This document shows, one piece after another, positions 1 through 64,000 of a stretch of DNA of 64,000 bases. The notes beneath the pieces were generated by a model. That model was not told the origin of the DNA. It did no database searches and saw only the letters and a list, made by a program, of their open reading frames with translations. Every line of letters begins with the position of its first letter. Position 1 is the stretch's first letter. A program made the translations under genes and the position numbers. Source of the stretch: Paramacrobiotus metropolitanus. Its lineage: Eukaryota > Tardigrada > Eutardigrada > Parachela > Macrobiotidae. The stretch covers positions 310,001-374,000 of the forward strand of contig NW_026570317.1 of the NCBI RefSeq assembly GCF_019649055.1, given 5' to 3'.

Positions 1-163
1 CTGAAAACATACAGAGGAAAGCGTAAGACGATATTGCACAGCTCAGGTTATAAAACAATAAACGCGGGAACGAGCCAGTTAGTGCTGAAGCGTCTTTTAT
101 TACATATATACATAAAACGGTTGTTCACAGAAAAACTTCCCAACAACTTCAGAAACGATCACA

Positions 164-440
164 TTAAGCATCAATCGACAGAGGCGGCCTAATCACAGAG
201 AAAATTTGGTCTAAATTTGCCCCTATCGGCGCTGTCCCCAAGTTCGATGCCGCATTTCCTCGATGAATATCGATGCTAATCCCCTAGCGAAGATATTCTC
301 TGACTCGTTTTTCGCCGGTTTCCTGTCTCATCATCTGTCCGAATTCCGTTATCGTGCGGGCAACTTCCGGTCCGGGCGATCCGAGCGTTTCAAAACCAAG
401 AGCGCGAAACACGTAGTCCTGGCCGATATCACGTTTCGTT
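164..440 (-). pseudogene. 3' tail of a non-LTR retrotransposon polyprotein (degenerate)
   Basis: Read on the minus strand, this stretch encodes the extreme C-terminal part of a LINE-type polyprotein. The order seen is a FETLG motif, a TGEKR stretch and an IHRGNAAS-LGT motif before a stop at 164-166. The same order of motifs (FETFG, TGESRS, RGNA-SVL-T) appears in the independent fragment at 15.55-16.29 kb, which supports homology between the two. One in-frame TAG interrupts the frame just before GISIDIHRGN, and the frame is lost upstream of about 440, so this is a dead 5'-truncated copy. Assignment to the family of elements with a restriction-like endonuclease is an inference from the longer second fragment. 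Confidence 0.6.
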
Positions 441-549
441 GGAATGCGACTATTTCAATCCAATAAAACGAAATACTACTCGATTTCAAATATATATTTC
501 TAGATACTGTATGTTGGCTGTTTAAAAGTCTCGTTTTAAATTAATGTGT

Positions 550-876
550 TTACCGCTTTGCTTGCGAATATATTAAAACACTGCACAATAGCAACAGCGA
601 CAACTGTTCACTTTTTACGTTGGCCTCCGGTGTTTTTTGCAGCCCGTTTGCGCGAATTTGTTGCGCAAAATGGACACTTCCAGTCGCCGTCCACAGGAAC
701 TTGCTGCTTCTTTGCCGCGTGTTCATTGATGGAACGTTTACGCAAGCCTCGTGAAAGTTTAAACCGCACGTGGAACAGGACGAAAACTTTGACCGTGAAG
801 AACCTGCGGCAGTAGATTTAGATGAACATTCCAACTGCGGAACTTTTTCGTAACATTTGGCGCAGGCATCTTGCAA
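550..876 (-). CDS. Open frame with Cys/His zinc-finger-like spacing, unassigned
   Basis: An open frame of about 108 codons on the minus strand has no ATG at its start, so it would be an exon or a fragment. It contains CAKC near its beginning and then CSTCGLNFHEAC. This C-x2-C ... C-x2-C-x4-H-x2-C spacing is typical of PHD-like or other treble-clef zinc modules. It lies between a retroelement tail and a minisatellite, which makes an origin from a transposable element plausible. I do not recognise the family and give no function. Confidence 0.3.
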   Translation of the reverse strand: MQDACAKCYEKVPQLECSSKSTAAGSSRSKFSSCSTCGLNFHEACVNVPSMNTRQRSSKFLWTATGSVHFAQQIRANGLQKTPEANVKSEQLSLLLLCSVLIYSQAKR

Positions 877-994
877 AAGTTCTCCACTATGACGGTTAAT
901 TCTTACATGCTAATAACATACTTACTTACAAGCACTTGGAAATTCGCGTTATTTATTAGCTTCCGCATGCAACTTCAATACCTTAGCAACTCAG

Positions 995-1475
995 TACAGT
1001 GGATAGTACTGGATACAGTGTCTGTACAGTGGTTACCGTGTCGGTACAGTGCGTACTCATAGGATACAGTGTGGGTACAGTTTTCAGTGTCGGTACAGTG
1101 GGTTCGCATTGGATACAGTGTCGGTACAGTGGATACAGTGTCGGTACAGTGGATACATTGTCGGTACAGTGCGTACTCATAGGATACAGTGTGGGTACAG
1201 TTGTTACAGTGTCGGTACAGTGGGTTCGCATTGGATACAGTGTCGGTACAGTGGATACAGTGTCGGTACAGTGGGTGCAGTGTCGGTACAGTAGTTACAC
1301 TTAGGATACAGTGCCGGTACAGTGGGTACGCATAGGATACAGTGTCAATACAGTGGGTACAGTGTCGGTACAGTGGTTACACATAGGATACAGTGCCGGT
1401 ACAGTGGGTACGCATAGGATACAGTGTCGGTACAGTAGGTACGCATAAGATACAATGTCGGTACGGTTCAATTGA
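995..1475. repeat. Minisatellite, about 20-bp unit
   Basis: A tandem array is built on a unit close to TACAGTGTCGGTACAGTGGA, with inserted variants carrying GCGTACTCATAGGA or TTCGCATTGGA. A longer higher-order period is visible because these variants recur in the same order. The array stops about 20-40 bases before the kinase coding sequence begins and would lie in an intron or 5' flank of that gene. The long frames inside it on both strands are by-products of the repeat. Confidence 0.9.
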
Positions 1476-1488
1476 GAAGCCCTAACTC

Positions 1489-3383
1489 GTGCCATCTCTC
1501 GAGAAGCTTATCTTTTTTGAGCCAGAAAAGAAAACTTTGAAAATTGCCGACTACAGCAAGGACATGATGAGCTGCGCCGTGACCCTACCCGACGAGGAAT
1601 TCACACTCGCGAGATCGCCATGGCAGTACAAGGCCCCGGAAGTAGCCAGTCCTGCCAAATACGGTGGCAGCGGCCGCCACACAGACGTTTGGAGTTTGGC
1701 GTGCGTCATGGTTTTCATGCTACAAGGAAAAGCACCAGTCTTCCGGCACACATCCGGAAAGCGTACCGTGGAGGCGGAATCCGATGCGGATGTGCAGAGG
1801 GCGCTGGCGGTTGGGGTTGGGCCATACATCGCCGAGAACTTTCAGCGGAGTTACGAGGACGAAGAAGATTTTTTGAAGCTGACAAGAGAACTACTACAAC
1901 GCATTTTCGTCGCCCATAAAGACCGGCGATTGACCCTTGATACCGTGAACAGCTTGTATTTGCACTTTATTGATTGTAAGTCCTTTTTATTGGTTGCCTC
2001 GCTAGAGCTACCTGAAACGCTCTTGTTTAGACATTCCAGAAATTCAGATGAATGGAAGCGGACCTACAAGTTCTCCAATTTCCGAAATTAATGACTTACC
2101 GGATTTAGGACCGGATGGCGCAAAACTAGTGCCAGATATTGTTAAATTGGGAGAACATGGCGTGGAAAGAGTACTTGGGAGTTCATGCTGCTATAAGTAC
2201 ACATCACGAGTTGACAAACTGGGACAAGGAACTTATGGCAGTGTTTTCAAGGCCGTGATTACCAATCCTGCTGATGTCGCAGGCCTAACGACTGTAGCTG
2301 TCAAGGAGATTTTTGTTCAGCAAATCGAGGATTGTGGGCTTTCAAAGAGCACTTTAAATGCGGAAAGGTGGAAGCACCTGTTACTACTGAAACATGAGAA
2401 TATTGTCCGGTACCATAAGATTAGCATCTTTAAAACCCGCAACGGCACAGCGATTGAGCTGGTAATGGACTACATTCCAGGTGAGTAAATTGTTGTGGTA
2501 CTATTGACGGTTTCACATAAAGCCACTTAGCTCAACAGACAGACGTATCTGCACGACATCAGCAATATTCTGGATTTAGGATAACAGTATGTCTTTGGAA
2601 TGTGATTACAGGCGGAGATTTGGCCAAATATGTAGCTAGTCGCAGACTCGCAGGAAATCTGGCCAGGAACTTTCATTGAAAGCCGTCGTCCACTTTGCAC
2701 GTCAAATCTCTAGAGGATTGTCATATCTGCACTCCATAAACGTCATACATGGGGACCTGAAGCCAGCCAACATACTCCTGCGAGGAGCTACTCTGCTAAT
2801 TGGTGATCTGGATGACCGGATTGTAATGATGAGTAACCGCACATGTACGAAAGACATAACGCATCTGCGTGGGACGGCTCGCTATATGTCACCCGAAATG
2901 GTCAAGACGTTCGTTGACCAGCAAGAGGGGGAGAGAGTCGGCCAAAAAACGGACGTTTGGAGTTTGGGCTGCATTCTTGTTGACCTGCTACAGTGTTCCT
3001 CAGGAGTGGTTGGAAAGTGGTTATGGCGACGTGACACCAGGGAAATCGTGGAAGTAACATATTTGCCGGATATCCTAGTTTTAATCCAAATAGCTAACGG
3101 GTTCGTACCGCTGTTTAAAGGCAGAACGGATGACACAGTCAGAAGTCTGGTCGAACGAGCGCTTTGCCAAAATATTAACCACCGAATATCATCACAGGAG
3201 CTGTTGGAAGAGCTGGAAAAGATTTCTGTTCACAGACACGAATATTCACGGGATTGTTGGAAGAGCTCACAGGAGCTGTTGGAAGAGCTGGAAAAGATTT
3301 CTGTTCACAGACACGAATATTCACGGGATGGCAGTTTATCAAACGTTTCTTCCGAAGTGATGTTAGATTACGAATACGATTAG
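1489..3383 (+). CDS. Tandem two-domain protein kinase (5' incomplete, one frameshift)
   Basis: Three exons are visible: about 1489-1975, 2031-2480 and 2612-3383. The first carries the C-lobe of a kinase domain (KIADYSKD where DFG is expected, YKAPE for the APE motif, TDVWSLACV for helix F). A 55-base GT...AG intron (1976-2030) joins in phase 1 to a second, fuller domain. That domain has a glycine loop GQGTYGSVFK, VAVKEI with the ATP-binding lysine, HGDLKPANILL for the catalytic loop, GDLDD where DFG is expected, YMSPEM and KTDVWSLGCILVDLL. The sequence resembles MAP3K/STE-type kinases. There is no ATG in the first exon, whose frame is closed at 1483, so an exon or start is missing upstream, possibly beyond the minisatellite. 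After the second splice the frame GGDLAKYVAS hits a stop at about 2675, while the kinase sequence resumes one frame over (LKAVVHFARQISRGL). This is a real lesion or a sequence error. Confidence 0.7.
3192..3329 (+). repeat. 75-bp in-frame direct duplication inside the kinase 3' exon
   Basis: The segment beginning TCACAGGAGCTGTTGGAAGA at 3192 recurs at 3267, an offset of exactly 75 bases, and the two copies are almost identical. The result is two consecutive 25-residue copies of a helical stretch containing ELLEELEKISVHRHEYSRD right after the kinase fold. The near identity suggests a recent event. The unit is a multiple of three, so the frame is kept. Confidence 0.9.
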
Positions 3384-3554
3384 CCGAATGAGAGTTGAAA
3401 TTTATTTTGACGAGCATACCGTTGGAAAAAAAGCGTTTATTATCGTGAGAATCATTATCCCTGTAGCAACCATATATGTACTGAGATTTTCCACTGGAAA
3501 ACTAGCAAAGGAAGATCAGATGTGGACTCAGACAACTTTCGGTAAATTTTTTTC

Positions 3555-3655
3555 GATAATGGTCTGTGCGTAATATTTTTGGATAATGGTCTGTGTGTAA
3601 TATTTTTGGATAATGGTCTGTGTGTAATATTTTTCGATAATGGTATGTGCGTGCA
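3555..3655. repeat. 27-bp tandem repeat, nearly four copies
   Basis: The unit GATAATGGTCTGTGCGTAAT followed by ATTTTTG is repeated with one or two changes per copy. It lies in the 3' flank of the kinase gene. Confidence 0.85.
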
Positions 3656-4194
3656 TGTCAGTAAATAGCATACTCGTTGTCTGTTCGGTAGGATTGCAAT
3701 TATACCTAGTATTGGCTTTCAAATGCCGGGATACCGTCTTCGTATGGATATCTGCTGTCTGGTAATTGCACCGATGGCTTTTATTGTTTGAACAAGTAAG
3801 TAAACGTGATCATAATGTGATACTGAAATATAATTTTATGATATCCTAATTCAGATCTATATGGCCACGAATGGGATACACCAGAGCCGGCAAACCAGAA
3901 AAGACTGACCCCAACCTGACTGATATTCTGAAAGCCCGTAGTCGAAAACCCGGCCAGATAGTATTCATTTCTTTCAGAACCTCTCCCGCTTGGAACGCCA
4001 AAGCGGAAGAGTTTTGACTACCTTCACCAAATGCAACTAAATTATTGTAGCAATAAGTACTATCGGGGTTTTTTTAACCAGGCCATGTTGCCACGTAAAC
4101 CAACTGAAATATAGCTAGAAAATGAACGTCATTCCTACTATTTATATTATCAGAATCTTTTAATTAGCAGATCGTTATTATGAAAATTTCTGCA

Positions 4195-5865
4195 CGAGTG
4201 CCGGCGGATCAAGAGACCACGCTACCGGTACTGCCCAGTTTACGGGGCCCGTTAGGTGAGAGGATGAACAAGCTACCGGTACTGTTCAGTGTACGGGACC
4301 CGCTAGATGAGCGGGTGACCAAGCTACCGGTACTGTCCAGTGCACAGAGCTCGTTAAGCAAACGGAGTGACCAAGCTACCGGCACTGTGCATTGAACAGG
4401 GCCCAGCTGTGAGGGCTGGGAGGTAAACGAGTGACCAAGCCACCGGTATTGTCCAGTGTATGGGAACGGATAAGTGAGCGGGTGGCCGAGCTACGGATAC
4501 TGTCCTGTGCCTCTCGCCATACATAATCCTAGGCGGACGAATGACCAAGCTACTGGTACGCTACGTCAATGTACGGGACCCGATAGGTGAGCAGGTGACC
4601 AAGCTACCGGTACTGTCCAGTGTTCGGACCCGCTAGGTGAGCGGGTGACCGAGCTATCGATATATACTGTCCAATGTGCGGAGCCCGTTAGGCGAACAAA
4701 ATGCCCAAGGTACCAATACTGTCCAGCGAAAATAGCCCGTTAGGCAAACCAGCTAGCCGGTGACCGAGCTAGCGGATGCACAGAGCCCGTTAGGAGAACG
4801 ATTGACCGAGCTACCGGTACTGTCCAGTGTACGGGACCCCTTAGGTGAGAGGATGACCAAGCTACCGGTACTGTGCAGCAAACGAGGCCCCTGAGGTAAC
4901 GAGTGACCAAGCCAACGGTACTGTCCAGTGTACGGGAACGGATAGGTGAGCGGGTGACCGAGCTACCGGTACTGTCCAGTGTACGGGACCCCTTAGGTGA
5001 GAGGATGACCAAGCTACCGGTACTGTGCAGTAAACGAGGCCCCTGAGGTAAACGAGTGACCAAGCCAACGGTACTGTCCAGTGTACGGGAACGGATAGGT
5101 GAGCGGGTGACCGAGCTACCGGTGCTGTCCAGTGCCTCATCGCCATACATATTTCAGGCGCACGAATGACCAAGCTACTGATACGCTACGTCAAGTGTAC
5201 GGGACCCGTTAGGTAGCGGGTGACCGAGCAACCGTTACTATCGAGCGTCCGGGACCCGCTACGTGAGCGTGTGACCGAGCTACCGATACTGTACAGTGTG
5301 CGGAGCCTGTTAGGCGAACGAAATGACCAAGCTACCCCACTGTCCAGCGCAGATAGCCCGTTAGGCAAACGAGCCTGCCGGTAACCGAGCTAGCGGATGC
5401 ACAGAGCTCTGTAGGCGAGCGGGTGACCGAGCAACCGGTACTTTCCAGTGTACGGGACCCGCTAGGTGAGCGGGTGACCGAGCTACCGATACCATCCAAT
5501 GTGAGCAGCCTGTTAGGCGAACGAATGACCAAGCTACCAATACTGTCCGGTGCACAGTCACCGGTTGACCCAGCAACCCGTACTGTCCAGTCTACCGGAC
5601 CCGTTAGGTAAACGGGTGGCCGAGCTACCGGTACTGTCGGCCCGTTAGGCATACGAGCTAGCCGGTGACCCTGCTACCGCTACTACTTTGAGCCCGTTAG
5701 GGGAACGAATGACCGATCTAACGGTACTGTCCAGTGTACGAGACCGGTTAGGTCAGCGGACAGCGGGTGACCGAGCTAACGGTACTGTCCAGTGTACCGG
5801 ACCCGTTAGGCAAGCGGGTGACAGTTCTGTCCATTGCACAGATTCGTCACATGCAGAACCAGTGA
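4195..5865. repeat. Large minisatellite, about 51-bp unit
   Basis: About 1.7 kb is built from a unit near 51 bases that contains GAGCTACCGGTACTGTCCAG, then TGTACGGGACCCGTTAGG, then TGAGCGGGTGACC. Copies vary by substitutions and small indels, and longer blocks of several units recur, for example around 4800-4960 and 4960-5120. All frames read through it are repeat artefacts. The hairpin at 6106-6148 follows it. Confidence 0.9.
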
Positions 5866-6105
5866 CCGAGCTTCCACTACCCAGATTAATCAGGTTAAGG
5901 ATCACAGAATCATGGATTCAGATGTGAGAATTTAGAGTGATTCGAAAGAATCATGAACTGATTAAAAAAGTCATACTCGTATAATAATCAAATCCGTGTT
6001 TTATATAAAATCCGGTTTTTCCGCTAATACGATGTACCGATTATGCTTGGACGAAATATGTTATTTTAATAAATATTCATCGGAAACTAAATAAAGTGGC
6101 CGTTG

Positions 6106-6148
6106 ACCACAAGAAACGCGGAGGCGAAGCCGAGGCTGTTTCTTGTAC
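6106..6148. repeat. Short hairpin ACAAGAAAC...GTTTCTTGT, shared with 18.55 kb
   Basis: ACAAGAAACGCGGAGGCGAA is followed by GCCGAGGCTGTTTCTTGTA and can fold into a stem. A near copy lies at 18546-18580. Both follow a minisatellite of related sequence in the same order, which suggests that the two parts belong to one element family. Confidence 0.6.
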
Positions 6149-8458
6149 ATACATTATCACTCGTATAACCCAGCACGCTTCGTTACCTTTACACTTACAA
6201 CCTGCAGCGTACACTGTAATTTGTGTCAGCCTTTATTGTCTTGTGGTTGGTACAAAAAATACATGTGGTTCATAATTTCACGAAAATAATCAAACAAAGT
6301 GTTAGCTGATTGACAAAAAGGCAACATTTTGGCGCCGCAAATAAAGGGCAAGCCGACCTCCACATCGCTAAGAGCCTAAAAGAGGCCTAAAAAAAGAATG
6401 AAGGGCCTCAAAAAAAGAATGAAGTAGCAAAAGCTGATTGAACAACTCCGCCCACTCCAAATGCCGATGGCGAATGGCAGTTGCACATTCTTTGATGGAA
6501 TGATAGACCTTATGCTTCTGCTTGATGTGGGCCAGATATCCAACGGTCGACCGTTATTCCAACAGCGGGGCATCGTATATCCAGGAGCCTGCTCCACAAA
6601 TTGCAGGGAAAAAAAGGAAGATGCAGAAGATTTGCTTCCATAATAAATCTCCATTACCCGATGGGCAAACACTAATTATGAGCGCCGCGTTCAAGTAAAA
6701 AAACCCATACTTTGGCAAAGAAAAACAGTGGGAAAATAGCGAGAAAAGGGGTACAGAAAACTTCTAGATTTATTGGCCGTTCGGTATCGTCTTTCCTCCC
6801 GTTAAATATAATACATAAAATTCGTATCGTAAAATTCGTATCGCTTTACTCAATTCGCTTTTGCTGACGAGTATACTGGTGCAGGATTGGTCTGGCAGGC
6901 GCTACCACTGGAGGAAGTTTGGTGTTCACTGGGCTAGGACTCTGAGCAGGTTCTGGCTGCTGCATAGCGGCAGGTGAGGCATAGGAGGTTGCTCTTCAGG
7001 CTCTGCTGTTGCTTCCAGTTTTATTGGTTTTGACACTGATGGCAGCGCGACATCGTTTGGTTCAGTTTCAGTGTACGGACCTCGTGGCCGGATTTGCTCA
7101 TCGTGCTGAAATTGCTCCTCTCCACCAACGGAAAGTGTCCACTATCGGCTACCTTCCTTTGATCGGAGCTGTCCTGGAGCCCAGTGGGGTTTAGGACGGA
7201 GGCGGAAATCGCGCACATTACCAAGAGGCCACCATGGAAGAGTTCTTCTTGGGGTGCTGTTCGAAATTTCGTATGTAACCGCTTACCACTCACAGCTGCA
7301 GCCTATCTTGGCGTACGGTTGAAGTTCAAAAGTTCCGACTAGATAGCCAAAGATGGTGGTCCTTTTTTAGTCATCCATTGAGTACCAAGTGCCGACGGTT
7401 ATGATCTAGTGTCTTAGCATCTCAACACGCGGCAATTTTTGTGTCGAAATATTTTAACGACGCCCCTACCGAGCCGGTTTTATTGTCCCATTCAAACAAT
7501 CAGCCCCAGGAAAATATGAAGTTTTCTATAAGGCACAGTCAATTTTCGAAACATTTTTACTTAGCATTTTAAGGAGTCTTAAGTTAGCTGTCAGCTTTAG
7601 TACTGTAGAAAACCTCTTCAGCATTGATGATACGGGTACGTCGAAGGATGCCGATTTCGGTCTGATGGTGCAACTGGCGCGGTTTATCAAAAGGACGCTA
7701 ATGGTGACTTGATGCGCTTGTTCAAAGCCCAGGAATTAAAACGAAAATATTCCTTGGACAACGACCTAAAACCGCTTTATACTGTAATACAATGCCGGAA
7801 CCAGAGGTTACAACAAAACCGATACGCAACGGTATTTGACTCTGTGGAAATTATGTGGGTTTGTGTTGTCAACAGCAAGTTTATAACCACCCGTCGCTGG
7901 TCAATCTTTTCGGCAACGTATTAAAAGATTAACTACTATTCGTATAGACCGAAGCAGTCCAACCCGTGTCAAGCCATTAACAGACTGCAGATGGTTTGCC
8001 ATTTGTAATACTCTGCATGCGGAATTTGAATATTTCTGCTTAATATTAATGCGACCAGCCATCCACCATTGGTTTGCAAGAAATGTTTTGCATCGAAATC
8101 AGCGGCATTGGTACGGGGTACGAACATGCGACTTGTAGATAGTCTGGACATGCCAAACCTATTGCAGTCGATAGCGACGAAGATGCTACCACGATTCCGA
8201 ACCGTCATCAATAATTTTGTGCCATTAATAAATTTATGCTCCATTATAGTAAAGTTTCGGGTCAAAATGCTTATTTTTACCTATTTCCACGCATAATTTT
8301 AAAGCAGAATGCTAGATGATACTGTAAAGAATTATCAGAAAAACACTGCGAGAAATACCAGTTTAAGCGCAAATAGTATGCCAGCCCCATGTTCCTTCAG
8401 GAATGCACGCGCACCGCAATACACAAAGCTTTGTCATCTAACAAGCAAAAACGGCTGC
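6149..8458. other. Stretch without a supported gene
   Basis: No gene could be established here. Open frames on both strands are short and lack recognisable motifs. On the minus strand about 6.9-7.27 kb there is a region of better codon-like composition. It includes a frame with PWWPLGNVRDFRLRP followed by a Pro/Glu-rich stretch, and could be the tail of a retroelement polyprotein, but its frame is broken and I cannot confirm it. Confidence 0.3.
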
Positions 8459-11400
8459 TCAGAAGCTCGATGTGGATCCTTGGTGGCTAAGCGGCAGAAT
8501 CTCCCGTTCTAGTGAAATGACGGCGTACTTGCCGGGTTCCTTCAGTGTGGGTCGCAGGGGGATCATGCTGGCCAGAATTTCCTACAAACAGCAATTACGA
8601 AAACAGTTCAGTTAGCTTATCTGCAGAATGACCCAGGAAAGGTCAAAGCTTTGTCGGCATACTTGTGTGAAACCGTCATGCGGATCGAGGAGGTTTTCCA
8701 CCACCTGGAAATGGTCGCGTCCGAGGAACTGTGTTAGCTCCACTTTCATGCCTTTCTGTTTCTCTAAGCGTTTCTTCAGTGCCTTAAAAAGTTGTGAACT
8801 TTATTTTGCATTTATTTTATCTTTTAAAACGTTTATTTGGCGGTATGATTTCAGACATTTTCAGTTAAGCATGCGTAGAGTAGATAAACATGTTGTCTTC
8901 TCCTTTACTCAGTTCTATTGCAAATTACGCGCTTATGAAAAAGAGAGATATCGTAGATTAGTGGCTAATAGCAATATCTGTTTGTCTGGCGTATTCAAGC
9001 ATTTATTAAAGCTTAAAGCAGAAGTTCATCAGTAATTAATAAAAGCTTTAACTATGTTTTAGCTGCTTTATTTTGCATGTTTACATAACTTTTCATTCGT
9101 TTTTTGCTATCCTTTAATTTATCTGTGTTTTTCAGTAACTACCAAAGCTTTGTAACGGGTTCGTACCCCAAGGATTTTTAATTTAAAAGAATATGAGGAA
9201 CCAGGAAGTAACAGGTGCGTACCAGAAAGTACTCTTCCGCTTCGTCGTTGAGAACCGGCGAGTCAAACTGCGCGACGCAGACGTTGAAGACGGTATCTTT
9301 GGAGGCTTTGAAGTTTCGGCTGAGCTGCTTGACGCAGATGCTGCTCACCGGGCTGCAGTTGGTAATTTCTTCACTGCGCACAAACAGCATACGCATAAAG
9401 TACACAAACACTCAGCGACAGTGTTGATTGCGGTGTGTGCATTATGCAAACGCGCTGCATACTTGGTTAGTTGTAAATAGCCGTTATGATAGGTTTTGGT
9501 CAACGGCTTCAAGTTGTAAACTCCGCCAACGAGCCATATCGCTGCAACACAGAACAACATGCTGAGTTGGCAGTGGCTGTTTTGATTGTTCTACATATTC
9601 AAAAATTAGCAAGGCAGCAAATGCAAATCCTACACTTATGGAAAATGAATGTACAGGTAAATATTCTATTTTTCTACCATAAATTTTATTTTAAGCAGCT
9701 GAATCTGAGCGACAGTGTAATGGCATTTGCGGTTAAATTAACATACTTATTATGCATGATTTTAGTAAGAAAAAAGCTCGCTGCAAAAAATGGCGATAAT
9801 TGTACAGTAGAGGAGTGGCGACAGAAACGGGAAAACTTGGAGGTATCGTATTCGTGGCTTACAATAATAAAATTAGACACAAAAAAATTCAGTTCGAATT
9901 TCTTTTCCTTCAAAAAAACAATGCATTATGAACAGTATGTAATTCTTTTTTACCTTCTCATAATTGTAACGGCTGCGGTGCCGTTAGTATTTAAAATAGT
10001 CACTATATTTTATCAAAAAGAGCAAACGTTATCAAAATCAAATCAGTACATAAACAAAAATTTTAAATAAAATACCGACGTTTTAACAATTTTCGCAGTC
10101 AATTGGAGCGTCAATTATTTACAGGTAATCCCGTTTTTCGTCCCACATCTGCGCATTGTTGCCAGCATCTTCGATTTGCTCTAGTAACATTGTATTCCGT
10201 GTATTGATTGGCATGTGTAATCGACTCGGGAGTTAAAATCGATGCGAGTCAATGCCGCTCGTACACCGCAACACACCGCCTCTTCCGCTGCTGATCGGCG
10301 CTGAATCGTCTGTCTCGTTGTGACAGACGCACAGGTGCATACGTACACTGTACATACGCAGAGCAGTGAGACGTTTGTAGCCGGCAGGTTGTGGTAACAA
10401 GGTTCCTCAATGGCGGAGAATAACAAGATTACCAGGTCAACAGACGAATCTCTCGCTCTTCTCTGTCACAACACTTTCTCTTCAGCGCTATTTTATATTT
10501 TAATTAAACGATTCGCCTGGGATTTTTTGATGTAATAGAAGCCGTGCATCGGATAATAATATAGAATTATCCTGTTTCGCTACATTAGTAACAATTCCCT
10601 CGCTCCAAAAATCAAATAAACATAATAATATAATTCTTGCAGCAAAAATGCTTACGATTCTTACAGTACGCGGCATAATTCTTACAGCAAAAATGCGATG
10701 GTAATTTTCTGTTTTTTATTACGATTTTCTTCTTTTCTTATTACGAGTTTTGTTCAGCAGTGTGAAAAGCTTACCTTTGATCAGGTGGAAATTTTTCTGC
10801 ACAAGCGGCGGATAATTAGCGCTGAGCATCATGCCCAGGAGGTGGGCTCCCCACGAGTGACCGCACATGAGGATTCCACTGTAAAACCCCAAGATGAAAA
10901 CATAATCAGCATAATCAGCAAATTTTTCGATTCGCCATTAATGTATTAATTTTATTGACTGATTTATTTATTTATTCGTTCCTATTTTAGCCATGCAGTG
11001 TAACTGTGTAAGCACTTGTCAGTAAACGTCAACGATCCAAAATTAATACGTATTACAGATGATATCGTAGAGCAATGGCGCTGCTAGAGCGGGCTGAAAA
11101 AAGCAGATGTCGTCAGTCAAAACGAAACAAAATGTAGAAAACAAAAATTTTATGCACTTATTTTATGCCATAATTTTTATTATTTATGCGGTTATTTCGA
11201 AAGCCGTTATTATGGAATTCTTAAATTGTAAAAAAAAGCTCATTATTTTGTCTATCCGCTTTTTATTTTAATTGCTTTTGAATGGGTTTTTCAATCTTAT
11301 TTTTTTTATGATAGTTCAGTTTTTAATACGAATTCTGTTCTGGATATTTTCCGATTTATGTTCCTTATTTCTAATATTTATTGCGGATACTTGCCTGCAT

Positions 11401-14400
11401 CTGTCGTCATAGCCGGCTACAGCGCGCGGCTTTCGCACGCTGCTGAGTCGGCATGTACGTGCCGGTTGAATGCCAGCAGCAGAAGCGTTAATTGTCGTCT
11501 ACCGTTATCGATATGGATATGTATGACATAAATCGCTTATTCTCAATTAGCCGATTAATCACCAACAACTACACCGGATTACCGCGTTACGAAATATTCT
11601 AAGAGTGCGCCTCATAATCCGCCGCGTTATGCTGATCGCCGGCGATCCGTCTTAGGCGGCTAATGCCGTTGGATCGCTTTCCTCTCACGATCGCATTGTT
11701 TGACCATCGCTTGCGCAATGCAGGAGATATACTGTACACACATATCAATTGCATAGCATTTGTTCATCAGTTTTTTTTTCAAAATAACCCGGTTGAAGAA
11801 ATGTGAAGAAAATATTTTAACAGAACTCATGATTTTATTGCGAATTTAACTAACAAAGTTTTGCGGCAAAGTTAATTTAACGACCTCTAAATTTTTAAAT
11901 ACAAAAAATATGTATACGATAATAAAATAACAGTAACTCTACCTGCTCTTCAAGCGTGTAGCCATCTGAAGGATCGTTTCCATTGCCGCTGATAATTCTG
12001 AACACGCATTTTCCACTGAAACTGCAAAATAACGGCACGTTATTATTATTGACGATTTGTAAAATTTCTTTTTCTATTTTTATTGTTACATATCTCAAAG
12101 CTAAACAATTGCAATCTTTTAAATAGAAAAAAAACGTAAAAAATTAGAAAGTAAAAAGGAAAAAAAAGGCGACTAGATAAAAAAATACCCATAAGCAATT
12201 TGTAAAAAAAACTAAAAAAGAGATAATGTTTCAAAAATTACTCCTCTTTTTTAATTTTATAGAAAAAAAACATTTTTATATAAATCTTTCTCACTTTATT
12301 AGTTGCAGTAATGTTGTATACGTAATTAAGTGATTTTTTCTGCACTGTTGTTCCCGAACAATTTTCATGTCTTTGAATTTTGCTTTGTCTTGAAAGAAAA
12401 ATATAATACCGGTTTGATCATTGGGTCGGCTGTTGGAAATTCTGTGCCCGACGACCACCAGCACCCCGCCATTCTCGCAGATCATCCGTCCCATAAAGGC
12501 ACTAACATCCTTACTGCAAAACACGCACACATGCTTTAAACCGCGATCAAAACAGCCATATATATTTTCGGTGACGCAATCAAGAGGCACAAGAGTTTCT
12601 GAAGATCAGTACCGGCACTGGTCAGCACAAATACTGCCGCATACAGCGGAAACCGGTTTACCGGCTCCGGTGTGCCATGATTAAAATTGCGCCTTTTCGC
12701 AACACTCCCTCTTCAAGTAGTCAACACGCAGTCACACACCGTGTCGCGCTACGTGTATTTTACAAACAGAATGCATACTCGTATTGGAATTTCATATTAT
12801 GGTCAAACATGGCGGGCATTCATGGAGTGAAAAGTATGTCGCGCATTTTTATATAGCGAGCATGGGCTTTTATGCGTTATGTATTCCATGGGCAAACCGG
12901 AAAGTGGGTTAATTCCTTCTGTATACATTATTCATAATTCACACGGATATTTTATCGACGTCATTCTCTAGACACGACGTTTATCATTCTGCAAAAATTA
13001 CCAAAATATTTTTTCCAAAAATGGATGCTAAGATAAAAAAAATTTTGAGGCATTGATTTCGCGAAGAAAACTACAGGCAAGGCGAGACAAAAGTTGAAGT
13101 TAAATCAAATTTCGAAATTGTACTGTAATTGCCAAAAAAATTATTAGTACTTCAAAAAATTTAATCCTGCCGCAAAAATATTATAGGGGATTTTTCTGTC
13201 AAGACAGTTTGGTTTCAGCGTCTAACGCATAATTAAGAGTAATTTTGTCCATAAAAATATTGATTCATACTTTTGAGTTTTGCCCAATAAATTAAAAAAT
13301 CTGTTTGCACTGATTTATTTTTTGCCTTTTGAACATCAAAACTCAGTCGTGAATTTTGGAATACCGTAAGTTTGTTTTTTAATTATAAATTTCGATATGT
13401 CTTTGACTTTTTTTTGCCTGAAAGTTTATTCGCGTATGTAATGCCCCAAAAAATATTTTACATCTGTGCAAAAACTCAGATTTCATTGGAATTAAAATTC
13501 GTTCGAGTAGATAATCGATAAATAATTCAGTTAGAGTTGTTTATTTACCACAAATCCAATCCGTAGACGCCGTGCACGTAAACAAATATGGGTCGACCTG
13601 ATTGAGAAGAATAAACCTTAAGCGGCTGGCGTGTATTATTAAATTATGCCACACCGGCACAATCATAGCGATGCAGTTCAGTTGCGCTCTACCGGCAATG
13701 ATTTCCTGTTGGTACGAGTACACATCCATTGAATCCTCCCATGTTGAACCGTAACGGATATTTTCGATCCAAAAGAAATCCCGTCGCACTTCGTCTGACG
13801 CTGCATATACACATAATAAAAGAAATTATAATATTTGCCCAATAAGCACTTGCGCATGCAGCGCGCCCATAATCTACAGTGCGAGAAAAAATTATTTTTT
13901 AAAAACTGTGCGTCGTGAAAAAGCTTTCAACCGTTACAAAAATTAAAACATATCCCTTCGAAAAATATAAAAATTCGTTTCAATTTAATTTATTTTTTTG
14001 GTCTAAAAGTTTTGCACTAAAAGTTCGAAACATCTAAATTTTTGTTTTTTAGCTTTCCTGTACTGGAAATCGAAAACGTTGTGCCAAAAATATATATTTC
14101 AGTAAATGCAGAAAACTCTGTTTTTCCTATTTTCTTCTCTTTTTTTTGCAGTTAGCAACTTAAAACACTGTATTTCGTTACGTAAAAAAAACATTAGAAA
14201 AATAAAAATTAATCATTTGTGTAATTCTTATTCGAATATATTGCAGTCTTAACTTAAGAAATAAATGCGCTGAACGAGTTTTACAGAAATGTTTATTTAG
14301 AATAAAAAGAATTAATTGTCTTGAATGTTTACAAATACGGTAACGCGGAAAGCGTAACGCACAACAACCGCCTATTATTTCGCCTTATTATGGGAATAAA

Positions 14401-14637
14401 CACACACGGACAATACCTTCTTTAACCACCAGATAATGCCGATCGAGGACGGTTTCCGGCGATAAATCCTGATTGTTATAGTTGCAAGGAGAATACAGAT
14501 AATTAGCGCTCTGTATAACAAAAGCCATCAGCGTGAGAATGGGTCAAGAAAACAGTTAGATTCTCAATTCCACCGGCTGCAAAACACCATTTCACAGCAT
14601 GCACTCTACTCACGTCGGAGATCTTGCGTTTTCCCAT
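8459..14637 (-). CDS. Kynurenine formamidase-like alpha/beta hydrolase, 11 exons
   Basis: Eleven minus-strand exons join in matching phases into a frame of 344 codons: 14614-14637, 14417-14510, 13693-13800, 13549-13597, 12410-12513, 11943-12021, 10775-10878, 9463-9541, 9223-9373, 8663-8782 and 8459-8581. The order of motifs is that of animal arylformamidase (EC 3.5.1.9), which hydrolyses N-formylkynurenine to kynurenine and formate in tryptophan breakdown. An N-terminal YSPC region is followed by IFVYVHGVYG, the oxyanion-hole segment; the usual form is HGG-x-W, so HGVYG is a variant. Then come LVVVGHR, the nucleophile elbow CGHSWGAHLLGMML, WLVGGVYNLKPL, VAQFDSPVL with the acid Asp, and GRDHFQVVENLL with the catalytic His. 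The full triad Ser-Asp-His is present. The length is close to the human enzyme (about 300 residues) plus a C-terminal extension. The start MGKRKISD is the only ATG that fits the phase of exon 2. Introns reach 1.2 kb and are very AT-rich. Confidence 0.85.
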
Positions 14638-15550
14638 GGTAATAAATCAGTCCGAAAATAATATAATTTATTTCCGATTGGAAAACGTTCAGCTGTCGGA
14701 ATGTGTGCCGTCCAGGTAAGAACGCGGTACACGCGAAGTGGATTTTAAAAGCGGGGAGAAAATGGTAAATACGCGGGTAATAAAACTGGCCGGTTGGATG
14801 TGTGTGCAGTGGCGCAGCGATGGGGATGTTTACCGACGGCGTGTAATGGTGGTGATTGAGCACTGCGCATACAGAATGAGAGAACTTGGCTGAATGTGTG
14901 GGTATGTGTTCAGGTGCAAACAACATGTACGACACGGTGTACGTGGCGGCTGCGGTTGAATGGATTAGTGAGTGGTCAGCCGGCCAATGAGAAATGCCGC
15001 TGGATGAATCACCCATGAGTGCGCTGCATCGGAGTGTCATAATAACAGCTGATCGATATGAACAGGTTAGTCACGAAAAATACTTTGCCGGCTCGTTATT
15101 TGGTTTAATAGCACCGTCCATCCCGCATCGCATCCGTGCGCTTTGCAGAGCCCCTTGAGTACAGTTTTGGCAGAGCATAAGCATTACGGTTACGGTCCGG
15201 TCGCTACTGCCCAGGAACGCTTGAAAGAAAGCAATGCTCGCCCGAAATGCTCGCCTCGTAAGAGCTCGCCCGAAAGAAGTGTGGGCGGAAGCAATAAAAT
15301 CATACGGATTTGATTAAAGTGCTCAGTGTCGAACGCTGTGCTACCCCACAGTTAACTGATGTGTGCATTGCGTGTTGATGTGTTTTTATAAATATTCTTT
15401 TAGGCTTCCTTATGATTTTCTTGTTTTTCTTAAGTTTTCTTGATTTTCACTATCTGTACGAGAGCTTTCCATAACTGTTTACTGAACTTTAATTTCTCAA
15501 TATGTGCAAGGCGAGCTTCGCTCAACAAACATGATCAAATGAAGAATTTG

Positions 15551-16290
15551 TCCCAATTAACATGGGAAGGGACCGTGCACAATACACTCATTGCATTACC
15601 ACGCATAATCTCCAAACTTAAACGCTGAAACAGAAAACAAGTAGAGCGACTCTCACCCGTCCTTAAAAACAACTTCTTACCGATCTCCTTTAACGTTACA
15701 ATGCCGGTCTCACACCAAGTGCCAAAAGTCTCACATGCAAAGGCGACAAAATTACAGCGATCAGTAAGCGACTTGTATTTTCCAATCTTCTCCCGGCATG
15801 CCAGTTCATGGCAGCGCCAGCACACTTTGAGGTCGCGTCGATGTATGAATCCGCCATCGTGTCTCTGCAAGTAACGTCCCATACTAATGGCTGCCCGCGG
15901 TACCACTTCCAACGCGTAGCTCCATCCGGGCGTTTTCCGTTTTCGCGCAAAAAGCCAATGGGCTCCGGGTATGACTCAATGCCGGCATTACATAGTGCTC
16001 GCAATATGATATCGTTAATGCCGTTATGACGTTCCCTTCTCCCGATGCACTTCTTGCACGCTAGCCCATGGTATCCGTTTTCCGCGACCTCTTTACCACA
16101 TCTCGCACACGAATGCTGCTCCACGATCTTAGCACCAAGCCACAGGCCAACAGAAATGCGGAAAGTCTGATCATCCAGGAAGTTGCCGAAAACTTTCGCA
16201 GGAAGAGCATTGAGCCAGGCTCCGGCGTATTTTGTGCTAACTGCTCTCATACGTGCTTCAGCTCGCTTATCGCCGCCAACTGTTTACTTA
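15551..16290 (-). pseudogene. Non-LTR retrotransposon C-terminus with restriction-like endonuclease motifs
   Basis: On the minus strand the frame reads AGAWLNALP, then a CCHC-type knuckle (CARCGKEVAENGYHGLACKKC without a break, C-x2-C ... H-x4-C), then KRPDG and LVWDVTC. The RPD and downstream D are the hallmark of the restriction-like endonuclease found at the C-terminus of R2/R4/Hero-type non-LTR elements. The protein continues as FACETFGTWCETG, TGESRSTCFLFQR and RGNAMSVL. The first part is in one frame to about 15800 and the rest in another, so there is at least one frameshift. The element is cut off about 40 codons before the knuckle. It is a dead 5'-truncated insertion. Confidence 0.7.
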
Positions 16291-16299
16291 TATGTATTG

Positions 16300-17040
16300 T
16301 ACCATGTGCACGTATTTTTGCGCATTCCGAACTGTTATTTCTCACATAGCTTTAATGTCTAAGTTCCTAGCTCTTCGAACTGTAAAAATTGCAATTGCAA
16401 GATGGCGTACCTACAAATCTCTGCTGGTACCTAATTGAACTGACGGATAGTACTACGTACTTAAAATGTTGCTGTGGAGGTACAATGCAGCATACGACCG
16501 CCTTGGCTTTATTTTATGCGTACATGATTCGGACCAAAACACGAACACAATTCTTGATTTCAGTACTCGCGCAGGCAAACCATGCACGAAAACGTATTAT
16601 TTGGTCCTGAAGATTATGTAAGTAAATTAAAAGGAGGACACCACATTCGACAAGGCTGATTAAGATTAGTACATGCCTTTTTTATTGCAATTTTCGTAAC
16701 ATCAACGTGTACTCTCTTTCTGAATATTTCGATCTGCTGGAATAGTGCAGTGATTCCAGCAGTCTCCCACAGAATATTAGCCGCTGATCAATAGTAGGAA
16801 CGCTGGGTTGCTCCATAACGAGAACCTTGATGACACTAATTTTTGAGACGAATCCTTCCTCATGATTACGGTCTGCGCAAGTAGCACTGGACATACACTT
16901 CGATGCAGACCTTGGTCAGTATCACGCCGATAATCTTTTCAATATACACTAATACCGGCAGACCAATCGCAGACTGCGCTAATGATGCAGAACTTTATTC
17001 GTAAGTTACGAAACGTAACTTATTCTACTGCTTTTATATA
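16300..17040. other. No supported gene
   Basis: AT-rich sequence between the retroelement tail and the small inverted-repeat element. Short open frames occur on both strands and none has recognisable motifs. Confidence 0.5.
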
Positions 17041-17226
17041 AGTACCGTATTTATCAAATAGCGACCCAACGTTACCATTTTTTCGTAAGGGTTTTGGATG
17101 GGGTCTTTGCTTTGGGCAAAAACTTTGTTTTAGTGGGGTATTGAAAAGACTAGCCATATCAGTGGGGTCTTATTTCGGGGTGAGCTTCTAAAGCGGGGAG
17201 GGTCACTAATTTGATAAAGTACTGAC
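17041..17226. mobile_element. Short inverted-repeat element (MITE-like)
   Basis: The left end AGTACCGTATTTATCAAATA followed by GCGACCC matches, as an inverted repeat, the right end GGGTCACTAATTTGATAAAG followed by TACT. The length is about 185 bases with no coding capacity. Ends of this kind are common among small non-autonomous mariner-type elements, but I infer that only from the look of the ends. Confidence 0.6.
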
Positions 17227-17229
17227 ATG

Positions 17230-18140
17230 CTATACGGAAGATGCACCTCATGTGCCGTACTAGATGACCATCCAAACTCAGTAGATAAGGTGGGAAAATA
17301 AGAATATGAGCTATTTCTTATTGCCTAGTCCACTGACTACTAGCAAAACACTTTACCAGAAATCCGACTACGTGCACGATTAGGATCTGAAAGTGGTCAT
17401 TTATCCAGATTGCTGTGGCTTCCGGTAGGTACACACACTATGTTTTCGCTACAAGAAGGCACGAGAGCGCTCATAACGTAAGTTCTTACTAGCAATTGCA
17501 TTCATACCAAATTCTAGTCAAGACCGATTTCTCTATCAAAAATGGACAACCATTTCTTCGTTTAACCTGGGCAAGTTAGCAAACATAAAACGGCGCCGAC
17601 GTCATAAAACGGCGTGTACAATAACCAATTAGGAAGCTCAAACGGAAGAAACAGGCATATACTGTGCCATCCATAGCAAGGAAAAGATCTATATTACAAC
17701 GGAAAACCGCGTACGACCTGGTCAGAACAAACCGAAAAATTAATCAAAAAACTGCTAACGCCATTCGATTCAGCATGTCTGGAAACTGTGTCACATGAAT
17801 TTTTGTTTTGGTAATTATCTGCTCCGGCTCCCACACACAGACGCCCACTTTATCGGGTTAGTAATCTGATCGCTCAATTTGTACACTAAATAGTAGTGAT
17901 AGTTAGGTAACTCGCTCATTCGAACCCCTGTGACCGTACCCCCGTGACCGTAGCCGCCAAATTAATACCCGTTTTGTATACAATTAAAGTAGACAGTCAG
18001 TAATTTGATTCACATTTGTATGAGCATAATACAGTATATAGACTTGAATGTATAAATTTGATACGCTACCACTACTAGAACTGAACATAGGGAGTGGACA
18101 TTAGCATTCTTCGAACTTCGAAGTGCATTATCACATAGGC
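17230..18140. other. No supported gene
   Basis: No convincing open frame or repeat structure was found in this stretch. Confidence 0.5.
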
Positions 18141-18149
18141 ATTATTCTC

Positions 18150-18360
18150 TTGGGCAGTGCCCGGTAGGTGAATGGGTGACCAACCTACTGAAATAACCAT
18201 TGCGCACCGCTCGGTTGGTAGGTGCGTAACGGAACGAGTGGTGATGTGTAACTGAAGTACCACTAATGTACACTGCACTGTCTGCACATAGTGAGTGACC
18301 AATTTCTACTTCTGTATACAGTATACTGCGCAGAGCCGACTGGGAGAGTGAGTAATTCCG
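18150..18360. repeat. Degenerate relative of the 51-bp minisatellite
   Basis: Phrases such as CGGTAGGTGAATGGGTGACC and GAGTGAGTAATTCCGG recall the 51-bp array at 4.2-5.9 kb, but the copies are few and diverged. A hairpin like the one at 6106 follows at 18546-18580. Confidence 0.45.
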
Positions 18361-18545
18361 GAGTGAGTAGTCCGGATCCATTCGGTACGTTGAATTACTC
18401 TTACTGTCTTGAGCCTCAAATCGTGTTAGTTGGTAAAGAACTGAAGCCACACTATAACTGAAGCAACACTGTTCAGTGCATATTGTGATCGCAAGTAATG
18501 TAAACATAATACTAAATTAATCAAAATCATTCGAGAAACCTACCC

Positions 18546-18580
18546 TAGACCACAAGAAACGCGGAGGCAAAGCCGTTTCT
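18546..18580. repeat. Hairpin ACAAGAAAC...GTTTCTTGT, second copy
   Basis: ACAAGAAACGCGGAGGCAAA followed by GCCGTTTCTTGTA is a near copy of the hairpin at 6106-6148, again downstream of a minisatellite-like region. Confidence 0.6.
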
Positions 18581-19544
18581 TGTAAGTACTTAATTATCGT
18601 GGAACGCTAATACGGTGAGTACCTAAATGAAAGGGTAACTCATCACCCACAACCTAAAGTGAAATGAGCTATGCATTTCGAACTTTACATGCTTTTTATT
18701 GCCGAAAGTTTTCTTTGGAAACTTTCTCTGAATCTTTCACTCCAGATATTATGTTAAAGTTCTGCTTTCTTTAAATTGCAGTTTATTCATAAAACCTTTT
18801 GGAATGCACCACTGCGGCTATAGACGCCGGGTTTGGCGTTTTTATTTCCTTGAACATCTTTTCCTTTCGTATCGGAAAATCACGAAACTCTAGATAAGGC
18901 AACATAAAGTTGACCGTGAGAAAAATCAAGTTCCGGTAGATATCACCCAAAACGCTTGTAGCAGGCAGGATGGTTGACGGTTTATGGTTGAAGCTCAAAA
19001 AAGGTCATCAGCTTTTCCATCAACCTTTCTTTAACGGTCATCAGCCTTTCTATCTTTTTATCAATCCTCTTCTAAAGTGCATCAGTCTTTTTGCGGAAGG
19101 TTATGAAGTACACCCTTTTGAAATATACCCCTTTTGAATGGTTATCTTATGAAGTATACCCCTTTTGTGCCAAAACCTTCTTCGGTATCCATTTATCTAA
19201 AAATGGCGCCACGATGTGCATTTGGAAACATTGCAGCCATATGAACATCATTTTTCGTAATGACAATAAGCGCTCAGTGTGGCTGAAGCCATACTTCAGG
19301 ATCTGTCGTGTGCTGAACCCTAGGCTAACTTACTAGAAAGATTGCACTCAAATGGGCATTGGTACATCGGATCGCAGCACTCCCATTTGAAGGCCAGCAA
19401 ATGGCAGTGACTTCGTTTTAGTTGCTGTGTTTGGGTTGGGTTAATTGTTCGCTTTATCAGTAACAATTCTCCGCACGTTTTGTGTTTTAAGATTGAAGCA
19501 TCACTAACGGTACCGCGTTTTGTATAGAGACGCAGGATTACAAT

Positions 19545-19725
19545 GTAGGACTAAATGGTCGCATAGCCCCATACCCAGCATTTTGTACGCAAGCGGTGCA
19601 GTGCACTTGCACAAAACGGATATTTTGAACTCAGTCGTACAGTGCACTGCGCTGCATTCGTACTGAATGTGGAGATGTTGGGTATGCGACCATTTTGTCC
19701 TAAGCTGTAGATGCGAACGACACTG
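19545..19725. mobile_element. Inverted-repeat element of about 180 bp
   Basis: The left arm reads AAATGGTCGCATAGCCCCAT and the right arm, read on the other strand, reads AAATGGTCGCATACCCAACA. Both arms continue inward to matching GCAGTGCAC segments. No coding capacity is seen. Confidence 0.6.
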
Positions 19726-19928
19726 CACTCTTAATGAGTGTTTTATGGTAACCCATCGCTCTACCAAAAGCACAACCATTCTGCCGAAAGTCATTAATTC
19801 TTTTGTAAAAGATCATCAGTCTTTCTCGTAAGGTCATCAACCTTTAGGCTGAAGGTTCTCTCTCCTTAAAAAGAAGTCGTCCACATGTTTCGCAAACTGG
19901 AAAAACGCTTCGACGTCTTTCTTTGTGA

Positions 19929-20640
19929 CTTAAGGAAAACGACCCGGTACATAGCGTCAAGAATGGGATACATACACAAAAACAATCGCTTTCGCAGACT
20001 CTGAATCACTTTTTTATAATACTTTATATCATTATAAAGGTAATGGATTTGTATCCATTGTTCAGAAACCGTTTGCTCGCGCAACACCCAGTTGCCGAGA
20101 AAATGCGTAACAAATGGGTGCAACCGTCCAAAGTTTGAATGCGTCGTTGTGTAACAAAAGTCTGGTTATTACCCGATCTTCTTGAAACTTTGCTATAAAA
20201 GACAAATGGCCATAAAGTCGAAAGTTAACCAGTTTCAAGTGCATAGCATTCTCCCATAATTTTATAATAAATTTTAAAATAAATTTTAAAATTTTCGAAA
20301 TTCATTTTAAAATCGGAAAACAATGCTACGGACCTGATATTGGTTCACATTCGACTTTATGGGCATGCGTTTTTTATAGCAAAGTTTCAAGAAGATTGGG
20401 TAATATCCAGGCTTTTGGTACACAACGATGCATTTAAACTTTTCACCCATTTTTGTATCCCGTGTCTCGGCAAACGGATGTTGCGCGCGCAAACGGTTTC
20501 CAGAACAACTTAAACAAATCAGTTAGCTTTTGAGCGATATGAAATATTACAAAAAAATGATTCGGAGTGCGCGAAAGCGAAAGTTTAATGTATGTATCCT
20601 ATTTTTGACGCTATGTACCGGGTTCGTTTGTTTCCTTAAC
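19929..20640. mobile_element. Long foldback element, copy 1
   Basis: Two arms of roughly 320 bases, inverted relative to each other, surround an AT-rich centre of TTTTAAAAT-type repeats. The ends are TTAAGGAAAACGACCCGGTA on the left and TACCGGGTTCGTTTGTTTCC on the right. Inside each arm the phrases CTATAAAAGACAAATGGCCA and GTTGCGCGCGCAAACGGTTT (or their complements) recur. Related elements lie at 32.5, 48.6, 53.7 and 56.6 kb. No protein is encoded, so mobility would depend on enzymes encoded elsewhere. Confidence 0.8.
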
Positions 20641-21106
20641 ATTCGTCCTCGCGAACGCAACTCGTATAGGGATCTGCTTCCTTTTCTCACTGAAGCTCAT
20701 GGTAGGGTCTGAATGTCTGATGTTGTAAAAACCTCGGGGGGTCATAACACACGCTCTCCTGCACATCTGCCGGTTAGTATTTCCGTATCCAGGTGGCTTT
20801 TCGTGCTTTCACCATTGACTATCACTGCGCTTGCCGTTAAAATTTCGATGCATCACTACTGTTATGTTTGTCTTTCAAAGAAGTTTACGAGGAGGTTATC
20901 CCGCAGGTGCCAAACTGTGTATAAACTCCAGTGAACAATTGGAATAGTCGCTTTTATGTTCTCCATCTAAAGAACAAACGCTAAGCACGCTGTTATATGA
21001 CTTCCCATTCCCCGGCAGCGAATTCTTCTCCACGTGGTAGATGATTTCAGCAGTTTCGTAAAAGTAAACTGAGCCACAAAGGCAATCAAACGATTGCTTG
21101 TGTCGC

Positions 21107-21689
21107 TCAATATACTTTCTTCAAAACTGCTATCTGTTCATATCGCAATTCTGCCATCTTCGAAATATGTGTATCCCTTATCAGTTCAACTAAACCACCG
21201 AACTGGTAAAGAATTGTCAAATATCGATGCAACTGAATTAGTTGCATGGATAAAGGTATGCCAGTTTCGATAAATCCATGCTGACCAGCCCGTGATAGTT
21301 CGGCAAGGTCCCTACTCCGCTGTACTTTCCCACCGCCGACATCAGGCCTTGTGGATCGGAATACAGCATTTGCTGATACATCAAACAACAGCCGATAATC
21401 TTAAAGCACATGATGCACCCGTCAGACCTTTATCGGGTAACAATTTTCCTGCCACAATTTCCCCATTCGTGGAAGAAATGATGCAATCATTTTCGGTTAT
21501 CCTCCCCACACAATCAGCCAGCTCCAGAAGAACGAAATTCAATCTCCGGATGTCCGTGCTTCGCCACATGGCGAGCGACGGACATTTGGAGTTTGGATTC
21601 CGTGAACGGCAACGGGTTGGAGCGAACTTGCATAATATACCCAGCATCTCCAGTGATGTGTAGAGAACCGTGCCACAGTTCAGATACAT
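21107..21689 (-). CDS. Unrecognised open frames, possibly two exons or a pseudogene
   Basis: Two minus-strand open frames lie next to each other in different frames: 21689 to 21381, then one that is open from about 21398 to a stop at 21107. The second contains GFIETGIPLSMQLIQLHRYL and later KMAELRYEQIAVLKKVY, and looks like a helical protein rather than random sequence. A possible acceptor (TGCTTTAAG) sits just before the second frame, so the two could be exons of one gene. I do not recognise the family. Confidence 0.3.
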
Positions 21690-22524
21690 CGGCAGAACGA
21701 GGGAAAAAAAAGATAATTTAACTAAGCCCTCCTGGAGTCCTGGTCTCCAATAAACACTGTGTTCGGGTTATGGCCTCCGAGCTGGATGTGGATGATTGCT
21801 GGTATGAGGTATCAGATCATTGTGTACAGGTTGCTTTTGATGTAAGAAGTTTTTACATGAAAAACAACTCGCTCACGGTTTTTCTGAGAAACTGAAGTCT
21901 GAATTCTGTCCGAAAATTTAATGGAACAGAAAACAGACGTTTAGGACTGGAGTGCCTACAAACACAATCGAGCCGATTATATAAATTTTTTCAGCAGCAG
22001 AAAACTAGTATAATCGAATAATCACCGAAAAAGAACGTCTTTTCTATTCTAAAATCTCAGACTCAACATTCAACGCACCATTTCTGAATACAAGCAACTA
22101 TCAAGGATGAGAATGCTGTTTCTAACTCGTGAGTAAATGTTATGGACTTTGCAACGGAAGTTGCGAAGTCAGTGCTGTTGTTATGAATGCACTTCAGTTG
22201 CTTGTCTGCTGATGTAGCAAACGTTTGATATTAAAGTAAAAATATAGATATTATACCACGCTACATACATATATCAAACTTACACACGAGATTATAAAAA
22301 AAAGCGACGCAGAGAGAAGCGTGTCTATGGTGTCCGGTATACGAATTCATATTGTGGAAGTGTCGGAATTGCGAATACAGCTGAAGTAGACATCACACCA
22401 CAGTGTACTTGCCGTCTGCTGGGGCGCGACGGTTTCATCCTTTTCCGTTTTAACTTCACAAACGGTGATGGACCGTGCTAAGTCGTTAACCAAGCAACAA
22501 GCCGGCACAATAATAATTTTATGG

Positions 22525-23300
22525 TGACGATCCCGTTCATATCGATCAGCTGTTACTTTGGCCTTCCGCTGCGGCGCACTCACGAGTGTAGCATCCGCCG
22601 GCATTTCTCCTTAGCCGACTGACCACTCACTAATCCTTCCACCGTAGCCACCACGTACACCGTGTGATACATGTTGTTTCCGCCTGAACACAAACAGCAC
22701 ATCAGCTTTTCTACTTCTCACAGTTTCGGTGGAGAGTGTTCGATTACCACCATTCTGATTATATGCCGACGGTAAACATCCTTATCGCTGCGCCACTGCA
22801 CAAACACATCCGACCGGCCATTTTTATAACCCGCATATAACCATTATATTTTTTTCAGAATCCACTTCGCCGAAATTCTTACCTGGGCTGCAAGCATTGC
22901 GACAGCTGAACGTTTTCAAACATAACTAAATCATATGAACTCTGAACATTAGTTAATTGACTAAAAATATCGTCATCGGAAAACGCAGGATGTCCGACGT
23001 GGATGATTCCGCACGCTGTGAATATTGGGAAACGGTATTTTGCAGCCGGAAAAATTGAGAATTAATCTATGTTCTTGACCCATTCTCACGCGGATTCCTT
23101 TTTTATACACAGCGCTAGTTAACTGTATTCTCCTGGGAACTGCAGCAATCTGAATTTATCGCCGAAGCCGCATTATCATTACCGGCTTCATCTTGTGGTT
23201 AAAGAAGGTCTTACCCGCTGATTTTATACTCACAATAAGGCGCGACAATACACTGCGCTGCGCTTTTGGTGTGTAAATGCTTGTAAACACTTTAGATAAC
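22525..23300 (+). pseudogene. Inverted, broken copy of the 5' end of the formamidase-like gene
   Basis: The plus strand here is a diverged copy of the upstream region plus exons 1 and 2 of the minus-strand gene at 8.5-14.6 kb. The upstream match includes the phrase around TCATATCGATCAGCTGTTA. The exon 1 copy at 22975-22998 has ATC in place of the start codon and GTGGAT in place of the donor GTGAGT. The exon 2 copy at 23111-23207 starts AGCGCTAGTTAACTG, which gives an in-frame TAA at its fourth codon. Similarity continues about 80 bases into the next intron and then fades, and later exons are absent. The copy is a non-functional partial duplication. Confidence 0.7.
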
Positions 23301-23309
23301 GTAACGTTT

Positions 23310-24770
23310 TCGTTAAAATAAAAATTTCAACCAGTTTGTTGCATTCATCCTTCTGTAACGACATAACGCCTGTAACGAAAATGAGCAAGGAAAACTTATA
23401 TTTCATTCTTGTATTAAAAAAGAAAAAGTCGATATATGTATTTATTAAAAATGATTTTTTCTGCTGCCGTTCTCAGTTATGACGCATGAGCGCGTTAAAA
23501 TATTGGTTGATTGGCATAGACATTGCCAACTTGGCGCCCACCTCCCCTCGGTTAACAGATTTTTCAACAAGAAATTGTCTGCAGTATTTGTATTGCTGGG
23601 CAAGTGTTGTTTATTGTGGCAACGGACATACATTCCCGTTATCCTGATTTAAGATAACGGGAATAAATGTCTGTTGTTCCATTTGTGCAACAAATATTTG
23701 CAATCCGCTGCAGTTATTTGCAATAAAATTCGGCTTATGTACAGACTTCTGTATGCATGTGAGTTCTGGATAATGAACATAGGTAGCTGCTATCAGGAAC
23801 GGTGTTTAACTTCGGCTGCCGTTGATACTCAACTTGATTGCACTCTATTTGCCGGCGGCTTAGTCTTAACTCTTATGTGATGCGCTCGCCGATCAGCTTT
23901 TACCGAAATCTGGATAAAATGCAAGCGGTAAAACGTAAATGTACACTTCGTATGTTTTCTTAAAAGTACTGAACAACTGCAACTTTACGCTGGTGAACGG
24001 TGGTTACATCACGCGCTACTGATGGCGGCACACTGCAGTTTAATTGGTATAGCTACACTCACGAGATTCCACAATACACTGCCGTAAGCCTGTATCAAGA
24101 CGATAATTCTTACGTAATCACTTTTGAAAAGTTTTTGTCATGTGAAACAACGCGGAAAATCCCGTGTCAAGCAACATCCACCAGAATAAAACCGTTTTGA
24201 TTGTCCGATAGGCGAATCCATATTGGGAAAATGTCCGGTATGCAAAAAGATTCGGTAACAGCTCGACCGGAAGAGGCGGAACGAAGCGGAAAAAATCAAA
24301 ACACAGGGATTTGATGTAACAATAATAAGCCCAGTGCACGACGACGCGACGCAAATAGCTGACATTTTCCGGTGGGTGTGTTGTGGATCTGTGGCCATTG
24401 TCTCGTACTGCTCATGTATGTATGCACCTATCTCAGGTTTGCAATTGGGCATTTTAAACCGCGACTTACATCACTTTCTGGAAAGACAGATTTCTATCTT
24501 TTTGGAATATACCGCTGCAATTTCGTGACTGTGTCTTAATAACGCTTGGCATTTGTTTTAGCGTTTCTCATGCCGCAAATAGCACCAGTTCATGCGTAAA
24601 TTCGGGATGGAAAAATTTTACTGACGATAATAGAATCAAAGCGGAACCACAAACGGCGCTTATACAACGTATAAAATGGAGTTATGTGACAAAAACATAC
24701 GCAACAAGTGGCCGTGGCCGTGATTTAGTGATTGTGGAGAGACGAAGCTGACACATGGTGGAAAGGAAAG
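23310..24770. other. No supported gene
   Basis: Short open frames occur on both strands, but none has motifs or splice context that would support a gene. The stretch separates the formamidase pseudogene from the first RidA-like gene. Confidence 0.4.
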
Positions 24771-24779
24771 CCGTTTGCA

Positions 24780-26755
24780 TTACCCATCAGAATTACTGGT
24801 TAGCTGTGTAGGTGTCGGTCCAGTTGTGGCTGTGTGGGTGTCGGTCCAGTTGCAGTTGCTGGCCTGCACAGTGAATTCGACGCTGGCCCCGCCGTCGATG
24901 GATGGAGTAGTGCGCAGATGGCCAGCCCAAGGAAACTACAGCAAGTCAGTTAAAAAGACGAGTGAGGACAAGGAAATGCATGAGCGTTTGTAGGCAGTCC
25001 ATTTACCTCAAGGCAGCCTGCTTGTTCGCAGAAATCGTACATAGCTTTGTCGACCGTTTGATACTCTGTGGTGTTGCCGGTAACCAGCACCGTCACGTCG
25101 TGAACATCGTTCCAGGTGCAGCCGGCATCCTTCAGGATGGCGCGCGTGAATTTCATGATCTTCATGGATTCGTTGTAGGTGCCGCGCGTGCCGAAGCTTT
25201 TTGGGTCGTTGAGGTCGTGGAAGGCGCGAAGTGAGCTCAAGTACAGGATCGGACCGACACGGACGGCGTATCTGACAATAAGAGTGAATAACAGCACAAT
25301 GAAGTTATGCTTATCATGAAAAGCAGAATAAAAGTAATAAGAAAAATAATCGGAGAGGTTCGATCTGCACGCAAATTACGCTCGATATGTTATACAAAGT
25401 AACTTTATTTTCTTACACTGTCTGTGCCGGGTCCCGACAGTTTGATAAGCGTACATTTCTCAATTGCTACTATGGAAGGTGTAGAAGCGTTTTACTGACC
25501 AGGGCAGCGTCACCGGCCCCCCTCTCAGAAAAATTTCATTTTTTGCAGGGTTGCAGAGTAACACTAGGGTATGCTTAAAAAAATAGTTTCATCTGCCATG
25601 GTCAGTAGGGCGTGGCCAAACAGAATTTAGAAGTTTAAAATTTGCTATGTTATAGCCTATGGCCAATGCATTGCTTCGTACTTTAAGCACATTTACGATT
25701 TAATACAAACCACTTCACGTGGTATCGTACGAGGCTTATGTGCGCTAAATGTTCTCGGCTTCCCGTTTCTGAAACGGGCTAGTAGATGACAGTTAATTAT
25801 TTTTAAGTTTAGAGATGATCTGTAGGTCCTCATTACCTCGGTTTTCGTGCTAGCGGTATGTGATAAAAACTGATAGCGCGAATGGAAATGGAAGTATTTA
25901 CACAATTACACCTGCTAATCTAGCTCTTACAAAATATTGTTAAGTACCACATACAGGCCGCTTCAGAAACAAAAACGGTTACCGGGGAATATTGGACACA
26001 CATAGGCCTCGTACGATAGCGCATTCAAGTGGTTCGTATTAATTCGTAAATGTGCTTAAAGTACGAAGCAATGCATTGGCCATAGGCTATAACATAGCAA
26101 GTTTGTAACTTCTAAATTCTGTTTGGCCACGCTCTGCTGACCATGGCAGATGAAATTATTTTTTTAAGCATACCCTAGTGTTACTCTGCAATCCTGCAAA
26201 AAATGAAGTTTTTCTGAGAGGGGGCCCTGTAACGCTAGCCTGGTGAGTAAAGATTATAAAAAATGCTGTTATTTGGTGAAGCTTTTCCATGCCGGCTGGT
26301 TCACCAGAATTTTGGTTAGCCAGAAAATCAGTCAGACGGTCCGACTGAAAGAAAGCAATCATCTCAACTGCATGCTTTATTTTTCAATCAATCATCTGAT
26401 TGAAAATATTTTACCAGTGACACTTCGGAAATTTGTGGTAATTACTGAATCAGTGCAGTACCTAGATCGTAATTATTTTATTTGCACTTAATACTAAGAA
26501 GACAGCTTACTGCCACGGCTTCGTAGGGTCTTTTGGGGGCGCCGATGTAATCGGGACCTTGTACTTCCGTGCGGTACAGCATTCGGACGGAGGACGATCT
26601 TCCGCGTCAGCCACTGAAAAAGACGGCATCAAACTGAGTGCAACCATGTCAGTCGAAGATAATCTATCAACCGCTACTAGGCGCTACATTGACAAAGGTC
26701 ACTTACTGTTCAAAGCTTCGACAACTAGTAAAGCGGCAAAGATATACAATTGCAT
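24780..26755 (-). CDS. Secreted RidA-like protein, gene A (single domain)
   Basis: Four minus-strand exons (26707-26755, 26511-26613, 25007-25271, 24780-24935) give 190 residues. Exon 1 is a signal peptide (MQLYIFAALLVVEALN). Exon 2 is a linker with the Cys pair (PPSECCTARKYKVP) ending in KPW. Exon 3 begins YAVRVGPILYLSSLRAF, matching the first strands of RidA/UK114, and continues with AGCTWNDVHDVTVLVTG, the helix and strand that form the trimer core in this family. Exon 4 is FPWAGHLRTTPS followed by SVEFTVQASNC and a Thr-rich tail longer than in the other copies. RidA enzymes hydrolyse reactive enamines and imines, but these are cytosolic. Here secretion and six cysteines suggest a changed role. 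Intron 2 is 1.24 kb long because it holds a foldback element. Exon 1 nearly matches that of gene B, which faces the other way. Confidence 0.85.
25491..26251. mobile_element. Foldback element inside intron 2 of gene A
   Basis: Two inverted arms of about 250 bases (about 25491-25745 and 25995-26251) share phrases such as TTTGCAGGGTTGCAGAGTAA, AGCCTATGGCCAATGCATTG and CTTCGTACTTTAAGCACATT. Outer ends are TTTACTGACCAGGG on the left and CCTGGTGAGTAAA on the right. The unique centre is about 250 bases. No coding capacity is seen. Genes C and F lack this insert in the same intron. Confidence 0.8.
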
Positions 26756-26863
26756 GTTGGAAAACTGGGAAAACTTCGCAACCTGAGGAGGAAAATAACT
26801 AAATATCTCAAGTGGAACGTCGAAAACGAATCAACTGATGAAATCGAACGTATTTTCGAACCG

Positions 26864-26929
26864 TTTATAAATGCACTTTCTAAGCTGATAAAGAGTTATG
26901 TCAGCAGTGGAATGTCCCGAAACTGCTGA
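26864..26929 (-). promoter_or_regulatory. TATA-like box and inverted TCAGCA/TGCTGA motif of gene A
   Basis: Read toward gene A, TCAGCAGT...ACTGCTGA (26901-26929) is followed by GCATTTATAAACG (TATAAA core within 26864-26871), about 110 bases before the start codon. The same arrangement is present upstream of all seven paralogues, which is the main reason to consider it functional. Confidence 0.6.
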
Positions 26930-27832
26930 TTTTTCAGGCACCATCGCTGAGAATCTTCAAAAATTCACTGAACACTTTACCAACAGTTAAAGTTCCAACA
27001 ACCACTCCGGAAATTGTGGGTATCGATAGCCGGAATGATATAGACCACTTACCATCAGCATGGCTGGTTACGGCCAATCGGCGAGCAAAACTGCTTACAA
27101 AAGTACAAACCGCCACCGCGAATATGCGATCGCCGCGAAAAAGATGTCTGCAAAATTGTCAAGTGGCGTTGTTCTCAGAGCAGCCGGGTGACCAACTGCA
27201 CTGGCATTAAAACGTATTCCGTAAAACGTGTAATTGCCGTAACAACTAACAGGCACCATCCGGTATGGTACTGATAGTGTGCCACGGATAATTTTATTAA
27301 GAAAATAAATAAGCTGATACGAATTGTCAAATTTATCGATGTTTTGATGTTCAGGAGTTTCGTTACTTCGTTGAGATTTTCTAAGTTTATTGGCGGATGC
27401 CAAGGTTTTCTACACACTATATAAAAATAAACAGAAGACTTTGTCACATAAATGTAAACTTACGCGGTAACTGCATAAACATCAAGTCGAAATTTATAAA
27501 AACTGTGCCACAAGAACATAAAAATGGTACAAAAAATAACGGGGTTGCTACGATAACTCGTACATTACTAGGATAATCAGAATCTTTCATAATTACCTGT
27601 TGTGAAACACCGGCTGGCCGTCGTAATCAAATTACGATGAAAGCCCCTCATCTTTTCGTATACCTAATTCATTGAATATTATTACTTATTTAGGATTCTA
27701 AGGACTAAGCGTGTATTGTATTCTGTATTCCACAACATTCTATAACATTTATTATGCTCTATATAATATAATAAGGATTCACTATCGTATCTTAATTACT
27801 TAATGACTTATAGGGGAAATTTAACTGCTGAG

Positions 27833-27994
27833 GCCAGCACTCCCTATACCTGATGACGTCACCCGCCTGGAATGTGACGTTACGGCAATACATGCGGGTA
27901 AATCAGGCGCGGTGCATAAGCATCATGTTTAGCAACAACGTAAAACTCCAGCCGGGTAACGGCAGCAAGTATAGGGAGTGCTGGCCGCAGCAGT
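27833..27994. mobile_element. Inverted-repeat element between genes A and B
   Basis: The left end CCAGCACTCCCTATACCTGA and the right end AGTATAGGGAGTGCTGG are complementary, and the arms continue with CACCCGCCTGG / CCAGCCGGGT. A related element is at 44458-44624. Confidence 0.7.
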
Positions 27995-29156
27995 TGAATT
28001 CCGGCTGTATTTTTATTGACATTTATTACTATCATTTATGCAAAATTTCCTGCATTGCCTTTTTCTGTCGACCGTTATTTAAATGCTTTCCCAAGCAGGA
28101 GTCGTGAGTAAGAGCCGAAAGAGGATGCAAAATATCTTTGATATCGTCGTCAACGTACCGATAGAATACTTTAAATACCTTGATAGAATACTTTCATAGA
28201 ATACTTTGAGAGAATACTTTGATTTTGTAAAGTTGTACACGGCGTACTTCGTAACTGTGGAGTACTCCAATAAACACAAATCAAAATTTATTACGTAACG
28301 CGGTTTGCTTATAATAATATGTAGTATATGCGTACTGTATCGTACATGCTATAAAATTTTTTTTATTTCTGCTATCATTACCAAATTATCCTGTGTTATC
28401 TTTACGCGGCAAAGCTTATCCACGTGCTTATGTTTATGTATTACACTTTGTATCTACGTACATTTGAACGGGTACCTAACTGAAATCTACTGTGGTGCGC
28501 AGTATTCAGTCGAAAAGAGTGGAAAGACTTCTGCCGCCTGGCAAATGTGGTAATAAAAACATACACTATTTACTATTAAACCTAAGTTATAACGGTTCCA
28601 TGCAATTACATTGAAGCTTCCTGCGATTCCTTTAATTAACAAGGTTTTTGAGTATTCTTGGCTGATATGTTGAATTCTTCTGCGCTATTGAGCTCAGCGG
28701 AAAATACTGGAAAAAACGGGATGCCGGTATGTCCGGCAAAGGGTTCTGAATGATAATACATAGTTTGCATCCGCTAATACTTTTTTGTTAATATAATAAT
28801 AAGTAGCGCATCATCAGTATCTTCCCTGGTGGTAGCTGTTAGACCAATTATACATTTCACGGAAAAATTTATAATGCCAATGCGGTTGGTCACCCGGCTG
28901 CTTACGGAGAACAACACCACTTGACAATTTTGCAGACATCTTTTTCGCGGCGATCGCATATTCGCGGTGGCGGTTTGTACTTTTGTAAGCAATTTTGCTA
29001 GCCGATTTGCCGTATCCAGCCATGCTGATGGTAAGTGGTCTATATCGTTCCGGCTATCGATACCGACGATTTCCGGAGTGGTTGTTGGAACCGTTTTTAC
29101 TGTTGGTGAAGTATTCCGTGAATTTTCGAAGATTCACAGCGATGGTGCCCGAAAAA

Positions 29157-29230
29157 TCAGCAGTTTCGGGACATTCCACTGCTGACATGGCTACCGGTAT
29201 TTATCAGCTAGAAAGTGCACTTTTAAACGG
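29157..29230 (+). promoter_or_regulatory. Inverted TCAGCA/TGCTGA motif and degenerate TATA box of gene B
   Basis: TCAGCAGT (29157) and ACTGCTGAC (to 29186) match the motif of the other copies. The TATA position reads CTTTTAAACGG (29220-29230) instead of TTTATAAACG, so B may differ in basal promoter strength. Confidence 0.5.
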
Positions 29231-29336
29231 TTGGAAAATCCGTTCGATTTCATCAGTTGATTCGTTTTCGACGTTCCACTCGAGATATTACAGTTATTTT
29301 CTTCCTCACGTTGCGAAGTTTTCCCAGTTTTCCAAC

Positions 29337-30842
29337 ATGCAACTGTATATCTTTGCCGCTTTACTAGTTGTCGTAGCTTTAAACAGTAAGTGACCTTTGT
29401 CAATGTAGCGCTTTAGTCAGTTGATCGATTATCTTCGGCTGACACCATCAAACTGAATTTGATGCTATTTTTCAGTGGCTTACGCGGATCACCCGTCATC
29501 CGAATGCTGTGCCGCACGGAAATACAAGGTCCCGATTTCATTAGCGGTGGCGCCCCCTAAAGACCCCAAGAAGCCGTGGCAGTAAGCTGTGCTATTAGTA
29601 TTAAGAGCATGCGAGGTAAATACGATATGGGTACTGCACTGATACAGCAATTTCCAAAAATTTCGTAAATGTCACTTGTTTGCACCGAGCGCGAAGCGCG
29701 AGGTGCTTCAATTAACTGATCGTCAAGACTACACGCTCCATAGCAGAGCATATACTTCCACAGCAGAGCTTGTCTGACGCCAAAAAGCGCGTACGTAACC
29801 CTCTTTCCTATGGGATATGTGGAATTCCACACATCGATTCCATTTCCAGTGGTACGCACGATTTCACGTGTTACTGGAAATGCATAACAGTTGCTCGCGC
29901 TCGGTGCAACGATGTGGTTATCAACCAACATTAGTAAAATATATTCATTCAGATGATCAACTGGATAATAGAGCATATAGTTGAGATGGTCGTTCTACTC
30001 AGTCAGAAAGTCTGACTGACTTTCTAGCTAACCAAAATTCTGGTGGACCATCCGGTATTGGCAAAGCTCACCAAATAAAAGTATTTTTCTTTCAACGGTA
30101 CTGAAGAAACCGTTTCTGAATCTTCCATAGTAGCAGCTTAGAAATGTGCTTAATTGTTAGTCTAAGAACATACAGTTCTAAAATATCAAACTAAACGGTT
30201 TAGAGCTTCCATATTAGCAGTTGAGAGATTTGTTTAACTGCCGAGGCGTGCTATAAACAGTGTAAGAAAACAAATTTCTAAAATATCTAACGTAATTTTT
30301 GTGCAGAGGGAACCTCACCGGTTGCTTTTCTTTTGACGTTTATTCTGCTTCTCATGGTAAGCATACCTAACTGTCTTGTGCCGTGATTATCTCTGTTTAT
30401 CAGATACGCCGTCCGTGTCGGTCAGATCCTGTACTTGACCTCGCTTCGCGCCTTTGACTCCTTTGGCAATCGCACCATCATTCCTGAGCGGGGCACCTAT
30501 AAAGAATCCCTGTGGATTATGGACCTGGCATATCAAATTCTCGATCAAGCCGGCTGCCACTGGACCAATGTGCACGATGTGGAGATACTGGTCACCGGCG
30601 GTTCTGAGGAGTACCCCGAGGTTGACAAAGCCATTAACAGATTCTGCGAACTGGTAGAATGCGCTGGGGTAAATTAACTGCGTACATGCATTTATTTGGT
30701 CGCTATACTCTTTTTAACCGATTTACCGTAGTTTCCTTGGGCTGGCCATTTACGCAGTACTCTACCTCTTCCTGGCGGCGCCGCTGTCGAATTCAAGATT
30801 CAGGCCAGCAACTGCCGCTGGAGCGACAGGGGTAACCAGTAA
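29337..30842 (+). CDS. Secreted RidA-like protein, gene B (single domain)
   Basis: Four exons (29337-29385, 29476-29581, 30404-30668, 30732-30842) give 176 residues. Exon 1 (MQLYIFAALLVVVALN) is a signal peptide almost identical to that of gene A. Exon 2 carries HPSSECCAARKYKVP and ends KKPW. Exon 3 starts YAVRVGQILYLTSLRAF and contains AGCHWTNVHDVEILVTGG and a late FCELVECAG. Exon 4 is FPWAGHLRS followed by AAVEFKIQASNCRWSD and stops after GNQ. The junctions are phase 1, 2 and 0, as in all the paralogues. The end reads CAGGGGTAACCAGTAA, close to the donor that leads to a second domain in gene G, so B may have lost a second domain. B is the head-to-head partner of A, and about 0.5 kb of their upstream sequence is an inverted repeat. 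Confidence 0.9.
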
Positions 30843-32546
30843 TCTTGCGAGTGCCGCGGACGCCTTGCCTTTCCACCATGTGATTCAACCCATATCCAAC
30901 AGACAGATTAATATGAATACTCCATCCGTGTGCATTTTCGCCGCATAACTCTATTTTACACTTTGCTTAAGCATGATAAGCGCCCTTTTTTCTCGGCTTA
31001 GGTTTTATAGCTTTTAATTTTGCATCCTCAGTTTACGCATACATTTCTTTGGTTGCGGCTGAGAAATGACAAGATAAATGCAAAACACTGTAAGCATGAT
31101 TGTAATGATTAAAAAATAATAATTTCTACATTTTCCTGCATAGTACGTACAACGTATGTGGCAGTTCTGTTAAAAAAATCGGCTTTACGTCTGGACGTCT
31201 AGTTGTGACGATGATAGGAAAATAACTTGACCTTTGAGCGTGCCGGTGCTCTTAAGCCACATTTTTTCTTTTTAAGTCGACCAAACTCGTAGCAACCGGA
31301 TGTTGCACACACTGGTGATTTCCAAATCTATGTAGTATGTACCCAAAATTGTTGGCCTGTGAAACGACATAAAAAATAAAACTATAACTCGTAGATGGCA
31401 AACGCAACATGTCAGTGGCTGTAGACGAAACCGTTACCGCTTATTGCCTAGTTTCCATTGTACCAGTGAATTAACTCCGCGAACATTACGTTCCGTGCAT
31501 AGAAACGTAGAAGTGAAACTGCGTTCCGTTATTCTATTACTGCGATTCCACTCCCGGCCACGCCCATAAAATCCCCAGCAGGACCCGACCTTGTCGGTGA
31601 CCTCCGAGTTGGACTGGGCCATCAGCAAGTAATATCCGGACCGCCACGGTAAGGCACAGCACTGCCCTACTCAAGGGGCTTTACTTTATCTTTGTATACA
31701 GTGAAGATACAGGCCAGGCTAAACATCATAAAAGGTTCGGTGCGCGTGCAGATGGAAGGAGTGCGTTAACATAGAAGTCTACGAGCCAAAACTCCTTTCA
31801 GGGCTTTAAATAGGGTTGTACTACTTTGATTGCATCGAACCACAGCTCATTGTGTAGGAAATGTAAGTGCCAATAGGCTGATATGTGTTTCTCCTAATAC
31901 AGAGTCTGTACTTCTCGGTAGTAAGAATTCTTCAGTCGTTTAAAAATTAGAGATATTAACCAAATGCCCAGCTGAATGGGCATATGCCATATGATCGCTT
32001 CAGTCGGGGTACTGGAACAGAATGCAACCATCTGCGCACACTATTATACCTAACGCTGATACTCAGCACAGAGAAACTCGTGCATTTTATGAAGTCATAC
32101 GCTACCTTCAGTGAAATTGAATGTTGTAGTTAGACGGCTTACATAATTGACATTAAATATTAGACATTTGCTATATTGGGTTAAAAATTGCTTTCAAGAC
32201 TTGGTGTCAATTTTTTGCATTGATTAAATCGGTTAACATTTGCGTTATCACTGTTGTTCCGCTACACTGCTATTATGGATAATGGATGATCTTGCTGACT
32301 TCAGGATGGTTGTTTTATTGGAGTTATTTGAGTTATTTTGGAATCACATTTTCTGGCGGATCATTCAACATTGCTGACAGGTGCGTAACATCAAAATGAG
32401 TATAACAGCCGCAACAATCACTAAGCATTTGAGGCATTGCTGATGCTTACGTTTTTGAAATAAACGTTGTTACGGACTAAAAATTATGTGTGCAGTATTC
32501 AGGGAAACCGTATAATTATAGAAAAACATAATTACGGTACTGATTA
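30843..32546. other. 3' flank of gene B and unassigned sequence
   Basis: The first few hundred bases resemble the 3' flank of gene D (CTCCATCCGTGTGCATTTTC-like phrase near 30925). A GC-richer minus-strand frame near 31.5-31.65 kb (VTDKVGSCWGFYGRGREW) looks codon-like but has no recognisable family or clear splice context. Confidence 0.35.
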
Positions 32547-33213
32547 TTTAAGGGAAATGGCCCGGTACTCTGTACATTGTGTCAAAAATGGGTTACATAC
32601 ACTAAATCTTTCGTTTTCGCGCACTCCGAATCACTTTTTTGTATACATTGTTCTGAAAACCGTTTGGGCGCGCAACATCCTGTTGCCGAGATATGGCGTA
32701 CTAAAACGGGCGAAAAGGTTAAATGCATTATTGTGTACCAAAAGTCTGGTTATTACCCGATCTTCTTGAAACTTTGCTATAAAAGACACATGGCCATGAA
32801 GTCAAAAGTGATTAAATATCAGATCCACAGCATTTTTTTTCCAATTTTAAAATAAATTTCAAAATTTTTAAATTCATTATAAAATTATCGGAAAGTTCTA
32901 CGAACCTGAAATTGGTTCACTTTCGACTTTATGGCTACGTATCTTTTGCAGCAAAATTTTAAGAAGATCTGGTAATAACCAGGCTTTTGGTACACAATAA
33001 TGCATTTAAACTTTTTGCCAATTTTAGTTCGACATATCTCGGCAATCGGATGTTGCGCGCGCAAACGGTTTTCAGAACAATGTATGCAAACCATTAAGCT
33101 TTAGAATGACAAAATTAATAGTATTACAAAAAAAGTGATTCGGCATACGTGAAAACGAAAGTTTTATTGCATATATTCCATTTTTTGACCCTGTGTACCG
33201 GGCCATTTTCCTA
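32547..33213. mobile_element. Long foldback element, copy 2
   Basis: Ends are TTTAAGGGAAATGGCCCGGT on the left and ACCGGGCCATTTTCCTA on the right. The arms share the inner phrases of copy 1 (CTATAAAAGACACATGGCCA, GGATGTTGCGCGCGCAAACG) around a TTTTAAAAT-rich centre. Confidence 0.8.
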
Positions 33214-33801
33214 ATGCGAAGTATAGTCTGTAAAGAATAATTGCTGTAGTGTACTAACTTTACTTAACCGACCAAGTGACATAATTATATGTATCTGAAA
33301 GTAGCTAAAATTAATTAGTAAGTTGTATATTATATATCTGGAAGTACGCAAAATTAACAAGCAAGTACGTACAGTATACAGTAGGTTTATTGTATGTTTA
33401 TTTCAACATATACGGTATTAATAAGTTTTGATTTTTATTGTAAGTACAGTACCACATATTAATAAGTAAACATAGTACGTTTCGGAATTTGGGTACCATA
33501 AGGGATACGTTCAGGACGTCTTTTTCAGAAACGTTTGCTGTAAATTACAGACTGCAGTACACTTTTTGGGTAAAATTTTCCAGCTCACTTACCCTGTACT
33601 TTTTCCAGCTCGCTACTGTGTTAAAAGTACCTCATTGTCAGAAAAGCGCACAAATAATGTGTCGTATTTATGTGCTAAATAGTTCGATTGCTAGTACGAT
33701 TATCAATGTACGAGGATCATTCGTTTACATATTGTTTTGATTAAAATTAAACTAATACACTTGGGTGCAATGGTGCCAACTTGCGGATTTTTCTTGTGCT
33801 T

Positions 33802-34323
33802 ATGCAGATGCCTAACTTGTGCTGCGTTCCTGAGTGTACTCATTTGCGCGTTGGGGATCGCCCGGATCCAGAAGACCGGGAAACGGTCCTTTTTCAGTTT
33901 CCCCGCGAAGCCGAGAAGGCTGCAGTATGGCTTCATTTCATAAAACGGGCAGATCTGCAGATAAAAGAACACACGAAGATGTGCCGCCGACATTTCCTTC
34001 CGCATCTGGTCCGCCGGTTCAATACATTTAAAAGGAAAGACGGATCGATTGATCGTACTCCTTGCAAACCTGTTTTGGACGATGATGCCGTACCAAGTAT
34101 TCTCCCTCCTGAAAGCAGCGACACATCAATCGTTTATCCGCCCCCGCGCCGCTCCTTACAGGAGAAGTATTCATCAGCGACAAAGCACAAACAGCCATCC
34201 ATAACACGTGCTACAACCGCAGATGATGCAGGGTCACTGGCAGGACTTCGAGCTGCTTATGCATCACCTTCCTTATTCCTCAACAAACTTGCAGTGGATA
34301 GCTCTTCCGGACAGTGCAGCTGA
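33802..34323 (+). CDS. THAP-type zinc finger protein
   Basis: The frame begins MQMPNLCCVPEC and carries the C2CH signature of a THAP domain: CCVPEC at the N-terminus, FQFPRE, VWLHFIKR with the conserved tryptophan, then KMCRRHF giving the final C-x2-H. THAP domains bind DNA and occur in animal transcription regulators and in P-element-type transposases. After the domain come a Pro-rich segment (VYPPPRRSLQEKYSS) and a stop after GQCS, about 173 residues in all. The first ATG in frame is at 33802. A pyrimidine-rich stretch ending in TGCAG directly precedes the second ATG (33808), so an upstream exon is possible. No transposase domain was found next to it. The gene sits between RidA-like genes B and C. 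Confidence 0.7.
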   Translation: MQMPNLCCVPECTHLRVGDRPDPEDRETVLFQFPREAEKAAVWLHFIKRADLQIKEHTKMCRRHFLPHLVRRFNTFKRKDGSIDRTPCKPVLDDDAVPSILPPESSDTSIVYPPPRRSLQEKYSSATKHKQPSITRATTADDAGSLAGLRAAYASPSLFLNKLAVDSSSGQCS

Positions 34324-34399
34324 TGCCGAATCAACTTATTTTACGCTGGTCGCTTTCAGAAGGCAAGTAAACAGTTATTGTTCTTTAAAGTGATTTACT

Positions 34400-35690
34400 G
34401 CTTAATTTAATATCTGCATGTGTGATATATTTCCTCCATTCGTGCGCCTGCAGATATTTTATTACAGCACCAGAAATGATGCACCACCCGAAGAGCATAA
34501 ATTTTTAATATGTAGAGATAGTGAACAGTACATACCGGCTTGTTGTGTGCAGCCTGGGACGCTAAATGTTCAGGTCATGAGCGAGCCAGAGCTACACAAA
34601 CAAAAAATAATATTTGCACTGTCGTGCGCTCTATTTTATATTGTAGGAGAGCACGGAACCTTGGAAATCACATCATTTTATTTATTGTACGAGTAAAGAA
34701 TAAGTGTCTGCAAATCATACGACCAGCAAACCAAACCAGTCGAGCGCATAATCAAAAAAGAAATAATACTGCACGACGTACAATTTGTAGAGCACAAATA
34801 ATGGAATTTTGTGGTGACGTCCGCATTACATCGATTCGTTACAGCTGTAGCGTTCCCTGCGTCTATCAGGAATCCAGACAGCAATATTGGCTTTTTTTAG
34901 TAAAAGTGATAAAAGCAAACCCAACTAAAAATTAATAAACGAATCAATCATTTTATTGCTATATTCGAAACTGGCATCGCAGTGACACTGCTACCGAGGC
35001 GCAGTTTTCTGCCATTTTTTAAATTTCTATGCCCGGAACATAATGATCGCTGATTAATATTAGATTGCAAAATGTGCACAAAGCGATACATGGTAACAGT
35101 TCGCGGACTGCAAACAACTTTTGCTGTTTTATCATTGCACATTCTATCTGTAGTAATGTGAATTGTGGGTTTGAAAATCAGATGTGCGTTCAAATTTCCG
35201 TTGTCATGATTTTGGTGAAATCAGAAATACCGCGTAAAACGGAACAATGTAGCTTAAACGCATTGGCCTGCTCAAAAGGTCAGTTTTTCTCCAATCATTG
35301 TCAAAACTTGATATAACAGGTGCTCAATTACTCGCTCATTATGAAGCCGATTTTTACCAAACGGCTATATCTGTTTTAAAACGTTTCCAATGAATTTAGG
35401 GGACTGTAAAATGCATGCCAACGAGCACTGATGACTATAATGTTTTGCATTATTTTGACGATTCTCTTGCTGAACACCTGAACAAATACGTATATTTATG
35501 GAAAATTAAAGCTATCAAAGTACAATCTGGACCACAAACGGCACAGATGCCACGCATAAAATGGATTGGTGTGGCGAAACCATACGCAGTTATTATCGAT
35601 ATCAGGAGTAATTTCTTGGATGTGATGTAAGACGAAGCTAACACGTAGTGGCAAAGCAAGCCATTCGCGTCAATCGAAAAAAGCACTTGT
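34400..35690. other. No supported gene
   Basis: AT-rich sequence between the THAP gene and the last exon of gene C. Several open frames of 60-130 codons show no motifs. The end from about 35.45 kb is the 3' flank of gene C. Confidence 0.4.
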
Positions 35691-35691
35691 T

Positions 35692-36877
35692 CTACTTCCA
35701 GTACTGGCAGCTGCTGGCTTGTACTGTCATTTCGACTTTGGCGCCGCCGGCGATAGCTGGAGTATTGCGGAGATGGCCAGCCCAAGGAAACTACAAAAAG
35801 TCGGTTAAAAGGGAGACTTGCCAAGAAAAAATACGCGCACAATGCGAACAACTCGAGTCGCACTAGTTTTTGTAATGTGTTTAGCGCAACGGCAAAAACC
35901 GGTTTCCGACCACTGCGAAGCAGTGTACCACTCTTACGCAAATCCTTAACGGGGCTTAGTACGAAGAACTTTGCCTCTTAAGTTGGTCTCAATAATAATA
36001 TGTAATCAACCTACATCACCGCAGCCGTTATCACGCCAGAACTCGTTCATGGCTTCGTCAATCAAGGGGAACTCCTCATGGGGGTCGCCGACGACCAGCA
36101 CCGTCACGTCGTGCACATCATGCCAGGAGCAGCCGGCGTCCTCGAGGATGCCGCGCGTCAGTTTCATGATCTGTATGGCTTCCGATTTGGTGCCGTTCGT
36201 GTGGTTATCGAGGTCGGAGCTGTCGTTGAAGGCGCGCAGCGAGGTAACGTATAGGATCTGGCCGACACGGACGGCGTACCTGATTAACAGAGAAAACCAC
36301 AGCAGAATAAATGCACAATCACCATCGGAAATAGACTTAAAGTCAGAAGAAAAAATCCGTTAGGTATCAAAAAATAACTGCTTTCATACAGCATGGTCGC
36401 GTTTTAACGGCTACATAACTGCCCACAGCTGCGGTCTAACAGCAACGGAGCGACCGTTTAAACTGTAAATCAACATCTTGCAAGTAATTTCTCCATATTA
36501 TCAGTAATCACTAACAGAATGAGTACAGGTGTAGTCCCCAGACCTTATTTACGTCTTTGGCACTTTAGGAAAAAATTCACTTACTGGACCGGAGGGCCTT
36601 GAAGTTGCTTAACTAACACAGAATTACTTGCGTTGTAGAGCTGCCGTGGCCGTGCGCTGCAGCATTCGGACTGGTCAGGTTGGGCGTGGTCAGCAGTAGC
36701 AGTCGGTGTGCTGCTCTCCGCCACTGCAAACCACAGCATCATGTTAAATGAGCGTCAACATCAGCCAAAAACAACAGAACCATTTATGGAAGTGATACAT
36801 TGAAAAGGTCACTTACTGCTCATAGCTGCGACAACTAGCAGACCAGCGAAGATACCAGATAGATAGCATAGCTTCAT
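35692..36877 (-). CDS. Secreted RidA-like protein, gene C (single domain, one cysteine replaced)
   Basis: Four minus-strand exons (36817-36877, 36585-36723, 36015-36279, 35692-35790) give 187 residues. The signal exon is longer than in its relatives (MKLCYLSGIFAGLLVVAAMS). Exon 2 is a longer Thr/Ala-rich linker with DQSECCSARPRQL and ends in GPPV instead of KPW. Exon 3 starts YAVRVGQILYVTSLRAF and includes AGCSWHDVHDVTVLVVGD. The position usually occupied by FC reads EFWRDNGCGD, so one of the six recurrent cysteines is Trp here. Exon 4 is FPWAGHLRNTPA, then KVEMTVQASSCQYWK and stop. All splice phases agree with the paralogues. C is head to head with D. The missing cysteine would leave an unpaired partner if the usual disulphides form. 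Confidence 0.85.
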
Positions 36878-36978
36878 GTTGAAAATTTGGAAACCAGCAA
36901 AACGAAACAAGTTAAATATCACGGGTGGATCTTTGCAAACGCATGCACTGACACAGTCTACGAGATTTTGCAAAGCGC

Positions 36979-37044
36979 TTATAAATGCGTTTCCCGAGCT
37001 GATCAAAATGTTAAGTCAGCAATAAAATATTCTCAGACTGCTGA
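36979..37044 (-). promoter_or_regulatory. TATA-like box and inverted motif of gene C
   Basis: Read toward gene C, AATCAGCAGTCTGAG...TTGCTGAC (37016-37044) is followed by GCATTTATAAGCG (36976-36988), about 100 bases upstream of the start codon. Confidence 0.55.
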
Positions 37045-37399
37045 TTTTTTGACTGCATTGTTGAGACTCTTGAAAAATTCACGGAATGCACTAGCAACAG
37101 TAATCTCGCTTCCAACAACCACTCCAAAAATTGTTGGTATCGGTAGCCGGAGCGATATGGACCACCTGCCGGGAATCAGCTTGATACTGCAAATTAACTA
37201 GCAAAACAGCTTACAAAAGTACAAACCGCCACAGCGGATATGTCATTGCTGCGAAAAGATGTCACCAAAAATGTCAAGTAGCGTTTTTTTCTCAGTAAAA
37301 AGCCGTGGGACCAACTGCAACGATATTATTCTGTAAAAGACAATTGGTGTAACAGACGAAACGGGGATAAGATGCTGAAAATGGGCCACAGATTATTAT

Positions 37400-38600
37400 T
37401 TTTATAAAAAAATGCAATCGGATACAAATTATCAACACTCACCAGATTTCTAAGTTTAGAAGTTCCTTATAGGTTGAAACTTTTTTAAGCTGAATCTTAA
37501 TATTATTATATTACGTTTGATTTGCCGCGCAGACATACACATACGGCGTTCCTGAAGAAACAGAAATTCGATATTTGTAAAAGCCAAGCCACGTGAGCAC
37601 TTTCCAATTACCTGATGCCAATTCTTTATAAATTAGGCCATCTTCGTTGCCGAATTATGATAAAACCCCGCATCCTTTTTGAATACTGACGCCTAATAGG
37701 CAATCAACAAGTTTGCACAATTCATTCAAGACATGGCCTATGTAATAAGAAATCATATTATTATGATTTGGTAAATGTGATGATTTATGACAAATGTTGT
37801 TATTCGCCAATTTCGATCGATCGAAAAGTGAAAGCCTTCCCAAGTACATAAAGTATACTGATAATAGGAACAGTTTCTAAAATCCGAAAATTTTTAATAT
37901 TTTAAATCTTTTTTAAAAACTTATTTTACTTAATTTATTGAGTAATGCGGAGTAGTTATTTGATTCATTACGCACTTTGTGCCTTCGCCTGCTTTTCTGT
38001 GCCACTGTAAGTTGGTACCCTATGGCTAACAAAACAGGTACCAAAATATATTGTACATACGTACGAGTATAATTTTTCAGCATTTGTATATGCGTCCACG
38101 CTGTTGTAATTATATTTCTGTTATCAGTACCGCATAATTTAGTGTTTTATGTTGACGGGGTACAGCTATTCCGAATTCATATTCTACGTTTAAGAAGGAA
38201 AGCCGCAAATCCCTATCCTTCCGCTTATTTTTTATGTATTACTGTACAATATCTATATATCATCACATCTAACCGAGTTTCATGGTATTATGTGGTATTC
38301 AGGCGATCGGACTAAAATAACTTGGAACGTCTGGAAAACGTTGTACTTAAATGCAATATCATGCCCAGATCGTAATGGTTCTACCTAATTACATTGATTC
38401 CCATGATTTTCATGGTTTGTAAATTTTCTTGGCTGATATGGTGAACTCACTGCGCTGTGCTGAGTTTAGTCGATCAGACTGGAAAAACTTGAGATGTCGC
38501 GCAAGGGGTGCGAACCTTCTTTGTATGTTTTACCAGCTTAATGTCTACCACAACGGCTGATAATTTGCATCTGCTCACATCTCCTTAATAATACAATATT
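37400..38600. other. Intergenic region of the C/D pair
   Basis: No gene was found. The part from about 38.33 kb is alignable by eye with the A/B intergenic region around 28.48-28.83 kb (shared TTCTTGGCTGATATG phrase), so the duplicated unit included at least about 0.8 kb upstream of D. Confidence 0.5.
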
Positions 38601-38953
38601 CCGTGGCATGTTATTAGTGCCGTATTAAGTTACGGTGGTACTTGTTACACCAGTTATACATTTTACGGAATAACACTAGTGCAGTTGGCCACACGGCTGT
38701 TTACTGAGAACGGCACCACTTAAAAATTTTGATGAAAAATTTTTCGCAGCAATCGCATTTCCACGGTGGCGGTTTGCATCTTCGTAAGCTATTCTGACAG
38801 CCAATTTGCAGTTCGTAGCAAATTCCAGGCGTGTGTTCTATATCGCTCCAGCTACCGATACCGACAATTTGCTAAGTTGTTGTCGGAAATGGTATTACGG
38901 TTCCCAGTGTATTCTGTGAATTTTTCAAGACTTTCAGTGGTGGAACCGAAGAA

Positions 38954-39020
38954 TCAGCAGTTTCAGGATAATCTGTTGCTGACATAACTTTTTGATCTGT
39001 TTGGAGAATGCATTTATAAA
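38954..39020 (+). promoter_or_regulatory. Inverted TCAGCA/TGCTGA motif and TATA box of gene D
   Basis: TCAGCAGTTTCAGG...GTTGCTGAC (38954-38983) is followed by GCATTTATAAACG (TATAAA within 39013-39020), about 115 bases before the start codon at 39135. Confidence 0.6.
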
Positions 39021-39134
39021 CGTTTTGCAAAATCTAGTAACTTCCATCAGTTGATACGTTCGCTAACATCCACAGAAGAGACTTTTTTAACGTTTTCATT
39101 CCTTGTCACGCTTTGTAATTATCTACTTTTCACC

Positions 39135-41347
39135 ATGAATTTGATTATCCTCGCTGGTCTGCTGGTCATTGCAGTTACGATCAGTAAGTGACCTTTATTA
39201 TTGTTGCGCTTCCGTGAGTAGATATCAAGCATGCTGGTGCTGGCTGAAATCATGCACACTGAATTTGCTGCTATGGCTTGCAGTGGCTCAACCTGACCAT
39301 CATTCGCAGCCCGAGTGCTGCCAATCACCGAAGTACTACACGGGCATCAATTCTACACGAGAAGACCCCAAAAAAAAAGCCGTGGCAGTACGTTAATTTA
39401 TTTACTCTAAAGCTAGCAAAGCAGTTACATCATGGGTCCGTAGAAGTAAGCATTCGATAAATACCGAAAGCGCCGCAGACATTATTTACCGTACTCGCTT
39501 AACCATGCCGTACCGGTCGTTTGCAAACCGTTTTCAAAAGGTAATACTTATATGATGGCAAAATGAACATAAGAATTTAGATGGCTCATTTACTGTTCTT
39601 CTTTCTTGGTCACTTAGAAATTGCGTTTGCATCCGTAAGAAAAGAGAGCAGAAAAGAGCAGTTTAGAAGTTTCTTAACGTGACTGATGACTATCCTGTAT
39701 AAAGGCTACCCTATATGACTACCGTGTATAATTTATGAATGTTAAACTTTTAAGCGATAATATTGAATATGCGACCGAAATACAGTAAACCGATAACTCG
39801 GAATACAGAATATAAATATATTTGGTCAGCTGAAAGCCTTGACGACTTTTTCCTTTGAATTTACGTCGCCCGTACAGAATATGATCGTGTGCTTCATGGT
39901 TTTCTTTGCTAACCAGTTCCGCCATCCGTGTCGGCCAGATCCTGTACGTGACCTCTATGCGCGCCTTCGTCGACATTGAACGCCACAAAGAAATAATCCC
40001 GGGTGGCACCTCTAACGAAACCCTGCGGATCATGGATTTGACGGACCAGATCCTCAAGACAGCCGGTTGCACGTGGAACGATGTACACGATGTGGCGGTA
40101 CTGGTCGTCGACAACCATGCTAACTTCACTGACGTTAAGAACACCATGCATAATTACTGCACTGAAAACTGCACTGGTGTAAGTTCACTGCAAGTTTTTT
40201 GTTGCCACTCTTCTTAGTAAACGACTTGCCGTAGCTTCCTTGGACCGCTCATTTTCGGACTGCTAATGCTCTCAGCAACAACGCCACCGTAGAATTCACA
40301 GTACAGGCCAGCAACTGCGACTGGAAAGGCGAAGGTAATGCTCAGTCAATATCGCAACTCCGCCGGGACGATCATTTGTATATTATTGATAAGCCGTACA
40401 TTAAACATAATGCTGTGGATTACAGTGGCTGACCCGACTGATAAAAGCACGCAGCCCGAATGCTGCAGCGCACGAAAGCGCGTTGTCCCAATTCCTTTGT
40501 TGGATAATCTGTTTAAAGAATCTCACAAACCGTATCAGTAAGTTTTTTTTAAGAAGCACTAAATGTCAACGAAGCAGTTATGATCAGGGGATTGCATTCA
40601 AGCAATAATTATCGAAAAGAGCTTAAATAAGACTTGCAAAATGATTGCATCCGCATTCCAAATAGGACAGTATAACTTGGATGGACGTTAGACGATCGTC
40701 ATCGCGTTAAATCGTTTTCCAGGCTGACCAAAATACTGCTGACTTGGCACTGACTTCGATAACCAGATAAACTCTTTTCTTCCACGTTCGTTTAATATAC
40801 TGCTTTTTTGTCTTGAATGATATCATCTGAGAAATTTGTGTAACTGTCCTGAGTCCACACTAGACAGTATCATAGCCGCGTTATAACTGCTTCCGTTAAT
40901 CAGGGGAGCCGTCCGTGTCGGTCAGATCCTGTATCTTAGCTCGGTGCGCGCCCCCGAACACATCGACGTCACAATCGCCCCCGACCGCTTGAATACTAGC
41001 ACTTACCGACAAGCCTACTGGATCATGGGATGGATGAACGCCGTCCTCCACGAAGTCGGCTGCACCTGGAACAACGTACACGATGTGGCGGTGCTGGTCA
41101 CCGGGGGTCCCCAAAACTATACCGACGTTGACAACGCCGTGAAAGATTCCTGCAAAGAATTTTATACCAAGTGCACTGGGGTAAGTGATTGCATTTTTTC
41201 CCTGGTTATTCCTCCTTTTTAAACGGTTCACTGTAGTTTCCTTGGGCTGCTCATTTGCGCAGTGCTCCATCTCTCGTCGACAGCGCAACCGTCGAATTCA
41301 CAATGCAAGCCAGCAACTGCCAATGGACTGGCATGGCTAACCGTTGA
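39135..41347 (+). CDS. Secreted two-domain RidA-like protein, gene D (one-base insertion in exon 2)
   Basis: Seven exons are visible: 39135-39183, 39284-39387, 39917-40178, 40235-40334, 40426-40537, 40904-41180 and 41237-41347. Exon 1 is the signal peptide (MNLIILAGLLVIAVTI). Exons 2-4 make the first domain (QPECCQSPKYYTG; SAIRVGQILYVTSMRAF; AGCTWNDVHDVAVLVVD; LPWTAHFRTANA). Exon 4 has a donor, GAAG|GTAATG, that leaves phase 1 and fits exon 5, which begins TGGCTGACC and lacks a signal peptide. Exons 5-7 repeat the domain (QPECCSARKR; GAVRVGQILYLSSVRAP; FPWAAHLRSAPS) and end TGMANR. Exon 2 has nine A residues before GCCGTGG where gene E has eight, so it is 104 instead of 103 bases and the frame breaks. 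Without the extra base the product would be about 337 residues. It is either a recent pseudogene or a homopolymer error. Confidence 0.8.
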
Positions 41348-42450
41348 TTCTTACGAGTGACGGCTTAACTCTCCACCATGTACGAGCTTCGTCTCAAACT
41401 ACACTTAATGCATTACTATAAACACTCATTCCGTATGATTTCCCGCCGCATACGATAACTCCAAGTATAAGCGGTTTAAGCATTGTACAAGGATCATCTG
41501 CGGTTCAGCTCTGATTTTACGTATTAAAGATTATTACTTTGGATTTGCGCATGAACTGGTATTGTTTGTAGCTTGAGCAACGATAAGATGAAGGGGGAAA
41601 AGAAATGATAAGTACCTAATAATTATTAAATTTCATGAAATTCCCGGTGAAGTATCCTAAGCATATGCAGCACTTTGGTTAAAAAATCCGCTTGTGACTT
41701 ATTGACTTCTATTTGTGTGCCTTTTACATCACGTTCTGAGGAGGTTGAAAATTAACTTAACATGTTTAGCGATCTTACATGTTTAAGCTACATTTTGTCC
41801 ACTTTATTTCACCGAAAATTTTAGCAAAGGGATTTTGCTCACACAAACGATCACTTTCCAAAGCAGTGTTAGATATTAATTGAGGTATGGAACAAAAACT
41901 GGAGTTTGTAATGGGTGGAAGCTTAATGTCATCCGTTTTACACTGTTATAACCTCCACCGCGTCTTTCTATGGTACAAATTACGTAGATCTTAGCGAGCA
42001 TTATTTACACTGCGTGCTTAAAAATGTAACTGGAAAACGGCGCTTCGGTCGCTGTATCGAGTCCTGCAATGTCGATTTCGACAATCGAACCGGACAACCA
42101 AAATGACTGAAAAACTGCAAGTACTCTGGAAAGTGATTTATTTCCTGCGTAAGGATAGAGCGAAAAAAGAACGATCGGCTACTTTCTAAGCGCTAGCACC
42201 GCGCCTGATATATGCTACCATTGCCGTTGCGAAAGAAATTGAATCACCGTGATTGTATTTAACTATTTAACTATGTAATTGTAACTGGTGACAGCGTTCA
42301 GAAAAAGGAAAAGTAATGCGCTTACATGAAAAATATCCTAATAGGAAAATGCAACAGATTGGTCACTGGCAGACGGAAGCGCAGCTCTTGCCACTGAACC
42401 AATACACCTAGAAAAAAACACGATGGAAATGCTACGCAAGAATACCTGAA
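41348..42450. other. No supported gene
   Basis: 3' flank of gene D, then AT-rich sequence without motifs. Confidence 0.45.
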
Positions 42451-42549
42451 CAACAGCCCACCATGCTTGCCATTATCACAGTTCACACCAATCCAACCGG
42501 AAAAGGCGGCATTGCTGAGAGGATCAGCTGCAAGCTGTCAAACGAATGG

Positions 42550-42700
42550 GTGGGAAATGGGAATTTTGCCAGGTGGACATACTCTACCTCAGCAAAATTG
42601 GTGACCTCTTGGATGTCCGCGTTGTCGATGCCATCTGTTTCCTCTGCCGCAGTTTGCTCAAAAACAACAAATAAACTGGCTTCCTTGCACTCGGATGGGT
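42550..42700 (+). pseudogene. Possible fragment of a Ulp1-type protease frame
   Basis: A plus-strand frame reads QVDILYLSKIGDLLDVRVVDAI and then CFLCRSLLKNN before a stop. The pattern DVRVVDAICFL vaguely recalls the substrate-binding strand (W-L-x-D-x-x-I) of Ulp1/C48 proteases, whose C-terminal part is found at 46.7-47.0 kb. The link is weak and the frame is short. Confidence 0.2.
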
Positions 42701-43785
42701 AGGGCAAGTGGTGCAACAAGTGCGTTCCGACTTGAAAAATGGGGCAACACTATTAAGTACAAGATCTATACTACGCGCGGCGCCCCATAGTTTTGAGATC
42801 TCTATAACCATAAAACTTCTGGAGAAACGGACAATGCTATTAGATCCGGGATAGTTCAGAAGTGGCCGGCATGTGTTTTTTTATGAAAATATCGAGCCGG
42901 CATCAAGCCGGCATCAAGACCAGATTGATCCAACCCATCTTAAAGGTCACCTTGAAACTTAGAAATAGTTGCTTAGAAAACGGTTATGAAAACAATAACG
43001 ATTAATAATAGTTATAACAGTAATAACAATTTAAATACAATTTTTCGCAGAATTCAGACTTTCACTTCTTTATGGAATGCGAAAAAGGAAAAATTTATTT
43101 AGTAAAACAATTTTTAACACAAAGAGACGTCTTAAAAAAGCGCGGGATGTCCGATACACTCAACTGTTTGTTCAGGACTCCAGACCCACCGCTCAAGCAA
43201 GAAATAAATTCAAACCGAGATTATCCATGCCGGCAAATGCAGCGCGGACTATGTATGCAGAAGGTCAATTCAGATACGTACTGGTTAATCTGTGAACGCA
43301 GCGGTGCAGAATAGGTATCTGGCCACAGAAAACGCTAGCTAATGCTGCAACAAAAACGGAAAACACCCTGAAAAATTGATAAATTGCCGTTTATACCAGA
43401 ACATTATCGAAAATTTATCGAGAAAACACCAACATTCCAGAAAAATTCCCGAAAATGTAAAAATTGCAGCCGATCAAACTGCAAGTGCCCTTCCCAATGG
43501 TAAACAAACGAACCATTTTCTCTAACTGAAATTTAAATTAAAATGTACTGGCGCTCTGTATTTCAGGCTGAAATGTTTACCCTAGAATAAGAGAAGCGAA
43601 TTTGCATATTTGCGGGAGTAGCATGCCGATCCGGCGAACTGTGGTGCATCGACCAGCAAACAGTTATATTTATCGATAACGGTATATCCAAATGCTTATT
43701 TGTACGGAGATTATTTACCATTCCAAAATCCAAATTTTTACGGTTGCGGATTCCGATAACATAAACGATATCCGCTCCGTTAACT

Positions 43786-44181
43786 ATGCGACACAAAATC
43801 CTGCATCGTTTAGGATCGGTATTTAATGAACTCATAGTTGATTATTACAACTCATTCGAGGAAGAGCGATTGGATTACATACGAAGAAACCAGTTACGGT
43901 ACATCCACGAACAGGATTTACGTTTATGTCATTTTTACGTCAACTTTTTAGGCTCCAAATCCACGATCAAACTCGCGAATGACCTAATCAACAAGCAGTA
44001 CATCGACAAAATGCCCCTTAAATTACATTGTACTGCATCAACTTCTAATGCACTATCTCCCACTCCTTCAAGTTCACGATCTATCGAGAGCACACAATCA
44101 GATCTAACCAAACCAAAACCCAAACGACCGACCAGAGCACCGGCCAAACCTCAAACGAAAAAAGCGAAGCGAAAACCTTAA
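43786..44181 (+). CDS. Hypothetical protein with basic C-terminal tail
   Basis: The frame opens with ATG (MRHKILHRLGSVFNELIVDY) and has a charged helical first half (FEEERLDYIRRNQLRYIHEQ). The second half is Ser/Thr-rich and ends in a Lys/Pro/Arg-rich tail (KPKPKRPTRAPAKPQTKKAK). It is 131 residues long. The composition suggests a nucleic-acid-binding or nuclear protein, but no family is recognised. It is flanked by inverted-repeat elements, so it could belong to a transposable element or be the last exon of a longer gene. Confidence 0.35.
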   Translation: MRHKILHRLGSVFNELIVDYYNSFEEERLDYIRRNQLRYIHEQDLRLCHFYVNFLGSKSTIKLANDLINKQYIDKMPLKLHCTASTSNALSPTPSSSRSIESTQSDLTKPKPKRPTRAPAKPQTKKAKRKP

Positions 44182-44243
44182 ATTATTACTATTATCATAT
44201 CATTATCATTATTATTATTATCATTATTTTTTTACTATTATTA

Positions 44244-44440
44244 TCGACCGAAGCGTAGCGAAGGTCATCTATGTTCCGGAATGATGGAAAATGTGGTGTC
44301 CGTCCGTCGGTCACCGCTACGAAATGCACATGTGCGCAGTGGTGTTTGCTAACGATTGCACATATGCGCCGTGGCCGTATATACTCACACCACATGTACC
44401 TGACGGTGTCCGTCCGTCGGTCACCGTCCTCATTTATACG
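44244..44440. mobile_element. Element with CGACCGAAGCGTAGCGAAGG end
   Basis: The start CGACCGAAGCGTAGCGAAGG is followed by GTGTCCGTCCGTCGGTCACC, which recurs near the end. Relatives are the palindrome at 54.32-54.53 kb, the fragment at 58.2-58.3 kb and the element around 56.5-57.34 kb. In the last, a long foldback element interrupts sequence that is continuous here, so this copy shows the empty site. Confidence 0.6.
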
Positions 44441-44457
44441 GGGGGAAGACGGTAGCG

Positions 44458-44624
44458 CATTTCAGCACTCCCTGTACTTGCTGCCGTAAGCCGTCTGGAG
44501 TATGACGTTGTGGCTAAACATGGCGTTTATGTACCGCGCCAGATTTAGCCGCCGTATGTATTGCCGTAACGTCATACTCCAGGCGGGTGACGGCAGCAAT
44601 ACAGGGGAACACTAAATGCGCTAA
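44458..44624. mobile_element. Inverted-repeat element related to the one at 27.83 kb
   Basis: GCGCATTTCAGCACTCCCTG and, in reverse, GCGCATTTAGTGTTCCCCTG form the outer ends. Inner arms contain TGCCGTAAGCCGTCTGGAGT and ATACTCCAGGCGGGTGACGG. The GTATTGCTGCCGTCACC-type phrase is shared with 27833-27994. Confidence 0.7.
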
Positions 44625-44837
44625 TGTCATCCCCTCGTACACAAGGCACGTGGAGCCATGTACACTCGCCGCCTACGATCCTGGTGTACGTTCTTCGGTC
44701 ACCGCCACTGGGCATAAACGGGGAAAGAGGACCCACATAATTATCGGCTGCTTGTACTAACGGTTTGCAATAACCGTCACACCGAAGTGTCTTTCTTGAT
44801 TACGGAAAAATTGCTATCATTGCTATGTAATGTACAT

Positions 44838-45792
44838 TTAGAGTGCGTCCTGATATTCACTATGACGATCGCGATTCTTAACCGTGCGCTATCGTCATGA
44901 TAGGTGAATTTACGGACTGCAAAGCTACAAAATCGACAAATGCAATGCTATAGCAAACGACATGCCGTGGGATCGCTTTCGCTACTGCGATCGCATTCGC
45001 GATCACACACCTACGGGTGTCCAGAATCAAAAGTGTAATGGCAAATGTACCGGAACCGGAAACAGCACAACTTCGACATTAATTTTATCGAAGTGCAGAA
45101 CGCTTGTCTTCCTACACTGAAGTACGCAATATTTTCAACTTGATTAATCAATTTTCACTCGTTAAGTATTATTTTGTTTCATTATGCTCACAGATTGTTT
45201 GAAAATAAAAAATTTACAATTATGCAAGGCTTCAACTTTTTCAAACTTCTGTGGCAAGGAAAAATTGAACGCCCAACTGCAGATGAAAGTTAAATTAGGT
45301 GAATTTTAAGCTAATAACGGAATTTTTACTAGTTTAAGCATTCATAATGATTTATTACTAAGAACTAGTGAGAAGTAGCGGGGCCTTTGAGAATTACTCT
45401 CAAAATAAAAAAAACATCTGTCGAATGTAAAGTTTTTAAATTTGCTACGTTAAAAGACCGAGAACACCAAAATCCACGTTTTCTACGCAGCTCTCTAGCA
45501 ACGTAGAAATAGCATGTGCCATGACACATCCTGTAACACAATTTACGGACACTGGGGATTTGGCATGGCGATCGCACATGCTATCACTGCGATAGCGAAA
45601 ACATTTTGCTATGGTATTTACGGACACGGTCACACGAGTACGTGCGATCACAGTAGCACGATTTACGGACTCACGCAATGCGATTGTGACTGCAATCACC
45701 ATCGTAGATGTCATGGTAAGCCATTTCAGGACGATCTCGTGTACTATTCGTACTATCGCGATCGTCATCGCGAATATCAGGACGCACTCTTA
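44838..45792. mobile_element. Terminal-inverted-repeat element of about 955 bp
   Basis: The left end TTAGAGTGCGTCCTGATATT and the right end, read on the other strand, TAAGAGTGCGTCCTGATATT match over about 35 bases. ATTTACGGAC recurs inside at about 44910, 45542, 45616 and 45660, with many GCGATCGC-type palindromes. The 147-codon frame near its right end is rich in His, Cys and Tyr because of these repeats and is probably not a protein. Confidence 0.7.
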
Positions 45793-46669
45793 CTGAGCAT
45801 AACAATGATAGCAGAAGTCACAAACGGAACGGAAGCCACAAACGGAAGTAGCGATGATGAACAAAAGCAGTCACAAAAGTGCTTGATATACATATTATCT
45901 TATTATGTTATTACATATTATCTTATTACATATTATCTTATTATATTTTTGTTATAGCCTTTTAATACTGCCTTTGTTTTTGTTAGTACAGCAAGTAAAA
46001 GATGATTTAGCACCATAAGTGATAAATCATAATGGCTCAACCCTAGCCTGCATTCAAAAAGGCAGAAATCTACTTACAGTTTTTCTGGTTTTTTATTGTT
46101 GACATCACTTTCCAGTGGAACGTGTTCCCTTTCTTATTATGTAACGTGTGCACTGCCCAGTAAGGACAATCAGCAGTCTGGTGCAGCAGCAGTTGTTGCC
46201 AAACAATGCACAAACCCATCCTCTGACTTTATTAATTTTTTTAAACCTTATGGGGAAACTGCCAATAGGGACGCTAATCCGTTACCAAGACGGAAGAAAT
46301 ACGTTAAGTAGGTAAGAGCGATAAACTGAGAAATTACCTGTGATTAGAATTACTCGATAATAACTGCTTAAATTTGCATTATTACTGGATGATAGCTTTT
46401 GTACATTAATTAAGTTATCATTGAAAAAACAAAGAAAAACCACGTTCCGTTTTGGCACTGTGTTTGTACTTGCATTGTGCTATTTCTTGAAGTGATACGG
46501 AACGAAATTATCATTAATATCTGACGCTAAGCAGCTCACTGCCTAAATGTAGAAGCGTGTGTCCCGCACGAAGAACATTACTGACAAATTATAGATGAAG
46601 AAATAAGCCGGTAAAATTGTACCAAAAAAATATTGTATCTGCCTGCTACGCTTCGGTCATGCAGTGCCC

Positions 46670-47037
46670 GCGTAAAGCGAGTGCACTTTTCTAGTATATA
46701 TATAATTCAGCCGCTTTATGATCCCATCGGGCACCCCTTTGTTACCCTAAAGGCGAGCTGGGTACCAGAACTGAAGATCAGAATCCTAGATTCTCTTGGT
46801 TGGGAACCTACAGATTGGACAAAGCTTCAAGCATGGTGCTTATGCAACCAAGGGGACGGAATGAGGACCGATGTTCCAACTGTTCCTTGGCAAGCACCGG
46901 GTTCGAACAACTGTGGTGTGTACTCTGCGGCATTCACAGTTCACCACGTAATGTTAAAGACACCCGCTATCAAAATGGCAAACTATGCCAATGAAGTTCA
47001 GTTTAGAAGGTTGGTTGAGCGAAATTATTCAAACTGA
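46670..47037 (+). pseudogene. Ulp1/C48 cysteine protease C-terminal domain fragment
   Basis: The frame contains GHPFVTLKAS, LKIRILDSLG and VPWQAPGSNNCGVYSAAF. This order, His, then Asp in a strand ending D-S, then Gln, then Cys in NCGVY, matches the catalytic H-D-Q-C arrangement of Ulp1/SENP-type (C48) proteases, with H-P-F-V where H-W is usual. The domain start, including the first tryptophan-containing strand, is not visible, so only the second half is present. C48 domains remove SUMO, and they are also frequent in proteins of animal DNA transposons. With inverted-repeat elements all around, a transposon origin is the better guess. The stop is at 47035. Confidence 0.55.
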
Positions 47038-47039
47038 AA

Positions 47040-48600
47040 ATTAACGAAGCCACCCAGGAAGCGTGGTCCGAACAGTCTTCAAAAAACAGAGCACCTACAA
47101 GCGGTCGTGGTAACCACCAAGGAAAACAGAATAAATTTGTAAATTACGAGACATACCTGAGAAAATGCGATTGGATGAAAAGGACGGAATCCCAATCACA
47201 GCTTAAAGTTACAACTAATAATAGTTTCCAGATTTGAAGCCCTAATTAAACCATGAAGTTTGTTCAGCTCAGTTCGAAATTAATTGTACTGAGAATTTCC
47301 AAAATGCCAATGTACTGCTACAAATGTGTTAATATTTAAATAAATAAAATTCGCTAGCTTTCGCAAGCGAAAAGCGATTGAAATTACGACTAACAAAATT
47401 TCGCGGACGAATTTCCGAGCGCATAGCAACTTAACTACGCACCAGGAAATTTTCCGGGCGCATAAGAACAACCCATTTTATTTAATTTATTAGGCAGTAG
47501 AACCAATATCCAAAAATACGATTTGCGGCCAATGTATGTAAGACATAAGTAACCTGCAGCTACCGCAAAATCCAAAACATTTTTACGCGAGTCTAAATAT
47601 TTTTTCGATAAATGCACCTGTTTGACCAGAAAAATGTTGATACCATGAATCGAGCAGTTTTTTCTGATAAAAAACGTTTATTTTGAATAGTCGGGATTAT
47701 TAAATTCAAACAATTGACATTGTTGTTAACGGCAACGAAAGACGTTGCAGTCAAGCAGAATTTGTTCATTTTGGTCTTAAAAATGGCATTTCTTGTTTTG
47801 TAATAGTTTCTTCGAGTTCTGAAGTCAATGTTTTCCCGTACCGTCGCAACGGCTAACAAGTAAGTATAAGGCGTTTTATCTTTCTTTTTGTGCCGCTAGA
47901 CGAACTTGCACCACTGTTAAGTCCCACAGGTCCCTGCTCCCTGCCGGTACTCACATGCGTTTTGCGTTATGCAGCACATCGAGCGTTTTGTAGGATTTTT
48001 CCGCACACTATGTTCTGTGGAGCAAGTTCGTCGACCGGCCACAGTGTATGGCATAAATTTCACTTCCTTAAATGACGCCATTTTAACTTAATTATTTTGC
48101 GCAGTTTTTTTTATTCAAAAGTGCTGTGCGCCCATAAAATTTTGGGAAAGTAGTCAAATGGGTCTTTTTTTAATAAATAAACGCACAATGACTTTCCTAC
48201 AACAAAAACATTATCAGCCTGAAGGTTTCCTAAACTAGAATGGATAATAATGAGTGTGCCCTTATCAGCAGCAATTTTGATGACATGATGATTCTAATTT
48301 TTATGTAACTATTTTCTTATGTTCTCTAATTTTTTCCTGATGATTCATGCGTTAGTCAATCGGATTTCAGAATTTTCGAAAGAACCATTCTTCTGGCCTG
48401 GTCCTTTTGGTTATTTATTAAACAAGAACCAACCTCCCTGCCCGGATTTCTAATGAGAAAGACATTAATTAATTGTTCAATTTTTTGAGTGAAAAACGGA
48501 GATCTCGGATTTTTCGTTACAGGACATCTGCCAACTCAATCCATTTTTAGGAAAACATGTTGAAAAAAAGTCAAACTTTTGCAAAATGTTGGCTGAACTT
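47040..48600. other. No supported gene
   Basis: AT-rich sequence between the protease remnant and foldback copy 3. Only short frames without motifs were found. Confidence 0.45.
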
Positions 48601-48607
48601 TCTTTTG

Positions 48608-49292
48608 GGTTAAGGGATTTGGCCCGGTACATAGCACCAAATTCGTGTACATCCACGGGAACTTTCGCTGCCGCGCTTTCCCAAACACTTTTTGCATTGC
48701 TTTATGGCATTTTGTAGCCAAAAGAATTGTATACGTAGTTGGGAAATCCGTTTGCGCGCGCAACATCCGGTTGCAGAGTTATGAGGGTCGCAAAATTCCA
48801 AAAGTTTAAATGCATTCAGGTGTACCAAAAGTCTCATTATGGACCGATCCCTTTCGAATTTTGCACGTAAATGCACATAATCATGAAGATTGCTTTGGTA
48901 CGGAACCAGACTTCTACGATTTTTTTCAAATTTTAAAATGAATTTTAAAATTTTTGAAATTCACTTTAAAATTCGAAAAAATTGTAGAAGTCTCGGTACG
49001 TACCAATACAATCTTCATGACTATGTGCATTTACGTGCGAAATTCGAAAGGGGTCGGTCCATAGACTTTTGGTACACCTGAATGCATTTAAACTTTTTGG
49101 AATTTTGTTACCCCCATAACTCTGCAACCGGATGTTGCGCGCGCAAACGGATTTCACAACTACGTATACAATTCTTTTGGCTACAAAATGCCTTAAAGCA
49201 ATGCAAAAAGGTGTTTTGGGAGTGCGCGACAGCGAAAGTTCCCGTCAATGTACACGAATTTAGTGCTATGTACCGGGACAAATCCCTTAATA
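48608..49292. mobile_element. Long foldback element, copy 3
   Basis: Ends are TTAAGGGATTTGGCCCGGTA on the left and TACCGGGACAAATCCCTTAA on the right. Arms of about 300 bases share CATCCGGTTGCAGAGTTATG-type phrases and meet at a TTTTAAAATG-rich centre near 48.94-48.98 kb. Confidence 0.85.
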
Positions 49293-49414
49293 AAAACTGC
49301 TTTTTTGAATGAAACCAAAATGATATTAAACAATTGCTGGACTGATCTGGCGCATTTCAGTAAACCAAGCCACCATTTTGTAATTTGTATCCGCTTATCA
49401 TTTTTTTTATGAAA

Positions 49415-50106
49415 GGGGAATTCAGTGTCGCACTCTACATCTCCCCTGTACTGCTGTTATGGCTGAACAGGGGTTTTCAAAGCGCTGCATTTATACCTGC
49501 ACATTGATGCAAGTACTGTACATACCGCGTACGGCGCAATGATAATCAACCAAGTGCTGCAATCACTGCAGTGATACTGCAGAATTTGCATTTTGTTGTG
49601 CGTCGCACAGGCAGAATCCTTGAAGTGTGCTCAAATCTGGTTCAAAACGGCATATTTATCACTTGAAATGATTCCCGTAACCTTATTCTTCATTTTGCAA
49701 CCAAAGTTGCGCAGAAGAAACCACTTTTTCGCCCGAAAATCGAAAATCAAAAGATAAACTCTCCAAACGTGAGCCAAATCACGATGCCACACCGCGCGGT
49801 GCCACCTGCGTCACGCGCCGGATGTCCACAGAATTCGTTTTTCCAACAATAATAATGTTAAACAATTCGGATTTTGATTAATAACCTCATCTCTAAAGTT
49901 TTGTTCGTTATTAATATTTCGATGGATATGCAATCCGCATTAGTAAAATGAATAAATTAATAAAATTTGCACGGTACATGTACCTGCATCAATGTGCAGG
50001 TATAAATGTGGCGAGTTTTAAAAGCCCTGTTCAGCCATGACGTGAAAGTCCGTACGGATGACTGGAGCACTAGAGGGGAGATGTAGAGTGCGACACTGAA
50101 TTCCCC
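49415..50106. mobile_element. Terminal-inverted-repeat element inserted upstream of gene E
   Basis: The left end GGGGAATTCAGTGTCGCACT and the right end AGTGCGACACTGAATTCCCC are perfect inverted repeats. Inner matches include ACCTGCACATTGATGCA on the left and TGCATCAATGTGCAGGT on the right. The element is about 690 bases long with no clear protein. It interrupts upstream sequence that is continuous in the flanks of genes D and G. Confidence 0.8.
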
Positions 50107-50454
50107 ATATATAATGTTCCGTGGTACATTATCAGCATCATGTCCTGGTGGTAGCTGTAACACCAATTATTCATTTTACGGAATAATAATAATGCAGTTG
50201 GCCACACCGCTGCTTGAAGAGAACAACACCACTTGACAGTTCCGGTGAAATCTTTTTCGCTGTGATCGCAATTCCAAGGCGGCGGTTTGTACTTCCCTAA
50301 GTTATTTTGCAAGCCAATTCGCATTAACTAACAGCTTCGTGGCAAGTGGTCTCTGTCGCTCCGGCTATCGATACCGGTGGTTGTCGGAAATTGCATTATT
50401 GTTGCTATTGCATTCCTTGAATTTTTTATGGTTCTCAACGCTATGATCGAAAAA

Positions 50455-50521
50455 TCAGCAGATTAAGGATATTATATTGCTGACATAAAGTTTTGACCAG
50501 CTTGGAAAATATATTTATAAA
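50455..50521 (+). promoter_or_regulatory. Inverted TCAGCA/TGCTGA motif and TATA box of gene E
   Basis: TCAGCAGATTAAGG...TTGCTGAC (50455-50484) is followed by ATATTTATAAACGG (TATAAA within 50514-50521), about 110 bases before the start codon. Confidence 0.6.
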
Positions 50522-50631
50522 CGGTGAGCAAAATCCAGTAGCGTTCATCACTTGCTAAGTTTATAAAGATTCACCGGAGATATTTGAGGTTTATTCTTTA
50601 TCACGTTTCGTAGTTTTCTTTGCTTTCCACC

Positions 50632-52874
50632 ATGAAATTGATCATCCTCGCTGGTATACTGGTTGTCGCCGCTACGAGCAGTAAGTGACCTTTGTTAGCG
50701 CTTCCGTGAGTTGATTAGTTGTCTCTGGCTTAAACCTTTCACACTCAATTTCATCCTGTTAACTGCAGTGGCTCAACCTGACCAACATCCGCAGTCCGAA
50801 TGCTGTCACTTACAGAAGTACCACTTGGGCATAAATTCTACGCTGAAGGATCCCAAAAAAAAGCCGTGGCAGTAAGTTATTTCTTTTTCTCTAAGAACCA
50901 GCAGAATATTTGCGATCATCGGTAGAACGCATTTGATAATTACGAGTACGAGTATTACCGAGAGCACCACAGACATAACTTACTGTTCCCGGCTAACAAT
51001 ACCGTATCGGTCTCTTGCAAACCGTTTTCAAAAGATAGCGTTAGGTGAACATAAAATAAAATAGAGAGTTTTGATGATTATATTTCACTATTCTTCTTTC
51101 CTGTTCACTCAGGAATTGCATTTGTATCTTTAGAAAAATGAAAAGCAGTTGAGAAATTTCTTAGCGTGACTAGTGGCTACCCTGTATGATAGCAATTGCT
51201 TATGGTAAAACTTACAACGATAACATTCACCATGTGGCCGAAATACATTGAAACGATGTCTCATAATAACGAACATAGTTTTATTTGCTCAGTTAAAAAC
51301 CTCACCGATTTTTCTTTTTGACTTTGTGCTGGCACAGATGCTAATCGTTGTGATGTGATTTTCTTTACAAACTAGTTCCGCCATCCGCGTGGGCCAGATC
51401 CTGTATGCGACCTCTATGCGCGCCTTCGAAGACATTGAACGCCACAAAGAAATCATCTCCAAGGGCGGCACCCACAACGAAACACTGCGGATCATGGATT
51501 TGACGGGCCAGATTCTCCATGCAGCCGGCTGCACCTGGAACGATGTGCACGATGTGGTGGTGCTGTTTACCGACAGCCCTGCCAACTTCACTACGACCTA
51601 CGAACAAGTTAACGCTACCATGCACGAATTCTGCGACAGACCTGAAAACAACTGCTCTGGTGTAAGTTCGCTGCACATTTTTCCTTGGTACTCGTCCTTT
51701 TCATCGGTGTACCGCAGTTTCCTTGGACCGCCCATTTTCGGACTGCAAAATCTATGAAAGACAACGCCACCGTCGAATTCACAGTACAGGCTAGCAACTG
51801 CGACTGGAAAGGCGAAGGTAATGAGTAGTCGAATTCGCATTCCCGCGAGTCGACCGACTGACTTTGCCTGACATCCCGCACATTCAGTATCATGCTGTGG
51901 ATTGCAGTGGCCGACCGTATTGACAAGGATAAAAGTTCACAGCCCGAATGCTGCAGCGTATCAGAGCACAGCGTATCAAAGCACATTATGGGCCCGAATC
52001 ATGAGCTGGATAAGCTAATTGAAGGCTCCAACAAGCCATATCAGTAAGTTATTTCTTAGCGCCAAAATAATGTCAATGACGCAGTGACATTCAGTGGACC
52101 GTGCCAATCAGTGTTTCCCGAAAGTGGGTATGGATTACTTGCAAAATGTTTTCCCTCAGACATTTTATAGTGAAATATATAGCACGATACAGCATACCTG
52201 GTCGTTCGTTCGTAGCTTTCTTTTTGTCTTGAAACGTCAGACAGGTATACTGACTGACGAAAACTGTAATAAACTTTCGTTGACATAATATAGTTAATTA
52301 TTAGATAACTTCGATAATTTGTTCCATGTTCGTTTTCCACTTCGCTTTCGCGTCTTCGATGGTAGCAGCTGAGAAATTTGTGTAACTTACAACAGTTGGC
52401 GGTGTCATCGCTTTGTTGTGATTGTTTCCGTTAATCAGAAGCGCCGTCCGTGTCGGACAGATCCTATACCTGAGCTCGGTGCGCGCCCCCGATCACGTCG
52501 TCAACGGCTTCGAAAACACCGACCGCTTGCGTAGCACGAACTTGCAAGCCGAATGGATCATGCGACAGTTGCACAATGCCCTCGAGAATTTCGGATGCAG
52601 GTGGTATAATGTTCACGATGTGACGGTGCTGGTCACCGGGGGCCCCGACGAATACCACCAAATTGACACAGCCGTGAAAGATTTCTGTAAACAACCAATC
52701 TTCCAGTGCGCTAGTGTAAGTTGATTGCAGATGTTCCTTGTTCATTCCCATTTTTTAACCGACTTATCGTAGTTACCTTGGGCTGCTCATTTGCGCACTG
52801 CTCCATCTCTCACCGGCAAGGCCACCGTTGAATTCACATTGCAAGCCAGCAACTGCCATTGGACAGAAAAGTAA
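50632..52874 (+). CDS. Secreted two-domain RidA-like protein, gene E (intact)
   Basis: Seven exons (50632-50680, 50769-50871, 51376-51661, 51718-51817, 51908-52043, 52439-52715, 52773-52874) add to 1053 bases, an open frame for 350 residues. Exon 1 is the signal peptide (MKLIILAGILVVAATS). Domain 1: QSECCHLQKYHLG, SAIRVGQILYATSMRAF, AGCTWNDVHDVVVLFTD, ENNCSG, FPWTAHFRTAKS, SNCDWKGE. Domain 2: QPECCSVSEHSV with a longer linker, SAVRVGQILYLSSVRAP, FGCRWYNVHDVTVLVTGG, LPWAAHLRTAPS, SNCHWTEK and stop. The exon 4 donor GAAG|GTAATG is phase 1 and fits exon 5. If it were not used, a TAG would follow within four codons, so a short single-domain form is conceivable. No signal exon lies between the domains. 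Unlike D and G it has no minus-strand partner, and transposable elements occupy the region upstream. Confidence 0.85.
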
Positions 52875-53674
52875 GCCAGTGATTCATACGGTCTACGGAT
52901 AACACAAACACCTTGGCTTTCGACCATGTACCAGCGTCGTCTGGACGTACATCCACTAAGTTACTAAGAACACCCATTCCGAATGCTTTTTTCGTTGCAT
53001 GCATCAGTTTTAAACGTTGCCATAAGCGCCTTCTGTGTTCCCGCATAGATTTTGTTTCCTTTGGTTTTGCTTTCCTAATTTTCGCACTGACTGGTGTAAT
53101 TTGCGGCAAGATAGGCGGGGTGTTAAACGAACAGCAATAAACGCATCGTCATAATGAATGCAAGAACTTCAGAAATTGCTCTAGGCTTTAGCCCTTCGTA
53201 GCAATTTTGTTTAAGCACCGGCTTCAGATTCTGTACTTGTGTGCCTGCTATAATAAGTTTTTACGACGACTGGAAAAAAAACTTGACTTTTTGGGCACGC
53301 CAATGTTCCGAAGTTCCTTTTTTAGGATTTTGCAAAAATTTCAGGTCGATGCGGCGTGCACGAAAAAGCACGCTGTTCGCTGCGTGAACGGCTTTTCAAA
53401 AGTGAGTTTTTTTACGTTTGCGTTTACCTGATTTGATAGCCGAGTCTTCTGACTGTGACTATTAAGCACTTCACAGTACTGCACCAACAATAACAAGCAA
53501 TAGTAGGAAAAAGATGCGAGTTCACGAGAGCTTACGATTACGATCACCAAAATCGAGAAACACCAGATATCAGGGCCAGATATCAGGGCTTATATATCGT
53601 GCGGCCAGATATCAGGGCTTATATCTTAGAATATGTAGCTTTCGATATTAATGTATTTAGTCATTCTATGATCA

Positions 53675-54075
53675 CTAAAACTTCTGCTTTCGCGCACTCC
53701 GAATCGCTTTTTTCTAATACTTTATGTCGTTCCAAAGTTAAATGATTTGTATACATTATTCTGAAACCCGTTTGCGCGCACAACATCCGGTTGCCGAGAT
53801 ATGGCGTACCAAAATGGGTGAAAAGTTTAAATGCATTGTTGCGTACCAAAATTGTGGTTATTATCTGATCTTCTTGAAACTTTGCTACAAGAGACACCTT
53901 GCCATATATTGGAATTGAACAATATCAGATCCACATCATTTTTTTCCGATTTTAAAATGAATTTCAAAACTTTCAAAATTCGTTTTAAAATTATGGAAAA
54001 ATGCTATGAACCTACAATTAGTTCCCTTTCGACGTTATGGTCATGTGTCTTTTGCAACAAAGATTCAAGAAGACG
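53675..54075. mobile_element. Long foldback element, copy 4 (right arm truncated)
   Basis: The left arm and AT-rich centre match the other copies (CTTTCGCGCACTCCGAATCG, GTTTGCGCGCACAACATCCG, CTTGAAACTTTGCTACAAGA). The right arm breaks off after AACAAAGATTCAAGAAGACGG, so this copy has lost its outer right half. The outer left end is also missing. Confidence 0.75.
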
Positions 54076-54322
54076 GTTTGTCTGCTGGTTTTGTTATTGC
54101 TTCTTTATGGCAAAGTGACCAGACGAGTACAGACCAACGAGTGCCTTAAAGCAGTGTGCTCTTGAATACACTTACTAATTGACATTACCATGCTGTATTT
54201 ATTGTATTATCTCTTAGATATAGTTTTGCAATGCATGGCAACATGTGCCATTGCCATATCGCATCATCTACCTGCTGTATTTCTGTCTTTGTTGTCAGTT
54301 ACGCGTTAAGTAGCAAAATTTA

Positions 54323-54530
54323 ATCGGCCGAAGCGAAGCGAAGGTCCTCTATGGTCAAGAAAACTGGAATTTTGTCTGTCCGTCGGTCACGCACTGATCT
54401 GTTTGTCGGTCACAGTAGCAGGGTCATAGTATTATTATGTTTTTATCGGACAGATTAGTGCGTGACCGACGGACAGACAAAATTCCAGTTTTCTTGACCA
54501 TAGAGGACCTTCGCTTCGCTTCGGTCGATA
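54323..54530. repeat. Near-perfect palindrome of about 205 bp
   Basis: The left half starts TCGGCCGAAGCGAAGCGAAG and continues GGTCCTCTATGGTCAAGAAA. The right half is its complement, ending CTTCGCTTCGCTTCGGTCGA. The arms are about 95 bases with almost no mismatch, so the copy is young. A decayed partial copy is at 58.2-58.3 kb. Confidence 0.9.
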
Positions 54531-54670
54531 AAAACTACTGCTGCATTTTAGTTCACATTCCAAATTTTACTGATCAGCATCACTGGGCTCGCTTCGTCGG
54601 TCTGCACACTGTCGTTAGATTATCTCATTCACTTCCTTCGATACCTGGCGTCAGCGTTTTAGTATATCAT

Positions 54671-54748
54671 GGCCGCACACAAAACAACCAAAAATAAGGC
54701 CATACGTATTCACGTATGGCCTTATTTTTCGCTGTTTTGTGTGCGGCC
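54671..54748. repeat. 78-bp hairpin-forming inverted repeat
   Basis: GGCCGCACACAAAACAACCA, then AAAATAAGGCCATACGT, is followed closely by the complement ACGTATGGCCTTATTTTTCG and TTTTGTGTGCGGCC. The loop is only a few bases. The transcript would fold into a stem of about 36 pairs. Confidence 0.85.
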
Positions 54749-55021
54749 AGTGGTCAGCAAGTTGAAAATTCGTGGGTCATCCTAAATTCGACAACATCAT
54801 TTGCGGAGATTATAAATCTTTCAGCCAGTATTGTAATTGCGCCATCGCATTCTACGCTGGCGACATTACCGGTTACCAGTAAATTCGCCTGTGACTGGAT
54901 GCCGGGTCCGAGATTATATGCGATATCGACACACAGTGTCAGGTTTTCCATAGGTTTGTCAGCATTGCAAAAATGCAGGCTTCTTATTAAACAGAATAAT
55001 GCTTCGTGAACATTACTCTAG

Positions 55022-55582
55022 GTGTGACGACAACGGAACCTTGACCAGCTATTTGTGCCCCAATATGACCGTTTTCAATCCGATTACATTGGTCTGTGAT
55101 AACATTTCCAATGTTGACTGCCAAAAGTAAGCGGTTAAACATCTAGTACTGTCTTACAACTTACAAGGGATCAAATCCTAAGTGTACAAAGTACGGACAC
55201 TGGCAACGGCGATGACATTATTTTCAGGTTTTATCGGTATTTCGATTACTCCGAAGTCTACCAACGTCACCTCCCTCTCATGTCGCCAAACGTATAAGCC
55301 TTAGTAAACGGTGCCGAACCCCCCTCCGCTGCACCTGCAGCGGAACCTGTCCCGGGCAAAGCTACTGCCGCGCCCAGCTCTCCGGCACCAGCCGGCAAGG
55401 ACCCGGTCAAACCTATCAAAGTCGAAGGAAAGACCGCGATTTTCGCCAAGAGTGGTCCCGCCGGGCAGCCCTCTTCCGCTACCGCTCAGTCCAACGCATC
55501 AATAATCACCCCGGCCAAGGAAGAAGCGGCACCGGCTAAGGATGCTACCATGCCAACCACCTTACCTTCATCTCCGGAATAA
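55022..55582 (+). pseudogene. Chitin-binding type-2 domain fragment with Pro/Ala-rich tail
   Basis: Exon 55022-55126, preceded by an acceptor CTCTAG and ending AAAA|GTAAGC, encodes CDDNGTLTSYLCPNMTVFNP followed by ITLVCDNISNVDC. The C-P-x-x-x-x-F-x-P ... C-D ... V-x-C pattern is the second half of a peritrophin-A/CBM14 chitin-binding domain, typical of secreted cuticle or gut-lining proteins of invertebrates. The next exon, from 55228, continues FYRYFDYSEVYQRHLPLMSP, then meets one in-frame TAA (55295-55297). Beyond it the same frame stays open through a Pro/Ala/Lys-rich tail (EPVPGKATAAPSSPAPAGKD) to a stop at 55580. The first half of the domain and any signal peptide were not found. The in-frame stop argues for a pseudogene, unless the stop is a sequence error or is removed by a very short intron. 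Confidence 0.55.
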
Positions 55583-56082
55583 TCTGGATGTTTGGCACAC
55601 AACTATAGCATGCAAGCAGCTAGAATCATTATAGCAGCGTTAATGAGAAATGTTTATCGGAAGTTTTTTCTATTTTCTCTTGGAAGTCAGTTGCTGAAAA
55701 TGTAGTTTGACAAAAAGCGTGTTCTGATATTTCTATCAACTAAATAAGTTGCCACTGTTACCGCTACCGGCGCCACGCATACGTTAATTATCTCAGCAAT
55801 CTCACTCCGCATTAAACTGCTCAACAATCAGTATTCACGGATACGCTGGCTGTCAATTAGGCCGAACACCTTTTTTTAATCAGCCGCAGCATGTTTGTGT
55901 TTGACTTGTGCTGAATCATTATGACCCGCGGCAATACGGCGGGGTGCAAAACGTGGCAGTGGCACCTGCCACTGGCACTTTGGCAAGCGATAAAACCTGG
56001 AGACTCTGTCAACAGACAAGCGATAAAAGCTGGCAGATGCCAGAAACAATATGGCGATAGATACATCTAGGTGCGGATGTCG

Positions 56083-56337
56083 TTACTGCATATACCTGAC
56101 AGCGTGAAAGTGGGGAGAAAAGTTAAAAGCGTTCTGCAAAATTGCCTGATAACAAACATCATCGCGCCAGGTGTCATCCAGAAGCCGAGCACGGGGTTTC
56201 GGTCGTGAGCTGCGATCATCGGATTTCGGAGCACAAAAAACAAAGGTAATGTTAAGGTTTAGTGGAGTGACCCACTTCGACTCAAATAATTCCAGGAAAA
56301 CATAAGATATCTGTTGTCTTTGTGTCCCGATTCGCAT
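56083..56337 (-). CDS. Unrecognised open frame
   Basis: A minus-strand frame of 84 codons includes ISYVFLELFESKWVTPLNLN and LLDDTWRDDVCYQAILQNAF. The composition is protein-like but it has no recognisable motif and no clear splice partners. It could be an exon of an unknown gene or chance. Confidence 0.2.
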   Translation of the reverse strand: MRIGTQRQQISYVFLELFESKWVTPLNLNITFVFCAPKSDDRSSRPKPRARLLDDTWRDDVCYQAILQNAFNFSPHFHAVRYMQ

Positions 56338-56454
56338 TGCCGATCTGCCTCATGCTTGGCATGGTACTACCGGTAATTTGTAATTTGTACTTAGCACGTA
56401 CTACTAATTATTGATGATACATGCCTGTGAATGTTCTGGCTACGCCATTGTGCA

Positions 56455-57345
56455 TGTACAGCGGAACCATTTGGTGGCGGTGACAATGAAAGAACACCAC
56501 GATTTACATGGAATGTGAGGATATAAACAGCCGCCATGCATATGTGCAATTGTTAACAGTGCATTTGTTAAGGGAAGTGGGCCGGTACATGGTACCAAAT
56601 ACGTGTACATGCAATAAACCTTTCGCGCACTCCCAACCACACTTTTGTTTCGGTTTATGACGTTTTTGAAGCAAGAAGATTTGCATACAGTGGCGTGAAA
56701 ACCGTTTGCGCGAGCAACATCCGGTTCGGGGGTTATGGCTGTTAGAACATTCCAAAAAGTTTGAATGCGTTCAGGTGTACCAAAAGTCTCATTACGGACC
56801 GATCTCCCTCGAATTTTGCACGAAAATGCACATAACCACGAAGAACGTTTTTACACCAATCCACTGTTCTAGCATGTTTTTCAAATTTTAAAATGAATTT
56901 CAAAACTTTAAAATTCATTTTAAAATTTGAAAAAAAATTATGGAAGTCTGAATCGGTGTAAAAACGATCTTCATGGTTATGTGCATTTACTTGAAAAATT
57001 TGAGGGAGATCGGTCCATAATGAGACTTTTGGTACACGTGAACGCGTTTAAACTTTTTGGAATTTTCTAACAGCCATAACGTCCTAACCGGATGTTGCGC
57101 GTATAAACGGTACGCCTGTGTATACAAATCTTCTGGCTACAGAATGCTATAAGCCTAAACAAAAAAGTGTTTGGGAGTGCGCGAAAGTAAACGTTTTCGC
57201 GAATATACACGAATTTGGTACCATATATCGGGCCACTTCCCTTAACAATGCATATGTGCATTTGGTGGCGGTAACCGATGAACGGACATCACATTTTCCA
57301 TTAACACTGAACATAAAGGGACCTTCTCTACGCTTCGGTCAACAA
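56455..57345. mobile_element. CGACCGAAGCG-type element interrupted by a foldback element
   Basis: The outer parts (TTTGGTGGCGGTAACCGATG to GACCTTCTCTACGCTTCGGTC on the right; ATATAAACAGCCGCCATGCA, then TATGTGCAATTGTTAAC, on the left) are the complement of the element at 44244-44440. Between them lies foldback copy 5. The right end carries the same terminal motif in reverse (CTACGCTTCGGTC). Confidence 0.6.
56560..57250. mobile_element. Long foldback element, copy 5 (nested)
   Basis: Ends are GTTAAGGGAAGTGGGCCGGT on the left and GGGCCACTTCCCTTAAC on the right. Arms of about 300 bases surround a TTTTAAAATG-rich centre. Inserted in the element described at 56455-57345. Confidence 0.85.
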
Positions 57346-57467
57346 GCTGCTGATAAACTACACCGCCTCCGATGGAACCGGCGATAAGTCATTGTTGCAG
57401 CGATTCTACCGTTCGAATTGTCCAACGAAAGGGCGCTCATGTGATATGCTGATGAAGGACGGTTCGA

Positions 57468-57961
57468 CTAAACGATTCTGCTGCTTCGCTTCCGCTGTGC
57501 CCAAAACGCCCCGGGCAATGCCAAACGGGTTTCAGCAATAACCCACGACATCTGGCGCCGGTACGCGTGATACAGCGAGTGTTTGATAAGGTCACGGCTG
57601 TGCATGCGAGCTGGGCGCTGGTGTAGGCAGTAGTGCTCGCCCATGGATCTATGCCAGGTATCTATCTGATGGTCGTTTTGACTATTGTATTTCCCTTTTT
57701 GTCCGAAGAATTTCAGCCAGGTAGACGGCAAAAAAAGTACGTACCGTTGAGTTATCTAAACTGCCTTGTACATTGATAATACTATTATATTCCAGGGGTA
57801 GGTTCCTAATTGGGCTAATTTTACCTAAAGAATTGCCTGAACAGAAAATAGTACTTGGGCAGATCAAGCATTTACCAGTAAGGCTATCGTTTGAAAGAAA
57901 ACGAAAATTTCCTGATTTCAAGCCGCGTGATGTACCTTGGCTAATAAACAAATGTATCTAA
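57468..57961. other. Unassigned open frames on both strands
   Basis: On the minus strand 57468-57700 a frame reads SRDLIKHSLYHAYRRQMSWV and WVIAETRLALPGAFWAQRKR. On the plus strand 57773-57961 another reads LILPKELPEQKIVLGQIKHL and ends KFPDFKPRDVPWLINKC. Both look more protein-like than random but have no recognisable family, and I cannot choose between exon and transposon remnant. Confidence 0.25.
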
Positions 57962-58189
57962 TGTACCTTAGCTGTTACTATGATCCAAAGTCTATACTTA
58001 ATTGAGTGCTAACTAAATACATCTTCAATAAGCCATGCTCCGCAGTGACTTCGCATTGTACTTGATACTGTCACGCTCATTCACTACAATAAAAAAGGCT
58101 TTACTATGACTGCTCTACTTCATGATATGATTTGCGCTAAACCTTGGTCGTCAATTACAGTCCCTATACTTAGTGCGTCACTGACTGGT

Positions 58190-58300
58190 TATTGCATGGC
58201 CGACAGGTTAGTGCGTGACCTATAAGTTATTGTAACCAAAAGACAGACAAAAGTCCCATTTTCTGAACATGGAGGACCTTCGCTTCCGTCGACAATGACG
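58190..58300. repeat. Partial copy of the 54.3-kb palindrome family
   Basis: GTTAGTGCGTGACC and, further on, CATGGAGGACCTTCGCTTCC match the right half of the palindrome at 54323-54530 with several changes. The left half is not preserved. Confidence 0.65.
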
Positions 58301-58550
58301 CTTCTTATGTCTCAATTCATCTTATTGTGTTTCTTGCTAATAAACCCGATTCATGCATAAATTCAGAACGTAAACTCAAAAGCAAGTTAGTAACCAAGCA
58401 GAAACAAAAATGGCGCTTATGCAACATTTAAAACGATGATATGTGGCGGAAAAGGATGCGCAGTAAGCGTTTGTAGTAATTTAGTGGATGTCTTTTGAGA
58501 CGAAGCTGACACATGTTGGAAAGGCAAGCCAACCTCGTTTATCACCTGAA

Positions 58551-59804
58551 CTAATGACCCTCCGGCTTCCAGTCGCAGTAACTGGCCTGTACTGAGAATT
58601 CCACCCAGGCGTCACCGGCAAGAAGCGGAGCAGAGCGCATATGGGCAGCCCAAGGAAACTACGGTACATTAGTTAAAAGCAGGGATGACAATGGTAAACA
58701 TGCAATAAACGTACACCAGAGCAGTTGTTTTCAGGTTTAGCGCAGAATTTTTTCATGGCAATTTCAATGATGGGGAAATCTTCGGGGCCGCCGGTGACTA
58801 GAGCCGTCACATCGTGCACATTGCTCCATTTGCAGCCGGCTTCATTGAGGATCTGGCCGGTTAGTTTCATGATCTGCAAAGCTTGACTGTAGGTTCTGTA
58901 CTGGTCGGAGATTGTGCGGTTGGCCAAAGAGGTGAAGCCGCGCACCGAGGTCACATAGAGGATTTGGCCGACACGGACGGCATACCTGATTAACAGGAAA
59001 ATTACAGCCCAAAAAATACGGTCAGTATCTGCACAGTTAAAAAGTCAGAGGTAATAATCCGTAAGGTACAACATTATCAGCAAATATAATTATGAACACT
59101 ATTTCAGAACACTACGTTATTTCGTCAACATACTGTTCGAGAACTACTATAAAGTTATAAACAACTGCTACAGTACCCGGTAATCACGCCCAGTGTGAAA
59201 AGCCACACAAATTTCTAAAAGATTAGCAATCTAATATTTATTGTAGCGCGGAACGATTTTCTGAATGAACAACGGAGAAAAATAGTTTTACATGGGGCGA
59301 TCGGCACCATTGTTTAATGTCGGCTGATTCATAAGAATTTTAATGTGCCACTCAACCAGTCTGGCGGACCGACAGAATGACAACAACCATCTAAACTACT
59401 TGCTTTGTTTTGCTGTCAACACCTATCTGATTGAAAATAATTTCAGCGCGATCTCTTTAGTAGTCCCGTTGACTATTGCATAAGTACAGTGATTACAGTT
59501 CCGTGATCATAACTGCTTGGTTGGCACTTGATGCTAAGAAAACAGCTTACTGCCATGGCTTTTTCGGATCTTTAGGTGGCGCCACTATCGGTGAAATCGG
59601 GACCGTGTACTTCCGTGCGCTACAGCATTCGGACTGAGGGCTGTGATCCAGGTCTGCAGCCACTGCAATCCATAGCATCATACTGAATGTGCATGAAATC
59701 AGCCAAAGAAAATCGGTCTACTCGCGAAAGTGCGACATCAACAAAGGTCACTTACTGCTCATAGCTGCGACAATCAGCAGACCAGCGAGAAGAATTTGTT
59801 TCAT
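58551..59804 (-). CDS. Secreted RidA-like protein, gene F (single domain, one-base insertion in exon 2)
   Basis: Four minus-strand exons (59756-59804, 59551-59663, 58715-58985, 58551-58658) correspond to the paralogues. Exon 1 is a signal peptide (MKQILLAGLLIVAAMS). Exon 3 begins YAVRVGQILYVTSVRGF and contains AGCKWSNVHDVTALVTGG, KKFCAKPENNCSG. Exon 4 is FPWAAHMRSAPL, then AWVEFSVQASYCDWKPEGH and stop. Exon 2 should read PQSECCSARKYTVP, but a run of four C residues stands where three are needed. The exon has 113 bases (112 would keep frame) and the reading frame runs into TAG at the Cys-Cys site. Gene F is therefore a pseudogene or the base is a sequencing error. Without it the product would be about 179 residues. 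F faces gene G head to head. Confidence 0.75.
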
Positions 59805-59930
59805 GGTGAAAACTAGGAAAGCTACAAAATGCGACTGAAAGTTTTGTTAAATACCTGAAGTAGAACATAGAAAATGGTTTCAACTTTCAACTGATGGAAA
59901 ATACTGGATTTGGCAAAGCGTTTATAAATG

Positions 59931-59987
59931 CATTTTCCAAGTTGATAAAAAAATTATGTCAGCAAAAGAATATCCTGCAACTGCTGA
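59931..59987 (-). promoter_or_regulatory. TATA-like box and inverted motif of gene F
   Basis: Read toward gene F, CTCAGCAGTTGCAGG...TTTTGCTGAC (59959-59987) is followed by GCATTTATAAACG (TATAAA within 59931-59938), about 130 bases before the start codon. Confidence 0.55.
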
Positions 59988-60289
59988 GCTTTGGTTCCAT
60001 TGCTGAGAATCTTCGAAAAGTCACGAAACACAATACCAAGAGTAATATCAATTCCGATAACCACTTCGAAAATTTTCCGGTATGGGTAGCCGGAACGATA
60101 TAGACCAGACGCCTGGAATTCGCTGGGCTGTTGTAAATGAGCTCATGAAATAGCAGACGCAAGTACTAACCGCCACCGCGAATAAGTGATAACGATATCA
60201 CCGAAGTTTTCAAGTGGTGTTGTTCTCAGTAAGCAGGCTTGTGACCAGTTTCATTAGAATGGTTCCGTAAAAATAGGTATGACTGGTGC

Positions 60290-60900
60290 AACACTTATTT
60301 TTGGGTCTGATATTGATATTGATAATGTGTGCAGAAATAATAGGTAATAAAGTAAATTAGCGATTCCAAACAAAGCAAAGGAAGCACTACTCGGTCGGTT
60401 GCAGTTTAAACCAAGAGCGGATTAATTTCTCGGTTTCTAACAATGTCTTCGGTTTACATACATAAATCGATCATCATATTTTGAAAGCAGTACTAGAAAA
60501 AACATTTTTCAGTACCGTGGCTGCTGTCGCAGGGTTTATGCGCTAAAAACGTTTCGCTAAAATGACAAGAGCGTAAGTACTATTGCTCAAAATGCTGTGT
60601 ACATAAACTTTTTTTTGCTGTACTGGTTCGAGTGGCTGTGAAGTTTATGTAGCCGCCTCATGGGGCCTTTTGTCATCAGTTTTTAACAATGCTACACTGG
60701 CAAAAGGGTATCAATAATATCATGAATGTGAGCAAATACAATATAGGTATGATATTGTAGTTCAGAATTGCTTTCTGCAGCGGCAAAAAACTGTAAGTTC
60801 CTCGAAGCCTCAATATAAGAAATAATGTGGTGCAGTGTTATACTTGAACTGTGTTCCCATACGAGGAAGCAATAATTTCCATCCGCTTATTTTACTGATA
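60290..60900. other. Intergenic core of the F/G pair
   Basis: No gene was found. From about 60.88 kb the sequence becomes alignable by eye with the upstream blocks of D and E. Confidence 0.45.
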
Positions 60901-61272
60901 ATATAATAATCCCCGCCACAGTATCAGTATCATTGCCCTTTGCCCCGACAATAACGGTTACGTGATGTTACATTAATTCTATATTTTACGGAATAATACT
61001 ATTGAAGTTGGTCGCACGGCTGTTTACTGAGAAGCACTGGGAAAATTCAGTGATATATTTCCCCGGCAAAGATCGCATATCCGCAGTGGCGGTTTGCACT
61101 TGTGTAAGCTATTTTGCTAGCCAATTTGCAACAGCCAAGCAGATTTCTGGCGAGTGGTCCATATCTCTGGCAACTGCTTCCTACAGTTTTCTGAGTGGTT
61201 GTCGGAATTGGTAATACAGCTGGTTTTGTATTCCGTGAGTTTTTAAAGATTCTTAGAGCTGAAACGGAAAAA

Positions 61273-61336
61273 TCAGCAGTTTTCGTAAATTCCACTGCTG
61301 ACATAACTTTTCTATCGGGTTCAAAACATTTATAAA
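61273..61336 (+). promoter_or_regulatory. Inverted TCAGCA/TGCTGA motif and TATA box of gene G
   Basis: TCAGCAGTTTTCGT...ACTGCTGAC (61273-61302) is followed by ACATTTATAAACGC (TATAAA within 61329-61336), about 110 bases before the start codon. Confidence 0.6.
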
Positions 61337-61445
61337 CGCCTTTAGAAATCCAGTATGTTCCATCAGGGATTTCATTCTCAAACATACACTAGAGATATTA
61401 TACTTCGTTCCTTGCCACATTTCGTAGTTTTCCGGGTTTTCCATC

Positions 61446-63625
61446 ATGCAACTCATAATTTTCGCTGGCCTGCTAGTTGCCGCAGATATAAGCAGTAAGT
61501 GATCTTTGTCGATGTCGCCCTTCCGCGAGTTAATCAAATGTCTATCTGGCTGATATCATGCATATTCAGTATGTTGCTGTGGATTGCAGTGGCTGCAGAC
61601 TTGGGTCCAAGTCCGCCGTCCGAATGCTGCAGCGTACGGAAGTACAGCATCCCGACTACTCCATCGGAGTCCCTGCCTGGAAACGCTGCAAGCCCGTGGC
61701 AGTAAGTTGTTGTATTAGCACAATGTCCCATAGAAGCGGTTATCCACTATGAACTGTGAAAATGCAATCATTTCGAAAATACCTTAAAATTCCCAAGCAA
61801 ACTGTTTTCAACCAGACAATAATCTTGATACTAAAATCAAACATACGTAATTCAGACGGCTATTCTCATTCATGTTGGACCGTTAAATCGTTTCGCTGGC
61901 TGAAACAATTATCAGGGATGGACCTGCCCTTAATAATTAGGGTCACCAGATAAAACCAATCCTCTTCCATGTCAACTTCTGAATTTGGTTTTCTATTTTT
62001 ACTAGCAGTAGTTGAGAAATTTGGGTAACGATTTGCTCTGGGCATGACCACCCGTACACCAGTATTTTATTAAGATAAAATCGATACTATACAGCATGCG
62101 GCCAAAAGAAATCAATATCCTAAGCTATAGATCATAACAATAAGTCGCCATAACTCGCCGGTACTCATTATAACCGCCAGAACATTAGAGATTTGTTTAT
62201 GTGATCTTTTTTCTGCTTGAAATGCTGACATTTGCATCGTGATTTGTTCTGTTAATCAGATACGCCGTCCGTGTCGGCCAGATCCTGTATGTGACATCGC
62301 TGCGCGCCTTCGCCTCTTTCACCCACCGCGACACCATTTTCAGCGTGGGCAACACCAATGCCGAAGTCACCCAGATCATGATGTTGATTAACAACATCCT
62401 AATGGAAGCCGGCTGCACCTGGAGCAACGTGCACGATGTAGAAGTCCTGGTCACCGGTGACCCCGACGACAAGTTCCCCGCCGTCTACAAAGCCATGGAC
62501 AGGTTCTGCCGTGCTTTAAATTGCACTGATGTACGTCGGTTTCCTGTTTCTTTTTATAACTACCATTTTTAACTGACGTATTGTAGTTTCCTTGGGCTGC
62601 TCATTTCCGCACTGCTGAATCTCTTGCCGACAACGCCACCGTTGAGTTCGCAGTACAGGCCAGCAACTGCGAGTGGGAACACAAGGGTAACCAGAGATTC
62701 GCGCGAGCAACAATAATGGCTCACTTCTCCACCATGTGTCAGATTCGTCTCGAATTACAGCCATATCATTAAACTGCAGCTAGATTATTACTGCATATTC
62801 AGTACGATGCTGTCGATTGCAGCATCTCCCCAGCATAAGGGTTTACAGTCCGAATGTTGCGGCCCTTTGAAGCGTTACCCTGTTCTTTCTTCGTTAGTGG
62901 AATCGACTGAAAGCGCCCCAAATCCGTGGAAGTAAGTTATTTTCTTATGGTTAGCACCAAATGCCAACGAAGCAGTTGTAACGCGCGTAACCACTCTGTA
63001 TAAAAGCACTTCATTATGGTTTTATTCGATGTCCGATAATATGCACGATGCGCCGAAAGGAAAAAATGTCCTAAAATACAAAACTTAATTTTATTTGCAG
63101 ATCGATAATTTTCCTGGAATTTTTAACCTGTTAGAAATGATGACCGTTTCTTTTTTGTGATGTGATGATTTCTGTGTTAATCAGGTATGCGGTCCGCGTA
63201 GGCCAGAACCTACACGTGAGTTCGGTGCGCGCCTTCAAAACCTTGACCGACCGCACCATCATCAGTCCGGGAGGCGCCTACACCGAAACCAAACAGATTA
63301 TGACGTTGACGGAAGAGATCCTCAGCAAAGCCGGCTGCAGCTGGAATAATGTGCACGATGTGGCACTACTGGTCACCGGCGGCCGCGAAAACTACCCTGT
63401 AATTGACAAGGCCATAAACGATTTCTGCGGTGAATCTGCATATAATTGCTCTGGTGTAAGTGGATAGAATTGTTCCTTTGACCAATCTCCTTTTTTTAAA
63501 CCGACATTTTGCAGTTTCCTTGGGCTGCCCATTTGCGCTCTGCTCCATCTCTCGCCAACCAAGCGACCGTCGAAATCGCAGTACAGGCCAGCTATTGCCC
63601 CTGGAAACCTGTGGATCACGAGTAG
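61446..63625 (+). CDS. Secreted two-domain RidA-like protein, gene G (intact)
   Basis: Seven exons (61446-61494, 61590-61701, 62260-62530, 62587-62686, 62823-62931, 63185-63455, 63515-63625) add to 1023 bases, an open frame for 340 residues. Exon 1 is the signal peptide (MQLIIFAGLLVAADIS). Domain 1: PPSECCSVRKYSIP, YAVRVGQILYVTSLRAF, AGCTWSNVHDVEVLVTGD, RFCRALNCTD, FPWAAHFRTAES, SNCEWEHK. Exon 4 ends at CAAGG|GTAACC in phase 1. Domain 2: LQSECCGPLKRYP, YAVRVGQNLHVSSVRAF, AGCSWNNVHDVALLVTGG, DFCGES and NCSG, FPWAAHLRSAPS, SYCPWKPVDHE and stop. Exon 4 is exactly 100 bases in D, E and G, which supports the use of the same donor in all three. The divergent neighbour is F. Confidence 0.9.
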
Positions 63626-63679
63626 TCCTCGCTAGTAACGAGACTGGCTTGCATGGCAGCCTTGTCGCAACATACATCC

Positions 63680-63685
63680 AATAAA
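63680..63685 (+). terminator. Candidate polyadenylation signal of gene G
   Basis: AATAAA lies about 55 bases after the stop codon of gene G in a short 3' flank. It is a single canonical hexamer and the cleavage site cannot be seen. Confidence 0.5.
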
Positions 63686-64000
63686 TTGCTACTAACATCC
63701 ACTGCGTATGCGTTTTCGCCGAATAACTCAATTTTAAACGGTGCAGAGAGCGTGAACACCGTTTTTGGTTCAGCCTAGATTTACTTAATTTTAATTTTGC
63801 TTCATGAATTAACACATCAAGTGGTTTTGTTTGCATCAAAAGAGGTAACAAAATGAATGCGAACCAATGTAAACATCATGGTATAGCATATTAAAATTTC
63901 TGAACTCACATAGGAAATTTCATTTCATAAAAACACACCTGGCAAATCGGCATTACTCCCCGACTGACGCAACTCCGCGGTTGCGATTTGTACTTTCGCA

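Follow-up and report, generated by a model that had tools for sequence, protein, structure and literature searches.

The window analysed here, a 64,000-nucleotide stretch of the Paramacrobiotus metropolitanus genome (contig NW_026570317.1, positions 310,001 to 374,000), contains seven RidA/YjgF-like genes, denoted A to G, with ten domains between positions 24780 and 63625. All seven paralogues and ten domains announced for this interval by the original prediction are present, and its outer coordinates coincide exactly with stop codons, that of gene A at 24780 (minus strand) and that of gene G at 63625 (plus strand). Genes A, B, C and F carry one domain and D, E and G carry two; A, C and F lie on the minus strand. 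The proposed common architecture, i.e. a signal-peptide exon followed by a Cys-Cys (ECC) exon, a core exon and an FPW..VEF exon, was recovered in each gene, as were the exon phases common to the family: phases 1, 2 and 0 at the ends of exons 1, 2 and 3, respectively. In the two-domain genes, exon 4 of the first domain ends in phase 1. Exons were chosen by conserved position (alternative first exons were also listed for A, C and the genes H and I described below, and alternative second-exon candidates for some genes), and the splice sites in all gene models are GT/AG. The core motif was likewise observed, with VRVG or IRVG as well as VHDV in 10/10 window domains. The last exon had been described as a short last strand; that strand is included, but by alignment the exon spans the whole final beta hairpin.

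Six of the seven window genes give open ATG-to-stop models. Gene A (24780..26755, minus strand, one domain, 190 aa; full model against Pfam PF01042, E 6.4e-5) has its signal-peptide exon at 26707..26755, the ECC exon with the first strand at 26511..26613, the Rid core at 25007..25271 (PF01042 E 2.8e-4) and the final hairpin with the stop codon at 24780..24935. Gene B (29337..30842, plus strand, 176 aa; PF01042 E 2.6e-4) is built from the corresponding exons at 29337..29385, 29476..29581, 30404..30668 (core, E 1.3e-3) and 30732..30842. Gene C (35692..36877, minus strand, 187 aa; E 2.6e-5), with five cysteines in the mature part, follows the same order at 36817..36877, 36585..36723, 36015..36279 (core, E 1.4e-4) and 35692..35790. 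Similarly, gene F (58551..59804, minus strand, 179 aa; E 1.4e-6) has its four exons at 59756..59804, 59551..59662, 58715..58985 (core, E 6.9e-6) and 58551..58658, the last again containing the final hairpin and the stop codon.

In the two-domain genes of the window, all on the plus strand, exons 2 to 4 (ECC, Rid core and final hairpin) are followed by a second such set, exons 5 to 7, the last of which includes the stop codon. Gene E (50632..52874, 350 aa; PF01042 E 1.4e-13 over two stretches) has the signal-peptide exon at 50632..50680, domain 1 at 50769..50871, 51376..51661 (core, E 2.7e-6) and 51718..51817, and domain 2 at 51908..52043, 52439..52715 (core, E 6.2e-5) and 52773..52874. Gene G (61446..63625, 340 aa; PF01042 E 4.8e-17 over two stretches) starts with the signal-peptide exon at 61446..61494 and continues with 61590..61701, 62260..62530 (core, E 2e-6) and 62587..62686 for domain 1, and 62823..62931, 63185..63455 (core, E 3.6e-5) and 63515..63625 for domain 2. 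Gene D (39135..41347) has exon 1 at 39135..39183, domain 1 at 39284..39387, 39917..40178 (core, E 8.2e-7) and 40235..40334, and domain 2 at 40426..40537, 40904..41180 (core, E 8.5e-3) and 41237..41347. Its ECC exon of domain 1 has 104 bases instead of 103, with a run of nine A, and the frame is broken there by the one extra base, which represents either a genuine lesion or an error in the homopolymer run.

The cluster was originally delimited at 24780-63625. This interval does hold the seven genes, but the array continues past the window with H and I, both two-domain genes within 20 kb beyond it, the second domain of H showing a frame break. Additional family members were found on contigs C3 (five nearly identical copies), C78 and C16, and as these counts are lower bounds, the family comprises at least 21 core exons, distributed over about 16 genes. 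Gene structure and copy number as modelled are thereby established at the level of the DNA sequence.

A TATA-like box is conserved in 9/9 cluster genes, at a distance of 106-122 bases upstream of the ATG in the signal exon. In the window, promoter comparison and a pattern scan located the block TGCTGACAT...TATAAACG at 26862..26906 (gene A, minus strand), 38977..39022 (D, plus), 50478..50523 (E, plus), 59919..59964 (F, minus) and 61296..61338 (G, plus), and promoter comparison identified the variants TGCTGACAT...TTTAAACG at 29180..29229 (B, plus) and TGCTGACTT...TATAAGCG at 36976..37021 (C, minus). The exact pattern TGCTGACAT-N-TATAAACG occurs seven times in 169.8 Mb, in all seven cases at family genes, as compared to two occurrences of the reversed control. 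At the sequence level, the nine cluster genes have a promoter in common, and because the TATA-like box lies just upstream of it in every gene, the signal exon very probably forms the beginning of the transcripts, whose predicted start, as deduced from the box, is about 80-90 bases ahead of the signal ATG.

The assignment to the RidA/YjgF family was borne out by profile searches. All ten core exons of the window match PF01042 (E 8.2e-7 to 8.5e-3, 3/10 above the gathering score), and so do the 6/6 full gene models compared, D being left out (3/6 above the gathering score). A family-only profile retrieved, at E 0.01 or better, 29 distinct PDB sequences that are all Rid-type; this search was used in place of another (47 sequences) whose alignment was contaminated by two ordinary RidA sequences. 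Conversely, an ordinary RidA profile matches 11/11 family domains with E 2e-8 to 5e-3. The product of exons 3 and 4 had also been expected to adopt the RidA fold, in agreement with a Foldseek search of its predicted model that yielded 137 matches with E at most 0.001; the best 50 of these are all Rid/YjgF-type, with a best E of 1.7e-6 and a TM-score by target of up to 0.80 (the model has a mean pLDDT of 71.7 and includes a loop of 21 residues translated from intron). An AlphaFold model of exon 3 only gave zero PDB matches at E 0.001, and RidA 8qok appeared at rank 15 with E 0.83 and a TM-score by query of 0.51, the highest among the matches listed.

Two ordinary RidA genes, C1 and C84, are present in the same genome and exceed the 106.25-bit cut-off of the NCBIfam RidA model TIGR00004 with 163.4 and 132.5 bits, respectively, as compared to 21.1 bits for gene F, the sole family member scored. 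Their intron at PYS|HAV or PYS|HAI (phase 2) has the same place and phase as the family intron at PWQ|YAV, and this match supports common descent of the family and ordinary RidA. The family has no counterpart of the second intron present in the ordinary genes, which in turn lack its intron before FPW. In combination, the profiles and the structural neighbours place the domain in the Rid/YjgF superfamily. The designation as a new branch is upheld by the phylogenetic analysis, in which 16 family domains form one side of a branch with 100/100 support, and by changed active-site residues; in this unrooted tree the family forms a single clade set off by a long branch, and descent from animal RidA is not shown by the tree itself.

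Several features of the deduced proteins are consistent with secretion. As judged by hydrophobicity only, a signal-like first exon with the same phase is present in 9/9 cluster genes. The six mature proteins analysed hold 19 N-glycosylation sequons against 8.4 expected from shuffles and 0 in cytosolic C1, an excess that is individually unusual only in genes C and E. There are six cysteines per domain (five in C), as compared to one in ordinary C1. Judged by hydrophobicity, sequons and cysteines, the proteins would enter the secretory pathway and form disulphides, and they may well have an extracellular role.

The residues of the active site are retained in part. The Tyr21 position is Tyr in 2/11, Trp in 8/11 and Val in 1/11 domains (domain 1 of gene D was left out, being unreadable in frame there), and in the SGQ loop TS or SS mostly takes the place of SG, with an invariant Q in 11/11 domains. 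The strand bearing Arg107 has been rebuilt around an invariant HxR pair, and this pair, VHD and the equivalent of Glu122 are kept in 16/16 domains. Since Tyr21 is mostly Trp, SG mostly TS or SS and the Arg107 strand rebuilt, the family most likely no longer serves the housekeeping 2-aminoacrylate deaminase function. From these data we lean, with moderate confidence, towards exported, disulphide-stabilised Rid proteins in which the deaminase activity has been lost or altered and whose ligand is a small extracellular metabolite. An animal RidA-type gene would have been duplicated and acquired a signal-peptide exon and cysteines, giving rise to an exported family whose members presumably still assemble into a Rid-like oligomer with its pocket at the subunit interface and function extracellularly. 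The remodelled pocket could bind, and perhaps act chemically on, a small amine, carbonyl or imine in extracellular fluid, with the tandem copies possibly providing dose and variety.

A different outcome, which we consider unlikely but not negligible, is that the proteins are active secreted imine deaminases, in which the Arg of HxR is Arg107 on a hairpin three residues shorter and extracellular imino acids, derived e.g. from a secreted amino-acid oxidase, are hydrolysed. Simple loss of Arg107, as suggested when the last 25 residues are aligned without gaps, is weakened because, given strand alternation, the invariant His and Arg would then face the core and because two aligners, MAFFT and HHalign, place the Arg of HxR on Arg107, so that the catalytic residue would be conserved (of four HHalign runs, one was set aside because it had only one column aligned). 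The conservation of this Arg and of the Glu122 equivalent in all 16 domains is in line with activity, and the FP-to-Arg spacing is equal in FPRDPPAR of ordinary C1 and FPWAGHLR of the family. Moreover, Rid proteins have been described to accelerate an amino-acid dehydrogenase reaction in vitro (PMC5619798), where Arg-105 is also given as the predictor of deaminase activity. However, if the Arg of HxR is meant, the spacing from Arg107 to Glu122 is 12 in the family, whereas it is 15 in 59/60 and 14 in 1/60 bacterial relatives. The scarcity of Tyr21 likewise speaks against an active enzyme, as do those among the listed HMMER alignments that reach the Arg107 region (that of gene G and those of two Arg107 mutants of goat RidA), where Trp or Ala occupies the position.

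It is less probable again that the family supplies bulk protein without catalytic function to an extracellular fluid or material (egg, cuticle, mucus or a gland product), with the stable Rid oligomer as scaffold. Such a function would accord with the high copy number, the near-identical copies on C3, the two-domain forms and the many cysteines and sequons, but the invariant polar residues (VHD, HxR, E and Q) seem to go beyond what a mere scaffold needs. Residence in the secretory pathway or lysosome, without export, appears very improbable: a signal peptide by itself is no proof of export, yet the six open models end, as judged by eye, without a KDEL-like sequence or hydrophobic tail. Finally, decaying or artefactual copies without function, as the frame breaks in D and H (second domain) might suggest, are scarcely credible given the open frames and intact splice sites of six window genes, the promoter retained in all nine cluster genes and dN/dS values below 1 in all of the 14 pairs, out of 15, for which the ratio was computable.

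A more far-reaching proposal is offered tentatively, its chances being put at a little below even. The family could constitute a distinct extracellular animal Rid branch, its trimer pocket remodelled with HxR, VHD and E as new invariant residues and frozen by disulphides, which performs new chemistry or senses a new ligand in a secreted fluid under a dedicated array promoter. With animal RidA (UK114, the 14.5 kDa translational inhibitor, PDB 1oni) the family has in common PF01042, the fold and the Glu122 equivalent, as well as the PYS|HAV phase 2 intron of the RidA/UK114 copies in the same genome. It differs from RidA/UK114 in the signal peptide, the six cysteines, the rebuilt HxR hairpin and the mostly Trp-substituted Tyr21, and also in the lost SGQ, the tandem expansion and the two-domain genes. 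Yeast mitochondrial Mmf1p and plant chloroplast RidA keep the ordinary active site. Both resemble the family in that a targeting sequence has been added to a Rid protein (PMC7311433), for organelle import where the family has a signal peptide. According to the same source, eukaryotic RidA is mostly single-copy and cytosolic with few organellar or duplicated exceptions, a location from which the family, judged by the hydrophobicity of its first exons, would differ, and the catalytic Arg is common to all eukaryotic RidA enzymes (PMC7311433). The Rid4-Rid7 groups also belong to the Rid superfamily and, by the Arg-105 criterion, are predicted to have no deaminase activity (PMC5619798); they are bacterial, unlike the family, and are likened to it by description.

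A link between Rid proteins and secreted fluids has been made before, as UK114 appears in work on tick saliva (PMC4099483) and in a table of putative mite salivary proteins (PMC6275457). The relevant portions of these two reports name an ordinary UK114, and neither a signal peptide nor such a family is mentioned in them. Word searches, which covered few subscription journals, returned no report of a secreted Rid family in the titles and abstract starts among the matches listed. If the interpretation is true, an ancient detoxification fold has been recruited outside the cell, in the form of about 16 genes for cysteine-rich proteins with a signal peptide and an altered pocket. As a source of natural variants, the family could also help to identify the residues on which the deaminase activity of Rid proteins depends and the other capabilities of the pocket, and its specific promoter should help to locate the producing tissue.

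Translation of the region in all frames, with exons joined at GT/AG sites, yielded seven genes (A–G) and ten domains in the window, bearing out the original prediction of seven paralogues with a shared exon architecture. Exon 1 of each gene (49–61 bases) encodes a hydrophobic stretch of the MKLIILAGILVVAATS kind and ends in phase 1; exon 2, a short linker carrying ECC, ends in phase 2; the core exon, with the typical content YAVRVGQILY...VHDV...C.G, ends in phase 0; and the last exon, coding for FPWAxHLRxAPSLxxxATVEFTVQASNC or similar, terminates in a stop. In D, E and G the FPW exon of the first domain instead ends in phase 1, and a second domain follows. The reading frame is open from ATG to stop in six of the seven genes. 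In gene D a surplus base in exon 2 (window 39284–39387), which contains an A9 run, breaks the frame and reflects either a real lesion or an assembly error.

A protein search of the 169.8 Mb assembly (533 contigs; the window is C97:310001–374000), whose gene content points to an animal, revealed at least 21 core exons, 14 on contig C97, five on C3 and one each on C78 and C16. A longer query returned the same 21, both counts being lower bounds. Ten of the C97 exons lie inside the window and the other four, less than 20 kb past it, make up genes H and I, each with two domains; H has a frame break in its second domain. For A, C, H and I several candidate first exons were available, and several genes had alternative second exons; in each case the candidate whose position and phase are conserved was used. 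The 21 core exons correspond to about 16 genes. The five nearly identical genes on C3 (G000:C3:679-732 kb; three on the plus strand, two on the minus) have core-exon proteins that are identical or differ by one amino-acid change at most, with more diverged upstream parts (only ~77% identity between locus L006 and either L009 or L010). This combination suggests either conversion or last exons under strong constraint.

The family is part of the Rid superfamily, outside the RidA subfamily as TIGR00004 defines it. PF01042 (Pfam) was matched by all ten window core exons and by all six complete open models tested, and profiles of the family and of ordinary RidA each found the other's members. A family-only profile (11 domains, without ordinary RidA) retrieved 29 different PDB sequences with E ≤0.01 (best 3.3e-8), named RidA, UK114, L-PSP, YabJ or YjgF-type or left uncharacterised, the latter presumably also being superfamily members. 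Conversely, a profile of 62 ordinary sequences (60 bacterial and the genome's own two, C1 and C84) recovered 11/11 family domains, with E-values of 2e-8 to 5e-3 that refer to a small target set. Gene F as query found human UK114 in the PDB (E 4.8e-4). The predicted Rid fold was likewise recovered by structure comparison. A model of the core exon alone had no PDB match at E ≤0.001, RidA 8qok ranking 15th (E 0.83, TM-score by query 0.51). A second model covered gene B from exon 3 across intron 3 and through exon 4, read as one frame past the stops (mean pLDDT 71.7). Foldseek returned 137 matches at E ≤0.001 with this model, and the best 50 of the 137 were all Rid-type (top E 1.7e-6; TM-score by target 0.61–0.80), counting one uncharacterised entry that we take to be so. 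The 21 intron-derived residues form an artificial loop that distorts the exon-4 hairpin, and the model is consequently usable for the fold, not for single residues.

Intron positions point to the origin of the family. In the ordinary genes C1 (TIGR00004, 163.4 bits) and C84 (132.5 bits) an intron interrupts the Ser codon of PYS in phase 2, immediately ahead of HAV or HAI; in the family it interrupts the Gln codon of PWQ, also in phase 2, immediately ahead of YAV. The match in both position and phase is good evidence for descent of the family from an animal RidA-type gene. An intron before GVEKEAEQ is present in the ordinary genes and absent from the family, and the reverse holds for the one before FPW. 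A tree was built from C1, C84, five of 62 bacterial loci and 16 family domains, with C3 represented by a single entry and H2 omitted. In it the family domains were divided off with support 100/100 by a branch of ~5.5 changes per column (2.66 + 2.85 either side of the midpoint root), the bootstrap being not settled. The second domains D2, E2 and I2 form one group (100/95), so a single two-domain gene was probably ancestral to D, E and I; G was placed without resolution. Core-exon dN/dS (Nei–Gojobori, without a significance test) was <1 in every computed pair: 0–0.15 for C3 pairs (1/10 undefined), 0.27 for D1/H1, 0.45 for D1/E1, 0.47 for E1/H1, 0.53 for A/B and, loosest, 0.82 for D2/E2, the sole second-domain pair.

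Acetate in salmon RidA is described as held by Tyr21, Arg107 and Glu122, mimicking the substrate carboxylate, with Arg107 reported as common to all eukaryotic RidA enzymes (PMC7311433); the equivalent Arg-105 of bacterial numbering has been taken as a predictor of deaminase activity (PMC5619798). The Glu122 equivalent and an HxR motif occur in 16/16 family domains, Tyr21 is retained in 2/11, and the SG of the SGQ motif is replaced by TS or SS in 14/16. Both MAFFT and HHalign aligned the Arg of HxR onto Arg107, at the cost of a hairpin three residues shorter; the Arg107–Glu122 spacing is 15 in 59/60 bacterial relatives and 14 in the other, and C84 likewise has one residue fewer in this stretch. 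Those of the listed HMMER alignments that cover the region place Trp or Ala at this position. Judging from strand alternation, the His and Arg of HxR would face the pocket side in those readings that leave the core hydrophobic. The predicted pocket is therefore altered whether or not the catalytic Arg has been kept.

Indirect sequence features all point towards secretion. The first exon is hydrophobic in all nine cluster genes (A–I), six mature proteins carry 19 sequons vs 8.4 expected (tested singly, only C, P 0.0125, and E, P 0.03, are unusual), and each domain has six cysteines (five in gene C) vs one in C1. The proposal of a new secreted Rid branch is supported in its Rid membership and separate branching, with secretion predicted from these features and any extracellular role putative. 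The C84 gene (locus L005, G000:C84:77500-81500, ~1090–2440), which keeps PPAR, has a signal-like first exon and a C-terminus ending in sequons and a hydrophobic tail. This second ordinary RidA may be exported or membrane-anchored, with its active site intact.

The 700 bases ahead of the ATG of genes A–I are alignable over ~500 bases (pairwise identity 0.54–0.81), at window ~26760–27260 for gene A and 28840–29336 for gene B, with matching stretches ahead of C–G. Counted on both strands of 94 kb, there are 27 copies of a TATA-like pattern and 14 of TGCTGAC[AT]T, one of each lying 106–122 and 144–161 bases, respectively, ahead of the ATG in 9/9 genes. All eight occurrences of a GTGGCGGTTTGTA-type pattern in the 94 kb lie 353–372 bases ahead of an ATG (8/9 genes, H being without). 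Exact TGCTGACAT-N-TATAAACG occurs seven times in the genome, each time at a member of the family (A, D, E, F, G, H and I), vs two occurrences of the reversed control; B and C carry variants of the joint pattern. The TATA-like pattern was present upstream of 5/5 C3 genes and was not found before the C78 and C16 genes, where TATATAA was seen by eye. The putative promoter lies just ahead of the signal exon, an argument for the presence of this exon in the transcripts. Most cluster-gene promoters also have TCAGCA and TGCTGA half-sites ~24 bases apart, to our eyes reminiscent of Maf-type sites.

Elsewhere in the window, a THAP domain open frame lies between genes B and C (33751–34323, plus strand; Pfam E 2e-12), and exons with protein kinase matches (PF00069; 1486–3383, plus) adjoin a repetitive open frame (975–1376, minus). 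Antistasin-type domain clusters were observed at G000:C102:393.6-396.5k, on C115 and at C15:1157-1163k, the last among other cysteine-rich open frames.
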